Virus record (IMG/VR): IMGVR_UViG_3300009425_000016
Coordinates: 1 to 64,000 of that record
From: a virus
Length of the DNA stretch: 64,000 bases
Reading direction: 5' to 3' (one strand)
How positions within the stretch are numbered: position 1 is the stretch's first letter; each line of letters starts with the position of its first letter. Positions 1 through 64,000 of this stretch are shown in pieces. The notes under the pieces are model-generated. The model saw only the letters and a list, made by a program, of their open reading frames with translations. It did no database searches and was not told where the DNA came from. A program made the position numbers and the translations under genes.

Positions 1-168
1 AGTTGCTGACATTCCCATATTAATTACTAAATCAAGTAAAATCAACCATCCATGACCGCTATACTTATCCTTATTATCCTGTCTGTAATTAAACAGAAAT
101 ATCCAAAATGATGAAAATAATACCAATCCAAGCATCATCATTTCAGAAGTGTTAAATAAATCAATCAT
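1..168 (-). CDS. Small membrane protein, 3' end outside window
   Basis: An open frame of 56 codons starts at ATG 168 and runs off the left edge without a stop, so the C-terminus is not seen. It begins MIDLFNTSEM and has a hydrophobic segment (about residues 10-27, rich in L, F, V, W), a short basic/polar loop (NYRQDNKDKY) and the start of a second hydrophobic stretch (WLILLDLVI). This suggests two membrane helices. AGGTAA lies 6-11 bases before the ATG as a ribosome binding site. It follows gp16 and two small genes, where T4 has the large terminase gene 17. I do not recognise a family; holin-like or accessory membrane roles are only possibilities. Confidence 0.55.
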   Translation of the reverse strand, partial: MIDLFNTSEMMMLGLVLFSSFWIFLFNYRQDNKDKYSGHGWLILLDLVINMGMSAT

Positions 169-180
169 ATTATGTTACCT

Positions 181-351
181 TTATTTTCCTTCAATTCTAT
201 TAAAAAATTCTATAGATTTTATAAGTTGTTCAATCTGATCTGTATGTGACAGTGATTGATATATAAGTAATCCAAATGTGAATAGAACTATAAACCATAA
301 ACATGTGAATGATATTAACACAAGTTTAGATATTAATTCTTCTTCTTTCAT
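181..351 (-). CDS. Small single-pass membrane protein (56 aa)
   Basis: The frame starts at ATG 351 within an ATGA overlap with the stop of the upstream 86-aa gene and ends at TAA 181-183. After an acidic start (MKEEELISK) comes one strongly hydrophobic segment (about residues 9-31, VLISFTCLWFIVLF then TFGLLIY). A polar, probably helical tail follows (DQIEQLIKSIEFFNRIEGK). Start/stop overlap and shared strand imply translation coupled to the gp16 region. The function is unknown. A one-TM protein with an extramembrane coil could be a lysis accessory or membrane-anchoring factor, but nothing in the sequence decides this. Confidence 0.6.
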   Translation of the reverse strand: MKEEELISKLVLISFTCLWFIVLFTFGLLIYQSLSHTDQIEQLIKSIEFFNRIEGK

Positions 352-608
352 TTATCTTCCAATTGATAATTAAATGCTTTTGTATCATTTGATGCTGGTT
401 TTGCCATTGGTCTAAGCCAAACATGAATTACCATACTACTCGTTGGTGATGGAAATTTAAAGGTTGGTTTACCCCTTCTCATACCAATATCATCAGTTGC
501 ATTTACTGGATGTCTTGCAAGTTTACGTTTCTTGATTTCATCACTAACTGCTTTGTCAAGTTTTCTGTCTAAACGCGTTTCTTTGAGATATTCTTTAAAA
601 TTTATCAT
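348..608 (-). CDS. Hypothetical basic protein (86 aa)
   Basis: The start overlaps the end of gp16 (4 bp) and the stop overlaps the next small membrane gene by ATGA, so it sits inside the late structural operon. The N-terminal half is highly charged and probably helical (FKEYLKETRLDRKLDKAVSDEIKKRK). The C-terminal half has a short hydrophobic beta-like stretch (SMVIHVWLRPM). There is no recognisable motif. Its position directly after the small terminase gene suggests a packaging- or virion-related accessory protein, but this is inference from context alone. Confidence 0.6.
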   Translation of the reverse strand: MINFKEYLKETRLDRKLDKAVSDEIKKRKLARHPVNATDDIGMRRGKPTFKFPSPTSSMVIHVWLRPMAKPASNDTKAFNYQLEDK

Positions 609-1009
609 TTATTCTTCTTATCCTTTATCAACTTTAATAAATCTGTAGTTGATCCAACATACAAATTATTATTAACTGATGCTGGTCCTGTTGGTCCTTT
701 ATTTGTTAATTCTTTTTTAACTTTTTGAAGATTTATCAATTTTTCATTAGTTTCACCAAGATTTTTAATCAACTGTGAAGCAACTTCAAAATGTCTTGCA
801 TGTTCAGTCGATTTTGCTATTTCTAATAATTCATCTAATGCGTCATGCCCCTTTTCCATTAGATTATAATAATTTTCTCTTGAGTATGTGTAATCAGTTT
901 TAAAATCCTCATCATCTGAATCTACTGTTAATCTTTTTTCTACCTTTTCTGGAAGAGTTGTTATTGGATCTTCAACCAAAACTTCTTGAACTAAATCTTT
1001 TACGTCCAT
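605..1009 (-). CDS. 16: Terminase small subunit, gp16-like
   Basis: A 134-aa acidic, mostly helical protein lying immediately after gp15 (10-bp overlap), the T4 position of gene 16. In T4-like phages gp16 is the small terminase subunit, which forms a ring and regulates cutting and packaging by gp17. The middle of the protein (about residues 45-105) is predicted helical, with heptad-like spacing (SRENYYNLMEKGHDALDELLEIA and the following LIKNLGETNEKLINLQKVKKEL, quoted here only as landmarks). T4 gp16 is 164 aa, so this one is slightly short, as is usual in marine T4-like phages. The call rests on gene order plus overall character. The gp17 gene is not in the window. Confidence 0.75.
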   Translation of the reverse strand: MDVKDLVQEVLVEDPITTLPEKVEKRLTVDSDDEDFKTDYTYSRENYYNLMEKGHDALDELLEIAKSTEHARHFEVASQLIKNLGETNEKLINLQKVKKELTNKGPTGPASVNNNLYVGSTTDLLKLIKDKKNK

Positions 1010-1905
1010 GCTACATCGTCTCCATCAAGTGTTAAACTAAACCCAAAATCATCATCCATCGCCGCATCCTCTGGTTTGGGTTTTATTCCAAGAGTTGCAG
1101 TTGTTTGTGTTGATGTATTTCCTAATAAATTTACGTCTGTAGATTCTAAATAAAGTGTTTCTGAATCTTCAGATATTACGCTATTAGTTGTAAATGCTGT
1201 ACTATCTTCCATAAGAATTGCATCTAAAGAACCAATATCTGGAGTCACCTCTCCCGCAACATTCCCAGGAACTATTAATTGAAGAGATATTTCCTTAATT
1301 TGTTTTCCAGCAGTCGATAATTCTGGATACAGAAAACTTTTCATTGTAAATTGCATATCCCATGATAAAGATCTTCTAGTTTCAAAATCTCCGTCATACG
1401 CATCTGTATAGTTAACAGAATTTAATATAATAGGACAATCGACTGCGATATCCATTAAAGGTACAGTTTTAATAGTTACTGTAAATTCTGGTGTAAAATT
1501 TGGTAAAATCTGTTCAACAATTTGTGCGGCATCTTCTGCATTTTTTGCTAAAATAGCCAAATCAAAAATAAAATTATAAGGAACAGGATTATATTGTGTT
1601 CTCATTGTTCCAGATATAGAAGAAGCATTCTTACCAACGGTATTCAATTTTCTTGTTCCATCATACATTATCTGACTCATCATAAACCCAATTCTAGGTA
1701 AAATTATTGCTGCGGTTCCTGTAAGAGTAGGATTCGCTATTCTAACCATGAATTTTTGTTTTGGGCCGTATGCAACAGGAATCTTTATGGTTTCAAATAC
1801 AACATTATTTGAATCGACTCTTTTAATTGAAATATCATTAAATAAAGAACCAAAGGCAACAACCATTTTTCTGATTGTTTGATGATACGTTGATGTTCCA
1901 AACAT
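1000..1905 (-). CDS. 15: Tail terminator / sheath stabiliser, gp15-like
   Basis: A 301-aa protein between gp14 and gp16, as in T4, where gp15 caps the finished tail and joins it to the head-neck complex. Features matching marine gp15 proteins are the N-terminal FGTSTYHQTIRKMVVAFGSLF, the segment with IPVAYGPKQKF, and a central region with MRTQYNPVPYNFIFDLAIL followed by an NFTPEFTV strand. The T4 protein is 272 aa. The C-terminal ~70 residues are acidic and look like a low-complexity tail (many D, E, S, T). The start shares its first base with the stop of gp14, so the neck genes are probably co-translated. Confidence 0.88.
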   Translation of the reverse strand: MFGTSTYHQTIRKMVVAFGSLFNDISIKRVDSNNVVFETIKIPVAYGPKQKFMVRIANPTLTGTAAIILPRIGFMMSQIMYDGTRKLNTVGKNASSISGTMRTQYNPVPYNFIFDLAILAKNAEDAAQIVEQILPNFTPEFTVTIKTVPLMDIAVDCPIILNSVNYTDAYDGDFETRRSLSWDMQFTMKSFLYPELSTAGKQIKEISLQLIVPGNVAGEVTPDIGSLDAILMEDSTAFTTNSVISEDSETLYLESTDVNLLGNTSTQTTATLGIKPKPEDAAMDDDFGFSLTLDGDDVAWT

Positions 1906-2750
1906 TATATGTTACCTTCAGAAAATGGATCTCTATCAGTGAAATCAAATATTGAATCACTTTCAGTTTGAATTCCTAAATTATTCGCCAGTGGATCTGT
2001 TAGAATTACCTGATTATTCGGCACTGCTGTCATAGACCAAGATGCAGTACTTGATGCACCCACAACATCATATACTGTAGTAATAGTACCAACAATATTT
2101 CCAACTCTCAAAGTTTTTGTAGTAGCATTCCAAGACAAAACTTTCATCGAAGCTTCGCCATTGTTGACTGTTTCTCCCGTCGAATAATTTCCTGATCCTG
2201 AAGTAAATACCAAGTCCATTGAATATCCATAATCCACTTCAATATCATCGATTGCTGAAATGCCAGTATCGATATCCTCATGACTGTACTCAAACGTTTC
2301 ACAAGTAAGAGTATATATTGGAAGATTCCCCAACTGATAAAATACCTTTTCGTGTTCAACAAATCTAACTTCAAATAATTTATCATTTAATGGAAAATAT
2401 ATTAAATCTCCTTCATATGGTCTATCAAGTCTTCCTACTATTTCTTCATCTTTCCACCGTCTTTGAGCAACATCTAAAATTACTTGATCTCGTATTTCAA
2501 GCCCAAATTGTCCTACCATATCACCTTCACCACTAAATCCATCAGTTGAATCTATATACATTTCTATTATATGTGCTCCTGTAAATTTAGAAGCGACGTC
2601 TTCACTATACAAATTATCTACTGCGACTGATGTTCTAGGCAGATAACTTATATCTATTCCATGTATTTTAATCGATTCTTCTACCAAATCGTTCAGTAAA
2701 TTTTGTTCTGGTTGAAAATCAACATTTTGAAAATATGTAGATACTGGCAT
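1905..2750 (-). CDS. 14: Neck protein gp14-like
   Basis: A 281-aa protein directly after gp13 (3-bp gap), corresponding to T4 gp14 (256 aa), a head-completion/neck protein connecting portal and tail. The conserved core is visible at residues ~20-160. It includes an LVEESIKIHG helix, a ISYLPRTSV turn, IIEMYIDSTDGFSGEGDMVGQFG and LEIRDQVILDVAQRRW, then a beta-rich part containing DLIYFPLNDKLFEVRFVEHEK. The C-terminal region carries an extra beta-rich insertion before a typical acidic tail. Orientation, spacing and neighbours (gp13, gp15) all match T4 order. Confidence 0.92.
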   Translation of the reverse strand: MPVSTYFQNVDFQPEQNLLNDLVEESIKIHGIDISYLPRTSVAVDNLYSEDVASKFTGAHIIEMYIDSTDGFSGEGDMVGQFGLEIRDQVILDVAQRRWKDEEIVGRLDRPYEGDLIYFPLNDKLFEVRFVEHEKVFYQLGNLPIYTLTCETFEYSHEDIDTGISAIDDIEVDYGYSMDLVFTSGSGNYSTGETVNNGEASMKVLSWNATTKTLRVGNIVGTITTVYDVVGASSTASWSMTAVPNNQVILTDPLANNLGIQTESDSIFDFTDRDPFSEGNI

Positions 2751-2753
2751 TTA

Positions 2754-3500
2754 TTATCCTACTGCAAAGTCGACTGGGAATTGATATTTTCCTTCTAAAT
2801 CTTGTAACAATATTTCTATATTTGATTTAGCTTCATCTAAAATTCTACCACCATCTAAAGTGGTTCCTCCAGGTAATTGTGTACCTTGATATTTAATTAA
2901 ATTGTTTCCCCATTGTTTTCTAAACAATTCTGTAGTGTATTGTTTTAACCACATATCATTAAAAACATCCGTATGTGTAGTTGGATCAACGATTTGTACA
3001 CATTCAGCAACAAGATAATCCCCCACATTAAATTCCTTAGACCAATCAACATCAACATATAATCTATCCTGATGCCTAGAAAATCTCATTCCTGGTTTCC
3101 CACTAAATACTTCTTGAAGTACTCCTAAATGTTGTTGTACTTGATAGTATGATACTATTGAAGTTTTGGTCAAATCATAAATATCATTTAAATATAATTG
3201 ATATCTAACATCAAACATGTTCTTTGTTGATCCACTATCCAAAGGAAAAACGGCTATAACACCAATAGTTGCCTCTAATAATGTAACGTATGAGTTATCA
3301 ATATCATCTTGTGTTATTTCGTGTTTTAAATATGTTTTAATTGTGGCATCTCCATGAAATTCTTGATACATTTGAAGACCTTCTTCCAATCTATCTTCCA
3401 GTTGATCCTCTTCAACATTGATCTGAATAACTGGTTTCCCTAATGCCCTTAAACAATATTCTCTTAATTCTGTTCTTGACGCTGGTTGTGTAGCTGACAT
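2754..3500 (-). CDS. 13: Neck protein gp13-like
   Basis: A 248-aa homologue of the T4 gp13 neck/head-completion protein (309 aa in T4). Visible family features are an N-terminal helix-rich segment (LREYCLRALGKPVIQINV), an RLEEGLQMYQEFHGD helix, and the C-terminal block with NDMWLKQYTTELFRKQWG followed by LIKYQG and the LPGG turn typical of gp13. It is the first gene of the right-to-left neck operon gp13-14-15-16. A CTAAATA motif about 40 bases upstream (3539-3545) and a GGAA ribosome site precede the ATG. Upstream lies the divergent accessory pair starting at 3558. Confidence 0.93.
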   Translation of the reverse strand: MSATQPASRTELREYCLRALGKPVIQINVEEDQLEDRLEEGLQMYQEFHGDATIKTYLKHEITQDDIDNSYVTLLEATIGVIAVFPLDSGSTKNMFDVRYQLYLNDIYDLTKTSIVSYYQVQQHLGVLQEVFSGKPGMRFSRHQDRLYVDVDWSKEFNVGDYLVAECVQIVDPTTHTDVFNDMWLKQYTTELFRKQWGNNLIKYQGTQLPGGTTLDGGRILDEAKSNIEILLQDLEGKYQFPVDFAVG

Positions 3501-3517
3501 AATGTTCCTATAACGGC

Positions 3518-3538
3518 GTTAATATATGTTATATTAAC
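3518..3538. promoter_or_regulatory. Perfect inverted repeat in divergent intergenic region
   Basis: The arms GTTAATATA and TATATTAAC are exact reverse complements separated by TGT. They lie in the 57-bp gap between gp13 (minus) and the epimerase gene (plus). A second, shorter inverted repeat (TAACG-G-CGTTA, 3511-3521) overlaps its left edge. Position and symmetry suggest an operator for a dimeric regulator or a 5' UTR hairpin. AT-rich palindromes can also arise by chance. Confidence 0.45.
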
Positions 3539-3545
3539 TATTTAG
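3539..3545 (-). promoter_or_regulatory. Putative late promoter for gp13 (CTAAATA)
   Basis: CTAAATA on the minus strand is one base away from the ATAAATA core of the T4 late consensus TATAAATA. It lies 39-45 bases before the gp13 start. A transcript from here would begin within the inverted repeat at 3518-3538. Confidence 0.5.
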
Positions 3546-3557
3546 TAAGGTAAGTTT

Positions 3558-4229
3558 ATGGAAATTTTGATTACTGGACATAATGGTTTCATTGGATCTA
3601 ACCTTTACAATTTTCTTAATTCATATCATAATATTTATGGAATTGATTACCCAAATGATCTATTAACTGCCCCCCTACCCAAAGTTGACTGTGTAATACA
3701 CTTAGCCGGTTCAACAGGTGTTAGAGAGAGTCATAAAAATCCTAAAAAATATTTAGATAATAATATAAAAACAACTAAAAGAATATTTGACCACTATAAA
3801 GATACAAAAATATTATTTGCTTCTACTTCTTCTGTACAAGATCTTAAAAGTCCATATGCATGTTCCAAATATGCATGTGAACTTATGGCGCCGGAAAATG
3901 TTGTTATTATGAGGTTTTTTACTGTTTGGGGAGATTATAAGTATAGAAAAGATATGTTATATGGACTAGCCATAGAAGGTAAATTAGACTATATTACTGA
4001 ACATAAAAGAGATTTTACTCATGTATATGAAGTTTGTAGAGCCATTAAAATACTAATAGATAAAGGAGTTGGTGGAGAACTTTATGAAATTGGTCACGGA
4101 AAACCAATATCCCCCCTTGACTTTTTGAAAAAGATAGGGTATAATAAGGTGTTACCGTTTAGGAAAGTTGAAGGTGAATCTAATATAACTTGTGCAGATC
4201 CAACTAAAATGGAAGAATTGGGATGGTAA
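3558..4229 (+). CDS. NAD(P)-dependent nucleotide-sugar epimerase/dehydratase (extended SDR)
   Basis: A 223-aa short-chain dehydrogenase. The N-terminus has the Rossmann signature (ILITGHNGFIGSN, residues 3-15). IHLAG follows at 47-51, an ST-rich strand (FASTSS) at 87-92, and the catalytic YxxxK pair is Y100/K104 (YACSK). The C-terminal half has RDFTHVYEVCRAI, the usual 'RDFxxVxDxxxA' block of sugar-nucleotide epimerases, and GELYEIGHGKPIS. At 223 aa it is shorter than the usual 300-340 aa, with gaps mainly in the substrate domain. Such enzymes interconvert UDP- or GDP-sugars. It overlaps the next methyltransferase gene by 7 bp. Substrate cannot be told from sequence. A glycan-precursor role fits the glycosyltransferases in the island. 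Confidence 0.85.
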   Translation: MEILITGHNGFIGSNLYNFLNSYHNIYGIDYPNDLLTAPLPKVDCVIHLAGSTGVRESHKNPKKYLDNNIKTTKRIFDHYKDTKILFASTSSVQDLKSPYACSKYACELMAPENVVIMRFFTVWGDYKYRKDMLYGLAIEGKLDYITEHKRDFTHVYEVCRAIKILIDKGVGGELYEIGHGKPISPLDFLKKIGYNKVLPFRKVEGESNITCADPTKMEELGW

Positions 4230-4744
4230 TTGACTACTTTAAAAATGATTGGAAACCTAATTGGAGCAAATATTCTTATAGCGGTTGGGAACTTCTAAAC
4301 AAAATATCAAATAATGAAACCATACTTGATATAGGTTGTGGTTATAATCTCTTTAAAGGACGTTATGGTGATAAATTATATGGTATTGATCCCGCCAATG
4401 ACAGTGCAGATGAAGTAATATCTATTGAAAAATTCGATGCTGACGGTAAACAATGGGATGTGGTTTTATGTCTCGGTAGTTTAAATTTTGGATCTATAGA
4501 AGATGTTGAGCCACAAGTACAAAAAGCTGTAAAATTAACCAAAGTTGGTGGAAGATTATATTGGAGACAAAATCCAGGACTAAATGATCATCGTTGGAAA
4601 AATCAAGAAAATATTACATTTTTTCCTTGGACATTTGATCTGAATTATAAATGGGCAAAAAAATATGGATGCACAGTTATGGGAATGTTATGGGATGACG
4701 CTAGAATTTATTCAGAATGGATTAAGGAGAATGAATGTGTTTAA
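4223..4744 (+). CDS. Class I SAM-dependent methyltransferase-like protein
   Basis: A 173-aa protein with the class I motif I (ETILDIGCGYN, D36-G40) followed by YGIDPAND, the acidic end of strand beta-2. WDVVLCLGSLNFG corresponds to motif IV, and LTKVGGRLYWRQNPG to the post-motif strand. It is short, covering little more than the Rossmann core. The start overlaps the stop of the epimerase gene by 7 bp, indicating a two-gene unit. Its 3' end overlaps the 3' end of the convergent TctC-like gene by 23 bp, and I see no terminator between them. The substrate is unknown; a sugar or small-molecule methyl acceptor is plausible from the neighbour. Confidence 0.8.
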   Translation: MVIDYFKNDWKPNWSKYSYSGWELLNKISNNETILDIGCGYNLFKGRYGDKLYGIDPANDSADEVISIEKFDADGKQWDVVLCLGSLNFGSIEDVEPQVQKAVKLTKVGGRLYWRQNPGLNDHRWKNQENITFFPWTFDLNYKWAKKYGCTVMGMLWDDARIYSEWIKENECV

Positions 4745-5837
4745 CTACTGCTTTATAACCTAGTCCTTCATTAACAAATCTTACTGCATTTTTTAATGTT
4801 GATTCATTTACCGCTTCATACATTCTTTTTACAATAAACTCAGAGTCTTGTCCAATAAATACCCCATAATTTCCTAATTTTTTTAATCTTTCTTTTTGAA
4901 ATTCCTCATCGAACCACGTTTTTGTTGCAATTGTTACCATATCATGATAATATACACTATCCTTAGTCACAAAAAAACTTTTTTGAATACCATCTCTCCA
5001 CAATCTCAATAAAACATATGCATCATAAACCTCTCCTTTGGGTTTAAATCCATGAGTTTGTTCAAATATATAATCGAAACATAATCCTTTAAGTTCAGGA
5101 TTTGGATCATCTACCCATTGACCTGTTTTATAATTCATTTGACAATGATGAAACCATATTTCAAGTTCATTGTTAGATAATGCTTTTTTATATTTTGCAT
5201 TACCTGTATAATTCTGAAAGGTGTCTCTACTTACATTCAATTCTCCATTTACAAATGCTACAATCCGCGCTCCTCCACTTTTCATACCTTTAACAATAAT
5301 TACTCTATCTTTAAAACATTTCATAAATTTATCCATATCATTAGTCTCTGGACACACCATTAGTCCCGCCGCGAAATGGTCTGGTTCTGATCCACCCCCA
5401 GGATTAAGTGCGAATTTTTGTTTATGGAATTTTGGATTATAATCTATCCTTTTGGGAATAAGCATATTACCAGGATGAATTAATATTGGTTTATATTTTC
5501 TAAAATCATAATTTCCAACATCTTCTAATAATGTTGCCATAGCATTTCCACCATGACTAGTCATCATATAATTACCGTATTTCAATTTACTTTCAAATTT
5601 TCTTAGAGCATTTTTTCCTCTATTTCCTGGGATATATTTAAAATCTATTTGTTCAATATTACCTGATAAATTATTATTCATATGTTTACCCCAAAGCCAT
5701 GCCCATCTCGAGGTTCCTCCTGGCTTTGGTGAACTAGGAATAACTGCATACATTGTATCAGCATTAACCTGACTGACCATAACCATTGTACCAAAAACAA
5801 ACAACATACATAATACTAATTGAATAAATTTAAACAT
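4722..5837 (-). CDS. TctC-like secreted substrate-binding protein
   Basis: A 371-aa protein with a clear signal peptide: a basic start (MFKFIQ), a hydrophobic core to about residue 20, and a VNA-DT cleavage site near residue 26. Directly after follows AVIPSSPKPGGTSRWAWLW. This resembles the start of TctC-type periplasmic binding proteins of the tripartite tricarboxylate transporter (TTT) family, where 'PxxPGGxxD' contacts a carboxylate ligand. The ALNPGGGSEPDHFAAGL segment mid-protein is also TctC-like. TctC proteins are ~320 aa, so this one is longer. Its start overlaps the TctA-like gene by 8 bp, which strengthens the assignment. In a phage it would have to be exported by the host Sec system and serve uptake during infection. 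Confidence 0.7.
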   Translation of the reverse strand: MFKFIQLVLCMLFVFGTMVMVSQVNADTMYAVIPSSPKPGGTSRWAWLWGKHMNNNLSGNIEQIDFKYIPGNRGKNALRKFESKLKYGNYMMTSHGGNAMATLLEDVGNYDFRKYKPILIHPGNMLIPKRIDYNPKFHKQKFALNPGGGSEPDHFAAGLMVCPETNDMDKFMKCFKDRVIIVKGMKSGGARIVAFVNGELNVSRDTFQNYTGNAKYKKALSNNELEIWFHHCQMNYKTGQWVDDPNPELKGLCFDYIFEQTHGFKPKGEVYDAYVLLRLWRDGIQKSFFVTKDSVYYHDMVTIATKTWFDEEFQKERLKKLGNYGVFIGQDSEFIVKRMYEAVNESTLKNAVRFVNEGLGYKAVVKHIHSP

Positions 5838-7275
5838 AATCCACCTTTACTTTTTTACTCAAAATGACCATCAATATTGATAACAACATTATTATAATAA
5901 CGAATGGTCTTATAATTATTTCTTGAAAACTATACAAATCTATCAATTGATATGAAAATTGTTCTAATCTTTCACTCAAAATAAATCCCAACAATACCGC
6001 TGGCCTGCTAATTTTAAAATGCTTCAGCATAAACCCACAAAATGAAAACACAATAAAAAATATTGAATCTTCTAAAATAAATTCATAAAAATTTGAACTT
6101 ATTATTGCCCACCATGTAACAAGTGCAACAAATGCTATGAAAAAATATTTATTGATACGAAATATTTTAGATATCGGCCCAGCTAATAATAATCCAAAAA
6201 ATGTAACTGAAATAGTGCCGACTAGATAACCAATTATTATAGAATTTATAAAATTTTTATCCTCTAATATATATAAATCTCCCATAGGAAATCCAATATA
6301 TTCCCATAATCCCATCGCGATCATTGCCCATGTTGCACCAGGAATACCTATGAGAATAGTGGGTATTAATGCTCCTGCCTTGCCGGCATTATTAACTCCT
6401 TCTGGTGCGACTATACCTTCTGGCGCGCCCTTACCAAATGGAGTTGAAAATACCCTTTTCATTTTTGTCGCTATACTATAAGAAATCCATTCTGAACCGC
6501 CACCACCATATCCCGGCAATAGTCCATAGAAAAACCCAATTAATCCCCCAACAAAACCATGTTTCCATAAACGTATTGCATCAATTATACCTTTTTTTAT
6601 TTGTTTAAAGTCACTATTTTCTTTAACAGATTTCATATCAAATTTACACAATGTATATAATTCTGGAATACAAAATAATCCTGATGCCAATACTGCAATA
6701 CCTATACCGTCATAAAGATAATATTCCATTCCAAATGTAAATCTTGGATTTCCTGTAACATCAGAACCAATTGATCCTAAACCAACACCTATAATTACTG
6801 CTAAAATACCTTTTAATGGTTTATTACTTGATAATAAACTTACACTCAAAAAACTAAACAATATAATAACCCACATCTCAGGAACTTTCATATATTGTAA
6901 AATATATTCATATAATGGAAGAACAATAAGAAATGGAACAAACCAAATAATACCTTGTATACCACTAGTGGTTAATGCTAAACTAATTGCGTAAGAACTT
7001 TGTCCTGCTTTGGTGAGTGGGAATCCATCGACCATTGTCGCCGCAGAAGAATTAGATCCGGGAATTCCAATATAAACTCCTGAAAAACTATCCCCTATTG
7101 TGCACGCAACAACCGCTGCCATAGAAAATGCGACAAATTCATATGGTATATGTGAAAAGTGATTTACAACACTAAACAGCATTATTAGTGCTTTGGTGGG
7201 ACCTGAAACGGGAATTATACCTATAAATAATCCATAAAGTGAACCCAATATAGTCCACATCAACAATTCAAACAT
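5830..7275 (-). CDS. TctA-like tripartite tricarboxylate transporter membrane subunit
   Basis: A 481-aa, very hydrophobic protein with roughly 10-12 membrane segments, the usual length and topology of TctA (about 500 aa). Hallmarks are GIIPVSGPTKALIM near the N-terminus and GIPGSNSSAATMVDGFPLTKAG (residues ~75-97), followed by the second half-repeat with GLLPGYGGGGSEWISYSIATK. Further on are APEGVNNAGKAGALIPTILIGIPG and then ATWAMIAMG. The doubled 'GxxPGxG' and 'GIPG' loops are typical of the inverted-repeat TctA fold. TctA forms the ion-coupled channel that takes substrate from TctC. No TctB (small four-TM subunit) gene is adjacent. It lies 15 bp after the small gene 7291-7728 and probably shares its two late promoters. 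Confidence 0.92.
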   Translation of the reverse strand: MFELLMWTILGSLYGLFIGIIPVSGPTKALIMLFSVVNHFSHIPYEFVAFSMAAVVACTIGDSFSGVYIGIPGSNSSAATMVDGFPLTKAGQSSYAISLALTTSGIQGIIWFVPFLIVLPLYEYILQYMKVPEMWVIILFSFLSVSLLSSNKPLKGILAVIIGVGLGSIGSDVTGNPRFTFGMEYYLYDGIGIAVLASGLFCIPELYTLCKFDMKSVKENSDFKQIKKGIIDAIRLWKHGFVGGLIGFFYGLLPGYGGGGSEWISYSIATKMKRVFSTPFGKGAPEGIVAPEGVNNAGKAGALIPTILIGIPGATWAMIAMGLWEYIGFPMGDLYILEDKNFINSIIIGYLVGTISVTFFGLLLAGPISKIFRINKYFFIAFVALVTWWAIISSNFYEFILEDSIFFIVFSFCGFMLKHFKISRPAVLLGFILSERLEQFSYQLIDLYSFQEIIIRPFVIIIMLLSILMVILSKKVKVDYV

Positions 7276-7290
7276 AATTTTTATAATTCT

Positions 7291-7728
7291 TTATACGGGA
7301 AATACTTCTTTAGCTTCATTATTAAATATAGTTTGACAATTATCACATACTCTCTTTGCATAGTCATTTGCATCAGGAATACCTGTCTCACTTATAATAT
7401 AATGTGCTTTCTCTACTGTTCTAGTCCACCCAATTCCTGCAGGCAATGTATCAAGAGGTTCATCTTTTATTTGGTCCCATCTTTTGTCAGAAAATATAAA
7501 TGTTTTTTGAAATCCATTTCCATTTTGCGTAAGCTCGTCAGTTACTACTAAATCACCATTTTCTAGATCATCATTTATATTATTGTCAGATGCCAGTAGA
7601 TACTGTCCTTTGGCGGCGGCGGCAATGTCATCACTGAACATTGCTAAAGCCTCAGATAAAGTTTCAAATGATGAAAAATCTAATTTTGAAAAAGATTTTT
7701 GAAAAGTTACAATAAGTCTTGCAGACAT
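7291..7728 (-). CDS. Small paralogous protein A (145 aa), unknown function
   Basis: Related in layout to the next gene upstream (7776-8168). Both start with a short beta strand (RLIVTFQ here, TTIVIFT there), have an acidic middle, and end with an aromatic block: FIFSDKRWDQIKDEP...GIGWTRT here, TWTDERWAIVQSIP...GNGWNRI there. This copy has an extra C-terminal tail with two cysteines (CDNC). Two exact TATAAATA late promoter motifs precede it, so it is probably expressed late and strongly, and it leads the transporter genes. The function is unknown. Small proteins of this shape near fibre genes of marine phages may be virion decorations, but that is a guess. Confidence 0.65.
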   Translation of the reverse strand: MSARLIVTFQKSFSKLDFSSFETLSEALAMFSDDIAAAAKGQYLLASDNNINDDLENGDLVVTDELTQNGNGFQKTFIFSDKRWDQIKDEPLDTLPAGIGWTRTVEKAHYIISETGIPDANDYAKRVCDNCQTIFNNEAKEVFPV

Positions 7729-7741
7729 TTTAAATTCCTTT

Positions 7742-7749
7742 TATTTATA
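7742..7749 (-). promoter_or_regulatory. T4-type late promoter TATAAATA (proximal)
   Basis: Exact match on the minus strand to the T4 late -10 consensus, 14-21 bases before the ATG at 7728. An AAAGGAA ribosome site lies between them. It is close to the start codon, so the distal copy may be the main site. Confidence 0.6.
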
Positions 7750-7761
7750 TGGTTACATTTA

Positions 7762-7769
7762 TATTTATA
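7762..7769 (-). promoter_or_regulatory. T4-type late promoter TATAAATA (distal)
   Basis: A second exact TATAAATA on the minus strand, 20 bp upstream of the first, at a suitable distance (34-41 bases) from the ATG at 7728. It would drive the small gene, the TctA-like gene and the TctC-like gene as one late unit. Confidence 0.65.
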
Positions 7770-7775
7770 TAAAGT

Positions 7776-8168
7776 TTAAATTTCTATTCGATTCCATCCG
7801 TTTCCTACTACAGGAACTGGAATTGATTGAACAATTGCCCATCGTTCATCAGTCCATGTTCTAGTAATTTTAAAACCAGTTTTATCGACTGTCAATTCTT
7901 GTATGTGTTTTTCATACAGATAAGAATTCCAGGAATCATCTATCTCGTCGCCCCCTTTTGCTATCGTCCTAATTTCTTTTACTCCAGCGCCTTCTATTAC
8001 TTTTTTAAATTTCGTATTAATTCCTAAAGTCTTAGATTGGGAGAGCTCCGCATCGAATGTATTAACTATATGAGGATTCGCCTTCTCAAATGCCATCTTT
8101 GCTTCCACGACAGTTGAATAAGTAGTTCCTGTAGTATTTGTGAATATGACTATGGTTGTTACTGACAT
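7776..8168 (-). CDS. Small paralogous protein B (130 aa), unknown function
   Basis: A paralogue of the product of 7291-7728, recognised by the same order of elements: an N-terminal beta strand (VTTIVIFTNTTG), an alanine/lysine helix (EAKMAFEKANP), an acidic centre, and the end block TRTWTDERWAIVQSIP then GNGWNRIEI. Its stop precedes the tandem late promoters of the copy, so the pair looks like a duplication in which the downstream copy gained its own promoters. The ribosome site is AAGAAG, a few bases before the ATG. No enzymatic motif is seen. Confidence 0.65.
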   Translation of the reverse strand: MSVTTIVIFTNTTGTTYSTVVEAKMAFEKANPHIVNTFDAELSQSKTLGINTKFKKVIEGAGVKEIRTIAKGGDEIDDSWNSYLYEKHIQELTVDKTGFKITRTWTDERWAIVQSIPVPVVGNGWNRIEI

Positions 8169-8170
8169 TT

Positions 8171-8779
8171 CTATTCTTCTTCGTATATAATATAGTCCTT
8201 ATATTTGTTGATACTTCTTTTTAAAATTTCATAGTGTTTTTGTTTATTAACCCAAAAATGAGTAAAAAGTATAAATCTATCAGGATCATAATTACCACCA
8301 TGAGTTGTATCTGTACTTCGTATAACACACCAATCAGTATCTATTGGCATTTTAGCTAAAACTGTTTCTCCATTATTTTTTTGAATATAAGGATTTTTAA
8401 TATTGTTATCATATTGTATTGTCATTCGATAGCCACATGGTTGTAAACTTTTTTCATGTTTCCATAAATCTGCGTTTTTATCTGGTGTTAAAAAATCAAT
8501 ATGCATTTCAGTAGCTTTTAAATAATTATTAATTCTAACATTAACTAAATGATCAATTGGTAAATTTTTATCAATATATTTTGTTAGAGAAGATTCTTCA
8601 ATCCACGATGATTTACTATAATTTTTATTTGTTGTAGTAAATTTTTGATATTGAAATGCTTGAGCACCTGTTCCATCATCCGGCGGTGAGTCACCAACAA
8701 AATTATCTATAAGATCTTTTTTATATTGATATTTTGGAATGTCGACTGGCATCCATAAAATATTATCAAAATTATTCAT
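8171..8779 (-). CDS. Putative 2OG-Fe(II)-like oxygenase (HxD protein)
   Basis: A 202-aa protein with the spacing of a double-stranded beta-helix oxygenase. EMHIDFL gives an HxD pair (H93/D95), IRSTDTTHGG a distal histidine (H160), and DPDRFILFTHFW an arginine 8 residues later (R168) that could bind the 2-oxoglutarate carboxylate. This H-x-D...H...R pattern is typical of non-haem iron dioxygenases that hydroxylate small molecules or protein side chains. Sequence outside the motif is not close to a family I can name, so a metal-binding cupin without oxygenase activity is the alternative. It is the last gene of the long minus-strand run before the small paralogues. Confidence 0.6.
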   Translation of the reverse strand: MNNFDNILWMPVDIPKYQYKKDLIDNFVGDSPPDDGTGAQAFQYQKFTTTNKNYSKSSWIEESSLTKYIDKNLPIDHLVNVRINNYLKATEMHIDFLTPDKNADLWKHEKSLQPCGYRMTIQYDNNIKNPYIQKNNGETVLAKMPIDTDWCVIRSTDTTHGGNYDPDRFILFTHFWVNKQKHYEILKRSINKYKDYIIYEEE

Positions 8780-8788
8780 ATTTCTTTC

Positions 8789-9370
8789 TTAACATTTTTT
8801 AAATACGGTCATAAAATGCCGTTGTTGTCCTTCATCTTCAGTAAGTATGGAATCAACTTTTTCTGAAGAAATAATATCCAAATATTCTTGATCTCTCCAT
8901 CCAAATGCTGTAAGAGGATCATCATTTCCATGAGCTGATACTGATGCTACCATCATTCCATTTTTTTCTAAAGAATCCGAAAAGAATTTTGCTGTATCTG
9001 ATTGAAGATGTGATTTGTTAAATCCTCCAATAATTGTTATACATTTATATTTTCTTGGTAATGGAAATTCTTTCATATCATGCAAAATTATGTCACGGTA
9101 ATTGGTCGCCTCAAATGTATCAATCATTTTTTGATTAACATCATATCCATCTATAATATAATCATTATTATTAAAACCAATACCAATCTGACCATTACCA
9201 CATGCAACATCTGCTATTTCAGTACCTAATTCAAAATTCTCATTTACCCAATCACATGCATAACGTATAGGACCTTCCATCCAACCAACCTTCGTGCACC
9301 AAGTGTGATAATCCCAATCCTTATATAATTCTTCAACACTTTTACTATAAACTTCATCAAGCCAAGTCAT
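8789..9370 (-). CDS. Class I SAM-dependent methyltransferase
   Basis: A 193-aa protein with motif I (IADVACGNGQIGIGF, residues 52-66), then IIDGYDVNQKMID, where the D after GY binds the SAM ribose. The motif II/III strands (RDIILHDM) follow, and YKCITIIGGFNKSHLQ is at the motif IV position. The length fits a minimal small-molecule methyltransferase. The N-terminal tail (WLDEVYSKSVEELYKDWD) resembles the cap of methyltransferases acting on small metabolites. A good AAGGAAT ribosome site precedes the ATG. It lies between a 2OG-like gene and the 41-codon oxygenase stub, downstream of the ANL gene. Confidence 0.85.
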   Translation of the reverse strand: MTWLDEVYSKSVEELYKDWDYHTWCTKVGWMEGPIRYACDWVNENFELGTEIADVACGNGQIGIGFNNNDYIIDGYDVNQKMIDTFEATNYRDIILHDMKEFPLPRKYKCITIIGGFNKSHLQSDTAKFFSDSLEKNGMMVASVSAHGNDDPLTAFGWRDQEYLDIISSEKVDSILTEDEGQQRHFMTVFKKC

Positions 9371-9373
9371 ATT

Positions 9374-9499
9374 TTATTCCTTTATAATAGTTGTGTAGTC
9401 AAATGCGACTCTCCATAATTCTCTAGACTTATTCACAATATGTGAACGTCTATGTATAGTGTACAATTGATCCATAATTAATAAATCACCTACTTGCAT
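9374..9499 (-). pseudogene. C-terminal stub of a TauD-like 2OG-Fe(II) oxygenase (41 codons)
   Basis: A short frame whose ATG directly follows the TAA of the ANL gene (TAAATG) and ends at TAA 9374-9376. It reads MQVGDLLIMDQLYTIHRRS and ends in RELWRVAFDY plus a short tail. This resembles the last strands of TauD/clavaminate-synthase-like dioxygenases, where 'GDxLxxDNxxxxHxR' holds the distal iron-binding histidine and '(L)xRVxxD' the 2-oxoglutarate arginine. The N-terminal ~200 residues, including HxD, are absent. It could be decayed debris of a gene replaced by the ANL gene, or a small retained peptide. The frame is intact, so translation is possible. Confidence 0.55.
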
Positions 9500-10924
9500 T
9501 TATATTTCACTATGTGGTTTAATACTCAATGTTGATATTATTTCATTAGGAAAATCATTTAACAAACTTACTAATTTTGATTTTTGATGTTTCGTTTTTC
9601 CACCATAATACAATTTATCAGTAACATGATATATATTATGTGGTCGTTTATATTCTTGAAGTTCTTCAAACCGTTTAGCAAGATTATTAATATCAGCCGA
9701 TCCTGTATAAATTACATAATGTATTTCATCACGAGAACAACTTGATACCTCATTAACTCCTGGTTCTAGTAATGCTTGAGCCTCTACTAATCCTGTGTAA
9801 ACTTTTACGCCATCTTTCATAAAAATTACATCATCAAAAACTCTACCATCATAATACCATTTTCCGTTCGCAATTTTCATTTTATCACCATCAGTCATCC
9901 AATCATTAAGTCCATACTTGTACCACAATACGCCCCCATCATCTACTTTTAATTCTCCCCAATAATAAGTTTTATAAAAACCATAAAAATTATCTAATGA
10001 ATCTCCTGGCCTATATTCAGATCTTGTATGACAATCCGCTTCAGTGCTCGCCATTACATTATAAATTACTTTCCATTTAAACTTTTTCTCAATATCTCTA
10101 ATAATATTTTCTCCCGTATGCCCTCCAGCAAATTCCCAATAATCTACCTCAAAATCAAAATCATCAGGACATGCATCAAGTAATCTTTTTACAGCATTAG
10201 GATAAGACGCCACAAGATTTGGTTTCACTTTTTGAAATTGTTCTGGAATATTATCCACTGTTTCATTTATAAAATGAATTGTTCCGCCTGTATAATAAGC
10301 TCTAGCTAAATTCCAAACAAGATAGGTTGATTCAAATCCTCCATTTTGTAACATTATGGGTCTTTTATTATTAAAAAGTTCAGGGGCTACTTCTTTCAAA
10401 TGTCCGGTCATAGAACCCATTGTACACCCTCTCAATGTTTCCCCATTAACATTAGCTTGAGCATGATCCTCATAATCCCAAAAAAATGGCCATAATTCAA
10501 ATATGGGTTTTACTGTAGTACCACTAGTCATTCCTCTATACATCTCATTGGGGTGTAATAATGTGGGAGGAATTTTGCCCTCACTATCTGGTTCATGTAA
10601 CATTTTAATTTTATTTGAACGTATAACACAACTGGCATTACTGTCACCAATTAAAGAATTTAATTCTATATTTGATTGATCTGCTGAAGCTTGACTAGCT
10701 GATCCACCATTTTTTATACTAGCAAGAATCCATAACATATCATCCAGAGTTTTAACTTCTTCAGCTACTACAAAAACAACATGAGGTCCCAATCCGTGTT
10801 TTTTTAAAATTTCAATTTTTTCATCTAACATGTTATGTAAATTTTTCCATGTAACATGTTCTGTTGCTAAACTTATGAATACATCATCTTCATTAAGCGG
10901 TGCTTGATATTGTTTTAGTGTCAT
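9500..10924 (-). CDS. Adenylate-forming enzyme (ANL superfamily ligase)
   Basis: A 474-aa, near full-length acyl/aryl-AMP ligase. The core motifs are in order. MTSGTTVKP (132-140) is the phosphate-binding loop (A3), NVMASTEADCHTRSEY is the A5 'xxTE' block, and NDWMTDGDKMKIANGKWYYDGR is A7-A8 (the ribose-binding D and the hinge). The C-terminal GGKTKHQKSKL has the shape of A10 with its catalytic lysine. Such enzymes activate a carboxylate with ATP, then pass it to CoA, a carrier protein or an amine. Divergence at A3 ('TTVKP' instead of 'TTGxPK') means activity is not certain. It overlaps the upstream gene by ATGA. The second, shorter ANL protein (11997-12677) is two genes upstream. Confidence 0.88.
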   Translation of the reverse strand: MTLKQYQAPLNEDDVFISLATEHVTWKNLHNMLDEKIEILKKHGLGPHVVFVVAEEVKTLDDMLWILASIKNGGSASQASADQSNIELNSLIGDSNASCVIRSNKIKMLHEPDSEGKIPPTLLHPNEMYRGMTSGTTVKPIFELWPFFWDYEDHAQANVNGETLRGCTMGSMTGHLKEVAPELFNNKRPIMLQNGGFESTYLVWNLARAYYTGGTIHFINETVDNIPEQFQKVKPNLVASYPNAVKRLLDACPDDFDFEVDYWEFAGGHTGENIIRDIEKKFKWKVIYNVMASTEADCHTRSEYRPGDSLDNFYGFYKTYYWGELKVDDGGVLWYKYGLNDWMTDGDKMKIANGKWYYDGRVFDDVIFMKDGVKVYTGLVEAQALLEPGVNEVSSCSRDEIHYVIYTGSADINNLAKRFEELQEYKRPHNIYHVTDKLYYGGKTKHQKSKLVSLLNDFPNEIISTLSIKPHSEI

Positions 10925-11370
10925 ATTTTCTCTTCAGGATAATACCACCATCCAGCATCTGGTTCATATTTAAATATCGATATTCCCACTCTTTCAGTTT
11001 CAATATTTTCTATTGAATGTTCTATACCAGCATTAAACTTGTGCCATTTTTTTTCTGGTATACATGTTCTATAAAGTTCTTTACCTTTGTCCCACCACAC
11101 AGTTTCTACATTGCTGCCACCTGCTTGTAAAATATAATTATAATTTGTAGTCCTATCAACATCAATATGTTTGGGTATACCATTTCTTAAAATTTGATAC
11201 TTGAAATTATCACATTCAGGAAATAAATGTTTTAGAAAATTTGTTAACTCATCTTCACAATAATAAATTCCGTATATTTCTTTATTTCCTGGCCAAATAT
11301 TTTCTTTTAATTTTATTGATTCAGTATCTAAAAAACAAGGTGGGCCCGGTAAATCTAAAAATTCAATCAT
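10921..11370 (-). CDS. Putative small 2OG-Fe(II)-like oxygenase or cupin (149 aa)
   Basis: A compact beta-rich protein with GIPKHIDVDR giving H68-x-D70, NYILQAGGSN as the next strand, KFNAGIEHSIE with a distal H118, and TERVGISIF with R127 nine residues later. This is the iron/2-oxoglutarate pattern of small aspartyl-hydroxylase-like dioxygenases, and it matches the layout of the product of 13802-14434. It overlaps both neighbours (8 bp and ATGA) in the ANL region. At 149 aa it is near the minimum size for the fold, so a non-catalytic cupin remains possible. Confidence 0.6.
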   Translation of the reverse strand: MIEFLDLPGPPCFLDTESIKLKENIWPGNKEIYGIYYCEDELTNFLKHLFPECDNFKYQILRNGIPKHIDVDRTTNYNYILQAGGSNVETVWWDKGKELYRTCIPEKKWHKFNAGIEHSIENIETERVGISIFKYEPDAGWWYYPEEKI

Positions 11371-12016
11371 TTTTTCTTATCTCTATCAAATTTTTAAGAG
11401 TTTCATATACATACATTTTATATTCTTCATCTGTACCCTCAAATAAATCACGCATAACTGCATCTTTATTTTCTTCTAATCTTTTTGCATGAGATGTGAG
11501 ATAATTTGGTCTAAAATCTGACAAGTTTAAATAAGCTGGAAAGTTTGCAGTAGTTTTTAAATAATGCTCAACAACAACATTTATATCATTTGGTATTATT
11601 TCTTCTATCCTAGCATTAGGAAACGTTGCTTTTATTTTTGACTTTGTTACATGCACAGGATACATTATATATTTTCCACTTTCCATTATTTCTAAACCAC
11701 CTCGTGCCTCAAACAGTTTTTCAAATAATGGATAATATTCATCAATATCATTATAGTAAGGTTCAATTACATTAAATAATGGGGGCAACATTTTGCCGTC
11801 TATCATTCTATCAAAATGATTTGGAGCAACTAATCTGCGTGATATTGAATATTCATTGATTGATGTATCAAGTGGAACTATACCATTTTCTTTACAAGAA
11901 TACCAATATACGTCATCATTATCATTAGCAAGATTTCTGCCCAATCTATGTCCACCCGCACCTTGTTCAAATGCAATGAATAAAAATTTATCATGTTCAA
12001 ATAAGTCTACCATCAT
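11363..12016 (-). CDS. Hypothetical protein (217 aa)
   Basis: I do not recognise this family. The N-terminus has a hydrophobic strand and glycine-rich turn (FLFIAFEQGAGGHRLGRN, residues 11-28). This is where sulfotransferases and some kinases have a phosphate-binding loop, but the residues do not fit a standard P-loop. The middle is rich in acidic and aromatic residues (EPYYNDIDEYYPLFEKLF), and the C-terminus is helical and charged. The first two codons are both ATG, so the start is 12016 or 12013. It overlaps the minimal ANL gene by 20 bp and the HxD gene by 8 bp, so it belongs to the same translational unit. Confidence 0.6.
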   Translation of the reverse strand: MMVDLFEHDKFLFIAFEQGAGGHRLGRNLANDNDDVYWYSCKENGIVPLDTSINEYSISRRLVAPNHFDRMIDGKMLPPLFNVIEPYYNDIDEYYPLFEKLFEARGGLEIMESGKYIMYPVHVTKSKIKATFPNARIEEIIPNDINVVVEHYLKTTANFPAYLNLSDFRPNYLTSHAKRLEENKDAVMRDLFEGTDEEYKMYVYETLKNLIEIRKND

Positions 12017-12677
12017 AATACATTCTATTATTATTTAAATAAACTAAATCATTTGTATTATACCAATCATCATAGATACACGTATCTCCCCTTACAAATA
12101 ATTTATCATCTTCAATCTTCCAATCACAATAATACGTATCACCCAATATTGTTTCTTTTCTTTTAACTTCTTGTATTTGATCCAAATTATAAAACACTTT
12201 ATTGATTGTTAGGGGTCCTATTTCACTCATGCCCCAATTTGCCATAAATGTTGCTCCTTTGTTTACAAATAATTCTATAATATACCATTCAACAGGATTG
12301 GAACCACAAGTAATCCATATACCCTTTAAATTTAAATCCTTAAATCCTTTTGTTTTAATAATTGCTTTTGCATGATCTGGAGCTAAATGAGTATGAGTAT
12401 ATTTGTTTATTTCTTTAACAAATTTATAAGCATTAAATTGTTCAACTGTTACCTCTGCACCAATACTAAAGGCGGGTAAGGTTTGTGCCAATAATCCTCC
12501 TGCATGCTCCATTTTACATACAGTATAAATTTTAGATTTTTTTGTAATTTGTTGACATTCTATTGCTATCTTATTACATGCCTCTAAATTTTCTGGAGTC
12601 CTAAAAATATGTTTTTGTATTCCTGTTGTACCACTACTTTTAACAAAAACTCCTTCGCTTAACATATTCTTGTACAT
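11997..12677 (-). CDS. Minimal adenylate-forming (ANL) protein, truncated at both ends
   Basis: Only 226 aa, against 450-600 for the family, but with the central adenylation motifs. FVKSSGTTGIQKHIFRTPEN (residues 11-30) is a good A3 loop, ATFMANWGMSEIGPLT is A5, and LFVRGDTCIYDDWYNTNDLVY is A7. RMYYDGRLI at the very end is the start of A8, where the frame stops. The N-terminal subdomain (A1-A2) and the entire mobile C-terminal domain with the A10 lysine are missing. The ends are clean, and the gene overlaps both neighbours (38 and 20 bp), so it looks retained rather than decaying. It could form AMP esters poorly, bind ligand only, or be completed in trans by the 474-aa ANL protein. Confidence 0.8.
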   Translation of the reverse strand: MYKNMLSEGVFVKSSGTTGIQKHIFRTPENLEACNKIAIECQQITKKSKIYTVCKMEHAGGLLAQTLPAFSIGAEVTVEQFNAYKFVKEINKYTHTHLAPDHAKAIIKTKGFKDLNLKGIWITCGSNPVEWYIIELFVNKGATFMANWGMSEIGPLTINKVFYNLDQIQEVKRKETILGDTYYCDWKIEDDKLFVRGDTCIYDDWYNTNDLVYLNNNRMYYDGRLI

Positions 12678-13179
12678 TTAATTTCCATATAGTTTGTTCT
12701 GTATGATATAATATAGTATCACATACTTTATCAAGTATTCCTTGTTTTGCTAATAAACCCATTAATTTATGATTTCGTAATGCCTTACCACTATGCTCAT
12801 TGGAAATATTTGTAGTTATATACAAATTATCTGTATGACAATAATCTATATAAACTGGGATAAAATCTCTCCATGTTATTGTATTCCAATTACCTTTATT
12901 CAGGCCTTTATAAGGACTTGCTCCGGGTAATTCACATCCTCGAAAATTAATCCTCCAACCATTTTCGTTTATTTCTGGTAAGGGATGACAACCTCCAACC
13001 GCAACAATTTCATCATCCTTGATAGCACAATAATATTCTCCCCAATCTTTACACCATTCTAATTTCATTGCTTTAAAAGAAGAGTTATTTGTATACCCCA
13101 AGTCTTTACATTTATCACAAAATATTTGGAGTTTGCTATGTAGTTGATTAGTGATTGGTTTTATATTGAAAATCCCCAT
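12640..13179 (-). CDS. GNAT-like N-acyltransferase (tentative)
   Basis: The 179-aa start is chosen at the ATG inside the stop region of the PP-loop gene (MGIFNIKPIT). This gives a 19-bp overlap, and the longer frame has no ribosome site. The middle resembles a GNAT core. YYCAIKDDEIVAVGGCHPLP is beta-2/beta-3, NLYITTNISNEHSGKALR resembles beta-4 and the region before the pyrophosphate loop, and NHKLMGLLAKQGIL could be the following helix. The 'RxxGxG/A' acetyl-CoA loop is not clear. GNATs acylate amines of amino acids, sugars or peptides, which would suit a pathway with two ANL enzymes. Confidence in the family is modest; confidence that it is a gene is high. Confidence 0.5.
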   Translation of the reverse strand: MGIFNIKPITNQLHSKLQIFCDKCKDLGYTNNSSFKAMKLEWCKDWGEYYCAIKDDEIVAVGGCHPLPEINENGWRINFRGCELPGASPYKGLNKGNWNTITWRDFIPVYIDYCHTDNLYITTNISNEHSGKALRNHKLMGLLAKQGILDKVCDTILYHTEQTIWKLNVQEYVKRRSFC

Positions 13180-13805
13180 GCTCTTTCCTGACACCACCAA
13201 CATATACCACAATGTCCTAATTTTGGGTCTTTAACATTTTGTGCTTCCCATTCACATGATCTAGTATATACAAATAAACTATCTATTAAATTATATTCTT
13301 TATATATTTGGGCTAGTTTCTTTTTATCTATATTAATCCAGGGTGTATATGCTTTATTATTATTACGTAAAACGTCTTTCATAATAGTAGGATCTCTGTC
13401 TACTTCTGTAACTTCTTCTATAAATGTATCAGTAATAGATTTTGGTGGATTAGCAGTAATTCCTGTATAGAAAATATTTATTAATTTATTTTTTCTATAA
13501 TAATCTAATTTATCAAATATATTACTTAATGTTTGATGGTCACAAAATGTACTATGATGTTCTATGTTTATATTTCCGGTTAATTCGATACATTTTTGAA
13601 TAACATTATTAGTTGTTGTAACATTTTTAAATTGTCTTGCTTTATTTCCAGTAGATAAAATATAGATTTTATCATTAGAATATTTCATTAAAAAGTATAA
13701 AAGCAAAGAACTATCAGCTCCGCCGCTACAACTTATACCTATAGGACCTTCATATATTTTTAAATTGACTCCGGATAAATTTAATTCTTTTTTAATTAAA
13801 TTCAT
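13161..13805 (-). CDS. QueC-like PP-loop ATPase
   Basis: A 214-aa protein with the PP-loop SGGADSS (27-33) near the N-terminus. The C-terminal zinc-type cluster is C184 (TRSC) with C199/C202/C205 (HCGICWWCQER). This pairing of PP-loop and 'C...CGxCxxCxxR' is the QueC signature (7-cyano-7-deazaguanine synthase, usually 220-230 aa). In QueC the ATPase adenylates a carboxylate and converts it to an amide, then a nitrile. No QueD, QueE or FolE candidate is seen in the window. It may instead do a QueC-like carboxylate-to-amide/nitrile reaction on another substrate, or supply preQ0 with host enzymes. It overlaps both neighbours (ATGA and 19 bp). Confidence 0.8.
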   Translation of the reverse strand: MNLIKKELNLSGVNLKIYEGPIGISCSGGADSSLLLYFLMKYSNDKIYILSTGNKARQFKNVTTTNNVIQKCIELTGNINIEHHSTFCDHQTLSNIFDKLDYYRKNKLINIFYTGITANPPKSITDTFIEEVTEVDRDPTIMKDVLRNNNKAYTPWINIDKKKLAQIYKEYNLIDSLFVYTRSCEWEAQNVKDPKLGHCGICWWCQERAWGFSI

Positions 13806-14434
13806 GCCTCTATTAGATTTGTTACTGTTGACACAGATTCTTCTGTTAATTTAATATTCATTATTAATACAATATGATCATTCACATCATTGGCATTAAA
13901 TATTGTATGCCGTTTACAAGTATTTAAAAAATATAAACTACCATAAGACCAATGTAATACATTATCATATTGATATATAAAATATCCCCCATCTAACGGA
14001 TTACATACTAGTAAAGGGACAATTAATCTAAAACTATCTATTGTAGATCCCATATTATCTACATGACTTGGAAAAAATCCGCCTGGTTTTAATTTTAAAA
14101 TATGAGATCTAAATAACCATTCTTTAAAAGGATCACAATATAATTTTAATACATCATAAACAGGTGTTGGTACAATAAAATTAGATTCAGTTATATTTGT
14201 ATTATTTTCTTTATTATATTCATATAAACTATCTAAATCAGGCCCAGGTCCTAAATTGCCGTCTAAATTAGTTACACTCAATCCCCAACGATTTATATGT
14301 TTTCTAGGATTATATTTTGTCCAATTATCATCAAATTGGATTAATCTTTCTAACATAGTCTTCGAATTTTGATATATGTTTAATTTAACTTGATCCCCAT
14401 ATGCTGTTAGAGTATTAAATAATTCAAAACTCAT
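13802..14434 (-). CDS. Aspartyl/asparaginyl beta-hydroxylase-like 2OG-Fe(II) oxygenase
   Basis: The start is taken at ATG 14434 (MSFELFNTLT), overlapping the rSAM stop by 11 bp, rather than the longer frame. In the 210-aa product, LKPGGFFPSHVDN gives H124-x-D126. SFRLIVPL after it has the arginine seen in the AspH-type pattern HxD...RxxxPL, SYGSLYFLNTC is the next strand, and KRHTIFN supplies distal H176. This is the double-stranded beta-helix of Asp/Asn hydroxylases, which hydroxylate residues in proteins or free amino acid derivatives. It is the neighbour of an rSAM gene and a QueC-like gene, in the most crowded part of the operon. Confidence 0.75.
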   Translation of the reverse strand: MSFELFNTLTAYGDQVKLNIYQNSKTMLERLIQFDDNWTKYNPRKHINRWGLSVTNLDGNLGPGPDLDSLYEYNKENNTNITESNFIVPTPVYDVLKLYCDPFKEWLFRSHILKLKPGGFFPSHVDNMGSTIDSFRLIVPLLVCNPLDGGYFIYQYDNVLHWSYGSLYFLNTCKRHTIFNANDVNDHIVLIMNIKLTEESVSTVTNLIEA

Positions 14435-15455
14435 ACGTTGTATCTCCTGGCCATAGCGGTAATTGTACACCCACTTTTCTTTTTGGTATTTTACTATCAG
14501 CAGAACTCACGCAATTATCAGTAATGCATGGCATAGGTTTGTCAAATAATTTAAATCCAGTTTGAATATTTCCTAAAGGTATATCAGAGCAAGAATATGA
14601 CCGCTTAATGCTCCCACAAGGCTCGCGTATAATAATACTACGATATCCCGACGAACAGATCCAGCCTTTGAATTCATTAAAATTAAACGCATTAAATCTT
14701 TCGGCTTGATCCATTTCATGCACAATCCCTTTCGAATCAATTAACTCTATTTCCATTTGTGGGGTTTGAGACTCATTATGCAATATGTCTAACTGACTTT
14801 TAGTATATCCATCTACTACTTTTGTCGCCGTAGGATTAGATTGGGGTTTTAAAGTTGTATGAATACCCCTCTCTTTAAAATATAAAACATGATCTGTTAA
14901 TGTCCAAAATTTCTCAGGTATCATTACCATATTAATAGTAATTCTTACACCATTATCTTGACAATATACTAATTTGTCTGTAAATTCTTCAATCTTTTTT
15001 TCAGTATCTAAATGTTCAAAATGAGCAGATGCGGTTATTGAAGCCCTATCAAATTTTTTAGCATATTTGATATATGTTTCAAACCATTTCATCTTTCTTG
15101 AACAGTTTGACGTCATATGTATTCTCTGTCTCTTAGAATATTTATCATCTGCAAGATATTTTAATATATCCAAATATCCAGGATGAAATGTTGGTTCTCC
15201 ACCAGACAAAGACCAATTAAATGAATTAAATCCTTGTTCTCTCGCCTGACGTTTTATTTCATCTATTGTTGTTAAACACAACTCTGTGGGTCTATGATCT
15301 TTCTTATCTGATCTCGCGTATGGCCAACAATAAGAACAGTGATAATTACAAAATCTTCCTAATAACCATGACACAGTAAAGGTATCATGATGTAACATGG
15401 TTTTTGTTCCTACAAGTTGTATATCATCAAATGGAATTTTAGTAAAATCATTCAT
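14424..15455 (-). CDS. Radical SAM enzyme 1 (single domain with Cys-rich C-terminus)
   Basis: A 343-aa rSAM protein. The [4Fe-4S] motif is C36-x3-C40-x2-C43 (RFCNYHCSYCWPY) and the SAM-binding glycines are in WSLSGGEPTFHPG. RIHMTSNCSRK and RASITASAHFEHLD are the usual later beta strands of the TIM barrel. The C-terminal ~90 residues hold more cysteines (WICSSGY, EPCGSI, YSCSD, MPCITDNC), suggesting a SPASM/twitch-like auxiliary cluster. The cluster motif lies near the N-terminus, unlike its neighbours with the CxPW-type N-terminal region. It overlaps the next rSAM gene by ATGA. The substrate is unknown; SPASM-type enzymes often modify peptides. Confidence 0.88.
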   Translation of the reverse strand: MNDFTKIPFDDIQLVGTKTMLHHDTFTVSWLLGRFCNYHCSYCWPYARSDKKDHRPTELCLTTIDEIKRQAREQGFNSFNWSLSGGEPTFHPGYLDILKYLADDKYSKRQRIHMTSNCSRKMKWFETYIKYAKKFDRASITASAHFEHLDTEKKIEEFTDKLVYCQDNGVRITINMVMIPEKFWTLTDHVLYFKERGIHTTLKPQSNPTATKVVDGYTKSQLDILHNESQTPQMEIELIDSKGIVHEMDQAERFNAFNFNEFKGWICSSGYRSIIIREPCGSIKRSYSCSDIPLGNIQTGFKLFDKPMPCITDNCVSSADSKIPKRKVGVQLPLWPGDTTYEF

Positions 15456-16756
15456 ATTAAATATTTTTTAATTCGTGGATGTAAACTTTCCGCAGCACTT
15501 GTATTTCTAATTTTGTCTTGTATTCTTGTATGTTTTTTAAAATGATGTCTTAATTCCTCTACACTATTTGGTTTAATAGTAGGAAATACAGTTGGTAAAA
15601 ATAAATCCCATATTGGATCATTTAAACATGTTTGAACAGGAGTTAATGTTTTTTCTATAAATTCCTCATCTTTAATATTTTCTTCTTTAATTAAATCATT
15701 GATTTCTTTTATTATAAATCTTTTATCTTCTTCAAATAAAATAGCAGGATGAAAATGTGGTGGATCTTCACACGCCTGAATATATGCAGCTCCAACAGAT
15801 GCACGCCCTTCAGGATATCCTTCTTTTCTCATATTATAAAAATATCTTGCCCATTCTTTTACATCAAAAATATTATACATTTGTACAACCATGTTAATTG
15901 AAAGATGTGTAAGATTGGGAAGAGTTTGTAATTCATTAATATTTTGTAATACTGCGTTCCATTTGGCATTTGTTCTTATATACTCATATGTTTTTCCTAT
16001 ACCATCTAAACTCGCGCAAATATTTAATTTATTAAATTGTTTAAATAATTGCCAATGTTTATTAAAATTTGTGCAATTAGAAGTGATATTTAAATGTAAA
16101 TCTGTATTATCTTCTTCAATTAACTTCTCTAAAAATGCTATTGAATCTGGATCTACTGTAGGTTCTCCACCCAATATGTTTAATCTCTCTATAAGTGTAA
16201 AATCAATATCAGAAAGAAAATTATTAATATCCATATTATTTGAAATTTTTCCTTCAGGTCTACCCATGTAATATTGATATAACACCGGATGAAGTTCTAA
16301 TTCTTTATATATTTCTGTACTATTTCCTGGATCACACATACGACATTTTAAATTACAAACATTACCAGGACGAATATCTAATGCCAATGGTTGTTTATCT
16401 CGATTTCCATATTTTAAATCTGGAGTAACATGGCCGTCTCGTTTTATAAATTCTTGTCTATCACTAGACCATCCCTTTCTTTCTCGATCACCACATACAA
16501 AACATTCAAGCGGTTCTTCCCCCTTTAATAATTTTTCTCTTATTTCCAAAAGTTGTTTATCATTATAAAAAAACTCCTTCAATCTTTCTTTTGCAGGAAT
16601 TCCTGAAGATTTTTCACTAAACTTTGCTTTCGTGAAGCGCGCTTCACAACACATCTTAATTGAATCTTTTGATGCGTTTACATAAGTATGCATAAATGGG
16701 GCGGGACAATGAAATCCCTTTTTATATTTTATTTTTTCATGAATTTCACGTCTCAT
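15452..16756 (-). CDS. Twitch-type radical SAM enzyme 2
   Basis: A 434-aa protein. Before the rSAM core is a cysteine-containing region typical of marine-phage 'twitch' rSAM proteins: FHCPAPFMHTY (C17), IKMCCEA (C36/C37) and LECFVCGDRE (C85/C88). The core has C134-x3-C138-x2-C141 (GNVCNLKCRMCDPG) and ILGGEPTVDPD for SAM binding. SNCTNFNKHW and CASLDGIGKTYEYIRTNAKW follow. The C-terminus ends in a helix HTRIQDKIRNTSAAES, shared in pattern with the neighbour 17932-19308. It overlaps both neighbours by ATGA. Reaction and substrate are not known for this group. Confidence 0.9.
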   Translation of the reverse strand: MRREIHEKIKYKKGFHCPAPFMHTYVNASKDSIKMCCEARFTKAKFSEKSSGIPAKERLKEFFYNDKQLLEIREKLLKGEEPLECFVCGDRERKGWSSDRQEFIKRDGHVTPDLKYGNRDKQPLALDIRPGNVCNLKCRMCDPGNSTEIYKELELHPVLYQYYMGRPEGKISNNMDINNFLSDIDFTLIERLNILGGEPTVDPDSIAFLEKLIEEDNTDLHLNITSNCTNFNKHWQLFKQFNKLNICASLDGIGKTYEYIRTNAKWNAVLQNINELQTLPNLTHLSINMVVQMYNIFDVKEWARYFYNMRKEGYPEGRASVGAAYIQACEDPPHFHPAILFEEDKRFIIKEINDLIKEENIKDEEFIEKTLTPVQTCLNDPIWDLFLPTVFPTIKPNSVEELRHHFKKHTRIQDKIRNTSAAESLHPRIKKYLI

Positions 16757-17925
16757 AAAAATTCCTTAATTAAAAATTTATCTTTTTCTAACCAATGTCC
16801 AACTTGATTTACTGGTATTCCTCCACGTCGGACATAAAAATTATCAATATCATTTAATTTATTTAATAATTCAATTTGCTTAGTACATCTATAATATAAT
16901 CCCATATATACTGCAGTGGGTCGATATTGAAAAATATTACTTAACCACATCAATTTTGTGCCCGAATTTTCATCCTCATCATGTTTAGAAATAAAATTAT
17001 GAATAGAAAATCTTGAATCCAATAAATCTACATGATCATAATATATGTTTACATTATCTTTAAATTCATTAAACCAGGATAACCAACTCTGCATTCCTCC
17101 AAAATAATCAGTATACTTTTCAAATTCGCCTTCTTTTATTTCACGAGCTCCATCCAAAACATCTACACTACTAATAAAATCTTTATAATTTAATCCATTC
17201 CAATTTTCATGTATTTGTTTCATCATATATAATGAATATTCATTACTATCAAAAAATACTAATTTCAAGTCTTTAGTATAACCTGTATCTTTTAAAATTT
17301 TTAAATGATTAAGTCCGCAAGCTACTGTATAAAATACAGATACATCTTTTATAAAATGATGACAATGAATAGATGGTTTATCTCCTTTAGGTAAAATTGG
17401 CTCCGTATTCCAAGGAAGAAAGGCTGAAAATGCACTATCCTTTATAAAATTATAAACATCATATTGATCAGCTATATAAGTAAGAGTTTTTTTAATTTGA
17501 GAACTAAATTCTCTTCTTTCTTTTATTTTTGATAATAAAGGACATCCTTTAGATTTCCATTGTTTAACATTTAAATAATATAATTCTTGATCTCCTATAA
17601 AAACATCATTATCTATAATATCTTGATCTAATTCTTGTATAAATGAATCATCCTCTGTTTCTAAATCATGTCCAACTTTTATTATTATTGCATGATCAAC
17701 TGATTTTGTTTTTAAAAATTCAAGAGCTTCAACATAAGTACCAAAAAGTTTAAAAGACTTCTCATATGAAGACGGCGGTGGATATGGATAAGGTTGGGGA
17801 TTTACTTGCCAATCTAATTCCAAAAACCAATATTCTGTTAAATTTTTATGAAGACCTTTAACAACAGGATCAACATTATTTGAATTGTCAATCCAACAAA
17901 TAAAATATTTTCTTTTTAATTCCAT
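16753..17925 (-). CDS. rSAM-associated protein; homologue of the N-terminal module of the 1412-aa fusion
   Basis: This 390-aa protein has no rSAM cysteines. Its order of landmarks matches residues 1-500 of the product of 21754-25992. IIIKVGHDLE (81-90) matches YALIQKPGHRLS, VFIGDQELYYLN matches the segment with MMFLNLEIY, and VFYTVACGLNHLKIL matches YVILSSGFIGNHIL. KLVFFDSNEYSLYMMKQI matches NVIFYDISGPSLSFKKIL, YFGGMQSWLSWF matches RWGGLDNFVQHW, and LMWLSNIFQY matches FIWVSNVYAN. The first half may be glycosyltransferase-like and the second a Rossmann (methyltransferase-like) domain, but neither is certain. It sits between two rSAM genes. Fusion in one case and adjacency in the other imply that it works with rSAM partners. 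Confidence 0.7.
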   Translation of the reverse strand: MELKRKYFICWIDNSNNVDPVVKGLHKNLTEYWFLELDWQVNPQPYPYPPPSSYEKSFKLFGTYVEALEFLKTKSVDHAIIIKVGHDLETEDDSFIQELDQDIIDNDVFIGDQELYYLNVKQWKSKGCPLLSKIKERREFSSQIKKTLTYIADQYDVYNFIKDSAFSAFLPWNTEPILPKGDKPSIHCHHFIKDVSVFYTVACGLNHLKILKDTGYTKDLKLVFFDSNEYSLYMMKQIHENWNGLNYKDFISSVDVLDGAREIKEGEFEKYTDYFGGMQSWLSWFNEFKDNVNIYYDHVDLLDSRFSIHNFISKHDEDENSGTKLMWLSNIFQYRPTAVYMGLYYRCTKQIELLNKLNDIDNFYVRRGGIPVNQVGHWLEKDKFLIKEFL

Positions 17926-17931
17926 AATTAA

Positions 17932-19308
17932 TCATATTAAATATCGTTCAAGTTGTGGTGTAATATCTAAAACATTCGTTTTTCTTAATTTATCTGCTAA
18001 TCTGGTATGTTTAATAAATTGCTCTTTATTATATTTTATATTAGGTAACATCCATCTATCACCTCTTTTTTCAAGATCATCTGGTAACTTGTCTACAAAT
18101 TCTGAATCTTTTCTATAATGACTTACATCTTTATTAAGATCTGAATATACTTGCTGAAAACATTCTTGTTCTTCTTCATTAATATTATAATCATATATTA
18201 CTCTCTCTATTTCACTTCTAATAAAATCTTTATGATCATCATCTAACCAATGTATATTTAAATGCATTGGTTCAACTATTGGATGTAGTGCCGGTGGATC
18301 TATAAATTCAAATCTACGGCTTTGCTCTATCATCCATGCAACATGATTGTAAATATGAAAAATATTATATACATTTATTACACTATTAAATCCTATACTA
18401 TTAATATTTGGTAATTCACACGCTTTTAAGAAATTAGTATGAACTCTTTTCCACTCACATCCTGTTCTACAATATTCAAAAACTTTTCCCAATCCATCAA
18501 CACTAAACCGTAATTGTAACCCTTTAAATTGAGAAAGAAGATCAATAACTTTCTTAGGCCAAACTGTACCATTAGTAATTAAATGTAGTTGTATATTTTT
18601 AGCATCACCATGTTCAACTAACTGTTTCCATATTTTTATACAACTTGGATCTATAAATGTTTCTCCTCCAGACATTTTTAACCAACGGACACCTTCAAGA
18701 TTATAATTATCATATAATCGAGAATTATCTTGATCCCAATCAATAGATTCAGCCATTTTCATTTGCCACGGATTATCAGTCCACATATCCCAATATGTAC
18801 CTTCTAATAAATCATAATTATCTAAAACTTCCTTTTCTATTTTACTACTCCAAATACTACTACAAGATCGACATTTGGCATTACATAATTTTCCTGGTCG
18901 CAAATCTATGTCTATTGGATGGTCATATATATTTCCTGTTTCAACATTAAATCCCATATTATCCATCGTAATACCTTCTGGTGCATATCTGTTTATAAAA
19001 TCAATTCTAGCACTTTCTCTTTCAGCACCAATTTCTTCATAATGCTTACAATAATTACAAGGATTTGAACCATCTTCTAAAACGGGCCATTCATTTTTTA
19101 AAAAAGCTTCTCTAACAGTTTTAATCTTATCACTTGACCACCATTTTTCTTGTTGATTGGCTACAGTATCCCCTTCTCGAATTGCCGGTGTATCAATTCT
19201 ATCCATAATATCACTCATACAACATAATTTAAAAGCACTATTACCCATACTAGTATAGGTGTGTAAAAATGGTGCAGGGCAGAACACCTTCTTGATTTGC
19301 TCTTTCAT
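17932..19308 (-). CDS. Twitch-type radical SAM enzyme 3
   Basis: A 458-aa protein built like enzyme 2. It has N-terminal cysteines C10 (VFCPAPFLHTY), C29/C30 (FKLCCMSD) and C84/C87 (NPCNYCKHYEE). The rSAM motif is C142-x3-C146-x2-C149 (GKLCNAKCRSCSS), and LKMSGGETFIDPS binds SAM (GGET in place of GGEP). LHLITNGTVWPK and LRFSVDGLGKVFEYCR follow. The tail is HTRLADKLRKTNVLD, near-identical in pattern to enzyme 2. The two are probably recent paralogues flanking the 390-aa partner gene (6-bp gap to it). It overlaps the rSAM-aminotransferase gene by ATGA. Confidence 0.9.
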   Translation of the reverse strand: MKEQIKKVFCPAPFLHTYTSMGNSAFKLCCMSDIMDRIDTPAIREGDTVANQQEKWWSSDKIKTVREAFLKNEWPVLEDGSNPCNYCKHYEEIGAERESARIDFINRYAPEGITMDNMGFNVETGNIYDHPIDIDLRPGKLCNAKCRSCSSIWSSKIEKEVLDNYDLLEGTYWDMWTDNPWQMKMAESIDWDQDNSRLYDNYNLEGVRWLKMSGGETFIDPSCIKIWKQLVEHGDAKNIQLHLITNGTVWPKKVIDLLSQFKGLQLRFSVDGLGKVFEYCRTGCEWKRVHTNFLKACELPNINSIGFNSVINVYNIFHIYNHVAWMIEQSRRFEFIDPPALHPIVEPMHLNIHWLDDDHKDFIRSEIERVIYDYNINEEEQECFQQVYSDLNKDVSHYRKDSEFVDKLPDDLEKRGDRWMLPNIKYNKEQFIKHTRLADKLRKTNVLDITPQLERYLI

Positions 19309-21767
19309 AATTTTCCTTGTCTTCTTGCTTTTAATGCTTCGCGGATTCCAATTTTAACATACTTTTCATCATCTAAAAAATGCAAACTAGTATCTTTCCA
19401 TTCTGGCATTTTTTCAAATCCATCCCACATTTCCGTTAAAATCCAAGGGAATTCATGTGGACCTAACGCTACATGCATACATTTTGTTTCATATAATTTA
19501 AATTCTTTGCAAAGTTCTTTATGCCAGTTTAAATATTTATTAGGTATAAAATCACATGAAAAATTATTCATTTGATGATTCGCTATATGCGCCATTGATA
19601 ATGTTAAATGATTATAATCATTTGTTACAGCAATTGTACCATCAGTAAAATTACTATATCTAATTCCTATCCTCGAATGACCTAATCCCAAACTTTTACT
19701 TAAACTAAAACACACTTCTTTTATGGCAGGATGATTAACATCTATAGTAATATCATAACATGTACCATACCACGCACAATCAATAAGTACTGGTACATCT
19801 TTTTCTAAACATGAATCGAGAGTTTCTTGTAAAAATGGAACTTGATTCCCATTTCCACAAAATGGCATACTAATTATAACCCAATCATTTTTTTGTATTG
19901 GTTCTTGAATATCGTCGTGGGGATATTCCGTATCTATAAATTCCCATTCATTAAAGATTCTTCTATGATAATGATATTCCCCTCGATAAAATCTCAATCT
20001 TCTATCTTTATATCTAAAATAACTTTCATCAAGTGCTTGAGTAGTACCTATAATTATATGCTTTTGTTTGAATTTGTCTAATCCTTTTATTTTATTTAAT
20101 TTTGTTGATTTAATCCATGAGTCTATATTTTTTAAAAACTCTTCTTTACATTCCCAAAATCCCGAAGCTTCAAATTCCTCTTTCCAAGGTAATTCACCTA
20201 ATGATTTTTGAAAATTTGGATCAAAAATTGCGTGGTGCTTATCTTTGAATAATATACTATTCTCTTTTAAAATTCTTTTTTTCCTCGGATAATTTATATT
20301 TTTTAAATGTGCATAAATTGGTTCAGCTATCTCAGGTAAAGATTCTCGAAAATTCTGTGATCTATACTTATCAAGTGCCTCAGTACGATCAATAAACTCT
20401 CTAATATGATATGATTCATCTTGTGCCCACATATATTTTAAAATAGAATTTAAACAATTCGTTGTTACATCTATTACATAATCATTATCCACAATATTCT
20501 CATAATGTTTCCACACCTTTCTCTGTTCTATTAATTTGGGAAACCTTTCTAAAAAACTTTCATATTTAGATTGAACTAATAGTTTTATTCGTTCTGGCAA
20601 ACATCTAATATTATAATATAATGGATTATGTAAATGGTGCATACTAAAAAACATATGTTTACCATTTATATTAAATCTTTTAAAATTTTGTTCTATTGTC
20701 CATTCTATTAATTCAGGAATATTCAATACATTAAAAACTTGAACTGTTGTAGTAAACCATCCATTTATATTTGGAATTTGATCAATCTTATGAACCGTTT
20801 TTTCAATTTTTTTCCAATTACTCGGAAAGCGTATATATTCATTAACATCTTTAATACCATCAACACTTCCGCCCAATTCAACAAGTCTAAAATGTTTCCA
20901 TAATTCAAATGCCTTATCAGGTATATTAACTAAATTAGTATTATAATCTAATGCAATACGCTTAGATCTACCTGTGTCAATAAATTTTTGTAATAATTCA
21001 TAATTAGCTTTCGCTATAGTAGGTTCTCCACCACTGATATGAATCATTTCAATATTAGGGGCATTTTCAACTATTTGATTAAAAATATCACCACGTTCAT
21101 GCCAACTATAAGGATCAAAACCATCTATACATATTTGACCTTGTTTATCCTTTTTTAAATACAAATACTTATCATCTGCTGCATCATGTCTAAATCTATT
21201 CCATCCAAAAGCATTATACCAATCATCTTTCCAAGGGCTACTTTCTGTCGGTCCGCACATTCTACATTTTAAATTGCACAAATTCCCCAATCTAATATCA
21301 GTATGTAAAATAGGTGAAGAGAAGTCAATAGATCCGTCTGATTTTGTTAAATTTTTAGCGTCATCTATAGTAAAAGACTGTAGGGTTTTGTCTTCAACTA
21401 AAGGCTTTTCCCACGAAGGACATTGTAATTCAATTTGTCCTTCTCGCAATGCCCTCTGCTCATATCTTCTTCTATCCACAACTCTTCTACTTTGTTGTCC
21501 CGCATCTTCTTCCTCATTACATCTTTGACATACTGGATGCCTTTCACCTTTTAACATAGATGATCTAACGTCTTTTAATAATTTACAATTTCTTGCTTCA
21601 TTTATAGAAGCATTATCAGCTGTCATTATTTCATTATTATCTTTTCTGCAAACTCCTCTAGTTTTTCTATGAGTATTTGCTTGAACACACATACGATATT
21701 GTCCATTATTATTAATACTAAAACTAGTCCAAGGGACGGGACAATAACTTATATTATTTGTATTCAT
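19305..21767 (-). CDS. Radical SAM - PLP aminotransferase-like fusion protein
   Basis: An 820-aa protein. Residues 1 to ~480 are a twitch-type rSAM with SYCPVPWTSF (C9), MCVQANTH and HPVCQRCNEE. Its core motif is C164-x3-C168-x2-C171 (GNLCNLKCRMCGP), followed by ISGGEPTIAKANY. Residues ~560-820 resemble a fold-type I PLP enzyme. GTTQALDESYF comes first, then WVIISMPFCGNGNQVPF at the 'NPTG' position. VLIDCAWYGTCYD holds the aspartate that pairs with the pyridine nitrogen (about D663). CFSLSKSLGLGHSRIGIRYS gives the Schiff-base lysine (about K691) in its usual SKxxGxxxxRIG context. The aminotransferase half is shorter than the ~400-aa norm. One chain thus appears to join radical chemistry with amino transfer. 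Confidence 0.82.
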   Translation of the reverse strand: MNTNNISYCPVPWTSFSINNNGQYRMCVQANTHRKTRGVCRKDNNEIMTADNASINEARNCKLLKDVRSSMLKGERHPVCQRCNEEEDAGQQSRRVVDRRRYEQRALREGQIELQCPSWEKPLVEDKTLQSFTIDDAKNLTKSDGSIDFSSPILHTDIRLGNLCNLKCRMCGPTESSPWKDDWYNAFGWNRFRHDAADDKYLYLKKDKQGQICIDGFDPYSWHERGDIFNQIVENAPNIEMIHISGGEPTIAKANYELLQKFIDTGRSKRIALDYNTNLVNIPDKAFELWKHFRLVELGGSVDGIKDVNEYIRFPSNWKKIEKTVHKIDQIPNINGWFTTTVQVFNVLNIPELIEWTIEQNFKRFNINGKHMFFSMHHLHNPLYYNIRCLPERIKLLVQSKYESFLERFPKLIEQRKVWKHYENIVDNDYVIDVTTNCLNSILKYMWAQDESYHIREFIDRTEALDKYRSQNFRESLPEIAEPIYAHLKNINYPRKKRILKENSILFKDKHHAIFDPNFQKSLGELPWKEEFEASGFWECKEEFLKNIDSWIKSTKLNKIKGLDKFKQKHIIIGTTQALDESYFRYKDRRLRFYRGEYHYHRRIFNEWEFIDTEYPHDDIQEPIQKNDWVIISMPFCGNGNQVPFLQETLDSCLEKDVPVLIDCAWYGTCYDITIDVNHPAIKEVCFSLSKSLGLGHSRIGIRYSNFTDGTIAVTNDYNHLTLSMAHIANHQMNNFSCDFIPNKYLNWHKELCKEFKLYETKCMHVALGPHEFPWILTEMWDGFEKMPEWKDTSLHFLDDEKYVKIGIREALKARRQGKL

Positions 21768-24700
21768 TATACAACTCCTTTAATTCAGGAAAAATTATAC
21801 TAAAATTAAGTTGTCTAATATTTTCTAAATTTTGTATGTATTCAAATGTCTGTGGCAATAAATTAGATTGATCCTCAGACCACATAAATTCAATTAATGA
21901 TTTTAATTTTTTAATTCCATTTGGTTTTTCCAATACTCGATCATAATATTCAAAATTTTCTTCCAACCATTTATAAAAATCATTATATTTGTCTGAAATT
22001 TTTTCTTTATATTCTTTTGTTAAACATTTTACACTTAAAAAATTAGGACTATGTAAAAAATGAATTCCTATCATTCCTCCATGTTCAGGCCATTTATTTA
22101 TTTCAGAAATTTCATCTTGTGTCAATTTCCATTTAATAAAATCTGGTATGTGCATTATATTAAAAATACTCGCAGTCGTGTCTATATTAATTTTTATATG
22201 TTCATTATTTTTTGCAAAATTATTATATTTTATAAGATTTTGCATTGTCGTATCCAATTTACTAGGATATCTTAACCATTCATGACGCTTCTCAACACCA
22301 TCCAGACTCACAGCAATTTCTACTAATGATAACCTCTTTAACATCGAAAATAATTTATCATCAATTTCTTCAGCATTTGTATTAAAGCGTAAATTTGTTG
22401 TTTTTGGAGAATTTTTAATAAAATCCTTAAATTCGTTTATAATTGTAGGTTCACCTCCTAATATATACGCATCTGATATTGGTTGTTCTGATAACTCTTT
22501 CCAAGTTTGTTCATTCTTATACCAATTATATCCACCATTTTGATCCTTCCCCTTAGACCAACTTAATTTGTTTTGTAAATCTGAACTTATATTACTATTC
22601 TTCATTTTTGTCCAATCCTTTATCCAAAAACTACTATCATCTGGATTACAAGTTGAACAGGCTAAATTACACTTATTTCCTAGTTTTAAATCAACATAAT
22701 GAATTTTTGCTGGTGCTTCTCCATCATCTTTAGTATGCCACACAATCGAATTATAATCCAATTTTTTCTTCCATTTTTTATTTTCCCAAATACGTTTGCT
22801 ATTATATCCAACTTCTTCTTCTTTGTAACATTTTTGACATTCTCGTGGTTTATTTCCTTTAATCATTTCTGAACGCACATTTTTCATATAATTGGTATTC
22901 CAATAATCTTTCCAATTATCATGTTTTAAATTAACCAATTGACCATCATCTTTTCTATTACAACCTATTTGTGGATGTTCATCATCACTACTACTATTAG
23001 CTGTACAACATAATTGCATATTGCCTGTAGTTCTAGTACTTAAATGCATCCAAGGCAAAATACAAAATCCACTATCCTCTTTTTTCCAAGGCGCGGGTGG
23101 TGCATTATCTAAATAATCAATCATCTCTGATGCTAAATGATTTTTATATTGTTGATTTCTAATATTATCATAAAATCTAGTTGTTTTCTTTAATTGATAA
23201 TGTTTTAAATCTTTTATATTATTGACAATTGTATTTTTAACAAAATTCTGAAAGAATTTTAAACGTGGTTTAATTCCTACAACTTCTTTTGTATTTGCTT
23301 CAAATTTTTCTAAAGCTAATTTTAATAAATCATGATCAATAAATTCAGAATTCAATTCACTACTTTGTGGTATCATTTGGAAATCAACAGCCACATCTAT
23401 CATTGCATCAGGGCCATCATGTTCTGAGAGATTTGTATAATATTTTTTATATAACTCGTCTGCCCATTTATAAATATCATCCAAATTAAATATGTTATAT
23501 GGTTGAGCAACTATAGAAAATCCTACTGAAACCCTGTTTTGTAAATATTCCTTTTCTTTAAAATGACTAAACATTAAATTAACACTCTTATTCAACATAT
23601 CCCAATTAAAAGGATACCGAATATAATCATAAAGCTTATCAGTACCATCTATAGAAATTCTAAAACGACAAAATTTAAAATGTGAAATTTTTTCTAATAA
23701 ATCTGAATTAAATTTTGTACCATTAGTAGTTAAATCTAATACTATATTTTTAGCATAATCATTTTTTATAGCATAATCAACTGCATTTAAAAATTTATGA
23801 TTAACTGTTGGTTCCCCACCAGTAACCTTTAAAACTTCTAATTCTGGTAAAGCGGAAATAACATCTTGTTCTAAAAATGGTTTTTCAGCATGAGATGATA
23901 ATCTATGAGACAATTCTTTTTTATACTTATTATTATTTTCATATTCACCATAATCAAAATGATTTGGTATGCGTTTACCATCATTGACTTGAATGAGTAA
24001 TTCCTTTTGATGTTGATCACTACTACCTGCGCTACACATTCTACATGCTAAGTTACACTTATTATCATACTTTATATCTAAATATTTTAATTTTGGTTTT
24101 TTCAAATTAAATGTATCAATATTATCCGCAAATCTCCCATTCATGGCAATTCGTAAACTTGCGATTCCCATATCTTCTCTTTTCCAACACGTTGAACAAA
24201 TATTTGGTCTTTCATTATTTAAAAATTGTTTTCTTATTTTATTCATTTCTGGACTATAAAATGCATCTTTAATTGTAGCAACATTTGCATGTAATGCATC
24301 TTGGGATGTAACATCTTTTGAATCACTACCCACTCGTAAATTTTTATTACTGTCACAACATACTCGATACCAACCAGCCACACTTGATGTCATATGTATC
24401 CACGGCAATATACAAAAATTTTTTGTAGGAATATTTATGTTTTCCTGTAAAAACTTTTTTGTATATATTTCACCTTGTAAAACTTTTCGACCAAAACTAT
24501 TATATATTCGTTCTGAATCATCATCATCTAATTTAATATCAGGTAAAAATCCGTACACATATACTTGATCATTTAACTTAGAAATAAGTTTTTTTAATTG
24601 CTTAAAAATATTTGAATAATTTTTATGTTCCCATAATGCATATTCATTAGCATAAACATTACTAACCCATATAAATGTATTTCCTTTGAGATTATTAATT

Positions 24701-25992
24701 TCATTAACCTGCCAACCCTCATAATTATTTAAAATGTCCCATCTCCAATATTGATGTCGCTGTCTATTTTTTACAAATGTTTCCCAATGTTGTACAAAAT
24801 TATCTAATCCTCCCCATCTAGTACATTCTTCTGTCCATAATTCATCAAATTCTTCAATATCATCACAAAATTCTATTAAACTATCCTCATTATTTTTCAA
24901 ATCTCTAAATTTTATATTAACCAATTCATTAAATATATCTTTAAATGTTTGTTCTTTTGGATTCCAATATTCTGATAATATTTTCTTAAAAGATAAAGAA
25001 GGTCCACTTATATCATAAAATATAACATTTTCTTTTCCTGAATAATTAAAAGTTTTTAAAATATGATTTCCAATAAATCCAGAAGATAAAATTACATAAT
25101 TATCAAATTGTTTTGGTGCGTTTATTTCTTCTAATAATTCATAAAAATTATTTTCAGGTATTTCTGTTGGATATGGTTCTGAATTAAATGCATATAATTT
25201 ACTAGAATATCCTCTAGTTGTAAGTGAAGTTTGATATCTAACCTTAGTTTCCAGTTCATTAAGTAATTCTTTATCTTTTTGTACTTCATCTAAATAAAAA
25301 AATTCTTTACTTTCTCTTATTTTATAATTAAATCCTTCAACATTATATCCATATTTAAAAACTGTATTTAAAAAGTTCCACCCCCATCCCATACGTGATC
25401 CCTTTTCAATTTTTTTCATTTTTAATTTATAATCTCTCGGCTTTAACCATAGAGGTGTATAATCATCATGAAAATCTTCAACACATCTTTCAGGTTCATA
25501 TAATTCTTCTATTGTCAAAATACTAGAAGTGTGCAGGTCAGGGCAATGAATATCTTTATAAATTTCCAAATTTAAAAACATCATTTGAGGATGTATACTA
25601 TACCAATTTCTATTCAAATGAATTCTACTTTTAGCATCATTGTCAACAATATGACAAAGCATAGCTGTATTTGGAGAAGCTTCTGCTTGTTCAATCAAAT
25701 AAAAACACGTATCATGACTAAGACGATGTCCCGGTTTTTGAATTAATGCATATTTCCTCTCACTAGATAATGCATCTTTGATACATTCTTGTAAATCATT
25801 ATTTTCACTGTAATATATGTTTGCATGAATGTTGGCCAATTGTCCTTGAAGTTTCGATTTTGTAAACTGATCTGCAAGATCAAGTAAATATGGATCATCA
25901 ATCTCATCTTCCCAATCAGAAAAAGTTCTCCAATAGCAAAAATAAATTTCTTTTTCAGCTATCTCATTTAATACTTTATTAGAATTTAACAT
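21754..25992 (-). CDS. 1412-aa fusion: partner module plus two twitch radical SAM domains
   Basis: Three parts in one uninterrupted frame. Residues 1-~500 resemble the stand-alone 390-aa protein of 16753-17925. Residues ~520-950 are a complete twitch rSAM: C527 (NFCILPWIHM), C545/C546, C599/C602, core C646-x3-C650-x2-C653 (DNKCNLACRMCSAG), LKVTGGEPTVNHK. Residues ~970-1412 are a second complete copy: C977 (GFCILPWMHLS), C995/C996, C1052/C1055, core C1108-x3-C1112-x2-C1115 (GNKCNLACSTCNPD), YILGGEPTIIN. All cluster cysteines are intact in both. The second copy is closest to the product of 29930-31309 (shared CILPW/CALPW, STR, CCTANxS and CxKCxKEEE blocks). Overlaps on both sides (14 bp each) place it in the operon. 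Confidence 0.9.
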   Translation of the reverse strand: MLNSNKVLNEIAEKEIYFCYWRTFSDWEDEIDDPYLLDLADQFTKSKLQGQLANIHANIYYSENNDLQECIKDALSSERKYALIQKPGHRLSHDTCFYLIEQAEASPNTAMLCHIVDNDAKSRIHLNRNWYSIHPQMMFLNLEIYKDIHCPDLHTSSILTIEELYEPERCVEDFHDDYTPLWLKPRDYKLKMKKIEKGSRMGWGWNFLNTVFKYGYNVEGFNYKIRESKEFFYLDEVQKDKELLNELETKVRYQTSLTTRGYSSKLYAFNSEPYPTEIPENNFYELLEEINAPKQFDNYVILSSGFIGNHILKTFNYSGKENVIFYDISGPSLSFKKILSEYWNPKEQTFKDIFNELVNIKFRDLKNNEDSLIEFCDDIEEFDELWTEECTRWGGLDNFVQHWETFVKNRQRHQYWRWDILNNYEGWQVNEINNLKGNTFIWVSNVYANEYALWEHKNYSNIFKQLKKLISKLNDQVYVYGFLPDIKLDDDDSERIYNSFGRKVLQGEIYTKKFLQENINIPTKNFCILPWIHMTSSVAGWYRVCCDSNKNLRVGSDSKDVTSQDALHANVATIKDAFYSPEMNKIRKQFLNNERPNICSTCWKREDMGIASLRIAMNGRFADNIDTFNLKKPKLKYLDIKYDNKCNLACRMCSAGSSDQHQKELLIQVNDGKRIPNHFDYGEYENNNKYKKELSHRLSSHAEKPFLEQDVISALPELEVLKVTGGEPTVNHKFLNAVDYAIKNDYAKNIVLDLTTNGTKFNSDLLEKISHFKFCRFRISIDGTDKLYDYIRYPFNWDMLNKSVNLMFSHFKEKEYLQNRVSVGFSIVAQPYNIFNLDDIYKWADELYKKYYTNLSEHDGPDAMIDVAVDFQMIPQSSELNSEFIDHDLLKLALEKFEANTKEVVGIKPRLKFFQNFVKNTIVNNIKDLKHYQLKKTTRFYDNIRNQQYKNHLASEMIDYLDNAPPAPWKKEDSGFCILPWMHLSTRTTGNMQLCCTANSSSDDEHPQIGCNRKDDGQLVNLKHDNWKDYWNTNYMKNVRSEMIKGNKPRECQKCYKEEEVGYNSKRIWENKKWKKKLDYNSIVWHTKDDGEAPAKIHYVDLKLGNKCNLACSTCNPDDSSFWIKDWTKMKNSNISSDLQNKLSWSKGKDQNGGYNWYKNEQTWKELSEQPISDAYILGGEPTIINEFKDFIKNSPKTTNLRFNTNAEEIDDKLFSMLKRLSLVEIAVSLDGVEKRHEWLRYPSKLDTTMQNLIKYNNFAKNNEHIKINIDTTASIFNIMHIPDFIKWKLTQDEISEINKWPEHGGMIGIHFLHSPNFLSVKCLTKEYKEKISDKYNDFYKWLEENFEYYDRVLEKPNGIKKLKSLIEFMWSEDQSNLLPQTFEYIQNLENIRQLNFSIIFPELKELYNEYK

Positions 25993-26632
25993 TATTATAT
26001 CCGTTTATGAAATTTTTCCAACTTCTTCTGACAATAGGATTCCAAAATTCTGAATCCATATTACATCCATTAGTAAGAATATGATAACGTGGCTTATCAC
26101 TATTATTAATACACTCATGGTTCCATACATTAGAAAAAAGCCACGTAGATCCATTATCAATTGGGATATTGCCCCATCCTGATACATGAAAATCACAACC
26201 TTTTGGATGTTGAATAGAGAAATGTAGGATACTTGGGCCCATTATATCAAGGGTAAGTGGTTGGTCTTCAATATCTTTATCATTATGTAAAAAAATTGAA
26301 CCTCCCGGATCAATTTTCATAAATCTTGTTCTTTCATGAGATAATATTCCCGCATGATTTTGCAAAAAGTCTTTTGTTTTTGGACATTTATCCGCAATAC
26401 TTGTCCAATCATATCTAACATGTTCTAATTCTTCATGATAAACACTGCCGAATTCACCACCAACTCCATGTAATGCTAAACTAGACCAATTCTTTCCACT
26501 ACTTTCTCTATATGGTATCCATTCATCTAATTGTTCAACTTCATGTAAAATGTCTTCCCAACGAAATTGAAAGTCAAGCATTAACCACGGCAATGCACAA
26601 TTATTTATTGCGTAACTATAATCTTTATTCAT
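25979..26632 (-). CDS. Aspartyl/asparaginyl beta-hydroxylase-like 2OG-Fe(II) oxygenase
   Basis: A 217-aa protein in which RTRFMKIDPGGSIFLHNDKD gives H116-x-D118 in the usual AspH setting (a KxxPGG turn just before the metal ligands). NGSTWLFSNVWNHEC gives distal H172, and KPRYHIL provides R182 for 2-oxoglutarate. The start of the protein (LPWLMLDFQFRWEDILHEVE) is typical of the helical lead-in of this family. It would hydroxylate an amino-acid side chain or a small molecule. It lies between the orphan SPASM gene and the 1412-aa rSAM fusion, overlapping both. Confidence 0.78.
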   Translation of the reverse strand: MNKDYSYAINNCALPWLMLDFQFRWEDILHEVEQLDEWIPYRESSGKNWSSLALHGVGGEFGSVYHEELEHVRYDWTSIADKCPKTKDFLQNHAGILSHERTRFMKIDPGGSIFLHNDKDIEDQPLTLDIMGPSILHFSIQHPKGCDFHVSGWGNIPIDNGSTWLFSNVWNHECINNSDKPRYHILTNGCNMDSEFWNPIVRRSWKNFINGYNNVKF

Positions 26633-26933
26633 TTTTTTTATCTATAAAAGTGTCTCTATTTTTTAATTCACATGTCTGTTTACATTTTTTAACAGGTTCA
26701 TCTGAACTCCATGAATTTATAATACCATTAAATAATGGTCCGTCTAATATTTCTTGTATTGTTTGATTATGTAAACTATTATCATATTGTTGATTTAATT
26801 CACCAAATAACGTTTTTGGGGAATGCCCCGCCGCCATATTTAAAGATTCAGCATTTACATAACAACACGGTATTAATTCACCTACATGATTTATAAATAT
26901 CCTTTTTTGATTTCCATATTTACATTCTATCAT
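26625..26933 (-). CDS. Stand-alone SPASM-type iron-sulfur domain (102 aa)
   Basis: This small protein lines up with only the C-terminal third of the 353-aa rSAM protein of 28890-29951. Matching landmarks are MIECKYGNQKRIFINHVGELI with INCKAIDKKEIFVTAEGHVF, then PCCYV with PCCWT. TIQEILDGPLFNGIINSWS matches TIKEIVNGPFFKAIEDSWS, and VKKCKQTCELKN matches LKVCANKCGIGF. The cysteines (C4, CC, CxxxC) are those expected to hold an auxiliary cluster. No rSAM motif is present. The rSAM half without a SPASM domain is encoded two genes upstream (28300-28890), so the two are probably halves of one ancestral gene and may work as a two-chain enzyme. Confidence 0.8.
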   Translation of the reverse strand: MIECKYGNQKRIFINHVGELIPCCYVNAESLNMAAGHSPKTLFGELNQQYDNSLHNQTIQEILDGPLFNGIINSWSSDEPVKKCKQTCELKNRDTFIDKKNE

Positions 26934-28303
26934 ATTACTTTCTTTATACTATCCAAAAAATAATCCGCTAGCCATTGATTTGACTTTTTTCCAGGATGAC
27001 TTAAATCTCTTGCATAATCATCATAAGCAGAAGGAAGTTTATTTTTTTCAATGTATTCAATTACTTGTTCTCTCGTAGCCTGTTTTCCATCTTCAACAAA
27101 ATTCTCTATCATTTCTGCCATCTCACTAATTGATGTAACATTTATCTGTGCATCTACTTTATTAAAAGGTATCTCATAATCATCAGCCAAAAAATAATGA
27201 AAGGAAGCCTTATTTTCATAACAAACACCTTTAACAGCATTAATATTTCTTGATGCATTTAATTTATTCATATATATATTTCTGGACATATGATTAACCA
27301 ATTGTTTTACATATTGATCAAAATATATATCCCCCTCTTCACCCTGATGAGATCCGAACGGATTTGTACAAATATCAAATTCAAATAAGTCAGTATATTC
27401 AGTTTTATGTTGAATAAAAGAAACATCTTCCCACCAGTAAGGCTCTTTCTGGAGCTCCAATGTCCAATTAGATTCAAAACCCTTTAATATAAGATATTTA
27501 AGTAAATTTTCATTAAAATGAAAAGTACGAGTAATATTAGGACCTAAAAATACTACATGTTTCGGTTTTAAAAGAGGTATTAAATATTGACTAAAAAGAT
27601 ATGCTTGATCATGACTACCTCCTGATAGACCTACATTATAGTTTTTTAATCCCAAAGTTTTACTAAGTATATTAGAAAAACGATCTTTTTCTGCTAAACC
27701 TATACCATAAACATAACTACATCCTAATATTAAAATACTATCACCTTTATTGTCAAAATCAAATTCATCAGACCTAAATCCCCAACTATTATGTCTATAC
27801 CAAGGCACTTCTTCACATTCAGTCTGTAAATAATTTATTTGTTTTTTTGATAATGTATATGGCCAATCCTGGCCATCATGAATCATTTTAATTTTCTCAA
27901 ATTGTTCTGTATATCCACACATATCCAGTACATATTTGCCGTAACTGGAATTTTGAAATTTATCATATCGCTCTTTATTATCTTGCCCCATATAAAGATA
28001 ATCACCATTACGTCTATGCCAAGATGTATGCAAAAATGGTATAATTTGTTTTTCTGTAAAATCATGATTTTGTAAATATCCTATAAAATGAGTCAATTCT
28101 GTATCATGAACATTAAAATTTGTTAAATCAAATTCTCCATTATCAATTCTTTGACTAATTTTAGAAATCTTTTCTTCTGAACCATCTTTAATAGGGCATT
28201 TAGGTAAAATATCATCTTCCCATTCTAAACAAAATCCTTTAGTTTTGAAATCTTTTTCTAATTTAAACTTAGCGTTATGGGCATTTAGATGTTCTTCACT
28301 CAT
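26930..28303 (-). CDS. SGNH-hydrolase-like protein (457 aa)
   Basis: The second half has the SGNH blocks. ILILGCSYVYGIG has the block I serine (S196), YNVGLSGGSHDQ is block II, and FLGPNITRTF has the block III asparagine (N256). Near the end DLSHPG gives the block V Asp/His pair (D433, H436). The ~180-residue N-terminal region (helical, with WHRRNGDYLYMG and WYRHNSWGFRSDEF) is not part of the hydrolase core and may recognise the substrate. SGNH enzymes cleave or transfer esters, commonly acetyl groups on glycans. It is the gene that separates the rSAM half from the SPASM half, with ATGA overlaps on both sides. Confidence 0.78.
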   Translation of the reverse strand: MSEEHLNAHNAKFKLEKDFKTKGFCLEWEDDILPKCPIKDGSEEKISKISQRIDNGEFDLTNFNVHDTELTHFIGYLQNHDFTEKQIIPFLHTSWHRRNGDYLYMGQDNKERYDKFQNSSYGKYVLDMCGYTEQFEKIKMIHDGQDWPYTLSKKQINYLQTECEEVPWYRHNSWGFRSDEFDFDNKGDSILILGCSYVYGIGLAEKDRFSNILSKTLGLKNYNVGLSGGSHDQAYLFSQYLIPLLKPKHVVFLGPNITRTFHFNENLLKYLILKGFESNWTLELQKEPYWWEDVSFIQHKTEYTDLFEFDICTNPFGSHQGEEGDIYFDQYVKQLVNHMSRNIYMNKLNASRNINAVKGVCYENKASFHYFLADDYEIPFNKVDAQINVTSISEMAEMIENFVEDGKQATREQVIEYIEKNKLPSAYDDYARDLSHPGKKSNQWLADYFLDSIKKVI

Positions 28304-28890
28304 TTCACTTCTCCACTACCTGTTCTATGTGAATATATTTTTCTAAATCTTTTAAATCCTTCAACTTTAGACATATTCTCTGCCTTCTTTATTAAATGTT
28401 CATTATGATCAAATACAATAAATTGCCATGTTGCATTGCCGCCCGCACCTATAAATGCTCTATAATTTTCCTGCACCTTTTTAAAATTAGATCCAATTCT
28501 ATATTTTTCCAATGATTTTTGATCTGTTCCATCAAGACCAAAAAATACAGATAACTTTCTTCTACCCAGATCTTCCCAGAATTTAATAGTTCGAGTAGAT
28601 CCATTAGTAGCAACATTAACATCTGAAAAATCTAAAAAATAATCTACTATGTCTATAAATTCCGGATGAGTAGTGGGTTCATCGACTGATCCACAAAAAT
28701 TTATAATTTTCAAATTGGGTAAATATCCTTTCGGAATCCATTTTTTTAAATCTTCAAATTTAATATAAGACTTATTAAGTAATGGTCCAACTTTATCATG
28801 CATTTCTTGACGAAGACATCCTGGACATTTAATATTACAAAAACTAGTAAGTTCTATATCAATCCATTCTATGGTATTTTTATTCCACAT
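28300..28890 (-). CDS. Radical SAM domain protein lacking its SPASM half (196 aa)
   Basis: The cluster motif is C18-x3-C22-x2-C25 (SFCNIKCPGCLRQ), at exactly the same positions as in its neighbour 28890-29951 (C18/C22/C25). IINFCGSVDEPTTHPEF is the SAM loop. SVFFGLDGTDQKSLEKYR and WQFIVFDHNEH are also shared (FSIDGLEDTNHLYRQ and WDFIVFKHNEH in the neighbour). The protein ends at SHRTGSGEVK, where the paralogue continues for about 150 residues into linker and SPASM domain. The stop overlaps the SGNH start by ATGA. The missing C-terminal domain appears as the separate 102-aa gene 26625-26933. Confidence 0.88.
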   Translation of the reverse strand: MWNKNTIEWIDIELTSFCNIKCPGCLRQEMHDKVGPLLNKSYIKFEDLKKWIPKGYLPNLKIINFCGSVDEPTTHPEFIDIVDYFLDFSDVNVATNGSTRTIKFWEDLGRRKLSVFFGLDGTDQKSLEKYRIGSNFKKVQENYRAFIGAGGNATWQFIVFDHNEHLIKKAENMSKVEGFKRFRKIYSHRTGSGEVK

Positions 28891-29951
28891 TATAAAAATT
28901 GTTCATTATATGCATCAAATCCTATTCCACATTTGTTAGCGCAAACTTTAAGTTTTCCATCTTTAACACTGGAACATGACCAAGAGTCTTCTATGGCTTT
29001 GAAAAACGGGCCGTTAACTATTTCTTTTATAGTATGTTTTCTGAGACTGATATTTTCATAATCTCCTATTAATTTCCAAATAGGTGCTTCGCGGGGTTTC
29101 CAATACCATTTATATTGTTGTCCCGCTGTCCAACAACAAGGAAACACATGTCCTTCTGCCGTAACAAATATTTCCTTCTTATCTATTGCTTTACAATTAA
29201 TAGGTGTTGTATCATAATATGCATCCATGCTACCATGTTCAGTAACTAAATCTTTTTCTTTTTTTAGTGCAACATTAACAAACTCTAAACTGGGTTTTTC
29301 TAACTTCTGAGTATTTTCGCCTTTTCGATTTGTTGCTTGATGGACGTCTTTACCTTTATGTTGAACAGTCGAAAAGAAACGTCCTGTTTTTTTGACTTGA
29401 AATTTTTCAAAGCCCATATCCATCGCCAATTGTCTTGCCTCATCTACCTGATGTTCATTATGTTTAAACACTATAAAATCCCATTTAGCATGACCACCTC
29501 GATCAATAAACGCCTTGGCATTCTCCATTACTCTTTCCCATTTAACTTTTTGCCTATATAAATGATTAGTATCCTCTAAACCATCTATACTAAATGTTAC
29601 AACTACATCTATATCTGCTAAATCTTCCCAAAAATATTCTGGTTTAGCGCCTCCATTGGTATTCATACCTAACCACATATTGGGATTAGCATTTCTAAAA
29701 GATCTAAATCCCTCGATTGCATAATTGCTTATGCATGGATCACCCAAATTACCACACATATACATGGAGTCCAACTGTTCTACAAAATGCCAAGGAAACA
29801 TTTCATAATAATCCATAGAACTTAACATTGCATTTGTGAGATAGGGATTATCTTTACCACCATTTATATTACGGTCACATTGAGGGCAAGCGGCATTACA
29901 TCCCTGAGTAGGTTCAATATGCACACTTTTTATTTCATCATATCTATACAT
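28890..29951 (-). CDS. Radical SAM/SPASM protein (353 aa)
   Basis: A complete, compact rSAM-SPASM enzyme. The core motif is C18-x3-C22-x2-C25 (QGCNAACPQCDRN). MYMCGNLGDPCIS follows at the SAM-loop position (GNxGDP rather than GGEP), then VVTFSIDGLEDTN and WDFIVFKHNEHQ. The SPASM part starts around INCKAIDKKEIFV, with PCCWTAG and CANKCGIGF supplying cluster cysteines. SPASM enzymes frequently modify ribosomal peptides, but many other substrates are known. It overlaps the upstream twitch rSAM by 22 bp and abuts the truncated paralogue (1-bp overlap), so the two paralogues arose side by side. Confidence 0.9.
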   Translation of the reverse strand: MYRYDEIKSVHIEPTQGCNAACPQCDRNINGGKDNPYLTNAMLSSMDYYEMFPWHFVEQLDSMYMCGNLGDPCISNYAIEGFRSFRNANPNMWLGMNTNGGAKPEYFWEDLADIDVVVTFSIDGLEDTNHLYRQKVKWERVMENAKAFIDRGGHAKWDFIVFKHNEHQVDEARQLAMDMGFEKFQVKKTGRFFSTVQHKGKDVHQATNRKGENTQKLEKPSLEFVNVALKKEKDLVTEHGSMDAYYDTTPINCKAIDKKEIFVTAEGHVFPCCWTAGQQYKWYWKPREAPIWKLIGDYENISLRKHTIKEIVNGPFFKAIEDSWSCSSVKDGKLKVCANKCGIGFDAYNEQFL

Positions 29952-31309
29952 AATTCTGGAAAAACTCTTTCAAATTGTTTATGTGGTCTTAATCTATTTA
30001 AATGTGAAATATATTCTTGAAATTCGGGAAGTCTTTCAGACCAATCTTCATCATCCATGAAATTTAATAGTCCTTCATATCTTTTAATTCCATAGGATGA
30101 ATTTGCCCAATCATCAAATTCTATATTTTCTACACCGGTACATAATTTCCAATTATCTTCCATCCAAGGAAAAAACTCTTCTTCATATTTCTCTCTAATT
30201 TTATATTTTAATTCTTTTGGTATTATTTTAACATTTAATTGTGGTGGCCAATATGCCAAATGACAATTGATCATTCCTGCTCCCCCAGGCCATTTATTTA
30301 TTTTCTTATATCCTTGCTGAACTTTCCAAGATATAAATTCTGGAAGATAATTAATACTCAATGCCATAATAGTTGTTGCGGTTGTTACTGTAATATTATC
30401 ATCAGTCTGATCCATTAATTTTAAATTCTTTTCAATAATTTTCCATCTACTAGGATAGCGAATATAATCATTATATTTTCCCCAACTATCTATTGAAAAA
30501 TGAAATATTACATGTTTAAATTCACTCCACAATTTGAATAATTTATCTGGTAATTCGACTCCATTTGAATTATATCTTAATTCAATTTTAGAAGCATAGC
30601 CCATTTCAATTACTTTTTCAAGTAAAGTATAATGTTCCTCTATTATTGTACTTTCTCCTCCGGCAAAATACAATTGATAAATGTTGGGTATTTGACTGTA
30701 TAAATCTTCCCAAAAATGAGGACTTATTTTATGCCAATTATACGTTCCTCCATCTTCATTTTTTTTCCATTGACTAGTATCTTTTAATCTTTCATTTTTT
30801 ATTTTAGGATAAAAATCTAACCATTCTTTATTCCATCCAGAAGAATCATTTGGAGAACACATCACACAAGCTAATTGACATTTACTTCCTAATCGTAAAT
30901 CAATATATCTAAGTTTAGGTTCAACAGAACCATCTTCATTTGTATTTTTTATCAATTCATCTAAATCATAAATTTCTCCCCATTTATTAGTTTCCCAAAT
31001 TCTTTTGGGAATATGACCAGAATCCTCTTCTTTAAAACATTTAATACATTGAGGAGGACGTTCACCTTTCATCATCATTAATCTAGTACGCTTCATATAA
31101 TCATTATTCCACGCATCTAATAATCGAGTAGTGTTTAAATTAGCACATTGACCATCCTCATTTCTTATATTTGCCTTTGTTCTTATAGAAGAATTTGGGT
31201 CTTGAACAGCAGACGCATTCGCAGTACAACATACTCTCATATGTCCATTAGGTCTTGTTGATAAATGTATCCACGGCAATGCGCAGAAAGTTGGGGAAGG
31301 ATAATCCAT
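29930..31309 (-). CDS. Twitch-type radical SAM enzyme, first gene of the operon
   Basis: I take ATG 31309 (MDYPSPTF) as start, with GTGAG a few bases upstream. A GTG at 31321 would add four residues. In the 459-aa product the N-terminal cysteines are C9 (TFCALPWIHLSTRP), C27/C28 (RVCCTANAS) and C88/C91 (PQCIKCFKEED). The core motif is C144-x3-C148-x2-C151 (GSKCQLACVMCSPND, with Gln in the position where the others have Asn), and YFAGGESTIIEE binds SAM (GGES). The protein is collinear with the second rSAM unit of the 1412-aa fusion. The ATAAATA motif at 31344-31350 would make it the first gene of the long minus-strand run. Confidence 0.9.
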   Translation of the reverse strand: MDYPSPTFCALPWIHLSTRPNGHMRVCCTANASAVQDPNSSIRTKANIRNEDGQCANLNTTRLLDAWNNDYMKRTRLMMMKGERPPQCIKCFKEEDSGHIPKRIWETNKWGEIYDLDELIKNTNEDGSVEPKLRYIDLRLGSKCQLACVMCSPNDSSGWNKEWLDFYPKIKNERLKDTSQWKKNEDGGTYNWHKISPHFWEDLYSQIPNIYQLYFAGGESTIIEEHYTLLEKVIEMGYASKIELRYNSNGVELPDKLFKLWSEFKHVIFHFSIDSWGKYNDYIRYPSRWKIIEKNLKLMDQTDDNITVTTATTIMALSINYLPEFISWKVQQGYKKINKWPGGAGMINCHLAYWPPQLNVKIIPKELKYKIREKYEEEFFPWMEDNWKLCTGVENIEFDDWANSSYGIKRYEGLLNFMDDEDWSERLPEFQEYISHLNRLRPHKQFERVFPELCIDMMK

Positions 31310-31320
31310 AAATTGTCTCA

Positions 31321-31327
31321 CTAAATA
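31321..31327 (+). promoter_or_regulatory. Putative late promoter CTAAATA for plus-strand cassette
   Basis: CTAAATA on the plus strand, 35-41 bases before the glycosyltransferase start at 31362, in the short divergent gap. It is the same variant as that before gp13, close to the T4 late consensus. Confidence 0.45.
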
Positions 31328-31343
31328 TTAATAACTATAATTA

Positions 31344-31350
31344 TATTTAT
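31344..31350 (-). promoter_or_regulatory. Putative late promoter ATAAATA for the rSAM operon
   Basis: ATAAATA on the minus strand, 35-41 bases before ATG 31309. It is the only promoter-like motif I found at a gene junction upstream of the minus-strand run that continues to about 8.2 kb. In such AT-rich DNA the motif alone is weak evidence; position supports it. Confidence 0.45.
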
Positions 31351-31361
31351 GCTACTAAAAT

Positions 31362-32114
31362 ATGACTAATTTTTTTTGTTTGAAGTGGGGAAATAAATAT
31401 CCTCCAAAATATGTGAATCGATTATTCAATTCTTTAAAAATACACTATAATAATTCTTTTAATTTTCATTGTTTAACAGAAAATTCTAAAGGATTAAATA
31501 AAGATATTGAAATAAAACCAATTCCTACAACATTCGATGAATTTCCAAGAACTCAAATTTTCACTTCAGAAAAAATGTGTTATTTTGGAGATTATGCTAA
31601 CATGTCAGGTAAAAAGGCATGGTTTGATTTAGATATATTGATTCAAAATAACATAACAAAATACATACATAAAAATCATCCAAAACCAAAATTTATTTGG
31701 AATTATTGGAGAGATTCATCGGCCTCAAAATTAAATTATGGATATTTAACAACTCCTATAAATTCTTCATTTGTTGCTTGGGATAATGATGCTGGATATG
31801 AAATGTATGAAAATTTATTAAAAACAAAAAAGGAAGCATTCTTTTCATATCCATCTTTCGATAAATTCATATTTTATCAATGTCATCGCAAAAAAATGGT
31901 AGATTTCTGGCCTTCAACCACTGCCTATAATTACAATATAGGTGCAAAATTTCCAAATGATATGACTCCAACAGAATATAAAAAACGTTATAAAATATGT
32001 CTATTCAATACTTCACATAAAGCATGGGCAAAAGAACATGAACAACATGTAGAATTACATGATGCACAAGGATGGGCAAAAGAATTATGGGAAAGTTATA
32101 ATGTCATCTTATGA
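31362..32114 (+). CDS. Glycosyltransferase-like protein (GT-A, DxD)
   Basis: A 250-aa protein with a nucleotide-sugar transferase layout. FFCLKWGNKYPPKYVNRLF gives the first strand and donor-loop region, NFHCLTE the second strand, and SGKKAWFDLDILI the metal-binding D89-x-D91. FIWNYWRDSS and TTPINSSFVAWDND are the acceptor-side strands. It lacks a signal peptide or membrane segment, so it acts in the cytoplasm. The acceptor could be phage protein, DNA modification or host glycan. It is the first of five plus-strand frames, each overlapping the next by 8-16 bp, in an extremely AT-rich segment. Confidence 0.8.
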   Translation: MTNFFCLKWGNKYPPKYVNRLFNSLKIHYNNSFNFHCLTENSKGLNKDIEIKPIPTTFDEFPRTQIFTSEKMCYFGDYANMSGKKAWFDLDILIQNNITKYIHKNHPKPKFIWNYWRDSSASKLNYGYLTTPINSSFVAWDNDAGYEMYENLLKTKKEAFFSYPSFDKFIFYQCHRKKMVDFWPSTTAYNYNIGAKFPNDMTPTEYKKRYKICLFNTSHKAWAKEHEQHVELHDAQGWAKELWESYNVIL

Positions 32115-32634
32115 AACTTTATTAAAAACAAAACATAAAAAATTTAAATATTTAATTGAATATTCTAATAATAAAGATGTTCAAAAAATATCATGGCGAG
32201 TATTTGACGAAATCATGATACATTATGAAGAAGAGCCCGTACATTTTTTATGTAGTTGGTTCTGTCATATAGAAGTGGATGATTTTGAATTATTCGGGTA
32301 TAAGTGCTATTATTATGATATAGATCCTATGGTATGCAAAATTAATAAATTAATAACAAAGAATGTTATTAATAAAGATGTTATATTTGATGATGTTAAA
32401 ATAGAAGACGGTATAATTGTAAACAAATATTGTGAAACATGTTATCCTGTTGGTAGAAAGTTCTCAGGAAAGTTTGTTTTAGTTGGTTCTGATAATCCAC
32501 ATCTATCTTGTATTAATCCGATAAATAGTTGTCAACAAATTATAGATCAAAATCAATTAACAACAATTCATTATAAAACTGAAATAAAAGGTAAACATAA
32601 TTATTATTTGGTGGTAGGATGCAATCAACTATAG
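32101..32634 (+). CDS. Rossmann-like protein, paralogue of the next gene (177 aa)
   Basis: The start is chosen at ATG 32101 (MSSYETLLKT), inside the 3' end of the glycosyltransferase gene. The longer frame adds only antisense-like residues. Landmarks shared with 32619-33512 are FLCSWFCHIEVDDF (GGWFGCPLIDLL there) and CYYYDIDPMVCKINKLI (KIDFYEKDELCKKIL). GKFVLVGSDNPHL (NPVVAIQSNDYFG) and the final HNYYLVVGC (RYMTIGHW) also match. The strand-acid-helix order looks like a methyltransferase-type Rossmann fold with the acidic residue at the end of beta-2, but the glycine-rich motif I is degenerate. The function is unknown. Confidence 0.65.
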   Translation: MSSYETLLKTKHKKFKYLIEYSNNKDVQKISWRVFDEIMIHYEEEPVHFLCSWFCHIEVDDFELFGYKCYYYDIDPMVCKINKLITKNVINKDVIFDDVKIEDGIIVNKYCETCYPVGRKFSGKFVLVGSDNPHLSCINPINSCQQIIDQNQLTTIHYKTEIKGKHNYYLVVGCNQL

Positions 32635-33512
32635 AAAAATTAAAAAAATTTGAAGATAATATTGAAAAGAAAAATCAAGAAATTAGAGATTCTGCAGGAA
32701 ATATTAGAAAAACTATTGGAAAATTAAAAAATGATGTTAGAAAAACTATTGGAAAATATAAAACAAATGTTGGAAAAAATAAAAAACATGTAAGTGATAC
32801 CACAAAAAAAATTAATAAATTACCATATCATAAAATAGAACAATGGATAATAAACAATCAGGTTGGTAGTTTAGAAAGTTATCAAGATTCTTTATCACAT
32901 GGACAATTATCTTCAAAACAATGGTTAGTTGACAAATTACCCAAAGGAAAAGATTTATATCTTGAAGTTATTTCAGACGGAACGCCAACTATTTTAGGAT
33001 ATACACAACATTTACCTTTGGTCAATAGTGAAGGTAATACTGACCCATACCCTGAATCATCTTTATATATTGAAATTATTGGTGGATGGTTTGGTTGTCC
33101 ATTAATAGATCTGTTACATTCTAAATTAGAAATAAAAAAAATAGACTTTTATGAAAAAGATGAATTATGTAAAAAAATATTAGCACAATATCTAAATCAT
33201 TTTGAATTTCCCTTTGAGATTTCTATTTTCGGAGATTTTTTTGAAAGAAAAGAAATTAGACGTAGAGATTTAATCATTAATACCTCAGGAGAACATATGG
33301 AAGATATTATAAAAATGAAACATTATTTTAAAGGAAATCCTGTAGTTGCTATACAATCAAATGATTATTTTGGATTAGATGAACATATCAATTGTGTTCA
33401 TAATGTTGAAGAATTAATTGAAAAAAATCAAATTAAAAATGTGGTATATAAAGGTAGATTAGATTTTCCAAAATATACAAGATATATGACCATAGGTCAT
33501 TGGTATGTTTAA
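32619..33512 (+). CDS. Protein with N-terminal 11-residue repeats and Rossmann-like domain
   Basis: The first ~65 residues are lysine-rich with an 11-residue repeat (RKTIGKLKNDV, RKTIGKYKTNV, then a weaker copy). The DNA is also repeated, with near-identical 21-base units at 32704 and 32737. Eleven-residue periodicity suggests a long amphipathic helix that could lie on a membrane or polymer. The C-terminal ~200 residues resemble the preceding gene: IEIIGGWFGCPLIDLL, IKKIDFYEKDELCKK, RDLIINTSGEH, NPVVAIQSNDY. The strand order fits a methyltransferase-like fold without certain catalytic residues. It overlaps both neighbours. Confidence 0.65.
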   Translation: MQSTIEKLKKFEDNIEKKNQEIRDSAGNIRKTIGKLKNDVRKTIGKYKTNVGKNKKHVSDTTKKINKLPYHKIEQWIINNQVGSLESYQDSLSHGQLSSKQWLVDKLPKGKDLYLEVISDGTPTILGYTQHLPLVNSEGNTDPYPESSLYIEIIGGWFGCPLIDLLHSKLEIKKIDFYEKDELCKKILAQYLNHFEFPFEISIFGDFFERKEIRRRDLIINTSGEHMEDIIKMKHYFKGNPVVAIQSNDYFGLDEHINCVHNVEELIEKNQIKNVVYKGRLDFPKYTRYMTIGHWYV

Positions 33513-34140
33513 ATACGCAGTCGCATGTATATGTGTTGGTGACAAATACAATGTAAAAGATATAAAACGTCTAGAAAAAATGGTTTTTGAAAATACCACA
33601 TATAATATAAACTTTCGAGTATTTGATGAACCAATTCTTCCCAAATGGTGGACTAAAGTTTTATATCATTCCCCCATGATAGAACAATTCGAAGAAGAAG
33701 TTGTATTAGCATTTGATTTAGATGTTATCATTAAGGGCAATATAGATAAACTATTTGATTGGGTTGAACAACAAAATTATCTATGTGCATGTTGGAGTAG
33801 ATGGAGAGAACATATGGAGAATTTTGAAAAGCGGAGGATACAAAAAGAATGTTGCACTCCTTATAACTCCTCTATATTAGGATGGAAACCAAATAACAGT
33901 TTAAAAGTATGGGAAGAATTTGAATTTGAAGATATTGAAAAATGTGGTGGATTTGATATATATCTTTGGATGAAATATCTTGATCCCATTCGTATACCAG
34001 ACCATTTTTATTATTCTGCTAGTCATTCTAATTATCAAGAATTAGATTATCCAATAGCCCTTTTTAATAAAGGATATTCTGACGGACTAGAAAAGGGGGA
34101 AATATATTCTACTGTTCATTGGACTAAAAAATATATCTAA
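33505..34140 (+). CDS. Glycosyltransferase-like protein (DxD)
   Basis: A 211-aa protein beginning with a donor-domain strand (YAVACICVGDKYNVKD). FRVFDEPILPKWWTKV follows, then VVLAFDLDVIIKGNID with the D71-x-D73 metal motif typical of GT-A enzymes. NYLCACWSRWRE and CTPYNSSILGWKP follow as acceptor-side strands, the usual order in GT8/GT-like enzymes. No export signal is seen. The end overlaps the 3' end of the convergent oxygenase-like gene by 4 bp. It is related in layout to 31362-32114 and 34801-35532, making three such transferases at this end of the island. Confidence 0.8.
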   Translation: MFKYAVACICVGDKYNVKDIKRLEKMVFENTTYNINFRVFDEPILPKWWTKVLYHSPMIEQFEEEVVLAFDLDVIIKGNIDKLFDWVEQQNYLCACWSRWREHMENFEKRRIQKECCTPYNSSILGWKPNNSLKVWEEFEFEDIEKCGGFDIYLWMKYLDPIRIPDHFYYSASHSNYQELDYPIALFNKGYSDGLEKGEIYSTVHWTKKYI

Positions 34141-34808
34141 TACCAAACACCATTAGGACTTTCATGTACTAATCCTATATCCTCTTTTAAAACTTCATTA
34201 CAAAATTCCACATCTTCATGAAGATCATTATTCATCATAAATCCAACTGAAAATCTATTACAATTTGTTCCCGCACAATGCCAAGCATATTCTTTATTTT
34301 CTTCAACATGATCTAAATGACTAATAATTTTCAAAGATTTAATATTCCATCCTACAGTATCTTGATATTCTTCAATTTCTTTTGAATCACCATAAATTCT
34401 AGAAATACCTGCACCCGTTTCTGACCAAGAAAATATTATATTTCTGCCTGGGATATTCGCATTATGATGCCATGCAACATATCCATCAGGGGGGTAATGT
34501 TGACATAAAGGACTTCTTCTTGCTCCCACTAAAGAAGCTAATTTATTTGATAATTTTAAAAGTTCTTCATGAGGTTCAGAAGCTTCCAGACCAAAATCAT
34601 TTGATAATATATGTGTAGGCCCGCCAGATCCTGAATCACCTTCCATCATATTAAACAAATATTCATCAGAAATAGCCTCTTCTTTTGAAATTATTTCTCT
34701 TTTATTACTATCTTCAATATTTCCATCACTTTTAATAAAATCGAATATAAAAGGTTCAAATAATTTTAAAATTTTTAAAATATCTTGTGGTATATCTTTT
34801 TCAATCAT
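34137..34808 (-). CDS. Putative 2OG-Fe(II) oxygenase of the marine-phage 'WHxN' type
   Basis: A 223-aa protein in which CQHYPPDGYVAWHHNANIPGR is the metal-site region and IIFSWSETGAGISRIYG the next strands. YAWHCAGTNCNRFSVGF gives the distal H177 and R185. The pattern is like small 2OG oxygenase-like proteins common in marine T4-like phages. The expected aspartate of HxD is replaced: the local sequence is H114-H115-N116-A-N118. It could coordinate iron through Asn, use another ligand, or be catalytically inactive. It overlaps the upstream glycosyltransferase by 8 bp. A role modifying the product of that enzyme is plausible. Confidence 0.6.
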   Translation of the reverse strand: MIEKDIPQDILKILKLFEPFIFDFIKSDGNIEDSNKREIISKEEAISDEYLFNMMEGDSGSGGPTHILSNDFGLEASEPHEELLKLSNKLASLVGARRSPLCQHYPPDGYVAWHHNANIPGRNIIFSWSETGAGISRIYGDSKEIEEYQDTVGWNIKSLKIISHLDHVEENKEYAWHCAGTNCNRFSVGFMMNNDLHEDVEFCNEVLKEDIGLVHESPNGVWY

Positions 34809-35532
34809 GCCAACCTGTTCCTTTGGGATAACTTAAAAATACAATATCTGAATAATTAACATTTTCTATTTCACAATCATATCCTGGTGCTGTAAAATTC
34901 CATAAACAATCATCATTTTTTATTGTATTAAAATACCAATTCCATTTTATATCATTTCTGTACCATTCATCTTCTTTATCACATAACATTAAATGTAATG
35001 GAAATTGATCCCACATTTCAACAGGACCTTTCTCATATTTAAAATCCCATCTTGAATGCCAATTATGCTCCATCTTCCATTGCCAATTATTCCACCATTC
35101 CTCCATAAATGTTTTCATTTTTTTATTATTTTTCCAAACAAAAGCACCACCATGAGGTCTTTCTTCTTCATGAATGTTCCACCAACATGCTGATGCACAA
35201 TAAGGTCTAATTTTCGTAAAAACTATATCATTATCACAAAGTGCATCAAATACATTATTTGCATTGTCTGATAAACAAACTACATCAGCATCTAAAAAAC
35301 ATGTAATATCATAGGGGGTTTTTGTTAATGCCCACAATTTAGCCCTGATTGTTTTAGGAGCACCGCCAATAACATTGTCAAATATATGATTTCCTGGATC
35401 TAAGATCCATTCATTGTCAGTAACTAATGTGATTGGATATTGTGTATATTCTTTTATGCTGTCGGCGAGGAGTTGTGCCGCAGTAAGAAATCTTTTATTT
35501 TTGGAAGCGACAACAAGAAATCCATTATTCAT
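34801..35532 (-). CDS. Glycosyltransferase-like protein (DxD)
   Basis: The start is set at ATG 35532 (MNNGFLVVASKNKRF), which overlaps the stop of the upstream gene by 8 bp. The longer open frame has no support. In the 243-aa protein, FLVVASKNKRFLTAAQLLADS is the first beta-alpha unit and YPITLVTDN the second. ITCFLDADVVCLS has the metal motif D81-x-D83, and HGGAFVWKNNK is an acceptor-loop region. It resembles GT8-like transferases or nucleotide-diphosphosugar transferases. It is adjacent to the tail-fibre gene group, so virion glycosylation is one possible role. Confidence 0.82.
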   Translation of the reverse strand: MNNGFLVVASKNKRFLTAAQLLADSIKEYTQYPITLVTDNEWILDPGNHIFDNVIGGAPKTIRAKLWALTKTPYDITCFLDADVVCLSDNANNVFDALCDNDIVFTKIRPYCASACWWNIHEEERPHGGAFVWKNNKKMKTFMEEWWNNWQWKMEHNWHSRWDFKYEKGPVEMWDQFPLHLMLCDKEDEWYRNDIKWNWYFNTIKNDDCLWNFTAPGYDCEIENVNYSDIVFLSYPKGTGWHD

Positions 35533-35992
35533 TTTCTTCAATTGCTGGTTTGAGAACATTTCCCCATTCAGTAAGACCATGAATTGGATCACTGATTGAT
35601 TTTAGTAATAATACAGTAACCCACGCATTTAATTCTACAAGATTTGTTGATTTTCTTATTTTGGAACGAAGAATTTTATCTTTAGACTCTTTCACTTCTG
35701 ATATTTCAAATGCTTTTAATTTTGTATCAAATAATGTTTTTAAATCATCTTGAGCTTTATCTGATTCTTCTTCTTTTTTTTGATTTATTATTTTTCTTTG
35801 AGAATGGGCATGTGAGAAATCATCTATTTCTTTAGGAGTAAATTTTTTGAAAAATTCTTCCCAATGCTCTGTTCCTACAGAGGTTTGTATCGAATATGTA
35901 TCATCATCATTTGTGTTTTTTAATAAAATTGCAATAGAGGTTTTTTCAGAATTAGTCCAAATTCCTTCAACCACTTCATCACTAAATATCAT
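35525..35992 (-). CDS. Hypothetical protein at the end of the fibre module (155 aa)
   Basis: A short beta-rich start (SIAILLKNTNDDDTYSIQTSV) is followed by a long charged helical region (SQRKIINQKKEEESDKAQDD and onward). The C-terminus is hydrophobic (LVELNAWVTVLLLKSISDPIHG) with a proline turn. No family is recognised. It follows the repeat-rich fibre-like gene by a 21-bp gap, uses an AGGAT ribosome site, and overlaps the glycosyltransferase start. A chaperone or assembly factor for the fibres is possible from position only. Confidence 0.6.
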   Translation of the reverse strand: MIFSDEVVEGIWTNSEKTSIAILLKNTNDDDTYSIQTSVGTEHWEEFFKKFTPKEIDDFSHAHSQRKIINQKKEEESDKAQDDLKTLFDTKLKAFEISEVKESKDKILRSKIRKSTNLVELNAWVTVLLLKSISDPIHGLTEWGNVLKPAIEENE

Positions 35993-36013
35993 AATTTATC
36001 CTATTATATTGTA

Positions 36014-37108
36014 TTATCCAATTCTCTTATAAAGATTATAAGTGGTTATAATGTTAGAGCTACCATCATTTTGAATTGTAGCTCCTGTCCAATACCCAGT
36101 ATATTGTCCGGTATATTGTCCGCTATATTGTGTAGAATATTGTCCAGTGTAATATGGCCCGTATCGAGCTCCACCAAAGTTTCCATATTGTACTCTATAT
36201 TGTCCTGACCACTGACCAGTATATTGTCCGGTATATTGTCCGCTATATTGTGTAGAATATTGTTGATTTGCTACAGAACACATATAGTCAGTAAATCCAC
36301 CAACTTGTGTCCAAGTTCCAGATCCAGATGCTGATCCCGTTTTTATTTCATAATTTCCCACATTATTTCCACCACTGCCTCCAGTAATACGATTCATCCA
36401 ATGTGCGACTAATGTTTCTATTTCCGCATCTGTCATTTCTTGAACATCTCCACCAGTTCCCTTATATTTTACTGGTTGTTTGCTTCCCACACTACCTGTA
36501 GAAGTTTTTCTCCAAAGATAAATATTTGTGCTGTGTGAATCTTGTGCGGTTGTTTGTGCATAAGCTGCATGTTCTCCACCAGAGGGGGCATTAGTTCCTC
36601 CATGAACATCTATCCACGTTCCTCCTAATGAACCTGAGGGATTGCTTGCTCCCAAATAATATGAACCAACTCCCGTATTGGCTCCCGTTAAAACATATAC
36701 TTCTTGACAACATCTCATAATATCATCTACCAATTTAGCGGTATTCATTTCTTGTAAGACGCCCGATCCTTCCCAAGCTAAAGGCCATACTTCTCCTCCT
36801 GTGGCTTCTGCGGAATTATCATTTGCGCGAAGACCATATGAATTGACTGTAGAAGATCCACTACCAGTAGGATGATACCCCACAGCATCATCTCTTTTAG
36901 TATCAATGAAGTGTCCTAAATTTCCAGTTGTAGTTGTTGATCTTAATTGAATGTTTCCGCGTTGTGCATCAGATTGGTCACTTGCCCATTTTGCTAAAAT
37001 AACAGGAACAATTTTATCCTTTATATTAGCATCTGTCATTTCTCTTAAACTGCTGTTACCTGGGTCTAAATCTGATACCCACAACGGTCTATTATCACCT
37101 GCCGCCAT
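36014..37108 (-). CDS. Fibre-like protein with three internal modules and a Tyr/Gln/Gly repeat tail
   Basis: A 364-aa protein with no recognised enzyme motif. Three copies of a ~100-residue unit are visible. The helical starts are LREMTDANIKDKIV (21-34), LQEMNTAKLVDDIM (118-131) and VQEMTDAEIETLVA (222-235). Each is followed by beta-rich sequence ending in a GTW/GxxG turn (SLGGTWIDVHGG, SGTWTQVGGF). Residues 283-342 then consist of Y-x-G-Q units, with the 16-mer QYSTQYSGQYTGQYTG occurring twice, 40 residues apart, around a central part with NFGGARYGPYYTG. The position among fibre genes and the repeats suggest a surface-exposed virion or adhesion protein. Confidence 0.7.
   Translation of the reverse strand: MAAGDNRPLWVSDLDPGNSSLREMTDANIKDKIVPVILAKWASDQSDAQRGNIQLRSTTTTGNLGHFIDTKRDDAVGYHPTGSGSSTVNSYGLRANDNSAEATGGEVWPLAWEGSGVLQEMNTAKLVDDIMRCCQEVYVLTGANTGVGSYYLGASNPSGSLGGTWIDVHGGTNAPSGGEHAAYAQTTAQDSHSTNIYLWRKTSTGSVGSKQPVKYKGTGGDVQEMTDAEIETLVAHWMNRITGGSGGNNVGNYEIKTGSASGSGTWTQVGGFTDYMCSVANQQYSTQYSGQYTGQYTGQWSGQYRVQYGNFGGARYGPYYTGQYSTQYSGQYTGQYTGYWTGATIQNDGSSNIITTYNLYKRIG
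36096..36263. repeat. 48-bp direct repeat with 120-bp spacing inside the fibre-like gene
   Basis: Identical 48-bp copies at 36096-36143 and 36216-36263, exactly 120 bp (40 codons) apart. They encode the duplicated Tyr/Gln/Gly 16-mer. The nucleotide identity, not just the protein repeat, indicates recent duplication or gene conversion. The phase keeps the frame, so copy number could change by recombination without frameshift. Confidence 0.85.
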
Positions 37109-37121
37109 ATTTTATCCTTTA

Positions 37122-38132
37122 TTATGGTCCTAATCTTGTTCCTGAGGTATTGAATACACCAAAAGTAACCCATTGTGCTAATCCATTTCCGTCAGAATCT
37201 TGTAACAATTTATATTGTGCGGGAGATCCGCCTGAAATTGTGACAGTATTAGATAAAGTTACAGTATTTCCATGTCCCATTGTTATAGCTACATCTCTAC
37301 CCAATCCACCAAGAAGACCACTATCAATAATGACTTCTTGTGCTGCATTCATTGTAATAGTATCTTCTGCTTCAGAATTTTGAATAATATTTCCGGATAA
37401 TTTAAGCTTATCAGCAGTTACTTGTACGGTTCCGTTTACAGCATTATCAATGGTTTCCCCGTTGCCAAATGTAATAGTATTCCCACCAAATGATACATTA
37501 TCACTAATTTCCCATTTGGTTCCTGTATCATTCCACAATATACTATGATCAGTCGCTCCATCATTTACTTGAATACCGGCACCAGTAGCAGTTGCTGTAG
37601 TTTTTGTCTCAGCATTTGATAATTCAATAGTTTTGTCTGTAACAACAACTGTCGTCGATTCTACTACAGTTTGTGTACCTTGAATAGTTAAATTTCCTGT
37701 AATAACTGTATGAGCCGCCGCCAATTGTAAATGAGAAGCACTTAGTCCAATTTTAGCTGAAGTTTCGGCTATGATTTGAGATGTATTAACTAATATTTTC
37801 TCATTCCCTGCACTAGCATTTCCTGCATAAATTTTTATTTCATCTTCATCATTACCCCATCCTTCATGGACTGTAATTTTTGTATCTTTATCTTTATCTG
37901 TTAAATCACCAAATGATACCCACTCCGCATCATGATATCCTTCATATTTTCCTAAAGTTGAATTATATCTAACTTGACCAGTATTCGGACCATACACTCC
38001 CGCGGGTCTTTGAGCAGTGGTTCCAACAGGAACGGTCATATAACCAGTAGTGTTGAAAATCGTGTTTCCTGTGATTACCTGATCACCATCGATATCAACT
38101 GTTTGTGATAATTCATAAGCTCGTGATGTCAT
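37122..38132 (-). CDS. Tail-fibre-like structural protein (336 aa)
   Basis: Beta-rich, low in cysteine, with modules also present in the larger fibre gene 38649-41084. The first is VRYNSTLGKYEGYHDAEW then DKDKDTKITVHEG and DEDEIKIYAG (there VIRYNTTLDRYEGY, DSDQDTKITVET and DEDQIKFYTEG). The second is LTIQGTQTVVESTTVVVTDK with HSILWNDTGTKWEI (there LHITGTTTEVKSDTMTITDP with AFIWDESLDEF). The two genes therefore share at least two duplicated units in the same order. The end (ISGGSPAQYKLLQDSDGNGLAQWVTFG) looks like a trimer tip strand. It is probably a fibre or fibre-associated virion protein. Confidence 0.7.
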   Translation of the reverse strand: MTSRAYELSQTVDIDGDQVITGNTIFNTTGYMTVPVGTTAQRPAGVYGPNTGQVRYNSTLGKYEGYHDAEWVSFGDLTDKDKDTKITVHEGWGNDEDEIKIYAGNASAGNEKILVNTSQIIAETSAKIGLSASHLQLAAAHTVITGNLTIQGTQTVVESTTVVVTDKTIELSNAETKTTATATGAGIQVNDGATDHSILWNDTGTKWEISDNVSFGGNTITFGNGETIDNAVNGTVQVTADKLKLSGNIIQNSEAEDTITMNAAQEVIIDSGLLGGLGRDVAITMGHGNTVTLSNTVTISGGSPAQYKLLQDSDGNGLAQWVTFGVFNTSGTRLGP

Positions 38133-38137
38133 TTTTA

Positions 38138-38656
38138 TTATTCCTTCGTTTTATTTTTAGTAATCCAATTGTCGATGGATGTCCAATCGACCCAATCTTC
38201 TAATTGATTTAATGCTTTAAAGGTCATATTTTGTAATCCTCCAAAATTAGGAGAAAATAGATCATTGTCTATCATATCACCCGCATCCATTTTTGTAATA
38301 TCTAATTCTATAATACTATCATTTAATATATTTATGTCATTTAATGATTCTTCGTGCTTACTCTGATCAACTGCCCAAGTATTTGTAGCTGGGTCATGTG
38401 TTCCATATTTACTTAATATTTCTGCTCTATTATTTAAATAAATTTGATGATGTTGTTTAATTGCTCTTGCGCATATAAACAATTTCCAAAAAATTGCAGT
38501 TTTTTCTACATCTCGTTGTAAATATGCACTTGTGTGAAAATCTTTTGTCCATAATTCATTTATAAAAATGACATATTCTTCATCAGTAAAATATGCATAT
38601 CTAATTTTCACATTTTTATCATTATTTACAACTTCTTCTTTTTTTTTATTACTCAA
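38138..38656 (-). CDS. Hypothetical protein between fibre genes (172 aa)
   Basis: A charged, mostly helical protein with no motif I recognise. Landmarks are VKIRYAYFTDEEYVIFINEL, a cysteine-containing helix (FWKLFICARAIKQHH), and an acidic C-terminus with LNQLEDWVDWTS and IDNWITKNKTKE. It overlaps the upstream fibre gene by 8 bp and is followed 5 bp later by the next fibre gene. A non-fibrous gene wedged between fibre genes is often an assembly chaperone or adaptor, which is offered only as a possibility. Confidence 0.6.
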   Translation of the reverse strand: MSNKKKEEVVNNDKNVKIRYAYFTDEEYVIFINELWTKDFHTSAYLQRDVEKTAIFWKLFICARAIKQHHQIYLNNRAEILSKYGTHDPATNTWAVDQSKHEESLNDINILNDSIIELDITKMDAGDMIDNDLFSPNFGGLQNMTFKALNQLEDWVDWTSIDNWITKNKTKE

Positions 38657-41084
38657 TTTCTTCCATTAATATTTTATATTTTTTACCTGTCAAATTATTT
38701 GTTAATGACAAGTAATCGCTTTCCTCGACGACTTTCCAATCGCCACGTTCATTTTTCAAATTTAAGTCAGAAGTATATATGTTAGCCCATCTTAAAGCAG
38801 CACTTCCCATATCTCTCGTTCCATTAGCATCAGGTAAAACATCTGAAGCGAAATAACCTCCAGACATATCAATATTCGAGTTAAATGTCGCTAATCCTGT
38901 AAAAGAAGATGTAGTTCCCACCAAAAGATTATCTTCAATTTCTATTGCTCCACAATGGAAATTTTCATAATCCGCTATTGTTACATTTCCTGCTGCTGAT
39001 CCATCATCTCCTACACGACATGTTGAAAATTCATCTAAACTTTCATCCCAAATAAATGCCGTATTTCCAAGATCATTAGTTCCTCTAATGAATACAAATC
39101 CGGTATCATAAGCATTATTTGTTGGTACTGTTGAAAAATTATTAAGAACTATAAACGGATCTGTTATAGTCATAGTATCAGATTTAACTTCAGTAGTTGT
39201 TCCTGTAATATGTAAATTACCAATAAGAGTTGTGTCTTGACCTGACGGAGTTATTGTTAATTTTCCATCCGCAGCAACATCAAAAGTAGTATTTGCTGCA
39301 AAACTATGTTCTAATTTTAATTGAGTCGTCTCAAGTCCTCTAACGTGAAGTGTAGATTCAGGAACTTTAACACCAACGCCAATTCTATCATTATACGTAT
39401 CAACAGCAAATGTCGCGTTAGCATGTGATGAGACATCAACACCAATATAAGTATTAGCATAAACAGAAGACCATCCAGCTGTATTTGCCCATCTACTTTT
39501 AGTGTAAACATCAGTATTTTCAAAAGATGTCCACGCCAAAGATTCAACTATATTACCCACTGATTGTGCTGGAATAGTAACAGTAGTTCCGTTGGTCGAT
39601 GTCACCAAACTTTGATCAATTTTTACTCCCTCACTAAACATCTCTATTAATTGAGGGGTATAACCGCCGTTAATTGTAAAAACTGTCTGACTAGCGGTTG
39701 CTACAAATCTCTCTCTTGTCATTGCCGCTTTATGTAGATCTGATGCAGCCATTGACATAACATCTATTATATCGTCTACTCCAACGGTAAAGTTAAGAAA
39801 AGTTATAGCACTTCCTAATGTATCAGTACTATAATCAGCAGTATCTAATTTAATACCGTTCACGAATACTTGTACATAAGACGGATTATATAGTGCACTA
39901 ACTGAAGTAGTTGAGTCTGCGGGATTTGCAATTCTTGTATTATATACTGCTGTAGAGGGGGCGAGAGTATACCACGCTGCAGCGGTATTTGAATAATATT
40001 CCATCTGCCCCTTTGCACCATCCATCTCTTTATTAAATCTAAGCATGCCATCTTCAAGATCAGTTGACGGTCTCTGTGCTGTAGATCCTGATGGAACAGT
40101 AATAGAAGTCTCACCATCTCTTCCTAAAATATTATGACAAAATACGTTGTTAGCCCATACTGATTGTACTCTCTGGTCTGTTTTTCCTATATGAAGTTCA
40201 TTTCCGCTACCGGACCAACTACTTGGTAAAAAATATCCATCATCAGCATCAGCTCCAATATACCATCTCTCTGTTCCTTCAGTATAAAATTTAATTTGAT
40301 CTTCATCACCGCCATGAGTAGTTTCGACGGTTATTTTTGTGTCTTGGTCTGAATCAATAGTTCCACCCAATGACATAAAAGTATTAGAAACATGATCATA
40401 ACCCTCATATCTGTCTAATGTTGTATTATATCTAATTACTCCGCGTAAAGAATGATCTGCATTTGTGGTACTAGATAGATCTGTAATTTCTGGTCTATCT
40501 GAAGTTTCACCAGAAGGTATTTTTAAATGTGAAGTTGTGTTTGCTCCAACCGTGTCCCATACATAAAGGTTTTTCCATCTTTCTGAATTATTACCTAAAC
40601 TAATTGCAGTATTTGTTAAACCAACTTGAGGTAATGGTGTAAGATCTGCAGCAATGTCTGCTAGTATTGTTACAGTATCTACGTCTGGATCATCACCTAA
40701 TTGAATATTTCCTTCTGCTTTAACTACTCCTGCTACGTAAACTGATCCACCGACATTTAAACTTTTTTGAACTGAAACACCACCTTTAAATATAGCAGAG
40801 CCTGTGGACATACTTGCTGTAAAATCATCACTTGTGCCGTCTGTCACATCTCGTAAACTATTGGAGGTTATTCCACCTTCTCCTGTTGTATTAAATTCTA
40901 TTGATCCATTTGCTATTAAATCACCAATTCTTATTCCACCATTTCCATCATCATCTCTTCTTACTACTGTATTTGCGATACCTGCGTCTGTTCCAGCATT
41001 AACGTCGGCAATGACCAAGTTGGTCTGATTACGCCACGTTTCAAAGGTATCAGTTAAAGCTACGTTTGCGAATGAAGTTGCCAT
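38649..41084 (-). CDS. Tail fibre-like structural protein (811 aa)
   Basis: A large beta-rich protein with many Gly, Asn, Ser and Thr and repeated fibre modules. It has two or three 'RxNxTxDxxEGY / DTKITV / DEDQIKFY' units. VPSGSTAQRPSTDLEDGMLRF is a variant of the same unit, and the module with LHITGTTTEVKSDTMTITDP is also found. The C-terminus (RDMGSAALRWANIYTSDLNL, then GDWKVVEESDYLSLTNN and GKKYKILMEEIE) is the kind of end seen on fibres of marine T4-like phages. It starts 10 bp after the small coiled-coil gene. It would bind the host receptor or connect fibre to baseplate. No S74-type self-cleaving chaperone is evident. Confidence 0.75.
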   Translation of the reverse strand: MATSFANVALTDTFETWRNQTNLVIADVNAGTDAGIANTVVRRDDDGNGGIRIGDLIANGSIEFNTTGEGGITSNSLRDVTDGTSDDFTASMSTGSAIFKGGVSVQKSLNVGGSVYVAGVVKAEGNIQLGDDPDVDTVTILADIAADLTPLPQVGLTNTAISLGNNSERWKNLYVWDTVGANTTSHLKIPSGETSDRPEITDLSSTTNADHSLRGVIRYNTTLDRYEGYDHVSNTFMSLGGTIDSDQDTKITVETTHGGDEDQIKFYTEGTERWYIGADADDGYFLPSSWSGSGNELHIGKTDQRVQSVWANNVFCHNILGRDGETSITVPSGSTAQRPSTDLEDGMLRFNKEMDGAKGQMEYYSNTAAAWYTLAPSTAVYNTRIANPADSTTSVSALYNPSYVQVFVNGIKLDTADYSTDTLGSAITFLNFTVGVDDIIDVMSMAASDLHKAAMTRERFVATASQTVFTINGGYTPQLIEMFSEGVKIDQSLVTSTNGTTVTIPAQSVGNIVESLAWTSFENTDVYTKSRWANTAGWSSVYANTYIGVDVSSHANATFAVDTYNDRIGVGVKVPESTLHVRGLETTQLKLEHSFAANTTFDVAADGKLTITPSGQDTTLIGNLHITGTTTEVKSDTMTITDPFIVLNNFSTVPTNNAYDTGFVFIRGTNDLGNTAFIWDESLDEFSTCRVGDDGSAAGNVTIADYENFHCGAIEIEDNLLVGTTSSFTGLATFNSNIDMSGGYFASDVLPDANGTRDMGSAALRWANIYTSDLNLKNERGDWKVVEESDYLSLTNNLTGKKYKILMEEIE

Positions 41085-41094
41085 GTGTTAATCC

Positions 41095-41298
41095 CTAATA
41101 GTTAATAAATTTTTTAATTTCTAATATTTCCGCTTTTATTTCAGAAATTTCCGTCTTTAGTGTATTTATCTCCGCTTGTCTACTGTCAGCTTGCCTTTTT
41201 ACTAATCTATGGGCAGTTAATGCATCTATATCATTTCTTAATATTGCATTGCTTTCAGTATCTTTCAGAAATCCTGGAGCGTCTGTTAAAATTTTCAT
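41095..41298 (-). CDS. Small coiled-coil protein (67 aa)
   Basis: Starts within an ATGA overlap with the end of the 2003-aa gene. The C-terminal half has a regular heptad pattern of I/L with charged residues (INTLKTEISEIKAEILEIKK), a strong coiled-coil signature. The N-terminal half (ILTDAPGFLKDTESNAILRND) is less ordered. Small trimeric or dimeric coiled coils near fibre genes commonly act as connectors or whisker-like elements. I do not recognise this one. Confidence 0.65.
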   Translation of the reverse strand: MKILTDAPGFLKDTESNAILRNDIDALTAHRLVKRQADSRQAEINTLKTEISEIKAEILEIKKFINY

Positions 41299-44200
41299 GA
41301 ATCTAATGCTACAGCTCTTAAATCCTTAATTTTTGGTGGATCTATATTACTTGAAGATGTTAAAACAACTTTTATTGCAAAATATTTAAAATCTTTAAAA
41401 GTTGTAGATCCAACAGTATATGCAGCAGAATCATCTGCTGTTTTATAATTATATGTTAAGAAATCTGACTCATTTGCAGAATATACACTTGAATCGGTTT
41501 CTTGTGTCATTTTATTCCAATACTTATCATCAAATGATTCAGAATCAGTTGAACTAAGTGCTTTATAATAAATATTAATATTTGAGGTACTAGGTTTATA
41601 TGCTCTTATATATACTCTAACATCTTCAGCATCAAACCCGTCTTGTAATGTTACTCTTCTTGTTATATACCTCGCTATTCCATTTCCACCTTCTCTGTCC
41701 GTTTCTGCTGAAATTGTTACAGATCCAGTTGTACCACCAGACAAAGTAGCGGTAATATTATCAAAATATCCACTTCCCTCCGCTGAAGCATATGCATCTG
41801 TAATTATTCCTGTACCATCTGTGACTAATGTAACTCCCGCTCCCGTTCCTGTTGTTCCAGAAAGTGTGATATTACTAGTACCGTTTGCATATCCTGTTCC
41901 TCCCGCAACTACAGCCACATTATTATTACTAATTCCACCATTGTTAATATTATTTTCAACAGTTATTAAATTTAATCTGGATATATCTATAACTGGTGAA
42001 ACATCTGAATTTGTTGTGGACATTTTCACTTGTATTTTCATATCTGGATCAGTACCACCATCATATTTACCTGTTCTAATAGTTTTTCTACTATCATGCT
42101 TAATATTTTTATTTGATGTAAATTTAGTAAAAGAATTATCTCTAACAGCAATATGAGGATATGCTGCATTTTCAGTAGTTGTTTGATAAAAATAATCTAT
42201 TACTGAATCTGAAAATTTTAATTCTGATGTACTTAATTTCATCAAATCATATGCCGTATTAGCTGTTCCATTTGAAAGAGGATGTGGAATTACATCAAAT
42301 TGACACAAATTAGAATTAAAAGATGTTAATTGAAAAGAACATTTTTGTGTTTTAAACATCAAGCTTCTATTAGTAACCGGAGTCCATTTACTAGAATTAT
42401 TTGTAACAAAAAAGTCTCCAACTTCAGGGCCTTTTCCTGCTTTTGTATTTGTAGTATCACTGTTAGTTACTATATTTCCTTCAACAGAACTATAAACTTT
42501 ATATTTTGGACTATTTGTCATTAAAACAATAGCGAATTCGCCAGGTGGTAAATATACTGGTGATGGAAATTTAAATGTCGTTCCACTTGATGATTTTGTT
42601 GTATCAGGAGAAGAAGAATCAACAGTTATTTCATCAGGAACAAGAACTTTTTCACCAAATGGTAGGACTTGAGCAACGCTTGGTGTCCCATCTGTCATTG
42701 GTCTTACTTGTACTGTTACAGGCAAATAAGTATCCTTTTGTGAAAAATAGAATGTAACAGTTCTTAAAAACACTCCATTTGGATATCTAGACTCATCTAT
42801 CACTATAGACTGTGCCATCGGATTCACAAAATTCGAAGAAGAACTTTTATCAGAAACAGCTGATTTTGTCACAACAGCGGATCTAATATCTTGTCTTCTC
42901 ACTAAAGAAGATCTTGTTGAAATTATACTTCCATCTGATACAGATTCCATACCTTTTATATGAAATGTTTTTTCAGCTACAGAATTAGTTTTAGATAATG
43001 TATTGTCAGCTTGATCAGTAAGTCTTACTAATCTTTCTCCCATTCTAAATTGTCCAGCTGTAAATTCAAAATTTCCAACTACAGTACCATTTATATCAGA
43101 TTTAAGATTATTAACATATGCTGTTGGTACGGCTGATAAAGTCGCATTTGCTGTTACTGTTCCACTCGCAGAAACATAATCTGCTTCTACAATTGTTGAT
43201 GTACCTGTCGTAGTCCAATCACCAATTGTATTCGCAAGCATTAATGTAGTATTTCCCGTATAATCTGTATGAACCAATGTTCCAGAAATTGAACTATTCG
43301 CACTTACTGTTACATATTCTCCCTCATTCGCTATAAATTCTGAGTTTCCTCCGTCAGTAATGGATAATGTCACTCCAGTATTAGCCTGCCCTGTTAAATT
43401 TACACCATCTACATATAAGTAATGATCAGTACTTGGTTTTAATCCTTGTGCTTTAAATATAACAGTTTGTTTTCTATTCCATGAAACAATAGTATCATTA
43501 ACTTGTTTATTGTTTACTGTTTTCTTAACTGATTCTGGTTGATCTTTTGATAAAATCCCATCTCTTGTATTTTGTTGATCTATAGTCTTGGCTGATCTAT
43601 CTACTTTAGTAGAAGATGTTGATTTTTTATTCGCTTTTGAAACATCATCATTATTAATCTCTACACCACTCCAATTTTTTGACCAATTGTCCCATTGTGT
43701 ACCAAATCCATAATTATATTTACCAGATTCCCAATTATCACTACCTCCAGTTAAATTTATTAATACCTCTGGGCGCCTTCCATCATAAAACCATGTATCA
43801 CTAGGATTTGACATAGTTAAAATTCCATTAAACATACCAGAACCAAATGGATTTACTTCTTCAGTCGTTGTTGTAGCGGGTTGATCAACGAATCCCGTGT
43901 CTGTATAAGCAACAGAAACCAAATCTCCTGTTTTCATTATATTCGCACTATTAACATCAAGTTTAAATTTAAAATTATCAGATTCAAATGTCGGTCTTAA
44001 AAGTGTTTGATCAAAATCTATCGCTATTCTATAATCATCATCTAAAACATCACCAATTGCATGTCCCGCAAATTGGTCTACAAGTATACCATTCTTAAAT
44101 CTCTCCACTCCACCATCTGTAAATATCGCTTGTTCCTTTGCATCTTTTTCCAAAAATGAGAGAGATGTAAAATATTCAAGTTGTTCAACTCTTTTTTCTA

Positions 44201-47200
44201 TTTTACCAATATCCCTCATAGTAAATCTTTTATTTTCAATATATTGTAAATTTACATCAGTAACCTCAAATGTATATTCAGGAATATCTGCGATATAAAT
44301 TGTCATAGAATCTTCATCATCTGCCGGAACAATAGGATCAACTGAAGGATTTCCTTCAATTACACCAAATTCCCTATCTTTTGTTACAACAATTTTATCT
44401 TTTCTTGGTAAATAAAATTGTACATCTGTCGTTAAAACAACATCTGAATCTGGTAATCTTGGTAGAACTACAGATTGATTAATTGTCGCAGAATCTAAAG
44501 CAAATGACGCAGATTCATCACCATTTGTTCTCTTTGGTCTAAAATCTAAACAATCTCTTAAACTTACTGTTTTTCCAGTTATAGGACTTGTGTATGATGG
44601 GATATCAGAAAATTCTATGCCCGCAGTTGCTCCAAGATAAGTATCTACAGTAAATGGGCCGTCTGCAGCCTGATGTACAAAATAATCAAATACCGCCACT
44701 ATTGGAACTGCTGGGGCGGATTGACCTGGTTTCAATTTAACAAATCCAAAATCATATAAATTATCTCTCTGACCAGTTTCAAAATTATATTTGTCTGTTA
44801 TATTATTAGTATCACCAGCACTTGCACATGCTGTTGTAAACAATTCAGTAGTAAGGCTTGCAATATCAGTGTCTGGAGATTTAACAATTGCTTTCAAAGA
44901 TTTTACATCTGATGTTCTTAAACTAATCGTCGTATTAGCATAATCCGCGGCAGTAGTTGCTTTATATTGTCCTAATCCTCTTAAAGTTGTATTAGTATCA
45001 CCACTAGTAAAGGATGTTGTATTTGAATTAACAATAGTTTTAGTTCTAAAGGTAGAAGCGAGAGGGGATAATGAAATAGCCGCAGTTATTGTGGCAGTGA
45101 AATTATCATTATTTCCCACACCTGTATCTAAAGCCATTGAAGTACCAGCTGCGTCAACTGAAGAGGTGGCACCAGCACCAAAATTAATAATGTCTCCAAT
45201 GTTACGCGGACACAATGCACCAATACTCCCTGTAATAGTACACACAACATGATTAAGTAAATCTGCAGATCCTAAAGAAGCACCCTTACCCGGCAAAAAC
45301 ACTCCGCCAGTTTGAGTAATAGATGCAAGACCATTATTAAAAGTTACACTAAAAAATTGCTGTTTTACTGTGTAATCAAATTTAGAAGAGACAAGAGGAT
45401 TTAGGGTTTTTACTACTGCTTGTGGTAATTCATATATTAAAGAACTTCTATCAGTATCAAATATTTTAGTAAGACTATTTGGATCTAATTGATCAACTTT
45501 ACCAAATTGTGAAATGTCTGCATACTTTTCAATATTTCCAGAACCATCTGATTCTATAACACTTTCTAAATATTTTGCGGTAAAATCAATTTCACACGTA
45601 TCACTAACTCCAATATCTGCTAAAAATGCATTTGCTAAAGTAATAGTATTTCCTTGATGATCTGTGATGAGTCTTGATACTCCATCATTATAACCACTTG
45701 TCATTTTAATTGAAGCACCAGCATATGCTAAAGAAACATTAGTAGATTTTGTAGAATTTAAAACAAGTGTTGTTCCTCCTGCAGCAATACCCGTATGAAC
45801 ATTAGATGTTATACTTGACATTTTGGTATCATACAAATATAAATCATAAGTACCATTTGTTGCCCCAGGAGTACCAGAAAAATAATCTAATTGTCTAGGT
45901 CTAGCAGTTCCTATCTTTGATGTATTATATGTTGCTGCGGAAGTAGTATTGATATTTACTGTTCTTACACAATGTAAATCTATTGGTGCTTGTGTAGCGA
46001 CATTAAATGAACCATTCGCACTATCAATTCTTAAATTGTTTCCAAAATTTGTATTCATAACAAATTCTATCGCATTGTTAGTGTCTCTACCCTTTCTTAT
46101 ATCAGCATATTCTACGGCAACACTTTCATAATCATATCCTCTTACATAAGCTTTACCTGGTTCTAGTCCAACAGACAATTTATCTAAATTATGAATATAT
46201 TGTGTTTGTCCTGATCCAATAGCAGAAGCAACAGTCATATTCTCATCATCTGCGATTGCCGTAACTGTAGTTGTAGCAGAATTAAAAGATCCATTTGTTA
46301 AATAAACAGAATCACCAATTCTAAAATCTTTTAAAAATTTAGATTCAAGTCCAACTATTGATGCTGTTGTACTAGCTAATGTCCATCCACTCGCATTTTT
46401 ATGAGTATTTAAATTAGCCAAAAATGGTTTAACAGTATAGTTTCCTGATTCATCATAAGTTCTTCTTGCTAAAGTATCATCTAATGCAGAATATACTGGA
46501 TATTTTACAATTTTTGTTGGAAGGCCGCTAACAACTCTTAATAATTCTATAAAATTTTGTTCTGAAATAGTAGTGAGTGACTTTTTACCCAATATTAAAG
46601 CTATTTTATATCTATCTGCTCCAGGTGCATTAACGTTAAAAGATCCTGAAGCATTATCCAATAATGAAGAATCTGCGACATTATTTGTAATACTTTCTGT
46701 TATCGTTAATCCAACTTTATATGATGGTGTCGTTGCAAATTTTTCTAGAACAATGGTTTGAGCATCAACTGTAACAAAAAATCCGTTTATATAATAAATT
46801 CCAGCAGAAATACTTGCAATAGAACCATCTCCTGTAATGGTTCCGGCATCTGCGGTTTGTGCACTTATACCAGTACTGCCTGCAACATGTATCGTTGCTG
46901 ATGTTGTAGTAATCGTATCAGAACCAGAATATACTCCTATTAAAACGGGAGCATCGCTACCTTCAGCCTCTACAGTAGTAATTACATCAAAGGTAATTGT
47001 GTCCGCACCACTAAGTTGAATTTTTTGATTTGCGAAAGTTGATGCAGTTTCAGTTGATGCTAATCTAATATAACTAACGTTAGTATTTAAATTAATCTGT
47101 CCACCTGTAACAATACTACCATCCTTATAAAAGGAATCGCCCAATCTAGATATTTGATTTTGTAAAATTGTCTGAAGTTGTGTTAACTCTCTAACCTGAA

Positions 47201-47306
47201 GAGAAACTCCAGGTTGAAATAACATTCTAAGAAATTTCTTAGTTTCATCATAATCATCAAAATAAGGACTTTGCTGTAAAGATGAAAGTAAACTTAATGT
47301 AGCCAT
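41295..47306 (-). CDS. Giant baseplate/fibre-connector protein with DUF4815-type N-terminus (2003 aa)
   Basis: The N-terminus (SPYFDDYDETKKFLRMLF, FQPGVSLQVRELTQLQTILQ, QNQISRLGDSFYKDGSIV) is the conserved start of DUF4815 phage structural proteins. A very long beta-rich body follows, with repeated short elements such as GxTxxT, IEVNNNNG-like loops and VxxGGTGYANG. The last ~150 residues are a distinct beta domain (FDAEDVRVYIRAYKPSTSN, FKYFAIKVVLTSSS). It follows gp8 directly, where T4 has gp9-gp12. It is probably the baseplate periphery/fibre attachment protein that replaces those in marine T4-like phages. At 6 kb it is the longest gene in the window. Confidence 0.8.
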   Translation of the reverse strand: MATLSLLSSLQQSPYFDDYDETKKFLRMLFQPGVSLQVRELTQLQTILQNQISRLGDSFYKDGSIVTGGQINLNTNVSYIRLASTETASTFANQKIQLSGADTITFDVITTVEAEGSDAPVLIGVYSGSDTITTTSATIHVAGSTGISAQTADAGTITGDGSIASISAGIYYINGFFVTVDAQTIVLEKFATTPSYKVGLTITESITNNVADSSLLDNASGSFNVNAPGADRYKIALILGKKSLTTISEQNFIELLRVVSGLPTKIVKYPVYSALDDTLARRTYDESGNYTVKPFLANLNTHKNASGWTLASTTASIVGLESKFLKDFRIGDSVYLTNGSFNSATTTVTAIADDENMTVASAIGSGQTQYIHNLDKLSVGLEPGKAYVRGYDYESVAVEYADIRKGRDTNNAIEFVMNTNFGNNLRIDSANGSFNVATQAPIDLHCVRTVNINTTSAATYNTSKIGTARPRQLDYFSGTPGATNGTYDLYLYDTKMSSITSNVHTGIAAGGTTLVLNSTKSTNVSLAYAGASIKMTSGYNDGVSRLITDHQGNTITLANAFLADIGVSDTCEIDFTAKYLESVIESDGSGNIEKYADISQFGKVDQLDPNSLTKIFDTDRSSLIYELPQAVVKTLNPLVSSKFDYTVKQQFFSVTFNNGLASITQTGGVFLPGKGASLGSADLLNHVVCTITGSIGALCPRNIGDIINFGAGATSSVDAAGTSMALDTGVGNNDNFTATITAAISLSPLASTFRTKTIVNSNTTSFTSGDTNTTLRGLGQYKATTAADYANTTISLRTSDVKSLKAIVKSPDTDIASLTTELFTTACASAGDTNNITDKYNFETGQRDNLYDFGFVKLKPGQSAPAVPIVAVFDYFVHQAADGPFTVDTYLGATAGIEFSDIPSYTSPITGKTVSLRDCLDFRPKRTNGDESASFALDSATINQSVVLPRLPDSDVVLTTDVQFYLPRKDKIVVTKDREFGVIEGNPSVDPIVPADDEDSMTIYIADIPEYTFEVTDVNLQYIENKRFTMRDIGKIEKRVEQLEYFTSLSFLEKDAKEQAIFTDGGVERFKNGILVDQFAGHAIGDVLDDDYRIAIDFDQTLLRPTFESDNFKFKLDVNSANIMKTGDLVSVAYTDTGFVDQPATTTTEEVNPFGSGMFNGILTMSNPSDTWFYDGRRPEVLINLTGGSDNWESGKYNYGFGTQWDNWSKNWSGVEINNDDVSKANKKSTSSTKVDRSAKTIDQQNTRDGILSKDQPESVKKTVNNKQVNDTIVSWNRKQTVIFKAQGLKPSTDHYLYVDGVNLTGQANTGVTLSITDGGNSEFIANEGEYVTVSANSSISGTLVHTDYTGNTTLMLANTIGDWTTTGTSTIVEADYVSASGTVTANATLSAVPTAYVNNLKSDINGTVVGNFEFTAGQFRMGERLVRLTDQADNTLSKTNSVAEKTFHIKGMESVSDGSIISTRSSLVRRQDIRSAVVTKSAVSDKSSSSNFVNPMAQSIVIDESRYPNGVFLRTVTFYFSQKDTYLPVTVQVRPMTDGTPSVAQVLPFGEKVLVPDEITVDSSSPDTTKSSSGTTFKFPSPVYLPPGEFAIVLMTNSPKYKVYSSVEGNIVTNSDTTNTKAGKGPEVGDFFVTNNSSKWTPVTNRSLMFKTQKCSFQLTSFNSNLCQFDVIPHPLSNGTANTAYDLMKLSTSELKFSDSVIDYFYQTTTENAAYPHIAVRDNSFTKFTSNKNIKHDSRKTIRTGKYDGGTDPDMKIQVKMSTTNSDVSPVIDISRLNLITVENNINNGGISNNNVAVVAGGTGYANGTSNITLSGTTGTGAGVTLVTDGTGIITDAYASAEGSGYFDNITATLSGGTTGSVTISAETDREGGNGIARYITRRVTLQDGFDAEDVRVYIRAYKPSTSNINIYYKALSSTDSESFDDKYWNKMTQETDSSVYSANESDFLTYNYKTADDSAAYTVGSTTFKDFKYFAIKVVLTSSSNIDPPKIKDLRAVALDS

Positions 47307-47309
47307 GAA

Positions 47310-49058
47310 TTAAAACTCTATTATTAATTTGATATCTTCGGTTTGATCTGAGGCTCTTACAACAGGAGACCTATTTTCCACATACAAAAGTGTTCCAGAA
47401 TATGGTTTAAATTCTCCAGCAGTTAAAGAGGTGACGGTAGCCGTACTTCCATCACATGTAACAGTTTCAGCGTCCTGGAATCCTCCCGGCTTGCCAACAA
47501 TATCAGGACCTTGATTAGGATTTGTCAAATTTGAACCAGTACCTGCCGCAGTTCCTAGTAATCTATTTGCATTTGTTGGACCCAAAGACATTGATACTAA
47601 TCTCAAATCTTTTACGCCTGATGATATATCTAATTCATCAACAATTCTTCCTATTGCGCCTGACGTATTTCCTAGAACATATCCATCATCAATAAAATTT
47701 GAACCATTTATTGAAGAAACCCGCATTGTTACAGCCTGAGTCCCTGCCTGTGCCGTAAATCTATGTGTTGTATTAGCTGAAACAGGATTTTTTATTAATC
47801 CAACTTTTCTAAAATCATTAGTTACTGGAAATTTACCACTCTCACTTTGTTCTATTCTTTGATTAATCATGATAAAATTTCCCCCCAATTCTTCAACAAT
47901 ATCATATGCATGACCACCTAACGGGCCAATTCTTGGTACAACCACGCCACCGGAACCAGTTGCTCCTGTACCAGATTGTATTACTTTAACTTCTGCAGTG
48001 TTATAACCAGTACCTACTTCTCCCGCAAAAACCGCACCAAGTGTACCAGAAGTTCCCCCCTCTACACATCGAGCTGTTGCTCCTGTACCATCACCATAAA
48101 CGGCGAGTCGAGGTTGAACTGTAAATGATCCTGTTGCAACTCCCGCTAATGCAGTAGTTAAGGTAAATTGCCCTTTGGAGTTTCCTTCATCATATACATA
48201 AGTATCTATTATTCGAATATCATTATTAATATAAACTGCTGAACCATCATAAATTCCATCTGTAGAATTAATACCCGCTGTCGCAGTTTCAAAGAAAGTC
48301 GTAGTTGTAGAACCTACAGTTGCTCCGGTAAAAAATAAATAATTTGATCCTGCGTCTGTAATATTATAAACATCTACCGCACCTTTTACAGAATTCACCT
48401 CAATATCATATTGATTAGATCCATCATCCAAAGGCATTCCCGTAGATCCCGTTAATCCTATAGAATTAGCATTTCTTAATGTCTTACAAGGAATATAATT
48501 TGGTGTCACAAATTTTAATGCTTCAGCTGCAGTAATTGTATACAAAAACTTCCATTTATAATTATCCAATCCATATTTGTCTTCAATCGCGCTGGCCTCT
48601 GTACTAACAGAAGTTGGTACCGAAGTTGATGTTGAATTATTAGCATTATCCATACATTTGTATACATTAAAATCCGTAGTCATAACATGTATTGGGTTTG
48701 CAGTATTAGAATATAATGTATCTACATCTTCCTTATACATCGCATATACTGATCCTGAAGTCCAGTTATTTCTTGGTATTACATGTGAAGTATATGATTG
48801 TGTAACTTTTTTCGCGGCAATCATGGAGTCCCAAGAATCATGAGTATTTTCAAATACACTATCTCTTGGTGTGGGTGGAGCGTTATCATCAGACCATGCC
48901 GTTGTATTACCAATATACAAATAAATATGATCATCCAATGTCGTTGAATCTTCAGAACCTGAAACGTCCGATCCGCTCCAATCTATAGTTTCACCCAAAC
49001 CTTCTCTAAATTGTTTAGCTTGATGAGTTCTAAATTTTCTTGTTACTAAAGCTGGCAT
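47310..49058 (-). CDS. 8: Baseplate wedge protein gp8-like
   Basis: A 582-aa protein with the gp8 start MPALVTRKFRTHQAKQF, then DHIYLYIGNTTAWSDDNAPP and TPRDSVFENTHDSWDSMIAAKKV. NVYKCMDNANNSTS and YKWKFLYTITAAEALKFVTP are typical of marine gp8 proteins. T4 gp8 is 334 aa. The extra length is a C-terminal beta-rich extension with GTGATARCVEGGTSGTLG and GHAYDIVEELGGNFIMINQR. gp8 joins gp7 and gp10 in the wedge. A CATAAATA late promoter motif lies just upstream (49087-49094) with an AAAGGAAT ribosome site. Confidence 0.9.
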   Translation of the reverse strand: MPALVTRKFRTHQAKQFREGLGETIDWSGSDVSGSEDSTTLDDHIYLYIGNTTAWSDDNAPPTPRDSVFENTHDSWDSMIAAKKVTQSYTSHVIPRNNWTSGSVYAMYKEDVDTLYSNTANPIHVMTTDFNVYKCMDNANNSTSTSVPTSVSTEASAIEDKYGLDNYKWKFLYTITAAEALKFVTPNYIPCKTLRNANSIGLTGSTGMPLDDGSNQYDIEVNSVKGAVDVYNITDAGSNYLFFTGATVGSTTTTFFETATAGINSTDGIYDGSAVYINNDIRIIDTYVYDEGNSKGQFTLTTALAGVATGSFTVQPRLAVYGDGTGATARCVEGGTSGTLGAVFAGEVGTGYNTAEVKVIQSGTGATGSGGVVVPRIGPLGGHAYDIVEELGGNFIMINQRIEQSESGKFPVTNDFRKVGLIKNPVSANTTHRFTAQAGTQAVTMRVSSINGSNFIDDGYVLGNTSGAIGRIVDELDISSGVKDLRLVSMSLGPTNANRLLGTAAGTGSNLTNPNQGPDIVGKPGGFQDAETVTCDGSTATVTSLTAGEFKPYSGTLLYVENRSPVVRASDQTEDIKLIIEF

Positions 49059-49086
49059 TTTTAATTCCTTTATTATAGTCTATGTT

Positions 49087-49093
49087 TATTTAT
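49087..49093 (-). promoter_or_regulatory. Late promoter ATAAATA for gp8
   Basis: CATAAATA on the minus strand, overlapping the 3' end of the 1130-aa gene and 29-35 bases before the gp8 start. Close to the T4 late consensus. Confidence 0.55.
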
Positions 49094-52000
49094 GTCCGTT
49101 TCATAATGGAAATATTCTCAACTCCAAATAATGCCGGAGTCTGTGATGGGGAATATGCCCAATTACCTTGATTAATTTTATATCTTACACATTGGTCTAA
49201 AGTTATTTTTCGAGAAGCTATTGTATCAATTGTATGTAGTTGATAATCTGTCGTAAAAATTGGATTATCGACAAAACCTTTCGCTGCTCTGCCCTCTAAG
49301 GCTAATTCATAAGTCTCATCACCCATTAAATCTATTTTTCCACCGCCGGACGCGGTTTCTAATAATACATTTTCATTTAATCCAATATATTGTCTATCAA
49401 AAAATACTTCAGTATTAGCAGAATAATTTGAAAATTCAACATTTTGCAAATCATTTGTTAAACTATCAAATCTATAATCACTTATCTTAAAATCTTTATA
49501 ATATGACCAATGTTCTGATGATAAATTATCTATAGTAGATTGAGTAATAAGTTCTTTTGACAATCTAATAATTCTATATGGAACATCATCTAAAACTGTT
49601 ACTCCTGTATAATCTTTTACTGGTGACCCATCTACTTGTAATAATATTCCTGTATCTGCCGCGAGGTCAATATTATTTATTATAAATTTTTGATTATTTA
49701 ATGTTATTGAAGTATTACTAAATTCTGGAAAACCATCTATTTGAACGATATCATTATTACGCAACCATAAATCTGTATTAGTTTTAATTTTAATATAACT
49801 TTCGACCACTCTTACTTGTTCCGTGTGTGAAGCTGACGCCGTAATCGGAATTGTAAAAGCTGTTCCGCTAGTTTGTGTTATATCTGTATTAAGAATAATT
49901 TTATCATTTATAAAAACTGTTAATGTACTAGGTTCATATGTTTTAGTAAGTGTGTGAGATGTTGCAGCAGAATTGATTGTTTCTCCAGAAAGATCAAAAT
50001 AAGAAGTTTCATATTTTGTTGTAATACCATCATTTGTAGCCGCGTCTTCTTTTATAAAATATGTCTGACACAAAGACCAAAATCTAACATCATCATATGT
50101 TTGTTCTAAAAAGGATTCTTTCATTACCTGTTCTGTGGTCGCTGTATGCTTAACTTCACATTTATCTGCCTCACTTAACCAAACACCATCAATTCTTTCA
50201 TCATCTGATCCTGTTGTCCATTCAATATGAGACAAATCAAATTTTGGTTCAGGAACAGGCACCACTATAGGAATATCAAAAACTAATAAAAAGGATCTAT
50301 ATTTTATATTTTGATGAACATTTGAATTCTCAACAGTATTGACAGTTGTTACTGGATCAGTTTTAAACAATGACAGATCTAAAGTATTTCTCATAATTAC
50401 TTCACCAAACATATTTAATCCTGCTGGATGAATTGTATTTAAAATTAAATCCCTAAAAAGTTCAACTGATTTATCTGATTTTATAACATAAGAAAAATCT
50501 TGATAATATACACTATCTTGAAGCTTCTTTTGTGAACTACATTGACCATCCGCCCCCGCATAAAACCCAGGATAATATCTAACAGAATCCATAATGAGTG
50601 AAGCATTAGCAAGACCATTTCCAAAACCAGTAAAATCAAACGTTGGTGGAATTGGAGTTCCCCATTTATCCGTGCCATATCCTGTTCCAGGATTATCAAT
50701 GCGGACTGATGTAACACCTCCCCCCATAGTATCAACAATAAATACCGCATCCTGTCCTATAGGATAAGATCGACCACCAGTTGAAGGATATCCATTAGTT
50801 TCTATGTAATTAAAATTAGTATCTATTGAAAGAGTTGGCGTTGATTGATAACCTTTTCCATAATCCATTATTTCTACAGTTTCAATTTTACCTACCGTAA
50901 CATTTGAAAATGTAAGAGATTCTAATGTTGATGTATTAGTATTTGAAAGAAATGTGGCCGTGTGTCCCACATTAGCAGAAATTCCCCCGTAATCACCATT
51001 TATTTCGACAGAATTTGTATATGGATGATCACTTTCAATTTCAGAAATTAATGTAGGAGTAAATGCAAATCCATCTTTTCTAAAAGCATAAACAGTATCA
51101 TCTGAAGTAAAAGCCAGACTTGTATCTGCAGATGAATTTGCGGTTGGTGCATATCTAATAACCGTATTACTCAATACTTCAACTACAACTCCCCTCTTTG
51201 TTGATTGAGACGCATTATTCTGTATAAAATAATTTGAAAGTAAAAATTCCTCTCTTATGGGAATATCTGTTTCTGAAGAGAGTGTCATAACATGAGTATT
51301 CGCCAATTCAAAAATCTTCTCATTACATTTTTCTACGACGGAAAGTGAAAATTGATCTAATTCTGTAACTTTCGCTCTCGCGCTCTCCGTAGGAAGTGAT
51401 ACTGTATTATCAAAATCTACCCAATCTCCTACTTGATATCCTGAACCGACATTAATTCTTCGTAAACTTGTGACTTGATCCTCTGTAGTACTACCGACTT
51501 TTGCAACAACACCCACACCAATTCCACCAATTAAAGGAACAGTTTCCTCTTTTGTATATTGTCTACCCTCAGTAATCATAGTGGTTGTATTTGCGTTTGG
51601 ATTAGAAGAAACCATTCCCAAAACTGCAGAGTTTGCATAAGAACCATCATCGCTTTCTGAAGTTGCTTGAACTAGTTCTCCTATCTTAAAACTTCCAATT
51701 TGATTTTTTAAATATAACTCTGTAACATACGTAGTAGATACTTTATTAAGAGCTAATGAAGTTATAAATGCACTCGATCCAGTAGTTTGCCCTACTATAG
51801 TTCTACCTAAAAATTCACGATTTACAAATTCATCATTAACATGTAGGGTTATATTTCTAATCCAATCTCCATGAGACGGTTTGAGCATATCAACTTTTGG
51901 ATAATAAAAGTCTACGCTTTCTGTTGACAATGCTGCTCTAAAGAGTGTTTGATATGATCTTTCATCACCCTTTTCCATGTAAACTTCTTTAATTTTCGAT

Positions 52001-52482
52001 GCGAATATTTTTTTATCAATATCTAAATCTTCTGGCCAATTTTCAAAAAATTCATATCTAAAATTATAAAATAAATCATTATTAGGAGATGGAAATTCAC
52101 TCCAATCAAGAGCAACCTTCGAAGCATTTAATGGATTTCTTCTATAATGATGTATTGTCCCTGTCGCACCATTACTACCAGTTATAGTTTCACCAGCTTC
52201 AAATATTACATTATTAGTTTGTGACACATACAAGTATACTCCGGTTCCCAAATTCGTAGAAGTATCTATTGATAATATCTTAGCAGTAGCACTGTTCGTA
52301 TCACTTGTAATTACTTCTCCCTCAGAAAATGCACCAGTATTCGCGCTAAGATGTACTTGAATTGATTCTAAAAACTGATAATAACTTTTTAGAAACTGGA
52401 CAAACATCGCGTTTTCTTTTCGAAAACTAACGGGAAGCTGATTTTCTACAATACAAGATAAATTATTATTAACTACAGCCAT
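49090..52482 (-). CDS. Large baseplate wedge-like protein in gp7 position (1130 aa)
   Basis: Lies between gp6 and gp8, where T4 has gp7 (1032 aa). The N-terminus (LPVSFRKENAMFVQFLKSYYQFLE) is a helix bundle, followed by an FSEGEVITSDTNSATAKIL-type beta repeat that recurs (FEAGETITGSNGATGTIHHY; FKIGELVQATSESDDGSY). Other parts include KKIFASKIKEVYMEKGDERS, then QTLFRAAL, the usual gp6/gp7-like helix for wedge assembly. The C-terminal half is beta-rich and carries SxTLTKTYEPSTLTVFIND-like segments. I assign gp7-like role by position; direct sequence similarity to T4 gp7 is not obvious to me. Confidence 0.65.
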   Translation of the reverse strand: MAVVNNNLSCIVENQLPVSFRKENAMFVQFLKSYYQFLESIQVHLSANTGAFSEGEVITSDTNSATAKILSIDTSTNLGTGVYLYVSQTNNVIFEAGETITGSNGATGTIHHYRRNPLNASKVALDWSEFPSPNNDLFYNFRYEFFENWPEDLDIDKKIFASKIKEVYMEKGDERSYQTLFRAALSTESVDFYYPKVDMLKPSHGDWIRNITLHVNDEFVNREFLGRTIVGQTTGSSAFITSLALNKVSTTYVTELYLKNQIGSFKIGELVQATSESDDGSYANSAVLGMVSSNPNANTTTMITEGRQYTKEETVPLIGGIGVGVVAKVGSTTEDQVTSLRRINVGSGYQVGDWVDFDNTVSLPTESARAKVTELDQFSLSVVEKCNEKIFELANTHVMTLSSETDIPIREEFLLSNYFIQNNASQSTKRGVVVEVLSNTVIRYAPTANSSADTSLAFTSDDTVYAFRKDGFAFTPTLISEIESDHPYTNSVEINGDYGGISANVGHTATFLSNTNTSTLESLTFSNVTVGKIETVEIMDYGKGYQSTPTLSIDTNFNYIETNGYPSTGGRSYPIGQDAVFIVDTMGGGVTSVRIDNPGTGYGTDKWGTPIPPTFDFTGFGNGLANASLIMDSVRYYPGFYAGADGQCSSQKKLQDSVYYQDFSYVIKSDKSVELFRDLILNTIHPAGLNMFGEVIMRNTLDLSLFKTDPVTTVNTVENSNVHQNIKYRSFLLVFDIPIVVPVPEPKFDLSHIEWTTGSDDERIDGVWLSEADKCEVKHTATTEQVMKESFLEQTYDDVRFWSLCQTYFIKEDAATNDGITTKYETSYFDLSGETINSAATSHTLTKTYEPSTLTVFINDKIILNTDITQTSGTAFTIPITASASHTEQVRVVESYIKIKTNTDLWLRNNDIVQIDGFPEFSNTSITLNNQKFIINNIDLAADTGILLQVDGSPVKDYTGVTVLDDVPYRIIRLSKELITQSTIDNLSSEHWSYYKDFKISDYRFDSLTNDLQNVEFSNYSANTEVFFDRQYIGLNENVLLETASGGGKIDLMGDETYELALEGRAAKGFVDNPIFTTDYQLHTIDTIASRKITLDQCVRYKINQGNWAYSPSQTPALFGVENISIMKRT

Positions 52483-52493
52483 TAAAAATTACC

Positions 52494-54332
52494 TTAATAT
52501 GTTGTTGTGGTAGTTGTTGTTGAATTTGCGGTGACACTTCTTCTTTCTAAAATATTTACGTCTGTGACATTAACTGTAATATCACTATCTAAAATTTGAA
52601 AAATTTGTTCTCTTACTGGAATCATATCCTCTTCAACTGGTTCAAAATATACGTGAACAATATTATTTGTAATAGCTTGTGGTGCAAAAGCTACTAATAT
52701 TACTTGTCCTGAAGTATAATCAATAGATCCAATATTATTTCTTATTATAGTTTTTATAGTACCTGTCATTCTATAAACTCTTATAACTCCATTATAATCT
52801 TCCATTTTACATCCACCATATAAAGTGCCTGCTGTATCTTTATATGAAAAACTTGAACTAGATATAGCACCCAAATACCCATCAAATGGATGTGCTATCG
52901 CATTATTAAAATAAAATCTATAGGTTACTGCCGTAAGCAATGAGGGAATAAATGATGTATAAATTTTAAGCGTCATAAGACTATTAGTAATAGATTCATC
53001 TGATTTATCTATTTTTGTCAATAGTTTTGAAAATTTAAAATTAGTATCAAATAATCTTAAATCTGTGCTATTATAATTCTGCACTGTAGTTTTTACTTTT
53101 GCCGCAATCGCCGATGAAGATCCTGTAGTTAAAGCGGAATCATATTTTACTGTTATTGTTGGTTGAACTTTATAAATGATTGGGTCAGTTATTACTGGTT
53201 CAATTGCTACCATTTTTCTATCAGACAATAACGCTATAACCGTTTTTCTTTGTGCTGTTGTTAAAAATTCCGCACCTTTTGGTTTTATCGCAATATACAC
53301 TTTACCATAAACAGGAGTTGCGGAAGTTTCTCCTCCCCAAGACTGTATGCTTTCCGCATCTGGAAAATTTGCGAATATTAATGCTTTATAATCTTCTACT
53401 GTTACCGCTCGTCTTTGAGAAGAAAAAGTTTTTGGTGCATTAAATTTTACTGATTCAATCGATTCTCTTTCCGCTCCACCATATGCCGCGGTTGAAGTTG
53501 ATATGGTAATATTATCAAATCCTCCTATTGCATCTAATGATTTAAATGTTGTAGCTCCATTGGGTCCTTCTCCATTACATACTAATGCTCTAACCTGAAC
53601 TTGGTTTCCATGTGTTAACGCTCTTCCAATAGATCCATCACCAAATTGAATTTCATATCTACCATTAGACACTTCTGAAGTAAAATATATATTTGCTGTG
53701 CCAGATATGGCTGTAAAATCTCCCGCCTTTTCATATACATAAGATGTTGCATCAGATGGAGATACTTTAACAGTGACTTCTGCTGTCGATATATCCACAT
53801 TTGAATTTGGTAACACAAATCTTTGTTCTTTATCTGAAGTATCTTTAGTGAATGTATATACTGAAGGGACTCCCTCTTTTACATCTATTTGTTTTACATA
53901 AGCCCCCGCCAAACTTCTATCTATTTGAAATGCCTGTGTTGTAGCGAACACATATTGTTTTCCTTTAATTGTTGAATTAAATTTTGTAAATTTATCACAT
54001 GTAACAAAGGATGGGGAACCCGTCGGCACAACAGTAACAATGATTGCCGCACTTGCTCCAACTTGAGATCTTGGTGTATAATTTAACATTGCAGCTTTGG
54101 ATGCAACTGAATTTCTTATAGAAGCACTGCCTAAATACATTTCATTCGCTATCATATTTAAATAAAATGAGTTATAATGTGTATTATAAGCCAAAACATT
54201 AAGAATCGTATTTATTCCTGAAGCTGTAAAATCATAACCAGAAAAAACAGTCTGATTACCTAAAAATGATTTTAGATTATCTTTAATTTGAACAAAATCT
54301 AAATCTGTTACATCTAATTTTTCTGTTGACAT
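52494..54332 (-). CDS. 6: Baseplate wedge protein gp6-like
   Basis: A 612-aa homologue of T4 gp6 (660 aa), related to the Baseplate_J family, which forms the inner iris ring of the baseplate. Landmarks are DLDFVQIKDNLKSFLGNQTV and NTILNVLAYNTHYNSFYLNM then IANEMYLGSA, with SRVGAS-like turn RSQVGASAAIIVTV. Further on are GRYEIQFGDGSIGRALTHGN, AVTVEDYKALIFANFPDAES and KVYIAIKPKGAEFLTTAQRK. The C-terminus is a Thr-rich tail. The gene directly follows gp25 with 1 bp between, and the next wedge gene starts 11 bp after its stop. Confidence 0.93.
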   Translation of the reverse strand: MSTEKLDVTDLDFVQIKDNLKSFLGNQTVFSGYDFTASGINTILNVLAYNTHYNSFYLNMIANEMYLGSASIRNSVASKAAMLNYTPRSQVGASAAIIVTVVPTGSPSFVTCDKFTKFNSTIKGKQYVFATTQAFQIDRSLAGAYVKQIDVKEGVPSVYTFTKDTSDKEQRFVLPNSNVDISTAEVTVKVSPSDATSYVYEKAGDFTAISGTANIYFTSEVSNGRYEIQFGDGSIGRALTHGNQVQVRALVCNGEGPNGATTFKSLDAIGGFDNITISTSTAAYGGAERESIESVKFNAPKTFSSQRRAVTVEDYKALIFANFPDAESIQSWGGETSATPVYGKVYIAIKPKGAEFLTTAQRKTVIALLSDRKMVAIEPVITDPIIYKVQPTITVKYDSALTTGSSSAIAAKVKTTVQNYNSTDLRLFDTNFKFSKLLTKIDKSDESITNSLMTLKIYTSFIPSLLTAVTYRFYFNNAIAHPFDGYLGAISSSSFSYKDTAGTLYGGCKMEDYNGVIRVYRMTGTIKTIIRNNIGSIDYTSGQVILVAFAPQAITNNIVHVYFEPVEEDMIPVREQIFQILDSDITVNVTDVNILERRSVTANSTTTTTTTY

Positions 54333-54333
54333 T

Positions 54334-54786
54334 TTATTCTATTTCCAAAAATTCTGTAATAGTTATTGTTATCGGTTCTTTAACTGGTTTTACTGTGATT
54401 TGTACACTATATCCATTTTGATCTGGCCGTGGAATACACATAACGTTTTGAAGATCAACTATACCGCTTCCATTTTCTTTAATTGCATCTGTAATGGTAT
54501 TTTTAATTGCTTGTGCAGTAATATCATTAACCATTTCAAATAAATGATGGCCAATATCACAATAAAATTGTGCATTAAAAGGTACTTCATATCTTCTTGT
54601 TTTTAATAAATGCTTTATTCCCTGTGCAATAGATTCTGTTTTATTTTTAATAATAACATCCCCCGTCAAAGGATGTTTTGCGAAAGTTAAAGAAACGTCT
54701 GAAATCGTTTCTGATTTATTTATTTGAGTTTGGATATCTTTTTCGAACAGCCAATCTCTTTCTAAGTTTCCGTGTGTATATGCCAT
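54334..54786 (-). CDS. 25: Baseplate wedge protein gp25-like
   Basis: A 150-aa member of the GPW/gp25 family (132 aa in T4), part of the baseplate core that starts sheath assembly. Visible are SLTFAKHPLTGDVIIKNKTE, then SIAQGIKHLLKTRRYEVPFN and DIGHHLFEMVNDITAQAIKN; the 'xRPFxPxxG' element of the family appears as YEVPFNAQFYCDIG. The C-terminal strand YSVQITVKPVKEPITITITE closes the fold. An exact TATAAATA motif precedes it (54795-54802), making it the first gene of a gp25-gp6 late unit. Confidence 0.93.
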   Translation of the reverse strand: MAYTHGNLERDWLFEKDIQTQINKSETISDVSLTFAKHPLTGDVIIKNKTESIAQGIKHLLKTRRYEVPFNAQFYCDIGHHLFEMVNDITAQAIKNTITDAIKENGSGIVDLQNVMCIPRPDQNGYSVQITVKPVKEPITITITEFLEIE

Positions 54787-54794
54787 AATACTAA

Positions 54795-54802
54795 TATTTA
54801 TA
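54795..54802 (-). promoter_or_regulatory. T4-type late promoter TATAAATA before gp25
   Basis: Exact match to the late consensus on the minus strand, 9-16 bases before the ATG at 54786. It is close to the start, so the leader would be very short. It falls in the 31-bp gap after the 1198-aa gene. Confidence 0.55.
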
Positions 54803-54817
54803 TGTTATCTAACTAAA

Positions 54818-57800
54818 CTATACTAAACCCGCCGCTTCTAATAGTTTTGCGGTTTTTTGACTGCCATCCCCTCCTAAAAATAACATCATACCATAAGTAA
54901 AATCTATATTTTCTGGTGGTGGATTACCAGCGTTAATTAATTTATTCCTTACTCTCTCAGTTCCACCATTCGCAGGAGGAATATAAAGAAAATATATTCC
55001 AGCATCAACAATTCCTATTTTTATTAATGCTAAAAATTCTTCCATCAATTTTAATATTTTTACTAATTTTGGTATAATTTTTTCTTCAATAAATTCAATC
55101 AGATCGTCTATTTTTTTAATTAAACCTGAACCTATTCCTTTTAATCCTTCTAAAAAGTCTATTAATAATTCTAATATTGGTCTAAGTGCGGGTACTACAT
55201 CCTCTACATTCATGCTCCAAAAATCAGGATAAACTGATTCAGGTATATTTTCCTTTTTGAGTGTATTTTTATTAATTGCCTGAACAGAACAAACTCTTGG
55301 TGCGGGAAGATTAGCACTACCTTGATTTTTCCAATTAGGAAGCCATAGATATCCATCCAATATAGCTTCAAAATGTCTCAATAAATCAACATTAATGTCT
55401 GCAGCATTTAAACCTGATCCTTCTAATATCATTTGTGCTGCCCATGTACTTTCTTCATCTGTCAAATCTCCCAATTCATCGTCATCATAATCCGGCTTAT
55501 CTGGATCTTGGTCATCATCATCATCAATAACTAACTTGTGAAGAAGTTCTTCCCATAGTCTTGCTCCTTGTGGATCTGGTGCACCGGTTAATATTGGTTC
55601 ACCGCCGCCAGCACCACCTCCATCAGTCACTACACCAAAAGCTGTAGATTGGGTAGTAGCCTCGCGTAAGCTTTGAGCATCCTCGCTCCCAACATTATCA
55701 ATCTTTGCTGTTCTTTCTATTTCCTTTGCCGCTTCTAGTTTTGTTGTTAGATTTGAAAGCTCTAACTCCAACTCTTGAATTTTATCTTCAAATCTACTGT
55801 GAGTAGATGCTATCTCCAAGTTCCTAAGTGCAATGGCTTCATCGAGTTTTACTTTTTCCTCTTCTAAAGTTTCTATTTTAGTTTGTGAGGATTGTTTGTC
55901 CTCCTCAAAGCCATTTATCTCTACTTTCAGTTTTTCTATTTCCGCGTCATAATATTCTATTTGACCAGAATACTCTCCGGAACTGCCATCTTCATTTCGG
56001 CCTTCGACCGCGGCTGTTGCTGTTTCTAATGTTTGTGAAGCTTTTGATTTTTGGGATTTTAAGCTTGCCCACTCTAGGGAAATATCTCGATAATGTTGAT
56101 CGTCTCGATATAATTTTTCTTCAATCTTCGCTGGAGTCGATTCTTTAACACCATATTTGTAAGCGAGGACGTCTGCTTCACTAAATGTCATTGAATTGCC
56201 TATTCTCGACATTTCTACGTCATAAGCTTGCTGAAATATTTCTTGCCGTTTGGATTCTTCGTAGTCGCGTACCTCTTTCTCTATATTAATTAAATCTGTT
56301 TCTAAACTAGTTAAATTTTCTTGTGCATTTACTTGTTTAGATTCTGATTCTTGCACAGACTTCATTTCAGCTGATAGCGTTTCTAAAGCCTTATCTTTCT
56401 CCTCTTCCCTTGTTGATATTTCTGCTTCTTTTTCTAAAATCCTAGTCTCAGTACGTTCTATGCTTGATTCTATCTCAGCAATTTGTTTGTCTTTTTGAAC
56501 TTTGTCTGCTTCATGTTGTTGTAGTCTATCTGTAGGAGCTCCTATAGAGTGTTCAGGGACTTTTAACTGTCCTATTTGAGTTTTAATTTTCTCGATTTCC
56601 GCCTTAGTAGTACCAACCGCAGATGTTGCAGCAAGTACTGAATTTTCCATATTCTCCACTCTTTGAGCCGTTTCTTCCTGACTAAGTTTCCTATGATATG
56701 TTAATTCTTCCTCATATCCTCCTTGACCAATCTTATCATTATAATATTGATATAAAGCTACTTGTCTACCTTTCGCGCCTGAATCATGTTTCCATCGTCT
56801 CATCGCCATAATTCGTTTCATTATATCTTCTTTTTGATCATCCTCACCAAACACCTTTGTACCGTTTTTTAATACATAAGAATTAAAAACTTTAAATGCA
56901 TCACCTCCTCCTGGATCAGGTTTAGTGGGCTGTCCTTCTTCATCAATTACTCCAAGTCTATTATCAAGTTCGACTTCAACCAAAATATCTCCAGGTCTAG
57001 TATTTGGAAATATAGTCTCATGTAAGACATCAATTGCTTGTTCATATCTCTCTGTTGTTCCTTGAGTAAAAAGATCTACACTAGCATCTGCTGCAGTAGC
57101 ACTGACTCCTGGAGTAATATGATCATACCATTCCGTGTTTGATGTTTCATCAGTTCCACCACTCGTCGGAGCTTCAAATTTTGTTGCCGTTCCAGATTCA
57201 AGTATTTGCATTACTTCGCGAGTTCTTAAATTTTTAAAAAATACCTTATCCTCTTTATTAGAATTAATGTCAATTCCTCTTCTTCTAAATTTTTCTTTAT
57301 TATCACTATTTGTTCCTATTTTAAATATATCTCGTTCTGCTTTTATGCTTGATTTTTTTCCGGGCTTGATTGGCCATTTTTCTATTGGCGGATTTGTCAT
57401 GCCAGGATTAGGTGCACATAAATTTGTAACAATAATCTTTTCTTCTCTTAAAGCGTCTAAATCATTTGTCAATTCTACAGCTATATCAAATGCATCTTTA
57501 ATGGGTCTTATATCTGCAAAATAGTTATAAAGTTTAGCTAATTTTTCTACTATTTTAGCTGGATCTGATGTACCAAGAATTATTACTAATGCTCCAGCTA
57601 TTCCATCTTCTGATATTACTGGCCTGTTCACATCACCCTTATCATCAAAGGCTGCGTTCATTATTTCTATCATTTTACTTGGTTTGCAGATTTGCATTTC
57701 TCCCCCAAGAGCCCAAATAGAATCCGGATAAGTAATATCATGATACCCATCACCAGATTTCTCTAAAACTGGTTTTCCTTGAGCTGATCCAGATACTCCA

Positions 57801-58414
57801 GGTATTTCTCTATTATAAAAAACCTTTCCATTCCAAATTACATAATTTGTATGATTATTCACATACATTTCCCAAGATTTTTCATGAGGAACACCTGGCC
57901 TGTATGGTTGATTTCCTTCTGCTGCCTTCATATCATCAATATCAACAATCGGGTAAGCTGTAAATTCAATTTTATTCGTAAAGGGATTAACGTATATTCC
58001 TGATATTGCTGCTTTTTTTATTCGAAGATTTGGTGTTCTAGATTTGACATTATAGATTGATAATTTTGGATTTTGACCATTGATAAAAATAGTATATATT
58101 CCTGACCCCATAAAATCGTTAATTTGATTTTGAATCTTTGAGATCATTGCATCTAAAATTAAAAATAATGGATTTATCGACGCAAGAAGAAAAGCCTTAT
58201 TTGCCTTCAACAATAACTGACCAGTTTCCATTGCTTTTTTATATGCTGATATCGCCTCTGTTACATTTTCTATCAGCTCTGGAAAAAGTTGATTAGTTTT
58301 AACACTTGCCGCTAACCAATTTCCCTCCTTAATAGCTTTTTCCCGCAGCGCTCTTTTCTCTTCTGAACCGCCCTCAACTAAACGACTAACATTTCCACCT
58401 TTTCGAAAAGTCAT
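54818..58414 (-). CDS. Large virion protein with long central coiled coil (1198 aa)
   Basis: Not a T4 gene I recognise. The N-terminal ~550 residues are mixed and contain VSRLVEGGSEEKRALREKAI at the start, a beta-rich domain (KIEFTAYPIVDIDDMKAAEG) and YNYFADIRPIKDAFDIAVEL. Residues ~570-900 are a dense coiled coil of E/K/Q/L heptads (for example IAEIESSIERTETRILEKEA). The acidic stretch DDDDDQDPDKPDYDDDELGD, a helical domain and a hydrophobic C-terminus follow (LIDFLEGLKGIGSGLIKKID, LKLMEEFLALIKIGIVDAGI). The location between hub proteins and gp25 suggests a baseplate or tail-tube interior protein. Its stop is 4 bases after the end of the preceding intergenic promoter region. Confidence 0.65.
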   Translation of the reverse strand: MTFRKGGNVSRLVEGGSEEKRALREKAIKEGNWLAASVKTNQLFPELIENVTEAISAYKKAMETGQLLLKANKAFLLASINPLFLILDAMISKIQNQINDFMGSGIYTIFINGQNPKLSIYNVKSRTPNLRIKKAAISGIYVNPFTNKIEFTAYPIVDIDDMKAAEGNQPYRPGVPHEKSWEMYVNNHTNYVIWNGKVFYNREIPGVSGSAQGKPVLEKSGDGYHDITYPDSIWALGGEMQICKPSKMIEIMNAAFDDKGDVNRPVISEDGIAGALVIILGTSDPAKIVEKLAKLYNYFADIRPIKDAFDIAVELTNDLDALREEKIIVTNLCAPNPGMTNPPIEKWPIKPGKKSSIKAERDIFKIGTNSDNKEKFRRRGIDINSNKEDKVFFKNLRTREVMQILESGTATKFEAPTSGGTDETSNTEWYDHITPGVSATAADASVDLFTQGTTERYEQAIDVLHETIFPNTRPGDILVEVELDNRLGVIDEEGQPTKPDPGGGDAFKVFNSYVLKNGTKVFGEDDQKEDIMKRIMAMRRWKHDSGAKGRQVALYQYYNDKIGQGGYEEELTYHRKLSQEETAQRVENMENSVLAATSAVGTTKAEIEKIKTQIGQLKVPEHSIGAPTDRLQQHEADKVQKDKQIAEIESSIERTETRILEKEAEISTREEEKDKALETLSAEMKSVQESESKQVNAQENLTSLETDLINIEKEVRDYEESKRQEIFQQAYDVEMSRIGNSMTFSEADVLAYKYGVKESTPAKIEEKLYRDDQHYRDISLEWASLKSQKSKASQTLETATAAVEGRNEDGSSGEYSGQIEYYDAEIEKLKVEINGFEEDKQSSQTKIETLEEEKVKLDEAIALRNLEIASTHSRFEDKIQELELELSNLTTKLEAAKEIERTAKIDNVGSEDAQSLREATTQSTAFGVVTDGGGAGGGEPILTGAPDPQGARLWEELLHKLVIDDDDDQDPDKPDYDDDELGDLTDEESTWAAQMILEGSGLNAADINVDLLRHFEAILDGYLWLPNWKNQGSANLPAPRVCSVQAINKNTLKKENIPESVYPDFWSMNVEDVVPALRPILELLIDFLEGLKGIGSGLIKKIDDLIEFIEEKIIPKLVKILKLMEEFLALIKIGIVDAGIYFLYIPPANGGTERVRNKLINAGNPPPENIDFTYGMMLFLGGDGSQKTAKLLEAAGLV

Positions 58415-58566
58415 TCATTCTCCTTCTTATTTTCTTTTAAAACATCCACTTCTTTTTTCAAACTAACAATAGTTCCTTTTATTATATCAATCATAGATTC
58501 TATTTGATCAGCCATTGGATTTGGTGGCAGTTCTTCTTCTGTAGTTTTCCATTTATCAGTTTCCAT
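58411..58566 (-). CDS. Small charged helical protein (51 aa)
   Basis: A short gene wedged between two large structural genes. The ATG at 58566 overlaps the upstream stop by 11 bp, and its TGA overlaps the downstream start by ATGA, so both joints show translational coupling. The product is acidic at the start (METDKWKTTEEELPPNP). The rest has heptad-spaced hydrophobics (MADQIESMIDIIKGTIVSLK, then KEVDVLKEN), a probable coiled coil. It may pair with the coiled coil of the 1198-aa protein encoded next. The function is unknown. Confidence 0.7.
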   Translation of the reverse strand: METDKWKTTEEELPPNPMADQIESMIDIIKGTIVSLKKEVDVLKENKKENE

Positions 58567-61120
58567 AATATTTACTCCTTCCTTTCAACATATCATATTC
58601 ATTTCTTTTATCTCTAACTTCTTTATATTTAAACTGTAAAGAGTCTGCCTCTGCTACAACTTCATTAATTAACCCTATATCATCACCTAAAGCAACATTT
58701 ACCGCTTCATATATTGTTCTTCCATAAGGAACCAATGTCCCTGAAGCTTTAGCGGGGAGAGCTGAAACTCTTATACCAGGTTCAGTTCCATTAGATGATT
58801 GACCTCCACTATAAGTGGGATTTCCAATTCTAGCATTCAATTCTGTCAATCTTGTAGACATTTCAGAGTTACATGTATTTAAATCATCTCGTAAGGCATT
58901 AGCATCTGTCATACTATATGCTCGACCATCATAATTTTGACCATGATAAGTATCCAAATCAGTAAATTCTTGTTTACAATTTCCTACAGCGGTATCAAAT
59001 GTTTCCGCCGCCGTTTTCTTTGCTGCATCATATTCAGCTCCTGTTGAAACTTCTAAAAGAGGATCTCTATAAGATACTAATCCATCTAATGTATTAATTT
59101 TTCCTTGTACATATGGATAATCATTAGACGCTCCACCCTCATCTCCATTTATTATATGTTGAATATCATTCTCCAAACAATCTACTTCACTAATAGCATA
59201 AGTAATAGTGTGTCCATATGCGGGATTGCCAAAAGGTCCTCCGTGGCTACCTGAAAAAGAATGTGCTTCTATCAAGCTCGCTGAATTTTTCCAATACGTG
59301 GTATCACTAGTATATGTTTCTGTTGAATTAGTATTAAGGCTTACACTATCTGCAGATCCCCAAGTGAATTCTGAAGAATATGTACCCCAATTCCCCGCAT
59401 ATCCTGCATTAGTGGGCACGGTTCCTGCATTTGGGTGTTCTTTATTTTCCGCATGGCCGGAAGTAGAAGTTACTGTGTCTGTTGAATTAGAAGCACTGTT
59501 CAAACTCCCCGCCAAACTTGTCATTGCGGGTTGTAATTGTGGAGTGAATGTTGCTTGTGGTTCTGTTCCTCTAGCCGTTACAGTATTTGGTAATGCAGTA
59601 ACTGTTGGAGTATAATTATGAGCTCCCACAAATGGACTCACCAAATAAAAAAAATGAGCACTGAAATCTATCATATATCGATAATCACCAATCAACGCTC
59701 CAGTAGTATCTTTTCTTTTTTCTTCATATTTTACAAACCTTCCTGCAAATATATCTTTCATTCCTAATCCAGTCGGCTGTAATCCCCCATCATCATAATT
59801 ATCTCTGGCGCCTTGAACGGCAGGAAAAAGTGGATTTAATACGTTACCACCATAATTGCCCGTATCTTGTCCTACTTCTGAACTGGAGGAAACTAATTCT
59901 GTAGAAGCTGATTTAAATAAATCTAAAGAACTTGATTTCGCCGTTGGAGGATTAAATACACTAAGAGCGGTTTCAAATGCGGATTTGTCCATAACTGTTA
60001 AATCTTCAAATGATTCATTAGTTCCACCATAATTTCCATCATCATCACCAACAGGTTTCCAGGATGAATCAGGAACCATTCCCTCAGGAACAATTTGAGC
60101 AATTGCGAACATTGTATTTTCTTCTCTTGTTGGCATAATTTGTTTTGATGTAATCTCTAAATTAGTATATACCTTATCAACATTATCATTAAGTACTACC
60201 ACATTTAAATCTGTATCAATTGCGAGTACAGTAAGATTAGATGTCCATGCCGTACTTGATAATTCTGATCCCATTACTAATTTCGATGCATCAGAAGTAG
60301 ATATAGTATTTCCTGTAACATTTGTTACTAAATCTAATGTTGTATTAGCAGTTATAGTAAATTCTTCAAAATCATGAGTGAATCTTTTTAATCCAAAATA
60401 ATCTCCAATTTTAGGTGGAGAAACATCAATTTCATTAGACCCTTGTTCTAAAGTATGAGATAAAGTAACAAACTGGTCTTGGGTGGAATTAAATTCAACA
60501 TCACCAATATTAGCATATGCAAATTTTTCATTCCAGTTTCCCTCTTCCGCAGTAACACTATCCCCAAATGTAACGGTGTTTCCAAATGGCATATCAACTC
60601 CAGGATTGACATATGGTGTTGTATTAGCCATCAAATCTATTAATTTTCCCGTTTCTCTACTTCTAACAAAATAATAATCACCAATATAATTACTATAAGT
60701 ATTAGACGTTCCATCCGCCTCAGTTGATATCACAGTACTTCCAAGAGTATCACTTAAAGAAATTGTATAATTGAGATCTTTATCTCGAATCAAAACTCCA
60801 AATTTAGGTTTTCCTCCCGTTCCTGCAGTTAAAGAGGGATATGTAAAAGATGTTACTCCTGCATAATCACTTGGAGAACCTAAATTAAATTTTAAAATAT
60901 CACCAGAACTTGCTCCCAAACAATTTGCTCTTATTTGGGCATTTGCTAATGCTAATGCAGGAACATCTGCCGAAGCAGCCACACCTGCACATAAATTAGC
61001 AAACGCATCTTCAAATAATTCCAATTCTCCGATAATTCCTAATCTCGCATCTATCAAACTTTGAGGAAGTTTTTCAATATCTTCTTTAGTTTCTAATATT
61101 TTTTCAACTTGAGATGTCAT
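58556..61120 (-). CDS. Large beta-rich virion protein (854 aa), unknown
   Basis: No T4 counterpart recognised. The N-terminal ~90 residues are helical (KEDIEKLPQSLIDARLGIIG, FEDAFANLCAGVAASADVPA). A beta-rich body follows with GDILKFNLGSPSDYAGVTSF and GVLIRDKDLNYTISLSDTLG, then YYFVRSRETGKLIDLMANTT. The later part is Gly/Asn/Ser-rich. The last ~200 residues are again helical with LETxxYDAAKKTAAETFDTA-like segments. The location after gp5 and the 160-aa gene, with 4-11 bp overlaps on both sides, indicates a tail or baseplate component. Confidence 0.65.
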   Translation of the reverse strand: MTSQVEKILETKEDIEKLPQSLIDARLGIIGELELFEDAFANLCAGVAASADVPALALANAQIRANCLGASSGDILKFNLGSPSDYAGVTSFTYPSLTAGTGGKPKFGVLIRDKDLNYTISLSDTLGSTVISTEADGTSNTYSNYIGDYYFVRSRETGKLIDLMANTTPYVNPGVDMPFGNTVTFGDSVTAEEGNWNEKFAYANIGDVEFNSTQDQFVTLSHTLEQGSNEIDVSPPKIGDYFGLKRFTHDFEEFTITANTTLDLVTNVTGNTISTSDASKLVMGSELSSTAWTSNLTVLAIDTDLNVVVLNDNVDKVYTNLEITSKQIMPTREENTMFAIAQIVPEGMVPDSSWKPVGDDDGNYGGTNESFEDLTVMDKSAFETALSVFNPPTAKSSSLDLFKSASTELVSSSSEVGQDTGNYGGNVLNPLFPAVQGARDNYDDGGLQPTGLGMKDIFAGRFVKYEEKRKDTTGALIGDYRYMIDFSAHFFYLVSPFVGAHNYTPTVTALPNTVTARGTEPQATFTPQLQPAMTSLAGSLNSASNSTDTVTSTSGHAENKEHPNAGTVPTNAGYAGNWGTYSSEFTWGSADSVSLNTNSTETYTSDTTYWKNSASLIEAHSFSGSHGGPFGNPAYGHTITYAISEVDCLENDIQHIINGDEGGASNDYPYVQGKINTLDGLVSYRDPLLEVSTGAEYDAAKKTAAETFDTAVGNCKQEFTDLDTYHGQNYDGRAYSMTDANALRDDLNTCNSEMSTRLTELNARIGNPTYSGGQSSNGTEPGIRVSALPAKASGTLVPYGRTIYEAVNVALGDDIGLINEVVAEADSLQFKYKEVRDKRNEYDMLKGRSKYYGN

Positions 61121-61599
61121 GCTGGTGGTCCTGTTACTACTACTGGTGGTGAACCAGGAATCATTGCTGTTATTACTATTTGTGTTGTATAATTATTTAT
61201 CGCATCTGCAATATCTGAGCCAAATTGTGCTCCAGATGCTGGCTGTTTTGAAAAAATTTTACCCATTTTTGTTAAAAACATTGGAAGACCCGCTGTCGTT
61301 ACTATAGAAATTTGGTTTGAACATTGTAATGTCATAAAAGCTCCATCAATTTTCTTTGCAACCTTTTGCCCTATTAGTGCTGGTATTGGTGATTGCTTTT
61401 GCATAATTTTCCCTATTTCTAAATTTAATGTTTGTAATTTCGGCATAGCTGCGAAATTTCCCCCAGCCGGATCCATTGCATTAGAAATATACTGTTCTAC
61501 TCCATCCTTAATTATCTTTCCTACATCTAATCCTGTAGTATTAGCTTTTGCGAATCCAGATTGTAATCCTGCTTTTATTTGTGGCATTCCTAAAGGCAT
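61117..61599 (-). CDS. Small virion-associated protein after gp5 (160 aa), unknown
   Basis: Ala/Gly/Ile-rich, with MPLGMPQIKAGLQSGFAKAN at the start, a helical segment (GKIIKDGVEQYISNAMDPAG), and a C-terminus of small and hydrophobic residues ending in proline-rich IPGSPPVVVTGPPA. T4-like tails have small proteins at the spike tip and hub. The proline-rich end and position (6-bp gap after gp5) would suit a spike-associated or hub-cap component, but I see no PAAR-type motif. It overlaps the next structural gene by 4 bp. Confidence 0.6.
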   Translation of the reverse strand: MPLGMPQIKAGLQSGFAKANTTGLDVGKIIKDGVEQYISNAMDPAGGNFAAMPKLQTLNLEIGKIMQKQSPIPALIGQKVAKKIDGAFMTLQCSNQISIVTTAGLPMFLTKMGKIFSKQPASGAQFGSDIADAINNYTTQIVITAMIPGSPPVVVTGPPA

Positions 61600-61606
61600 A
61601 TTGTCC

Positions 61607-63457
61607 TTACATTATACATTGCATAATTTTTGTTTTAACTAAATTTAGTGCCGCAGTATTTAATGGCATTCCACTATTTCCTGAACCAGTGGGTACTGTT
61701 ATCTTTGTAATTTCATCTATTAAATCATCAAAACATGATTTTAAAGACTTTCCTGCGCCACTAATAGATAACGGTGCACCAGATTTTAAACTATACGTTC
61801 CAAACGTTCCTGAAAATGCGACGGGTGATTGCATCACTATTCCAGCTGGAGAAATTACAATTTTTCCAAGAGTTCCAGTATTACCTAAAAATAAATTAAT
61901 ATAACCTGTAGCACCAACCGCACTTTCTGCCGCATTGATCTCTATGGGTGCTAATCCTGTATGTAATTTAATTCCAGATCCCGCAAGAAATGGTGTTCCT
62001 ATTGTACTAATATCGACAGTTCCTATAGATGTGGTAATATTGATATCACCAGATCCAGATAATCCAACAGTACCTTCTGATCTCATCTTAATTTGTGAAG
62101 CATCTGCAAATAGGGGGCCTTCTGCATCAAGCCGCATTGATCCTGTTGTATTTAATTCTAAAGTACCACCACCAGAAATAGTAGATCCTTTTTTTGTACC
62201 CACCATAAAACTAGTTGTATTCGATTCATATCTATCAGAAGTAATATAATAATTTCCACCATCAACATTTGCATAATATGATCCACCCGCACCAATTTTT
62301 AAAGAAAAATTTCCTTGTGTAGATTGTTGATCTCTATTAACAAATAACTGAAAACTCTTATCAATTGTTTCAATCTTATGTCCTTCAATATGTTCATATG
62401 AATTTGAATGGACTATATTATACGCCTCATTTACTGATTTTGTTACTACAGTTCCGTCAGGATGATATTCTAAAAATGATCCTGACCTATGATATAAATG
62501 TACTCTTTCAGCATCAGGAGTATCATCAAATTCAAAAACATGTCCACTTTCCGTTTGTTGTACATGATTATATGGATATACTGCATTATATGGTGGTAGA
62601 GGTTCAGAAAATCTATTTATTATTGGTTTAAGTAATGCTTCTTTAAATTTATCAGAACTGAGCTGAAGTGGAGTAAGAAAGGGCAGGTCCATATTCTTTC
62701 TTATATTTACTATTGAACCAAAATCCCCACCAGTGCCCACATTTACTTGGCCGGCATTACGTGAATTTTTCTTTCTTTTTAAAATAGAATACTGACTTTC
62801 TGTTCTTTTTCCATCTTCAGAAGTTCTTAATTTTGATGTTGGATCACTATATCCTCTTGCTAATCTATTTGTGGTTGGTTCATTCAAATAATGATAAGAA
62901 GGAAAAGGAGAAAGTTGTTCTTGTTCAGTAATTATTACACCATCACCCGCACCAGAATATTCTAATATTTCCGGTTCTCGAGGAACTTTATCTGATTGTC
63001 TTGTATCAGCACCAAGTAATAAAGATCTAACTCTTTTTTTAGCGGCTTCTAAACTAAATGGGTGTGTATCAGATGCAATTGCATTGTCATACATCCTAGC
63101 ATCATAAAAACCAATTTGAGCCGTATAAATTTCTCTCACATCTTGTTCAGGAACTCCATGTAATGTGCCCATCATTACTGGTTCTTGTGCATCTCTTCCA
63201 TCACGAAAAAATCCCATCACCCAAGTTCCCTCTACAGGCCCAAGTGGGGTTTGTCCAACTCCCGTCTGAGAAGCGGATGTTATTGGCATCAATGGAAAAG
63301 CCCACGGCAAATCTATAGGAGGCATTAATTTTTTATCATCAGTATGCCAACCCAAACAACGAACTTTACATCTACCTAAGTACATTGGATCATGTCTATC
63401 TTCAACAACACCAACCCACCAAATAAATTCCATTCCCATAGAATCAGAAGTTAACAT
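61607..63457 (-). CDS. 5: Baseplate hub/central spike protein gp5-like, without lysozyme domain
   Basis: A 616-aa protein. Residues ~10-110 form the gp5 OB-fold (FIWWVGVVEDRHDPMYLGRC, then KVRCLGWHTDD and PIDLPWAFPLMPITSASQTG, GTWVMGFFRDGRDAQEPVMM). The middle contains GHVFEFDDTPDAERVHLYHR, then SGSFLEYHPDGTVVTKSVN, the VgrG/gp5-like junction that leads into the spike. The end is a beta-helix-like run (ISGGGTLELNTTGSMRLDAE, GSGDINITTSIGTVDIST). T4 gp5 (575 aa) has a lysozyme domain between OB-fold and spike. I see no lysozyme motif here, as in many marine T4-like phages. It trims the route of the tail tube through the outer membrane mechanically. Confidence 0.9.
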   Translation of the reverse strand: MLTSDSMGMEFIWWVGVVEDRHDPMYLGRCKVRCLGWHTDDKKLMPPIDLPWAFPLMPITSASQTGVGQTPLGPVEGTWVMGFFRDGRDAQEPVMMGTLHGVPEQDVREIYTAQIGFYDARMYDNAIASDTHPFSLEAAKKRVRSLLLGADTRQSDKVPREPEILEYSGAGDGVIITEQEQLSPFPSYHYLNEPTTNRLARGYSDPTSKLRTSEDGKRTESQYSILKRKKNSRNAGQVNVGTGGDFGSIVNIRKNMDLPFLTPLQLSSDKFKEALLKPIINRFSEPLPPYNAVYPYNHVQQTESGHVFEFDDTPDAERVHLYHRSGSFLEYHPDGTVVTKSVNEAYNIVHSNSYEHIEGHKIETIDKSFQLFVNRDQQSTQGNFSLKIGAGGSYYANVDGGNYYITSDRYESNTTSFMVGTKKGSTISGGGTLELNTTGSMRLDAEGPLFADASQIKMRSEGTVGLSGSGDINITTSIGTVDISTIGTPFLAGSGIKLHTGLAPIEINAAESAVGATGYINLFLGNTGTLGKIVISPAGIVMQSPVAFSGTFGTYSLKSGAPLSISGAGKSLKSCFDDLIDEITKITVPTGSGNSGMPLNTAALNLVKTKIMQCIM

Positions 63458-63463
63458 AATATC

Positions 63464-64000
63464 TTATCTCCCACTTTGACCTTTCATTCTTCCAGATACT
63501 GCAAGTGCTTCATCCGTATCTTTGCCTTCCCATGTACCAAAATCAGATGGAACATAATCAGTTCCTGGTAATTTTCTAGATAATCCATCTTTCATTACAT
63601 GTAAGTTTAAAGTATGTTCAACTCTACTCTGCGTTTTTTGAAAAATATGTGATAATCTTGTTACTACAAATTTTCCAGAAGCCAAAGTCGACTGCCTCAT
63701 TGTAATATTACCAGTAAGCTCACCTAATTTGGTCGGTAATTGTAAATTTATAACATCACCAACCTCTCTATGTGTATTTCCTGGAACCGTTATTTGATAT
63801 ATGAAATTATTCAATAATTGATTTTGCATTTTTCTTTTAGCATACCAATTTTCTATGTGTGTTTCTCTTAATCTAGAATCCTGAGGAGCCCCTTCACTAT
63901 TAACATCCGTAAATCTCACATAACAACCCTCATTCGTCGATTTTAATGAAACATTCGCTTGAGGTTTTCCTATTACGTCTGATCCTCTAGATATTACAGG
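63464..64000 (-). CDS. Baseplate hub protein (gp27-like), 5' end outside window
   Basis: The frame is open from the right edge to the stop at 63464. A GTG at 63919 begins an internal stretch, but the codons before it are also open (PVISRGSDVIGKPQANVSLK), so the true start is beyond the window. The last ~150 residues match the C-terminal domain of hub proteins: NFIYQITVPGNTHREVGDVI, then NLQLPTKLG, TLASGKFVVTRLSHIFQKTQ and VEHTLNLHVMKDGLSRKLP. It is immediately followed by gp5 (6-bp gap), the T4 hub partner, supporting a gp27-like assignment. Confidence 0.65.
   Translation of the reverse strand, partial: PVISRGSDVIGKPQANVSLKSTNEGCYVRFTDVNSEGAPQDSRLRETHIENWYAKRKMQNQLLNNFIYQITVPGNTHREVGDVINLQLPTKLGELTGNITMRQSTLASGKFVVTRLSHIFQKTQSRVEHTLNLHVMKDGLSRKLPGTDYVPSDFGTWEGKDTDEALAVSGRMKGQSGR

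Follow-up and report, generated by a model that had tools for sequence, protein, structure and literature searches.

A radical SAM-rich operon in a T4-type virus contains a recurrent core with a possible role in modifying surface sugars or proteins

The locus described here raises the question of what a virus makes with a 23-kb run of enzyme genes, and whether these genes form a single pathway. The window, a stretch of 64,000 nucleotides (positions 1 to 64,000 of IMG/VR record IMGVR_UViG_3300009425_000016), probably derives from a marine virus of bacteria. An earlier note, made from the letters alone, had proposed an overlapping operon at 8171-31309, and this was borne out: 21 tightly packed minus-strand ORFs form an enzyme operon at 8171-31321, the first ORF beginning with a GTG and having an in-frame ATG at 31309, four codons inside it. 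Neighbouring genes overlap at 17 of the 20 junctions and lie within 10 nt of each other at 19, the exception being a 129-nt gap at 9371-9499. Terminator-like sites numbered four between 7000 and 26900, compared with 5.4 ± 2.6 in shuffled sequences, two of the four being on the minus strand within genes, and eight between 26500 and 38700 (3.7 ± 1.9 in shuffles), none of these eight being a minus-strand site inside the operon. Promoter-like sites in the same two intervals numbered 167 (147 ± 12 in shuffles) and 82 (79 ± 12). The operon, from its upstream end, reads as follows.

31344-31351, minus strand: CATAAATA, about 23 nt upstream of w29930, which we take to be a late-promoter-like motif
29930-31321, minus strand: w29930, N-twitch radical SAM enzyme of core family A2, first operon gene (NF033640, 396 bits; motif CQLACVMC)
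28890-29951, minus strand: w28890, radical SAM/SPASM enzyme of the core (PF04055 plus SPASM)
28300-28890, minus strand: w28300, short radical SAM protein (PF04055, E = 3.8e-9)
26930-28303, minus strand: w26930, SGNH-hydrolase-like by eye (relatives in 8 of 79 viral loci)
26625-26933, minus strand: w26625, SPASM-only protein (PF13186, E = 1.9e-5)
25979-26632, minus strand: w25979, Asp/Arg-hydroxylase-type oxygenase (PF05118, Asp_Arg_Hydrox, E = 2.5e-12)
21754-25992, minus strand: w21754, N-terminal domain (about 505 aa) without assigned family, joined to a pair of N-twitch radical SAM units (568 bits to NF033640, in two stretches)
19305-21767, minus strand: w19305, N-twitch radical SAM unit with a fused PLP domain of aminotransferase fold (NF033640, 336 bits)
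17932-19308, minus strand: w17932, N-twitch radical SAM enzyme (NF033640, 251 bits)
16753-17925, minus strand: w16753, protein without assigned family, weakly like the w21754 N-terminal domain (20% identity, E = 0.013)
15452-16756, minus strand: w15452, N-twitch radical SAM enzyme (NF033640, 263 bits)
14424-15455, minus strand: w14424, radical SAM enzyme of core family A10, the most conserved (profile and alignment)
13802-14470, minus strand: w13802, HxD oxygenase of the Asp/Arg-hydroxylase type (iterative search)
13161-13805, minus strand: w13161, QueC-like PP-loop ATPase (PF06508, 26.8 bits; cut-off 22)
12640-13212, minus strand: w12640, GNAT-like according to the earlier note, TTG start uncertain (relatives in 2 of 79 viral loci)
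11997-12677, minus strand: w11997, short AMP-binding (ANL) protein (PF00501, E = 1.3e-10)
11363-12016, minus strand: w11363, sulfotransferase-like by eye only (no Pfam match)
10921-11370, minus strand: w10921, small HxD oxygenase-like protein by motif only (no Pfam match)
9500-10924, minus strand: w9500, AMP-binding (ANL) ligase (PF00501, E = 1.4e-8)
9371-9499, minus strand: remnant of a TauD-type oxygenase gene whose intact form (293 aa) is present in the sister contig L012 (PF02668, E = 6.4e-9)
8789-9370, minus strand: w8789, methyltransferase-like (PF13649, 23.5 bits, below the cut-off of 27)
8171-8779, minus strand: w8171, HxD oxygenase-like by motif only (no Pfam match)

All nine radical SAM domains claimed earlier were recovered with an intact CxxxCxxC motif. 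Eight exceed the Pfam cut-off, one of these only together with its neighbours, and that of w17932 lies below it (20 bits). Six are N-twitch units in proteins passing the curated NF033640 (N_Twi_rSAM) cut-off of 170 bits, namely w15452, w17932, w19305, w21754 (two units) and w29930; w14424, w28300 and w28890 were rejected as members, at 49.6, 29.9 and 39.6 bits. As a viperin or pVip, w14424 was likewise rejected (38.7 bits against the NF038283 equivalog cut-off of 180; PADLOC pVip, 38.6 bits). The C-terminal 331 residues of w19305 form the PLP-aminotransferase-like domain that had been predicted: valine-pyruvate aminotransferase is their sole match at 0.01 among PDB profiles (E = 1.5e-4), and D174, S199, S201, K202 and G212 are invariant among 14 relatives. 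We take D174 and K202 to be the invariant Asp and the PLP lysine of fold type I aminotransferases; with both in place, the domain is predicted to belong to these PLP-dependent enzymes.

AMP-binding and PF06508 matches upheld the two ANL proteins and the QueC-like ATPase. Among the HxD oxygenases, w25979 (Pfam) and w13802 stood, iterative searches from each reaching both annotated Asp_Arg_Hydrox proteins of the phage Mosig, whereas w8171 and w10921 keep the name by motif only, HxD...H having been read by eye in w8171, w10921 and w13802. Three assignments were not confirmed: Pfam searches gave no match for the GNAT-like w12640 or the SGNH-like w26930, and the methyltransferase w8789 fell short of its curated cut-off. 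The description of the operon as biosynthesis-like is supported.

Sequence matches place the operon between VrlC and the neck gene gp14, as in the published host recognition cluster, in agreement with its earlier assignment to the fibre-to-neck gap of a T4-type genome: w41295 (41295-47306) matches the VrlC region of Mosig (31% over 905 aa, E = 6e-107) and the gp14-like w1905 lies at 1905-2750. Virion structural protein matches fall at 37122 and 38649. Among the best 25 of its 2325 matches, the gp14-like protein shows 37-42% identity to phages of several hosts. Of 40 dereplicated viral groups, five (L056, L064, L077, L080/L081 and L098) have VrlC-, gp15- or gp14-like proteins no more than 10 kb from the w29930 family.

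The type of island is already in the literature. Reports of T4-type phage islands rich in radical SAM genes go back to 2010 (PMC2853527), and a hypervariable island between VrlC and gp14 in T4-type marine phages (pelagimyophages and cyanomyophages) has been read as a host recognition cluster with O-chain change, radical SAM cassettes being mentioned (PMC7029224). This cluster, which contains genes for tail fibres and glycosyltransferases, shares with the window its site, hypervariability and radical SAM cassettes, the window's glycosyltransferases being candidates by motif or weak match, but the accessible text does not describe the conserved radical SAM core, its partners or its bacterial relatives (PMC7029224). 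The Campylobacter T4-like phages CP220 and CPt10 resemble the window in carrying an exchangeable radical SAM set, an interchangeable cluster of 10-12 genes with five radical SAM genes and a putative amidinotransferase, alongside nucleotide-diphospho-sugar-transferase-like genes (PMC2853527); in contrast, a w14424-family query (from L037) matched Campylobacter phages over at most 33% of its length. The T4-like marine genome TARA_ERS488813_N000010, with 12 radical SAM genes discussed as Fe-S proteins, is like the window by description only (PMC5332604). In the literature searched, as far as its accessible text goes, no function or defined unit is given for such islands.

The Pelagibacter phage Mosig (EXVC030M, MT647606) has its cassette on the fibre side of VrlC, annotated with molybdenum-cofactor-type (radical SAM-like) enzymes, Asp_Arg_Hydrox, N-acetyltransferase, methylase, TauD and aminotransferase. 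It carries relatives of w32619 (see below), w31362, w26930 and the PLP domain, but neither w29930 nor the w14424-family query retrieved it, and its w28890 match reaches only 25.7% over half the query. NF033640 is itself a broad subfamily named without function, of which the w29930 group is a tight subset.

The present analysis allows a unit to be named: two radical SAM families that are linked on viral contigs as well as on bacterial chromosomes and have recurring partners. The core consists of the radical SAM families w29930, w14424 and w28890 with the methyltransferase-fold protein w32619, to which a GT-A-fold protein (F2) is added in many relatives; it is found again in numerous other viral sequences and in certain Bdellovibrionota, relatives of predatory bacteria, and an order of its families is repeated among the 40 viral groups. 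We found no description of a conserved radical SAM core of this kind in the literature searched. Mean column identity is 61% across 16 viral sequences for w29930 and 66% over 15 sequences from viral and genome loci for w14424.

The w29930 family is present in 31 of 36 viral contigs of at least 60 kb found by w14424 (E = 2e-238 or better); of 22 long viral contigs retrieved with w29930, 16 carry the w14424 family and six show none. The comparison set, 11 T4-type contigs chosen by gp14, contained the w29930 family in none (Fisher, 2.5e-7) and the w14424 family in one (Fisher, 7e-4). In a Bdellovibrionota phylum sample of 279 genomes, the 11 seed genomes being left out, w14424 occurs in six and w29930 in four, and all four have both within 3 kb (Fisher, 6e-8). 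Random, independent occurrence of the genes, which would have spoken against the earlier proposal, is thus not what the core shows, w14424 and w29930 being strongly linked. Beyond this pair the core is looser, because within 10 kb of 77 w14424-seeded loci the w32619 family was found at 12, F2 at four and w28890 at 21. At 400 bits or more, the w28890 family occurs at 59 of the 79 viral loci holding the w29930 family, and the w32619 family is found at 60 of 79 viral and 11 of 46 genome loci. All three core radical SAM families occur on Bdellovibrionota contigs at about 50-70% identity, and in one MAG (L123) the F2, w29930, w14424 and w28890 families lie side by side as a small chromosomal version. 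A GT2-family gene flanks the bacterial copy in L117; near L123 and L128, no polysaccharide genes were found among the genes tested.

The genes on the opposite strand are as follows.

31362-32114, plus strand: w31362, GT8-like glycosyltransferase candidate carrying a DxD motif, of which D89 and D91 do not vary among 18 sequences
32059-32634, plus strand: w32059, probable paralogue of w32619 (iterative search with the same counts, 60 viral and 11 genome loci)
32619-33512, plus strand: w32619, class I methyltransferase-fold protein of the core, divergent from the operon (fold comparison)
33505-34140, plus strand: w33505, probable relative of w31362 (hits common to iterative searches)

The model of w32619 (pLDDT 74) matches OxaG with Z 14.8 (rmsd 3.0, 177 aligned), and a class I SAM methyltransferase fold is predicted. 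The window's glycosyltransferase candidates w31362, w33505 and w34801 are named from motifs and weak matches, w31362 matching LgtC only at E = 0.45. F2, found in related loci and not in the window, has a predicted GT-A fold (model pLDDT 90.6; B4GALNT1, Z 11.0, rmsd 2.8, 135 aligned; ThuS, Z 10.6) and is a putative glycosyltransferase, cytidylyltransferases also scoring Z 10.0-10.4. One epimerase, at 3558, is the only nucleotide-sugar gene recognised.

The accessory operon genes are exchangeable, as seen at the neck side of the island: in L152 and L154 the neck-side w1905, w2754 and w3558 are 92-100% identical, yet the accessory genes differ, as they do in the close relative L166. Six operon proteins (w16753 included) lack relatives at any of the 79 viral or 46 genome loci. 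The earlier notion of one biosynthetic system is supported for the linked core and not for a fixed 23-kb unit. Such variation, in an island known to be hypervariable (PMC7029224), would suit a loose assortment of auxiliary genes, unrelated to one another and sharing no product, brought together at a recombination hot spot. We consider this improbable, because the core families are linked in viruses and bacteria, which contradicts it for the w14424-w29930 pair, because eleven window genes keep their order in the contig of L031 (58-88% identity, a few other genes between), and because of the domain fusions.

The recurrence of the core points to an undescribed pathway, whose role may be to decorate a sugar or protein at a surface. 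The best explanation, held tentatively and at rather less than an even chance, is a late, horizontally exchanged biosynthetic island making a glycan-like group for the phage or host surface. The core radical SAM enzymes and the methyltransferase-fold protein, with the GT-A-fold transferase in many relatives, would build an invariant scaffold, probably glycan-like, which would be attached to a structure on the surface of the virion or of the host envelope. The changing accessory set (hydroxylases, TauD, aminotransferase fold, AMP ligases, QueC-like ATPase and methyltransferase; elsewhere carbamoyl- and amidinotransferase and desaturase) would vary its decoration, and the island would serve to recognise receptors or to exclude other phages. 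We infer the late timing, glycan-type product, surface target and recognition or exclusion role; the core linkage, the F2 fold, the tailoring enzymes (on related contigs, a carbamoyltransferase in L150 and an amidinotransferase-like start in L104), the published host-recognition reading, the repeated order of the core families, the VrlC-, gp15- or gp14-like neighbours and the late-type motif count for this explanation. Against it count the failure to find F2 in the window, the weak matches of the window's glycosyltransferase candidates, the single epimerase, the peptide-modifying relatives (see below), the looser core and the bacterial flanks. A fuller version, possible but somewhat doubtful, is that the three core radical SAM families and their methyltransferase-fold and GT-A-fold partners constitute one undescribed pathway with a fixed product. 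It would have passed on a single occasion between bacteria resembling Bdellovibrionota and tailed phages, and would have spread among viruses whose contigs measure up to 400 kb. Phages would use it late in infection as the foundation for an exchangeable surface decoration, pairing radical chemistry that is sensitive to oxygen with hydroxylation that requires it. A product located on a surface would be relevant to host recognition or rival exclusion by phages. The question is testable because Bdellovibrionota MAGs have the small chromosomal version and the isolated Mosig carries relatives of w32619 and of some accessory genes.

The chief rival to a glycan-like product is a peptide or virion-protein substrate. 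Twitch and SPASM domains are typical of peptide-modifying radical SAM enzymes and are present in those of the operon; the peptide maturase SkfB is the sole PDB match of the w29930 family (E = 6.7e-5), and the w14424 family has the anaerobic sulfatase-maturating enzyme (E = 2e-4) among its matches, which also include viperin-type enzymes. The operon adjoins the fibre region and encodes Asp/Arg-type hydroxylases, and in each of L037, L091, L093 and L120 one ORF matches the w21754 N-terminal domain together with the hydroxylase family. A RiPP-like pathway, in which radical SAM, hydroxylase and aminotransferase domains modify residues of a virion protein such as the fibre, changing adhesion or stability, would accommodate these observations, but we judge it unlikely. 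The 75-kb contig, a fragment, yielded no PqqD-type domain, and no precursor was recognised in the operon's one gap; a 74-aa protein conserved between core genes (in 17 of 40 groups, assuming no overlap among its three families) was found neither in the window nor in L123, and the Tyr-rich repeat of the protein at 36014 was found only in the window's own population.

Two ANL proteins, an aminotransferase fold and, in L083, an acyl-carrier-type protein adjoining the w17932 homologue (PF00550, E = 1e-9) are what a small diffusible molecule of natural-product type, made late in infection, might require. Such a product is nonetheless hardly probable: no carrier protein, of which the earlier note had seen none either, was found on the window's contig (a fragment), no exporter was recognised in the operon, and the ANL genes are not core because relatives of w9500 occur in none, and of w11997 in one, of the 79 viral loci.

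Modification of phage DNA or RNA, with a hypermodified base made in part by the QueC-like ATPase and transferases, is very improbable. Relatives of w13161 do occur in 23 of 79 viral loci, but as a true QueC (7-cyano-7-deazaguanine synthase) the protein was rejected, scoring 18.5 bits against the TIGR00364 equivalog cut-off of 150.3, and no PTPS/QueD match was found on the contig, again a fragment. The late-type motif and the fibre location also argue against it, and the core is found on bacterial chromosomes too.

The 21 minus-strand genes running from 31321 down to 8171 are sited between the neck/tail side and the VrlC/baseplate side of the phage, in a 75,184-bp IMG/VR virus record of which the window covers 64 kb. 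The earlier note had taken them to be one overlapping operon, and this is borne out by their spacing; neighbouring genes overlap at 17 of the 20 junctions and 19 of the 20 are of 10 nt or less. The GC content is 0.291 in the operon, compared with 0.342 in 36014-64000. The flanking features and the motif found ahead of the operon are as follows.

Left side of the window: neck/tail genes (tail sheath stabilizer, gp14-like head closure)
About 23 nt upstream of the operon's first start codon, minus strand: CATAAATA
Right side of the window: VrlC-like protein and baseplate genes

The motif [TC]ATAAATA occurs eight times on the minus strand of the window, and five of these eight copies precede a gene start by no more than 80 nt (binomial 3e-5), two of the five doing so at one and the same gene. 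We take this motif to be of the T4/cyanophage late-promoter type and, for that reason, the operon may be expressed late. Both promoter scans, and a terminator scan of 7000-26900, gave no clear excess over shuffles.

When only w9500 and w21754 were used (genes are named by their start coordinates), exact-peptide scans returned only the window's own population (five and four loci, respectively, at 98-100% identity), and profile scans were therefore needed. An N-twitch profile scan of IMG/VR gave at least 569 related stretches, of which 80 were kept; the 79 outside the window's population fell into 40 groups. In many of these groups the same gene order recurs around the radical SAM family of w29930, starting with a GT-A-fold protein (F2 or F6), then the w32619 family and, in many cases, a 74-aa protein; the w28890 family and w29930 itself come next, followed by further N-twitch radical SAM proteins and the w14424 family. 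The w32619 family was found in 60 of the 79 viral loci and F2 in 49, and the w29930 and w14424 families are highly conserved, with mean column identities of 61% and 66%. A w14424-family query from a related viral locus (L037) matched 18 of 50,697 phage records, each over no more than 46% of the query length. The conserved 74-aa protein (L029, 8694-8918, and relatives in viral loci) lies between core genes and has no assigned function. Elsewhere among the related loci, L035 encodes (6578-8662) a 694-aa protein with many LAKLT...W-type repeats ahead of a w32619-like domain, and L083 carries an acyl-carrier-type protein gene (18242-18577; PF00550, E 1e-9) directly after its w17932 homologue.

Linkage of the w29930 and w14424 radical SAM families was measured on whole records, because counts within 10 kb were too low: a median of 7-8 kb separates the two genes, and many loci are truncated. 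The w14424 family was present in 16 of 22 contigs of at least 60 kb found via w29930, and w29930 in 31 of 36 such contigs found via w14424; a 32nd, with a w29930 match at 1e-114 only, was left uncounted, and two w14424-seeded contigs of at least 60 kb (L234 and L239) were left out as already belonging to the other set. The baseline was T4-type contigs found through gp14, namely 11 of 80 gp14 loci on contigs of at least 31 kb, with L256 excluded as the window's own population; here w29930 was found in 0/11 and w14424 in 1/11. Fisher tests against this baseline gave 2.5e-7 for w29930 and 7e-4 for w14424, values weakened by the lack of dereplication and by the baseline contigs being on the whole shorter (31-190 kb). 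Among 290 genomes of the phylum of a Bdellovibrionia MAG (G002), w14424 was detected in 17, using a profile that contains rows from loci of our genome scan, and w29930 in 15, each of which also has w14424; w14424 stood without w29930 in two (G110 and G228). With 11 previously handled genomes removed, the remaining 279, which may include some genomes of other loci from the 46-locus genome scan, held w14424 in six and w29930 in four, all four shared and no more than 3 kb apart (6e-8).

That scan placed many of its 46 loci in Bdellovibrionota MAGs, and the bacterial copies examined closely sit among chromosomal genes. In one (L128), pheT precedes the w29930 family and the upstream region contains trmD, RNase HII and rRNA-methyltransferase-like genes; in another (L123), the F2, w29930, w14424 and w28890 families are consecutive and a UvrD/PcrA-type helicase is encoded close by. 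Identity between bacterial and viral copies is approximately 50-70% for the three radical SAM families and lower, approximately 36-54%, for the relatives of F2 and w32619. A tree of 37 w14424 rows, midpoint-rooted such that the rooting does not give the direction of transfer, groups the 19 viral rows together with two MAG rows in a single set (100/99) and places the other 16 genome rows outside it. L103 and L105, which were assigned to Gammaproteobacteria and Acidimicrobiaceae MAGs, have w14424 genes inside the viral set and are possibly phage contigs that were misbinned.

The remainder of the 23 kb behaves differently from contig to contig. The contig of L031 keeps the order of w28890, w28300, w26625, w25979, w21754, w19305, w17932, w15452, w14424, w13802 and w13161 at 58-88%, with w29930 (61%) relocated next to w21754 and a small number of other genes interspersed; its two further 19.9-kb pieces gave no structural protein of the query set at E 1e-8 over half the length. 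In L152 and L154, the neck-side proteins w1905, w2754 and w3558 are 92-100% identical to those of the window, yet the accessory genes differ; in L166 and L171, the neck-side proteins are at 71-80% and w14424 is kept at 84-85%. The gap at 9371-9499 measures 129 nt in the window against approximately 885 nt in four sister contigs, its counterpart in L012 being an intact 293-aa TauD gene, and is what a deletion has left of a TauD-type oxygenase gene. Six proteins (w8171, w8789, w9500, w10921, w11363 and w16753) had no relative in the 79 viral and 46 genome loci, and some of them turn up again in the closely related L152 and L154. From the L031 order, the L152/L154 differences, the gap and these six genes, it follows that the 23 kb combines a conserved core with accessory genes that can be exchanged. 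The island itself has already been described (PMC7029224), as have interchangeable radical SAM clusters of T4-like phages (PMC2853527), and 12 radical SAM genes are reported in one T4-like genome (PMC5332604). Our search of an open-access library found no description of a conserved core shared with Bdellovibrionota.

All nine radical SAM domains counted in the earlier note are present, with CxxxCxxC in 9/9, and six of them are N-twitch units. In w19305 one such unit is joined to a domain of aminotransferase fold, and all 14 relatives compared keep the aspartate and lysine of this domain. The best PDB match of this PLP domain was E 1.5e-4, from a profile without two HisC-like rows (15-16% identity); a value of 5e-12 to HisC was set aside because the profile then included those rows. 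In w21754, an N-terminal domain of approximately 505 aa and of unknown function precedes two N-twitch units, and in L037, L091, L093 and L120 there are single ORFs that match the hydroxylase family as well as this domain. ANL, QueC-like and hydroxylase assignments were made within the operon; those of GNAT and SGNH were by eye only. From the locus counts of iterative searches, w32059 is probably a paralogue of w32619; a comparison with A8 was discounted as evidence, because A8 itself contains w32059. An antiphage defence role was considered and rejected, ten proteins giving weak viperin-type matches only. In Vibrio phage K566 (L009, 255 kb), radical SAM genes with distant similarity to w21754 form two clusters within 16711-34078.

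The model of F2 has a GT-A fold (pLDDT 90.6; Z 11.0), with no match among PDB sequences (best E 0.84), and that of w32619 a class I methyltransferase fold (Z 14.8; pLDDT 74). Carbamoyltransferase, amidinotransferase-like, hydroxylase and aminotransferase-fold genes are also found in these islands. Because of these folds and tailoring-type genes, the predictions are best fitted by a heavily tailored sugar-like group, which the core and tailoring enzymes together would make. The strongest rival is a peptide substrate: peptides are frequent targets of twitch/SPASM enzymes, and SkfB and a sulfatase-maturating enzyme are among the solved relatives of the core radical SAM proteins. For the sugar-like product, a role at the surface would fit the position of the island, which adjoins the fibres.

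The Tyr-rich protein next to the island (36014-37108), with QY[ST]GQY-type repeats, was rejected as a general substrate because, among the loci checked, the repeat occurs only in the window's own population; with the low-complexity filter on, it had no match in phage records.

From their T4-type relatives, we infer a marine origin for the viral contigs. At 4722-7275, in a phage island, the gene for a TctA transporter (PF01970, E 4.7e-79) adjoins a 371-aa gene without a Pfam match; tctA is reported on SUP05 viral contigs (PMC4164917).

Follow-up and report, generated by a model that had tools for sequence, protein, structure and literature searches.

Phages of the oceans carry many enzymes whose targets have been guessed rather than located, and a tyrosine-rich, highly repetitive protein at the edge of a viral enzyme island raises the question of whether its repeats are what the neighbouring enzymes act upon. 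In marine T4-like phages, genes for 2-oxoglutarate (2OG) oxygenases and glycosyltransferases (GTs) are numerous, and where targets have been assumed for them, these are DNA or host LPS. The stretch of DNA analysed here (the window) comprises 64,000 nucleotides and belongs to a 75-kb virus record. Its gene order runs from baseplate genes (gp8-, gp6- and gp5-like) through fibre-type ORFs, the gene of the repeat protein (REP) and the enzyme island to tail-sheath and neck genes. REP is located downstream of gp8 and gp6-like baseplate genes and virion-type ORFs, in the fibre/baseplate region, and this position makes a virion location likely and a tail fibre protein the probable identity of REP. Several radical SAM/SPASM ORFs lie at 15452–31321 (minus strand), as does an AspH-like gene (25979–26632; PF05118, E 2.5e-12). 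Four island genes are found on the opposite strand (31362–34140, plus), two of which (31362–32114 and 33505–34140) are mutually related and GT8-like. In 23 of 58 loci, homologs of these opposite-strand genes were found close to REP, frequently as several copies.

The original prediction described three ~100-aa modules followed by a tail of Y-x-G-Q units. The modules are borne out by profile-profile comparison with hhalign: each is ~95 aa long, and they are mutually homologous with E-values of 8e-12 (1 vs 2), 2e-14 (1 vs 3) and 9e-20 (2 vs 3), so that the protein is an internal triplication. The repeats are equally real, but they are not a C-terminal tail. They form a loop that interrupts module 3, whose last strand (TYNLYKRIG) resumes afterwards and matches the end of module 2 in the alignment (Table 1). 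Without the repeat, module 3 aligns with module 2 from end to end, and the sequence following the repeat (TIxxSxxTxSTxxLWxRTA) is conserved in an alignment of 39 REP family members. The AF2 model (mean pLDDT 74.9) places the repeat between strands 279–288 and 336–345, with residues 291–340 at low confidence (pLDDT 32–57). The window protein had no match in Pfam or PHROG, and searches of PDB and BFVD returned no fold resembling its model; a weak match to a PHROG head-protein family was seen in one of the 39 family members.

Table 1. Features of the REP locus in the window (residue numbers refer to the encoded protein).
Feature	Coordinates	Strand	Basis
REP: three-module aromatic-repeat protein, 364 aa	36014..37108	-	ATG start; IMG/VR homologs
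Module 1, residues 7-97	36818..37090	-	hhalign vs modules 2, 3: E 8e-12, 2e-14
Module 2, residues 107-202	36503..36790	-	hhalign vs module 3: E 9e-20
Module 3 first part, residues 210-283	36260..36481	-	alignment and profile comparison
Repeat loop in module 3, residues 284-342	36083..36259	-	two Y-[ST]-G-Q blocks, 120 nt apart
Module 3 closing strand, residues 343-364	36017..36082	-	conserved C-terminal motif xTYxLYxRxA
SMALL: 155-aa charged protein	35525..35992	-	motif LFxxKLEAFEIxxIKxSKNRxLKSxIRKSKSxxEV
GT1: putative GT-A type glycosyltransferase	34801..35532	-	invariant DxD (D81, D83)
OXY: putative Fe/2-oxoglutarate oxygenase	34137..34808	-	W-H-x-N ... H-x-A-x5-R (H114, N116, H177, R185)

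Within 65 residues, the repeat region contains 12 aromatic pairs at a spacing of four, a number reached by none of 20,000 composition-preserving shuffles. The 16-mer QYSTQYSGQYTGQYTG is found twice, 40 residues apart, as had been noted from the sequence; the underlying DNA, then described as identical, agrees at 47 of 48 positions (the last codon is GGT in one copy and GGG in the other). The REP DNA also contains a 61-nt direct repeat with 93% identity and 120-nt spacing, and 12-nt tandem units in two arrays (36099–36131 and 36219–36251). A promoter scan gave no excess over shuffled sequences.

The REP family is undescribed; it is common in aquatic viral contigs and rare in phage records. Scans of IMG/VR returned 58 loci with the window REP as query and 66 with its relative from locus L043, while profile scans returned at least 80 loci for OXY, at least 80 for SMALL, and 80 for GT1. 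By tblastn, only one of 50,697 phage records contained REP, SMALL, GT1 and OXY together, namely Phage C48C1 (Kyanoviridae), in which a REP of 3347 aa adjoins annotated tail fibre genes and is followed by SMALL, GT1 and OXY. In 155 complete REP proteins that are accompanied by both enzymes, the insert in module 3 is 49–3064 residues long (median 158) and contains between 5 and 306 YxG-type motifs. Across the whole family, loop size ranges from none, in the single case of L043, to ~3,000 residues, and loci L077 and L199, with about six repeat units, still have both enzymes. The loop pattern is also variable: REP relatives with the pattern YLGPGPANAIN (L186:4831–7452), the pattern GSRNYASVVGQYA (L195:2479–7679) or an irregular Tyr-rich loop (L197:3434–7708) were observed, all with GT1 and OXY retained. 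Tandem pairs of REP genes precede SMALL in L041, L042, L045, L050, L053–L058 and others; the family has undergone repeated duplication.

The gene order after REP is constant: SMALL, GT1, OXY. In the window, SMALL starts 21 nt after REP, and SMALL/GT1 and GT1/OXY each overlap by 8 nt, which points to coupled expression. SMALL itself had no convincing family match in Pfam or PHROG. When loci were anchored on SMALL (162 distinct proteins among the matches listed), 131 of those with enough flanking sequence on both sides were accompanied by the repeat as well as by GT1 and OXY. A single one, L043, was without all three. No mixed locus was found among these matches, with L326 counted as complete in spite of a gene inserted into its cassette. 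L326 had been a candidate counterexample with enzymes and no repeat, and was rejected, as its REP is repeat-rich and is separated from SMALL by the insertion. The inserted gene (L326:2641–3975; 445 aa) resembles AMP-ligase-type enzymes by eye. Anchoring on GT1 gave the same arrangement: every one of the 142 distinct GT1 genes for which the flanks were long enough is followed by OXY and preceded by SMALL and a YxG-rich ORF. Anchored on OXY, GT1 was present in 150 of 157 loci among the matches listed, the remaining seven being distant members, of which five adjoin capsid and tail-tube genes and two come from bacterial bins. The matches listed for OXY form 74 clusters at 70% identity, and the flanks of the cassette are diverse, with at least 14 gene families represented directly after OXY and at least nine directly before REP. 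The four genes are therefore an old cassette with sharp edges, and not a mere product of general synteny.

A single locus shows which enzymes accompany the repeat and which occur independently of it. In L043, the REP modules and C-terminus are intact, and module 3 has a short loop with no repeat. SMALL is kept, GT1 and OXY are missing at that site, and a radical SAM gene and other GT-like island genes follow directly. The co-loss of repeat and enzymes at this locus is one event on a single 10.9-kb contig, for which no statistics are possible and beyond which GT1 and OXY could sit elsewhere in the genome. The original prediction had named radical SAM enzymes, oxygenases and glycosyltransferases as conceivable modifiers of the repeat, while stating that the sequence proved no link. 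A functional link to GT1 and OXY is supported, as both follow REP at 131 of 131 repeat-bearing loci examined and are missing at the site in L043, whereas radical SAM enzymes were rejected as the main link: their homologs are near a minority of repeat genes and are kept in L043. Likewise, the repeat gene is common in phages lacking the radical SAM island, but it is not common without GT1 and OXY.

We consider that GT1 and OXY modify the repeat loop of the baseplate or fibre protein REP, and that SMALL, GT1 and OXY are its maturation unit, with a probability of roughly 0.6; that REP is modified is likely, judging from gene content and order. The principal alternative is that the cassette serves host takeover, with GT1 and OXY modifying the O-chain of host LPS or some other host target. 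This agrees with the published reading of the pelagimyophage host recognition cluster, which holds fibres and GTs and whose GTs are taken to modify host LPS (PMC7029224), and the other GT-like genes of the island (31362–34140, plus strand) may well do so. For the cassette enzymes it is unlikely, in view of the fixed REP-SMALL-GT1-OXY order across 74 divergent clusters, the gene overlaps, and the finding that the L043 site lacks the repeat, GT1 and OXY all together while other GT genes remain there; a 2OG oxygenase would also have no obvious role in O-chain transfer. For GT1, the sequence data favour the phage's own protein over host LPS as the target.

The composition of the inserts narrows down the residue that such a modification might involve. 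Over 154 inserts, position 1 of the tetrad is Y (68%) or F (32%), position 2 is T or S in 58%, and position 3 is G in 72%. Tyr, Ser, Thr and Gly are present in all 154, and [YF][ST]G occurs in every insert. Pro, Lys, Arg, Asp, Gln and Phe are each absent from some inserts (Lys from 67 and Pro from 68 of the 154), and Asn is absent from three. Tyrosine, originally named as a candidate for modification, is not favoured, as roughly one tetrad in three has Phe at position 1 and some inserts are almost all Phe. As an obligate acceptor it is weakened further, since Phe substitutes freely and some inserts contain only two Tyr. Pro, Lys, Asp, Gln or Phe as sole acceptor can be rejected, each being missing from several inserts with both enzymes. 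With Phe able to stand in for Tyr, and with [YF][ST]G shared by all inserts, O-glycosylation on Ser/Thr at position 2 of [YF]-[ST]-G is the better guess.

These compositions also bear on a second alternative, in which the association is synteny only and GT1 and OXY modify another virion protein, such as the REP modules, SMALL or a neighbouring fibre, and not the loop. A substrate cannot be named from synteny alone, OXY relatives do adjoin capsid and tail-tube genes, and the L043 contrast is one event. Yet L043 keeps the modules and SMALL while both enzymes are lost along with the repeat, and [YF][ST]G is always present in inserts in which Pro, Lys, Asp, Gln and Asn are dispensable, so that this alternative appears quite unlikely.

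GT1 has the DxD motif of the GT-A type, invariant in 20 divergent aligned members, and no curated profile matched it above the cut-off; GT2 was the match in 8 of the 20 members (best E 0.0019), with GT8 at 5e-4 and PF03407 at 0.0075. In OXY, the H-x-N...H motif and the downstream Arg are invariant in all 23 aligned members. It is without the H-x-D/E...H metal triad of Fe(II)/2-oxoglutarate oxygenases, and with Asn where the usual Fe-binding Asp stands its chemistry is uncertain. Some members of the 2OG oxygenase superfamily, such as AspH and the halogenases, do not have the metal-site acid, and function is thus possible. The OXY AF2 model (pLDDT 80.5) is a double-stranded beta-helix with the 2OG-oxygenase fold, and its Foldseek matches were OGFOD1, P4H, ALKBH7, AlkB and AspH (E 1e-4 to 2e-3). 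No curated family was assigned to OXY, the best Pfam match being PF03171 in one member (E 0.037), with none in PHROG; its sequence relation to the AspH-like gene of the window (25979–26632) was not significant. As the catalytic-type residues are invariant across divergent phages, catalysis has probably been retained in both GT1 and OXY. OXY relatives without GT1, SMALL or REP were observed directly after gp23-like capsid and tail-tube-like genes in L174, L175, L182, L185, L191, L192 and L194. OXY is thus not confined to repeat proteins, and these lone relatives perhaps modify the adjoining capsid or tail-tube virion proteins.

Low-complexity aromatic-Gly sequences can self-associate unmodified, and OXY lacks the usual metal-binding Asp, but a loop that is simply an adhesive or elastic, silk-like aromatic-Gly segment, with GT1 and OXY degenerate or regulatory, is very improbable given the invariance of catalytic-type residues in both enzymes across very divergent phages.

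In the favoured reading, the virus resembles pelagimyophages and cyanomyophages, and REP would serve it in host recognition as a fibre or spike close to the baseplate, with a fast-evolving aromatic-Gly repeat loop projecting from its third module. SMALL may bind the REP modules as a chaperone or adaptor. GT1 would then glycosylate the repeats, with Ser/Thr of [YF]-[ST]-G as the most likely attachment site, and OXY could either oxidise a residue of the repeats or create the glycosylation site. The outcome would be a modified, sugar-coated loop that is free to lengthen and vary, and this could be its benefit to the phage.

We also detected a bacterial-looking locus in a Bdellovibrionales bin (L360:1845–4388), which contains OXY (E 1e-49), SMALL (2e-17) and a second oxygenase-like gene of the DUF6445 type. 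A divergent gene of 152 aa adjoins OXY and SMALL and encodes a protein in which a leader precedes six aromatic repeats (GGSAWHPPGSNSTFYSN). OXY and SMALL occur in one of 144 genomes of the bin's class, and the repeat gene is likewise found there only, barring one weak match. This locus, from a single metagenome bin, looks like a peptide-modification locus and supports the association of OXY and SMALL with aromatic repeats. A more tentative extension of the reading is that the cassette represents a dedicated two-enzyme system, an H-x-N oxygenase and a GT with SMALL as substrate adaptor, acting on a hypervariable virion loop of 5 to ~300 units. Uncultured phages of marine and freshwater habitats would carry this system widely, and a bacterium would have acquired a GT-less version of it, whose substrate there is an aromatic repeat peptide with a leader.

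Should the modification of the loop be confirmed, abundant ocean phages would tailor their surface post-translationally, on a loop whose length changes as DNA repeats are gained and lost. Both adsorption and the interpretation of 'auxiliary metabolic genes' in viromes would be affected. With the cassette, one oxygenase family and one GT family have a specific candidate substrate, open to experimental test, within the phage particle itself.

Several known systems resemble parts of this arrangement. Like the region around REP, the pelagimyophage host recognition cluster lies between the baseplate genes and the neck genes and combines fibre genes with GT genes; the available portion of its description gives no account of the repeat family or the four-gene cassette (PMC7029224). 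A structural protein of cyanophage S-RIM2 (KX349269) also has a tetrapeptide repeat (VTGN) and is encoded beside neck genes; it was rejected as a REP homolog, as it has a different N-terminal domain, no aromatic repeat, and no adjoining GT1 or OXY. OXY shares with the Fe/2OG peptide hydroxylases P4H, OGFOD1 and AspH a predicted double-stranded beta-helix and two His and a downstream Arg in the same order, but has H-x-N for H-x-D, and TM-scores of 0.3–0.45 with E ~1e-4 indicate a distant relation. By analogy, the closest working counterpart of the cassette is mimivirus L230, a bifunctional lysyl hydroxylase/glucosyltransferase that acts on Lys of Gly-X-Y collagen-like proteins (PMC9614988). The cassette is not a member of the L230 family: it has two separate genes in place of one bifunctional protein, and the REP repeats are [YF]xGx, often without Lys or Pro, and not Gly-X-Y with Lys acceptors. 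What the two would have in common is a viral hydroxylase and a glycosyltransferase directed at the virus's own Gly-rich, repetitive structural protein, an activity known for L230 (PMC9614988) and predicted for the cassette.
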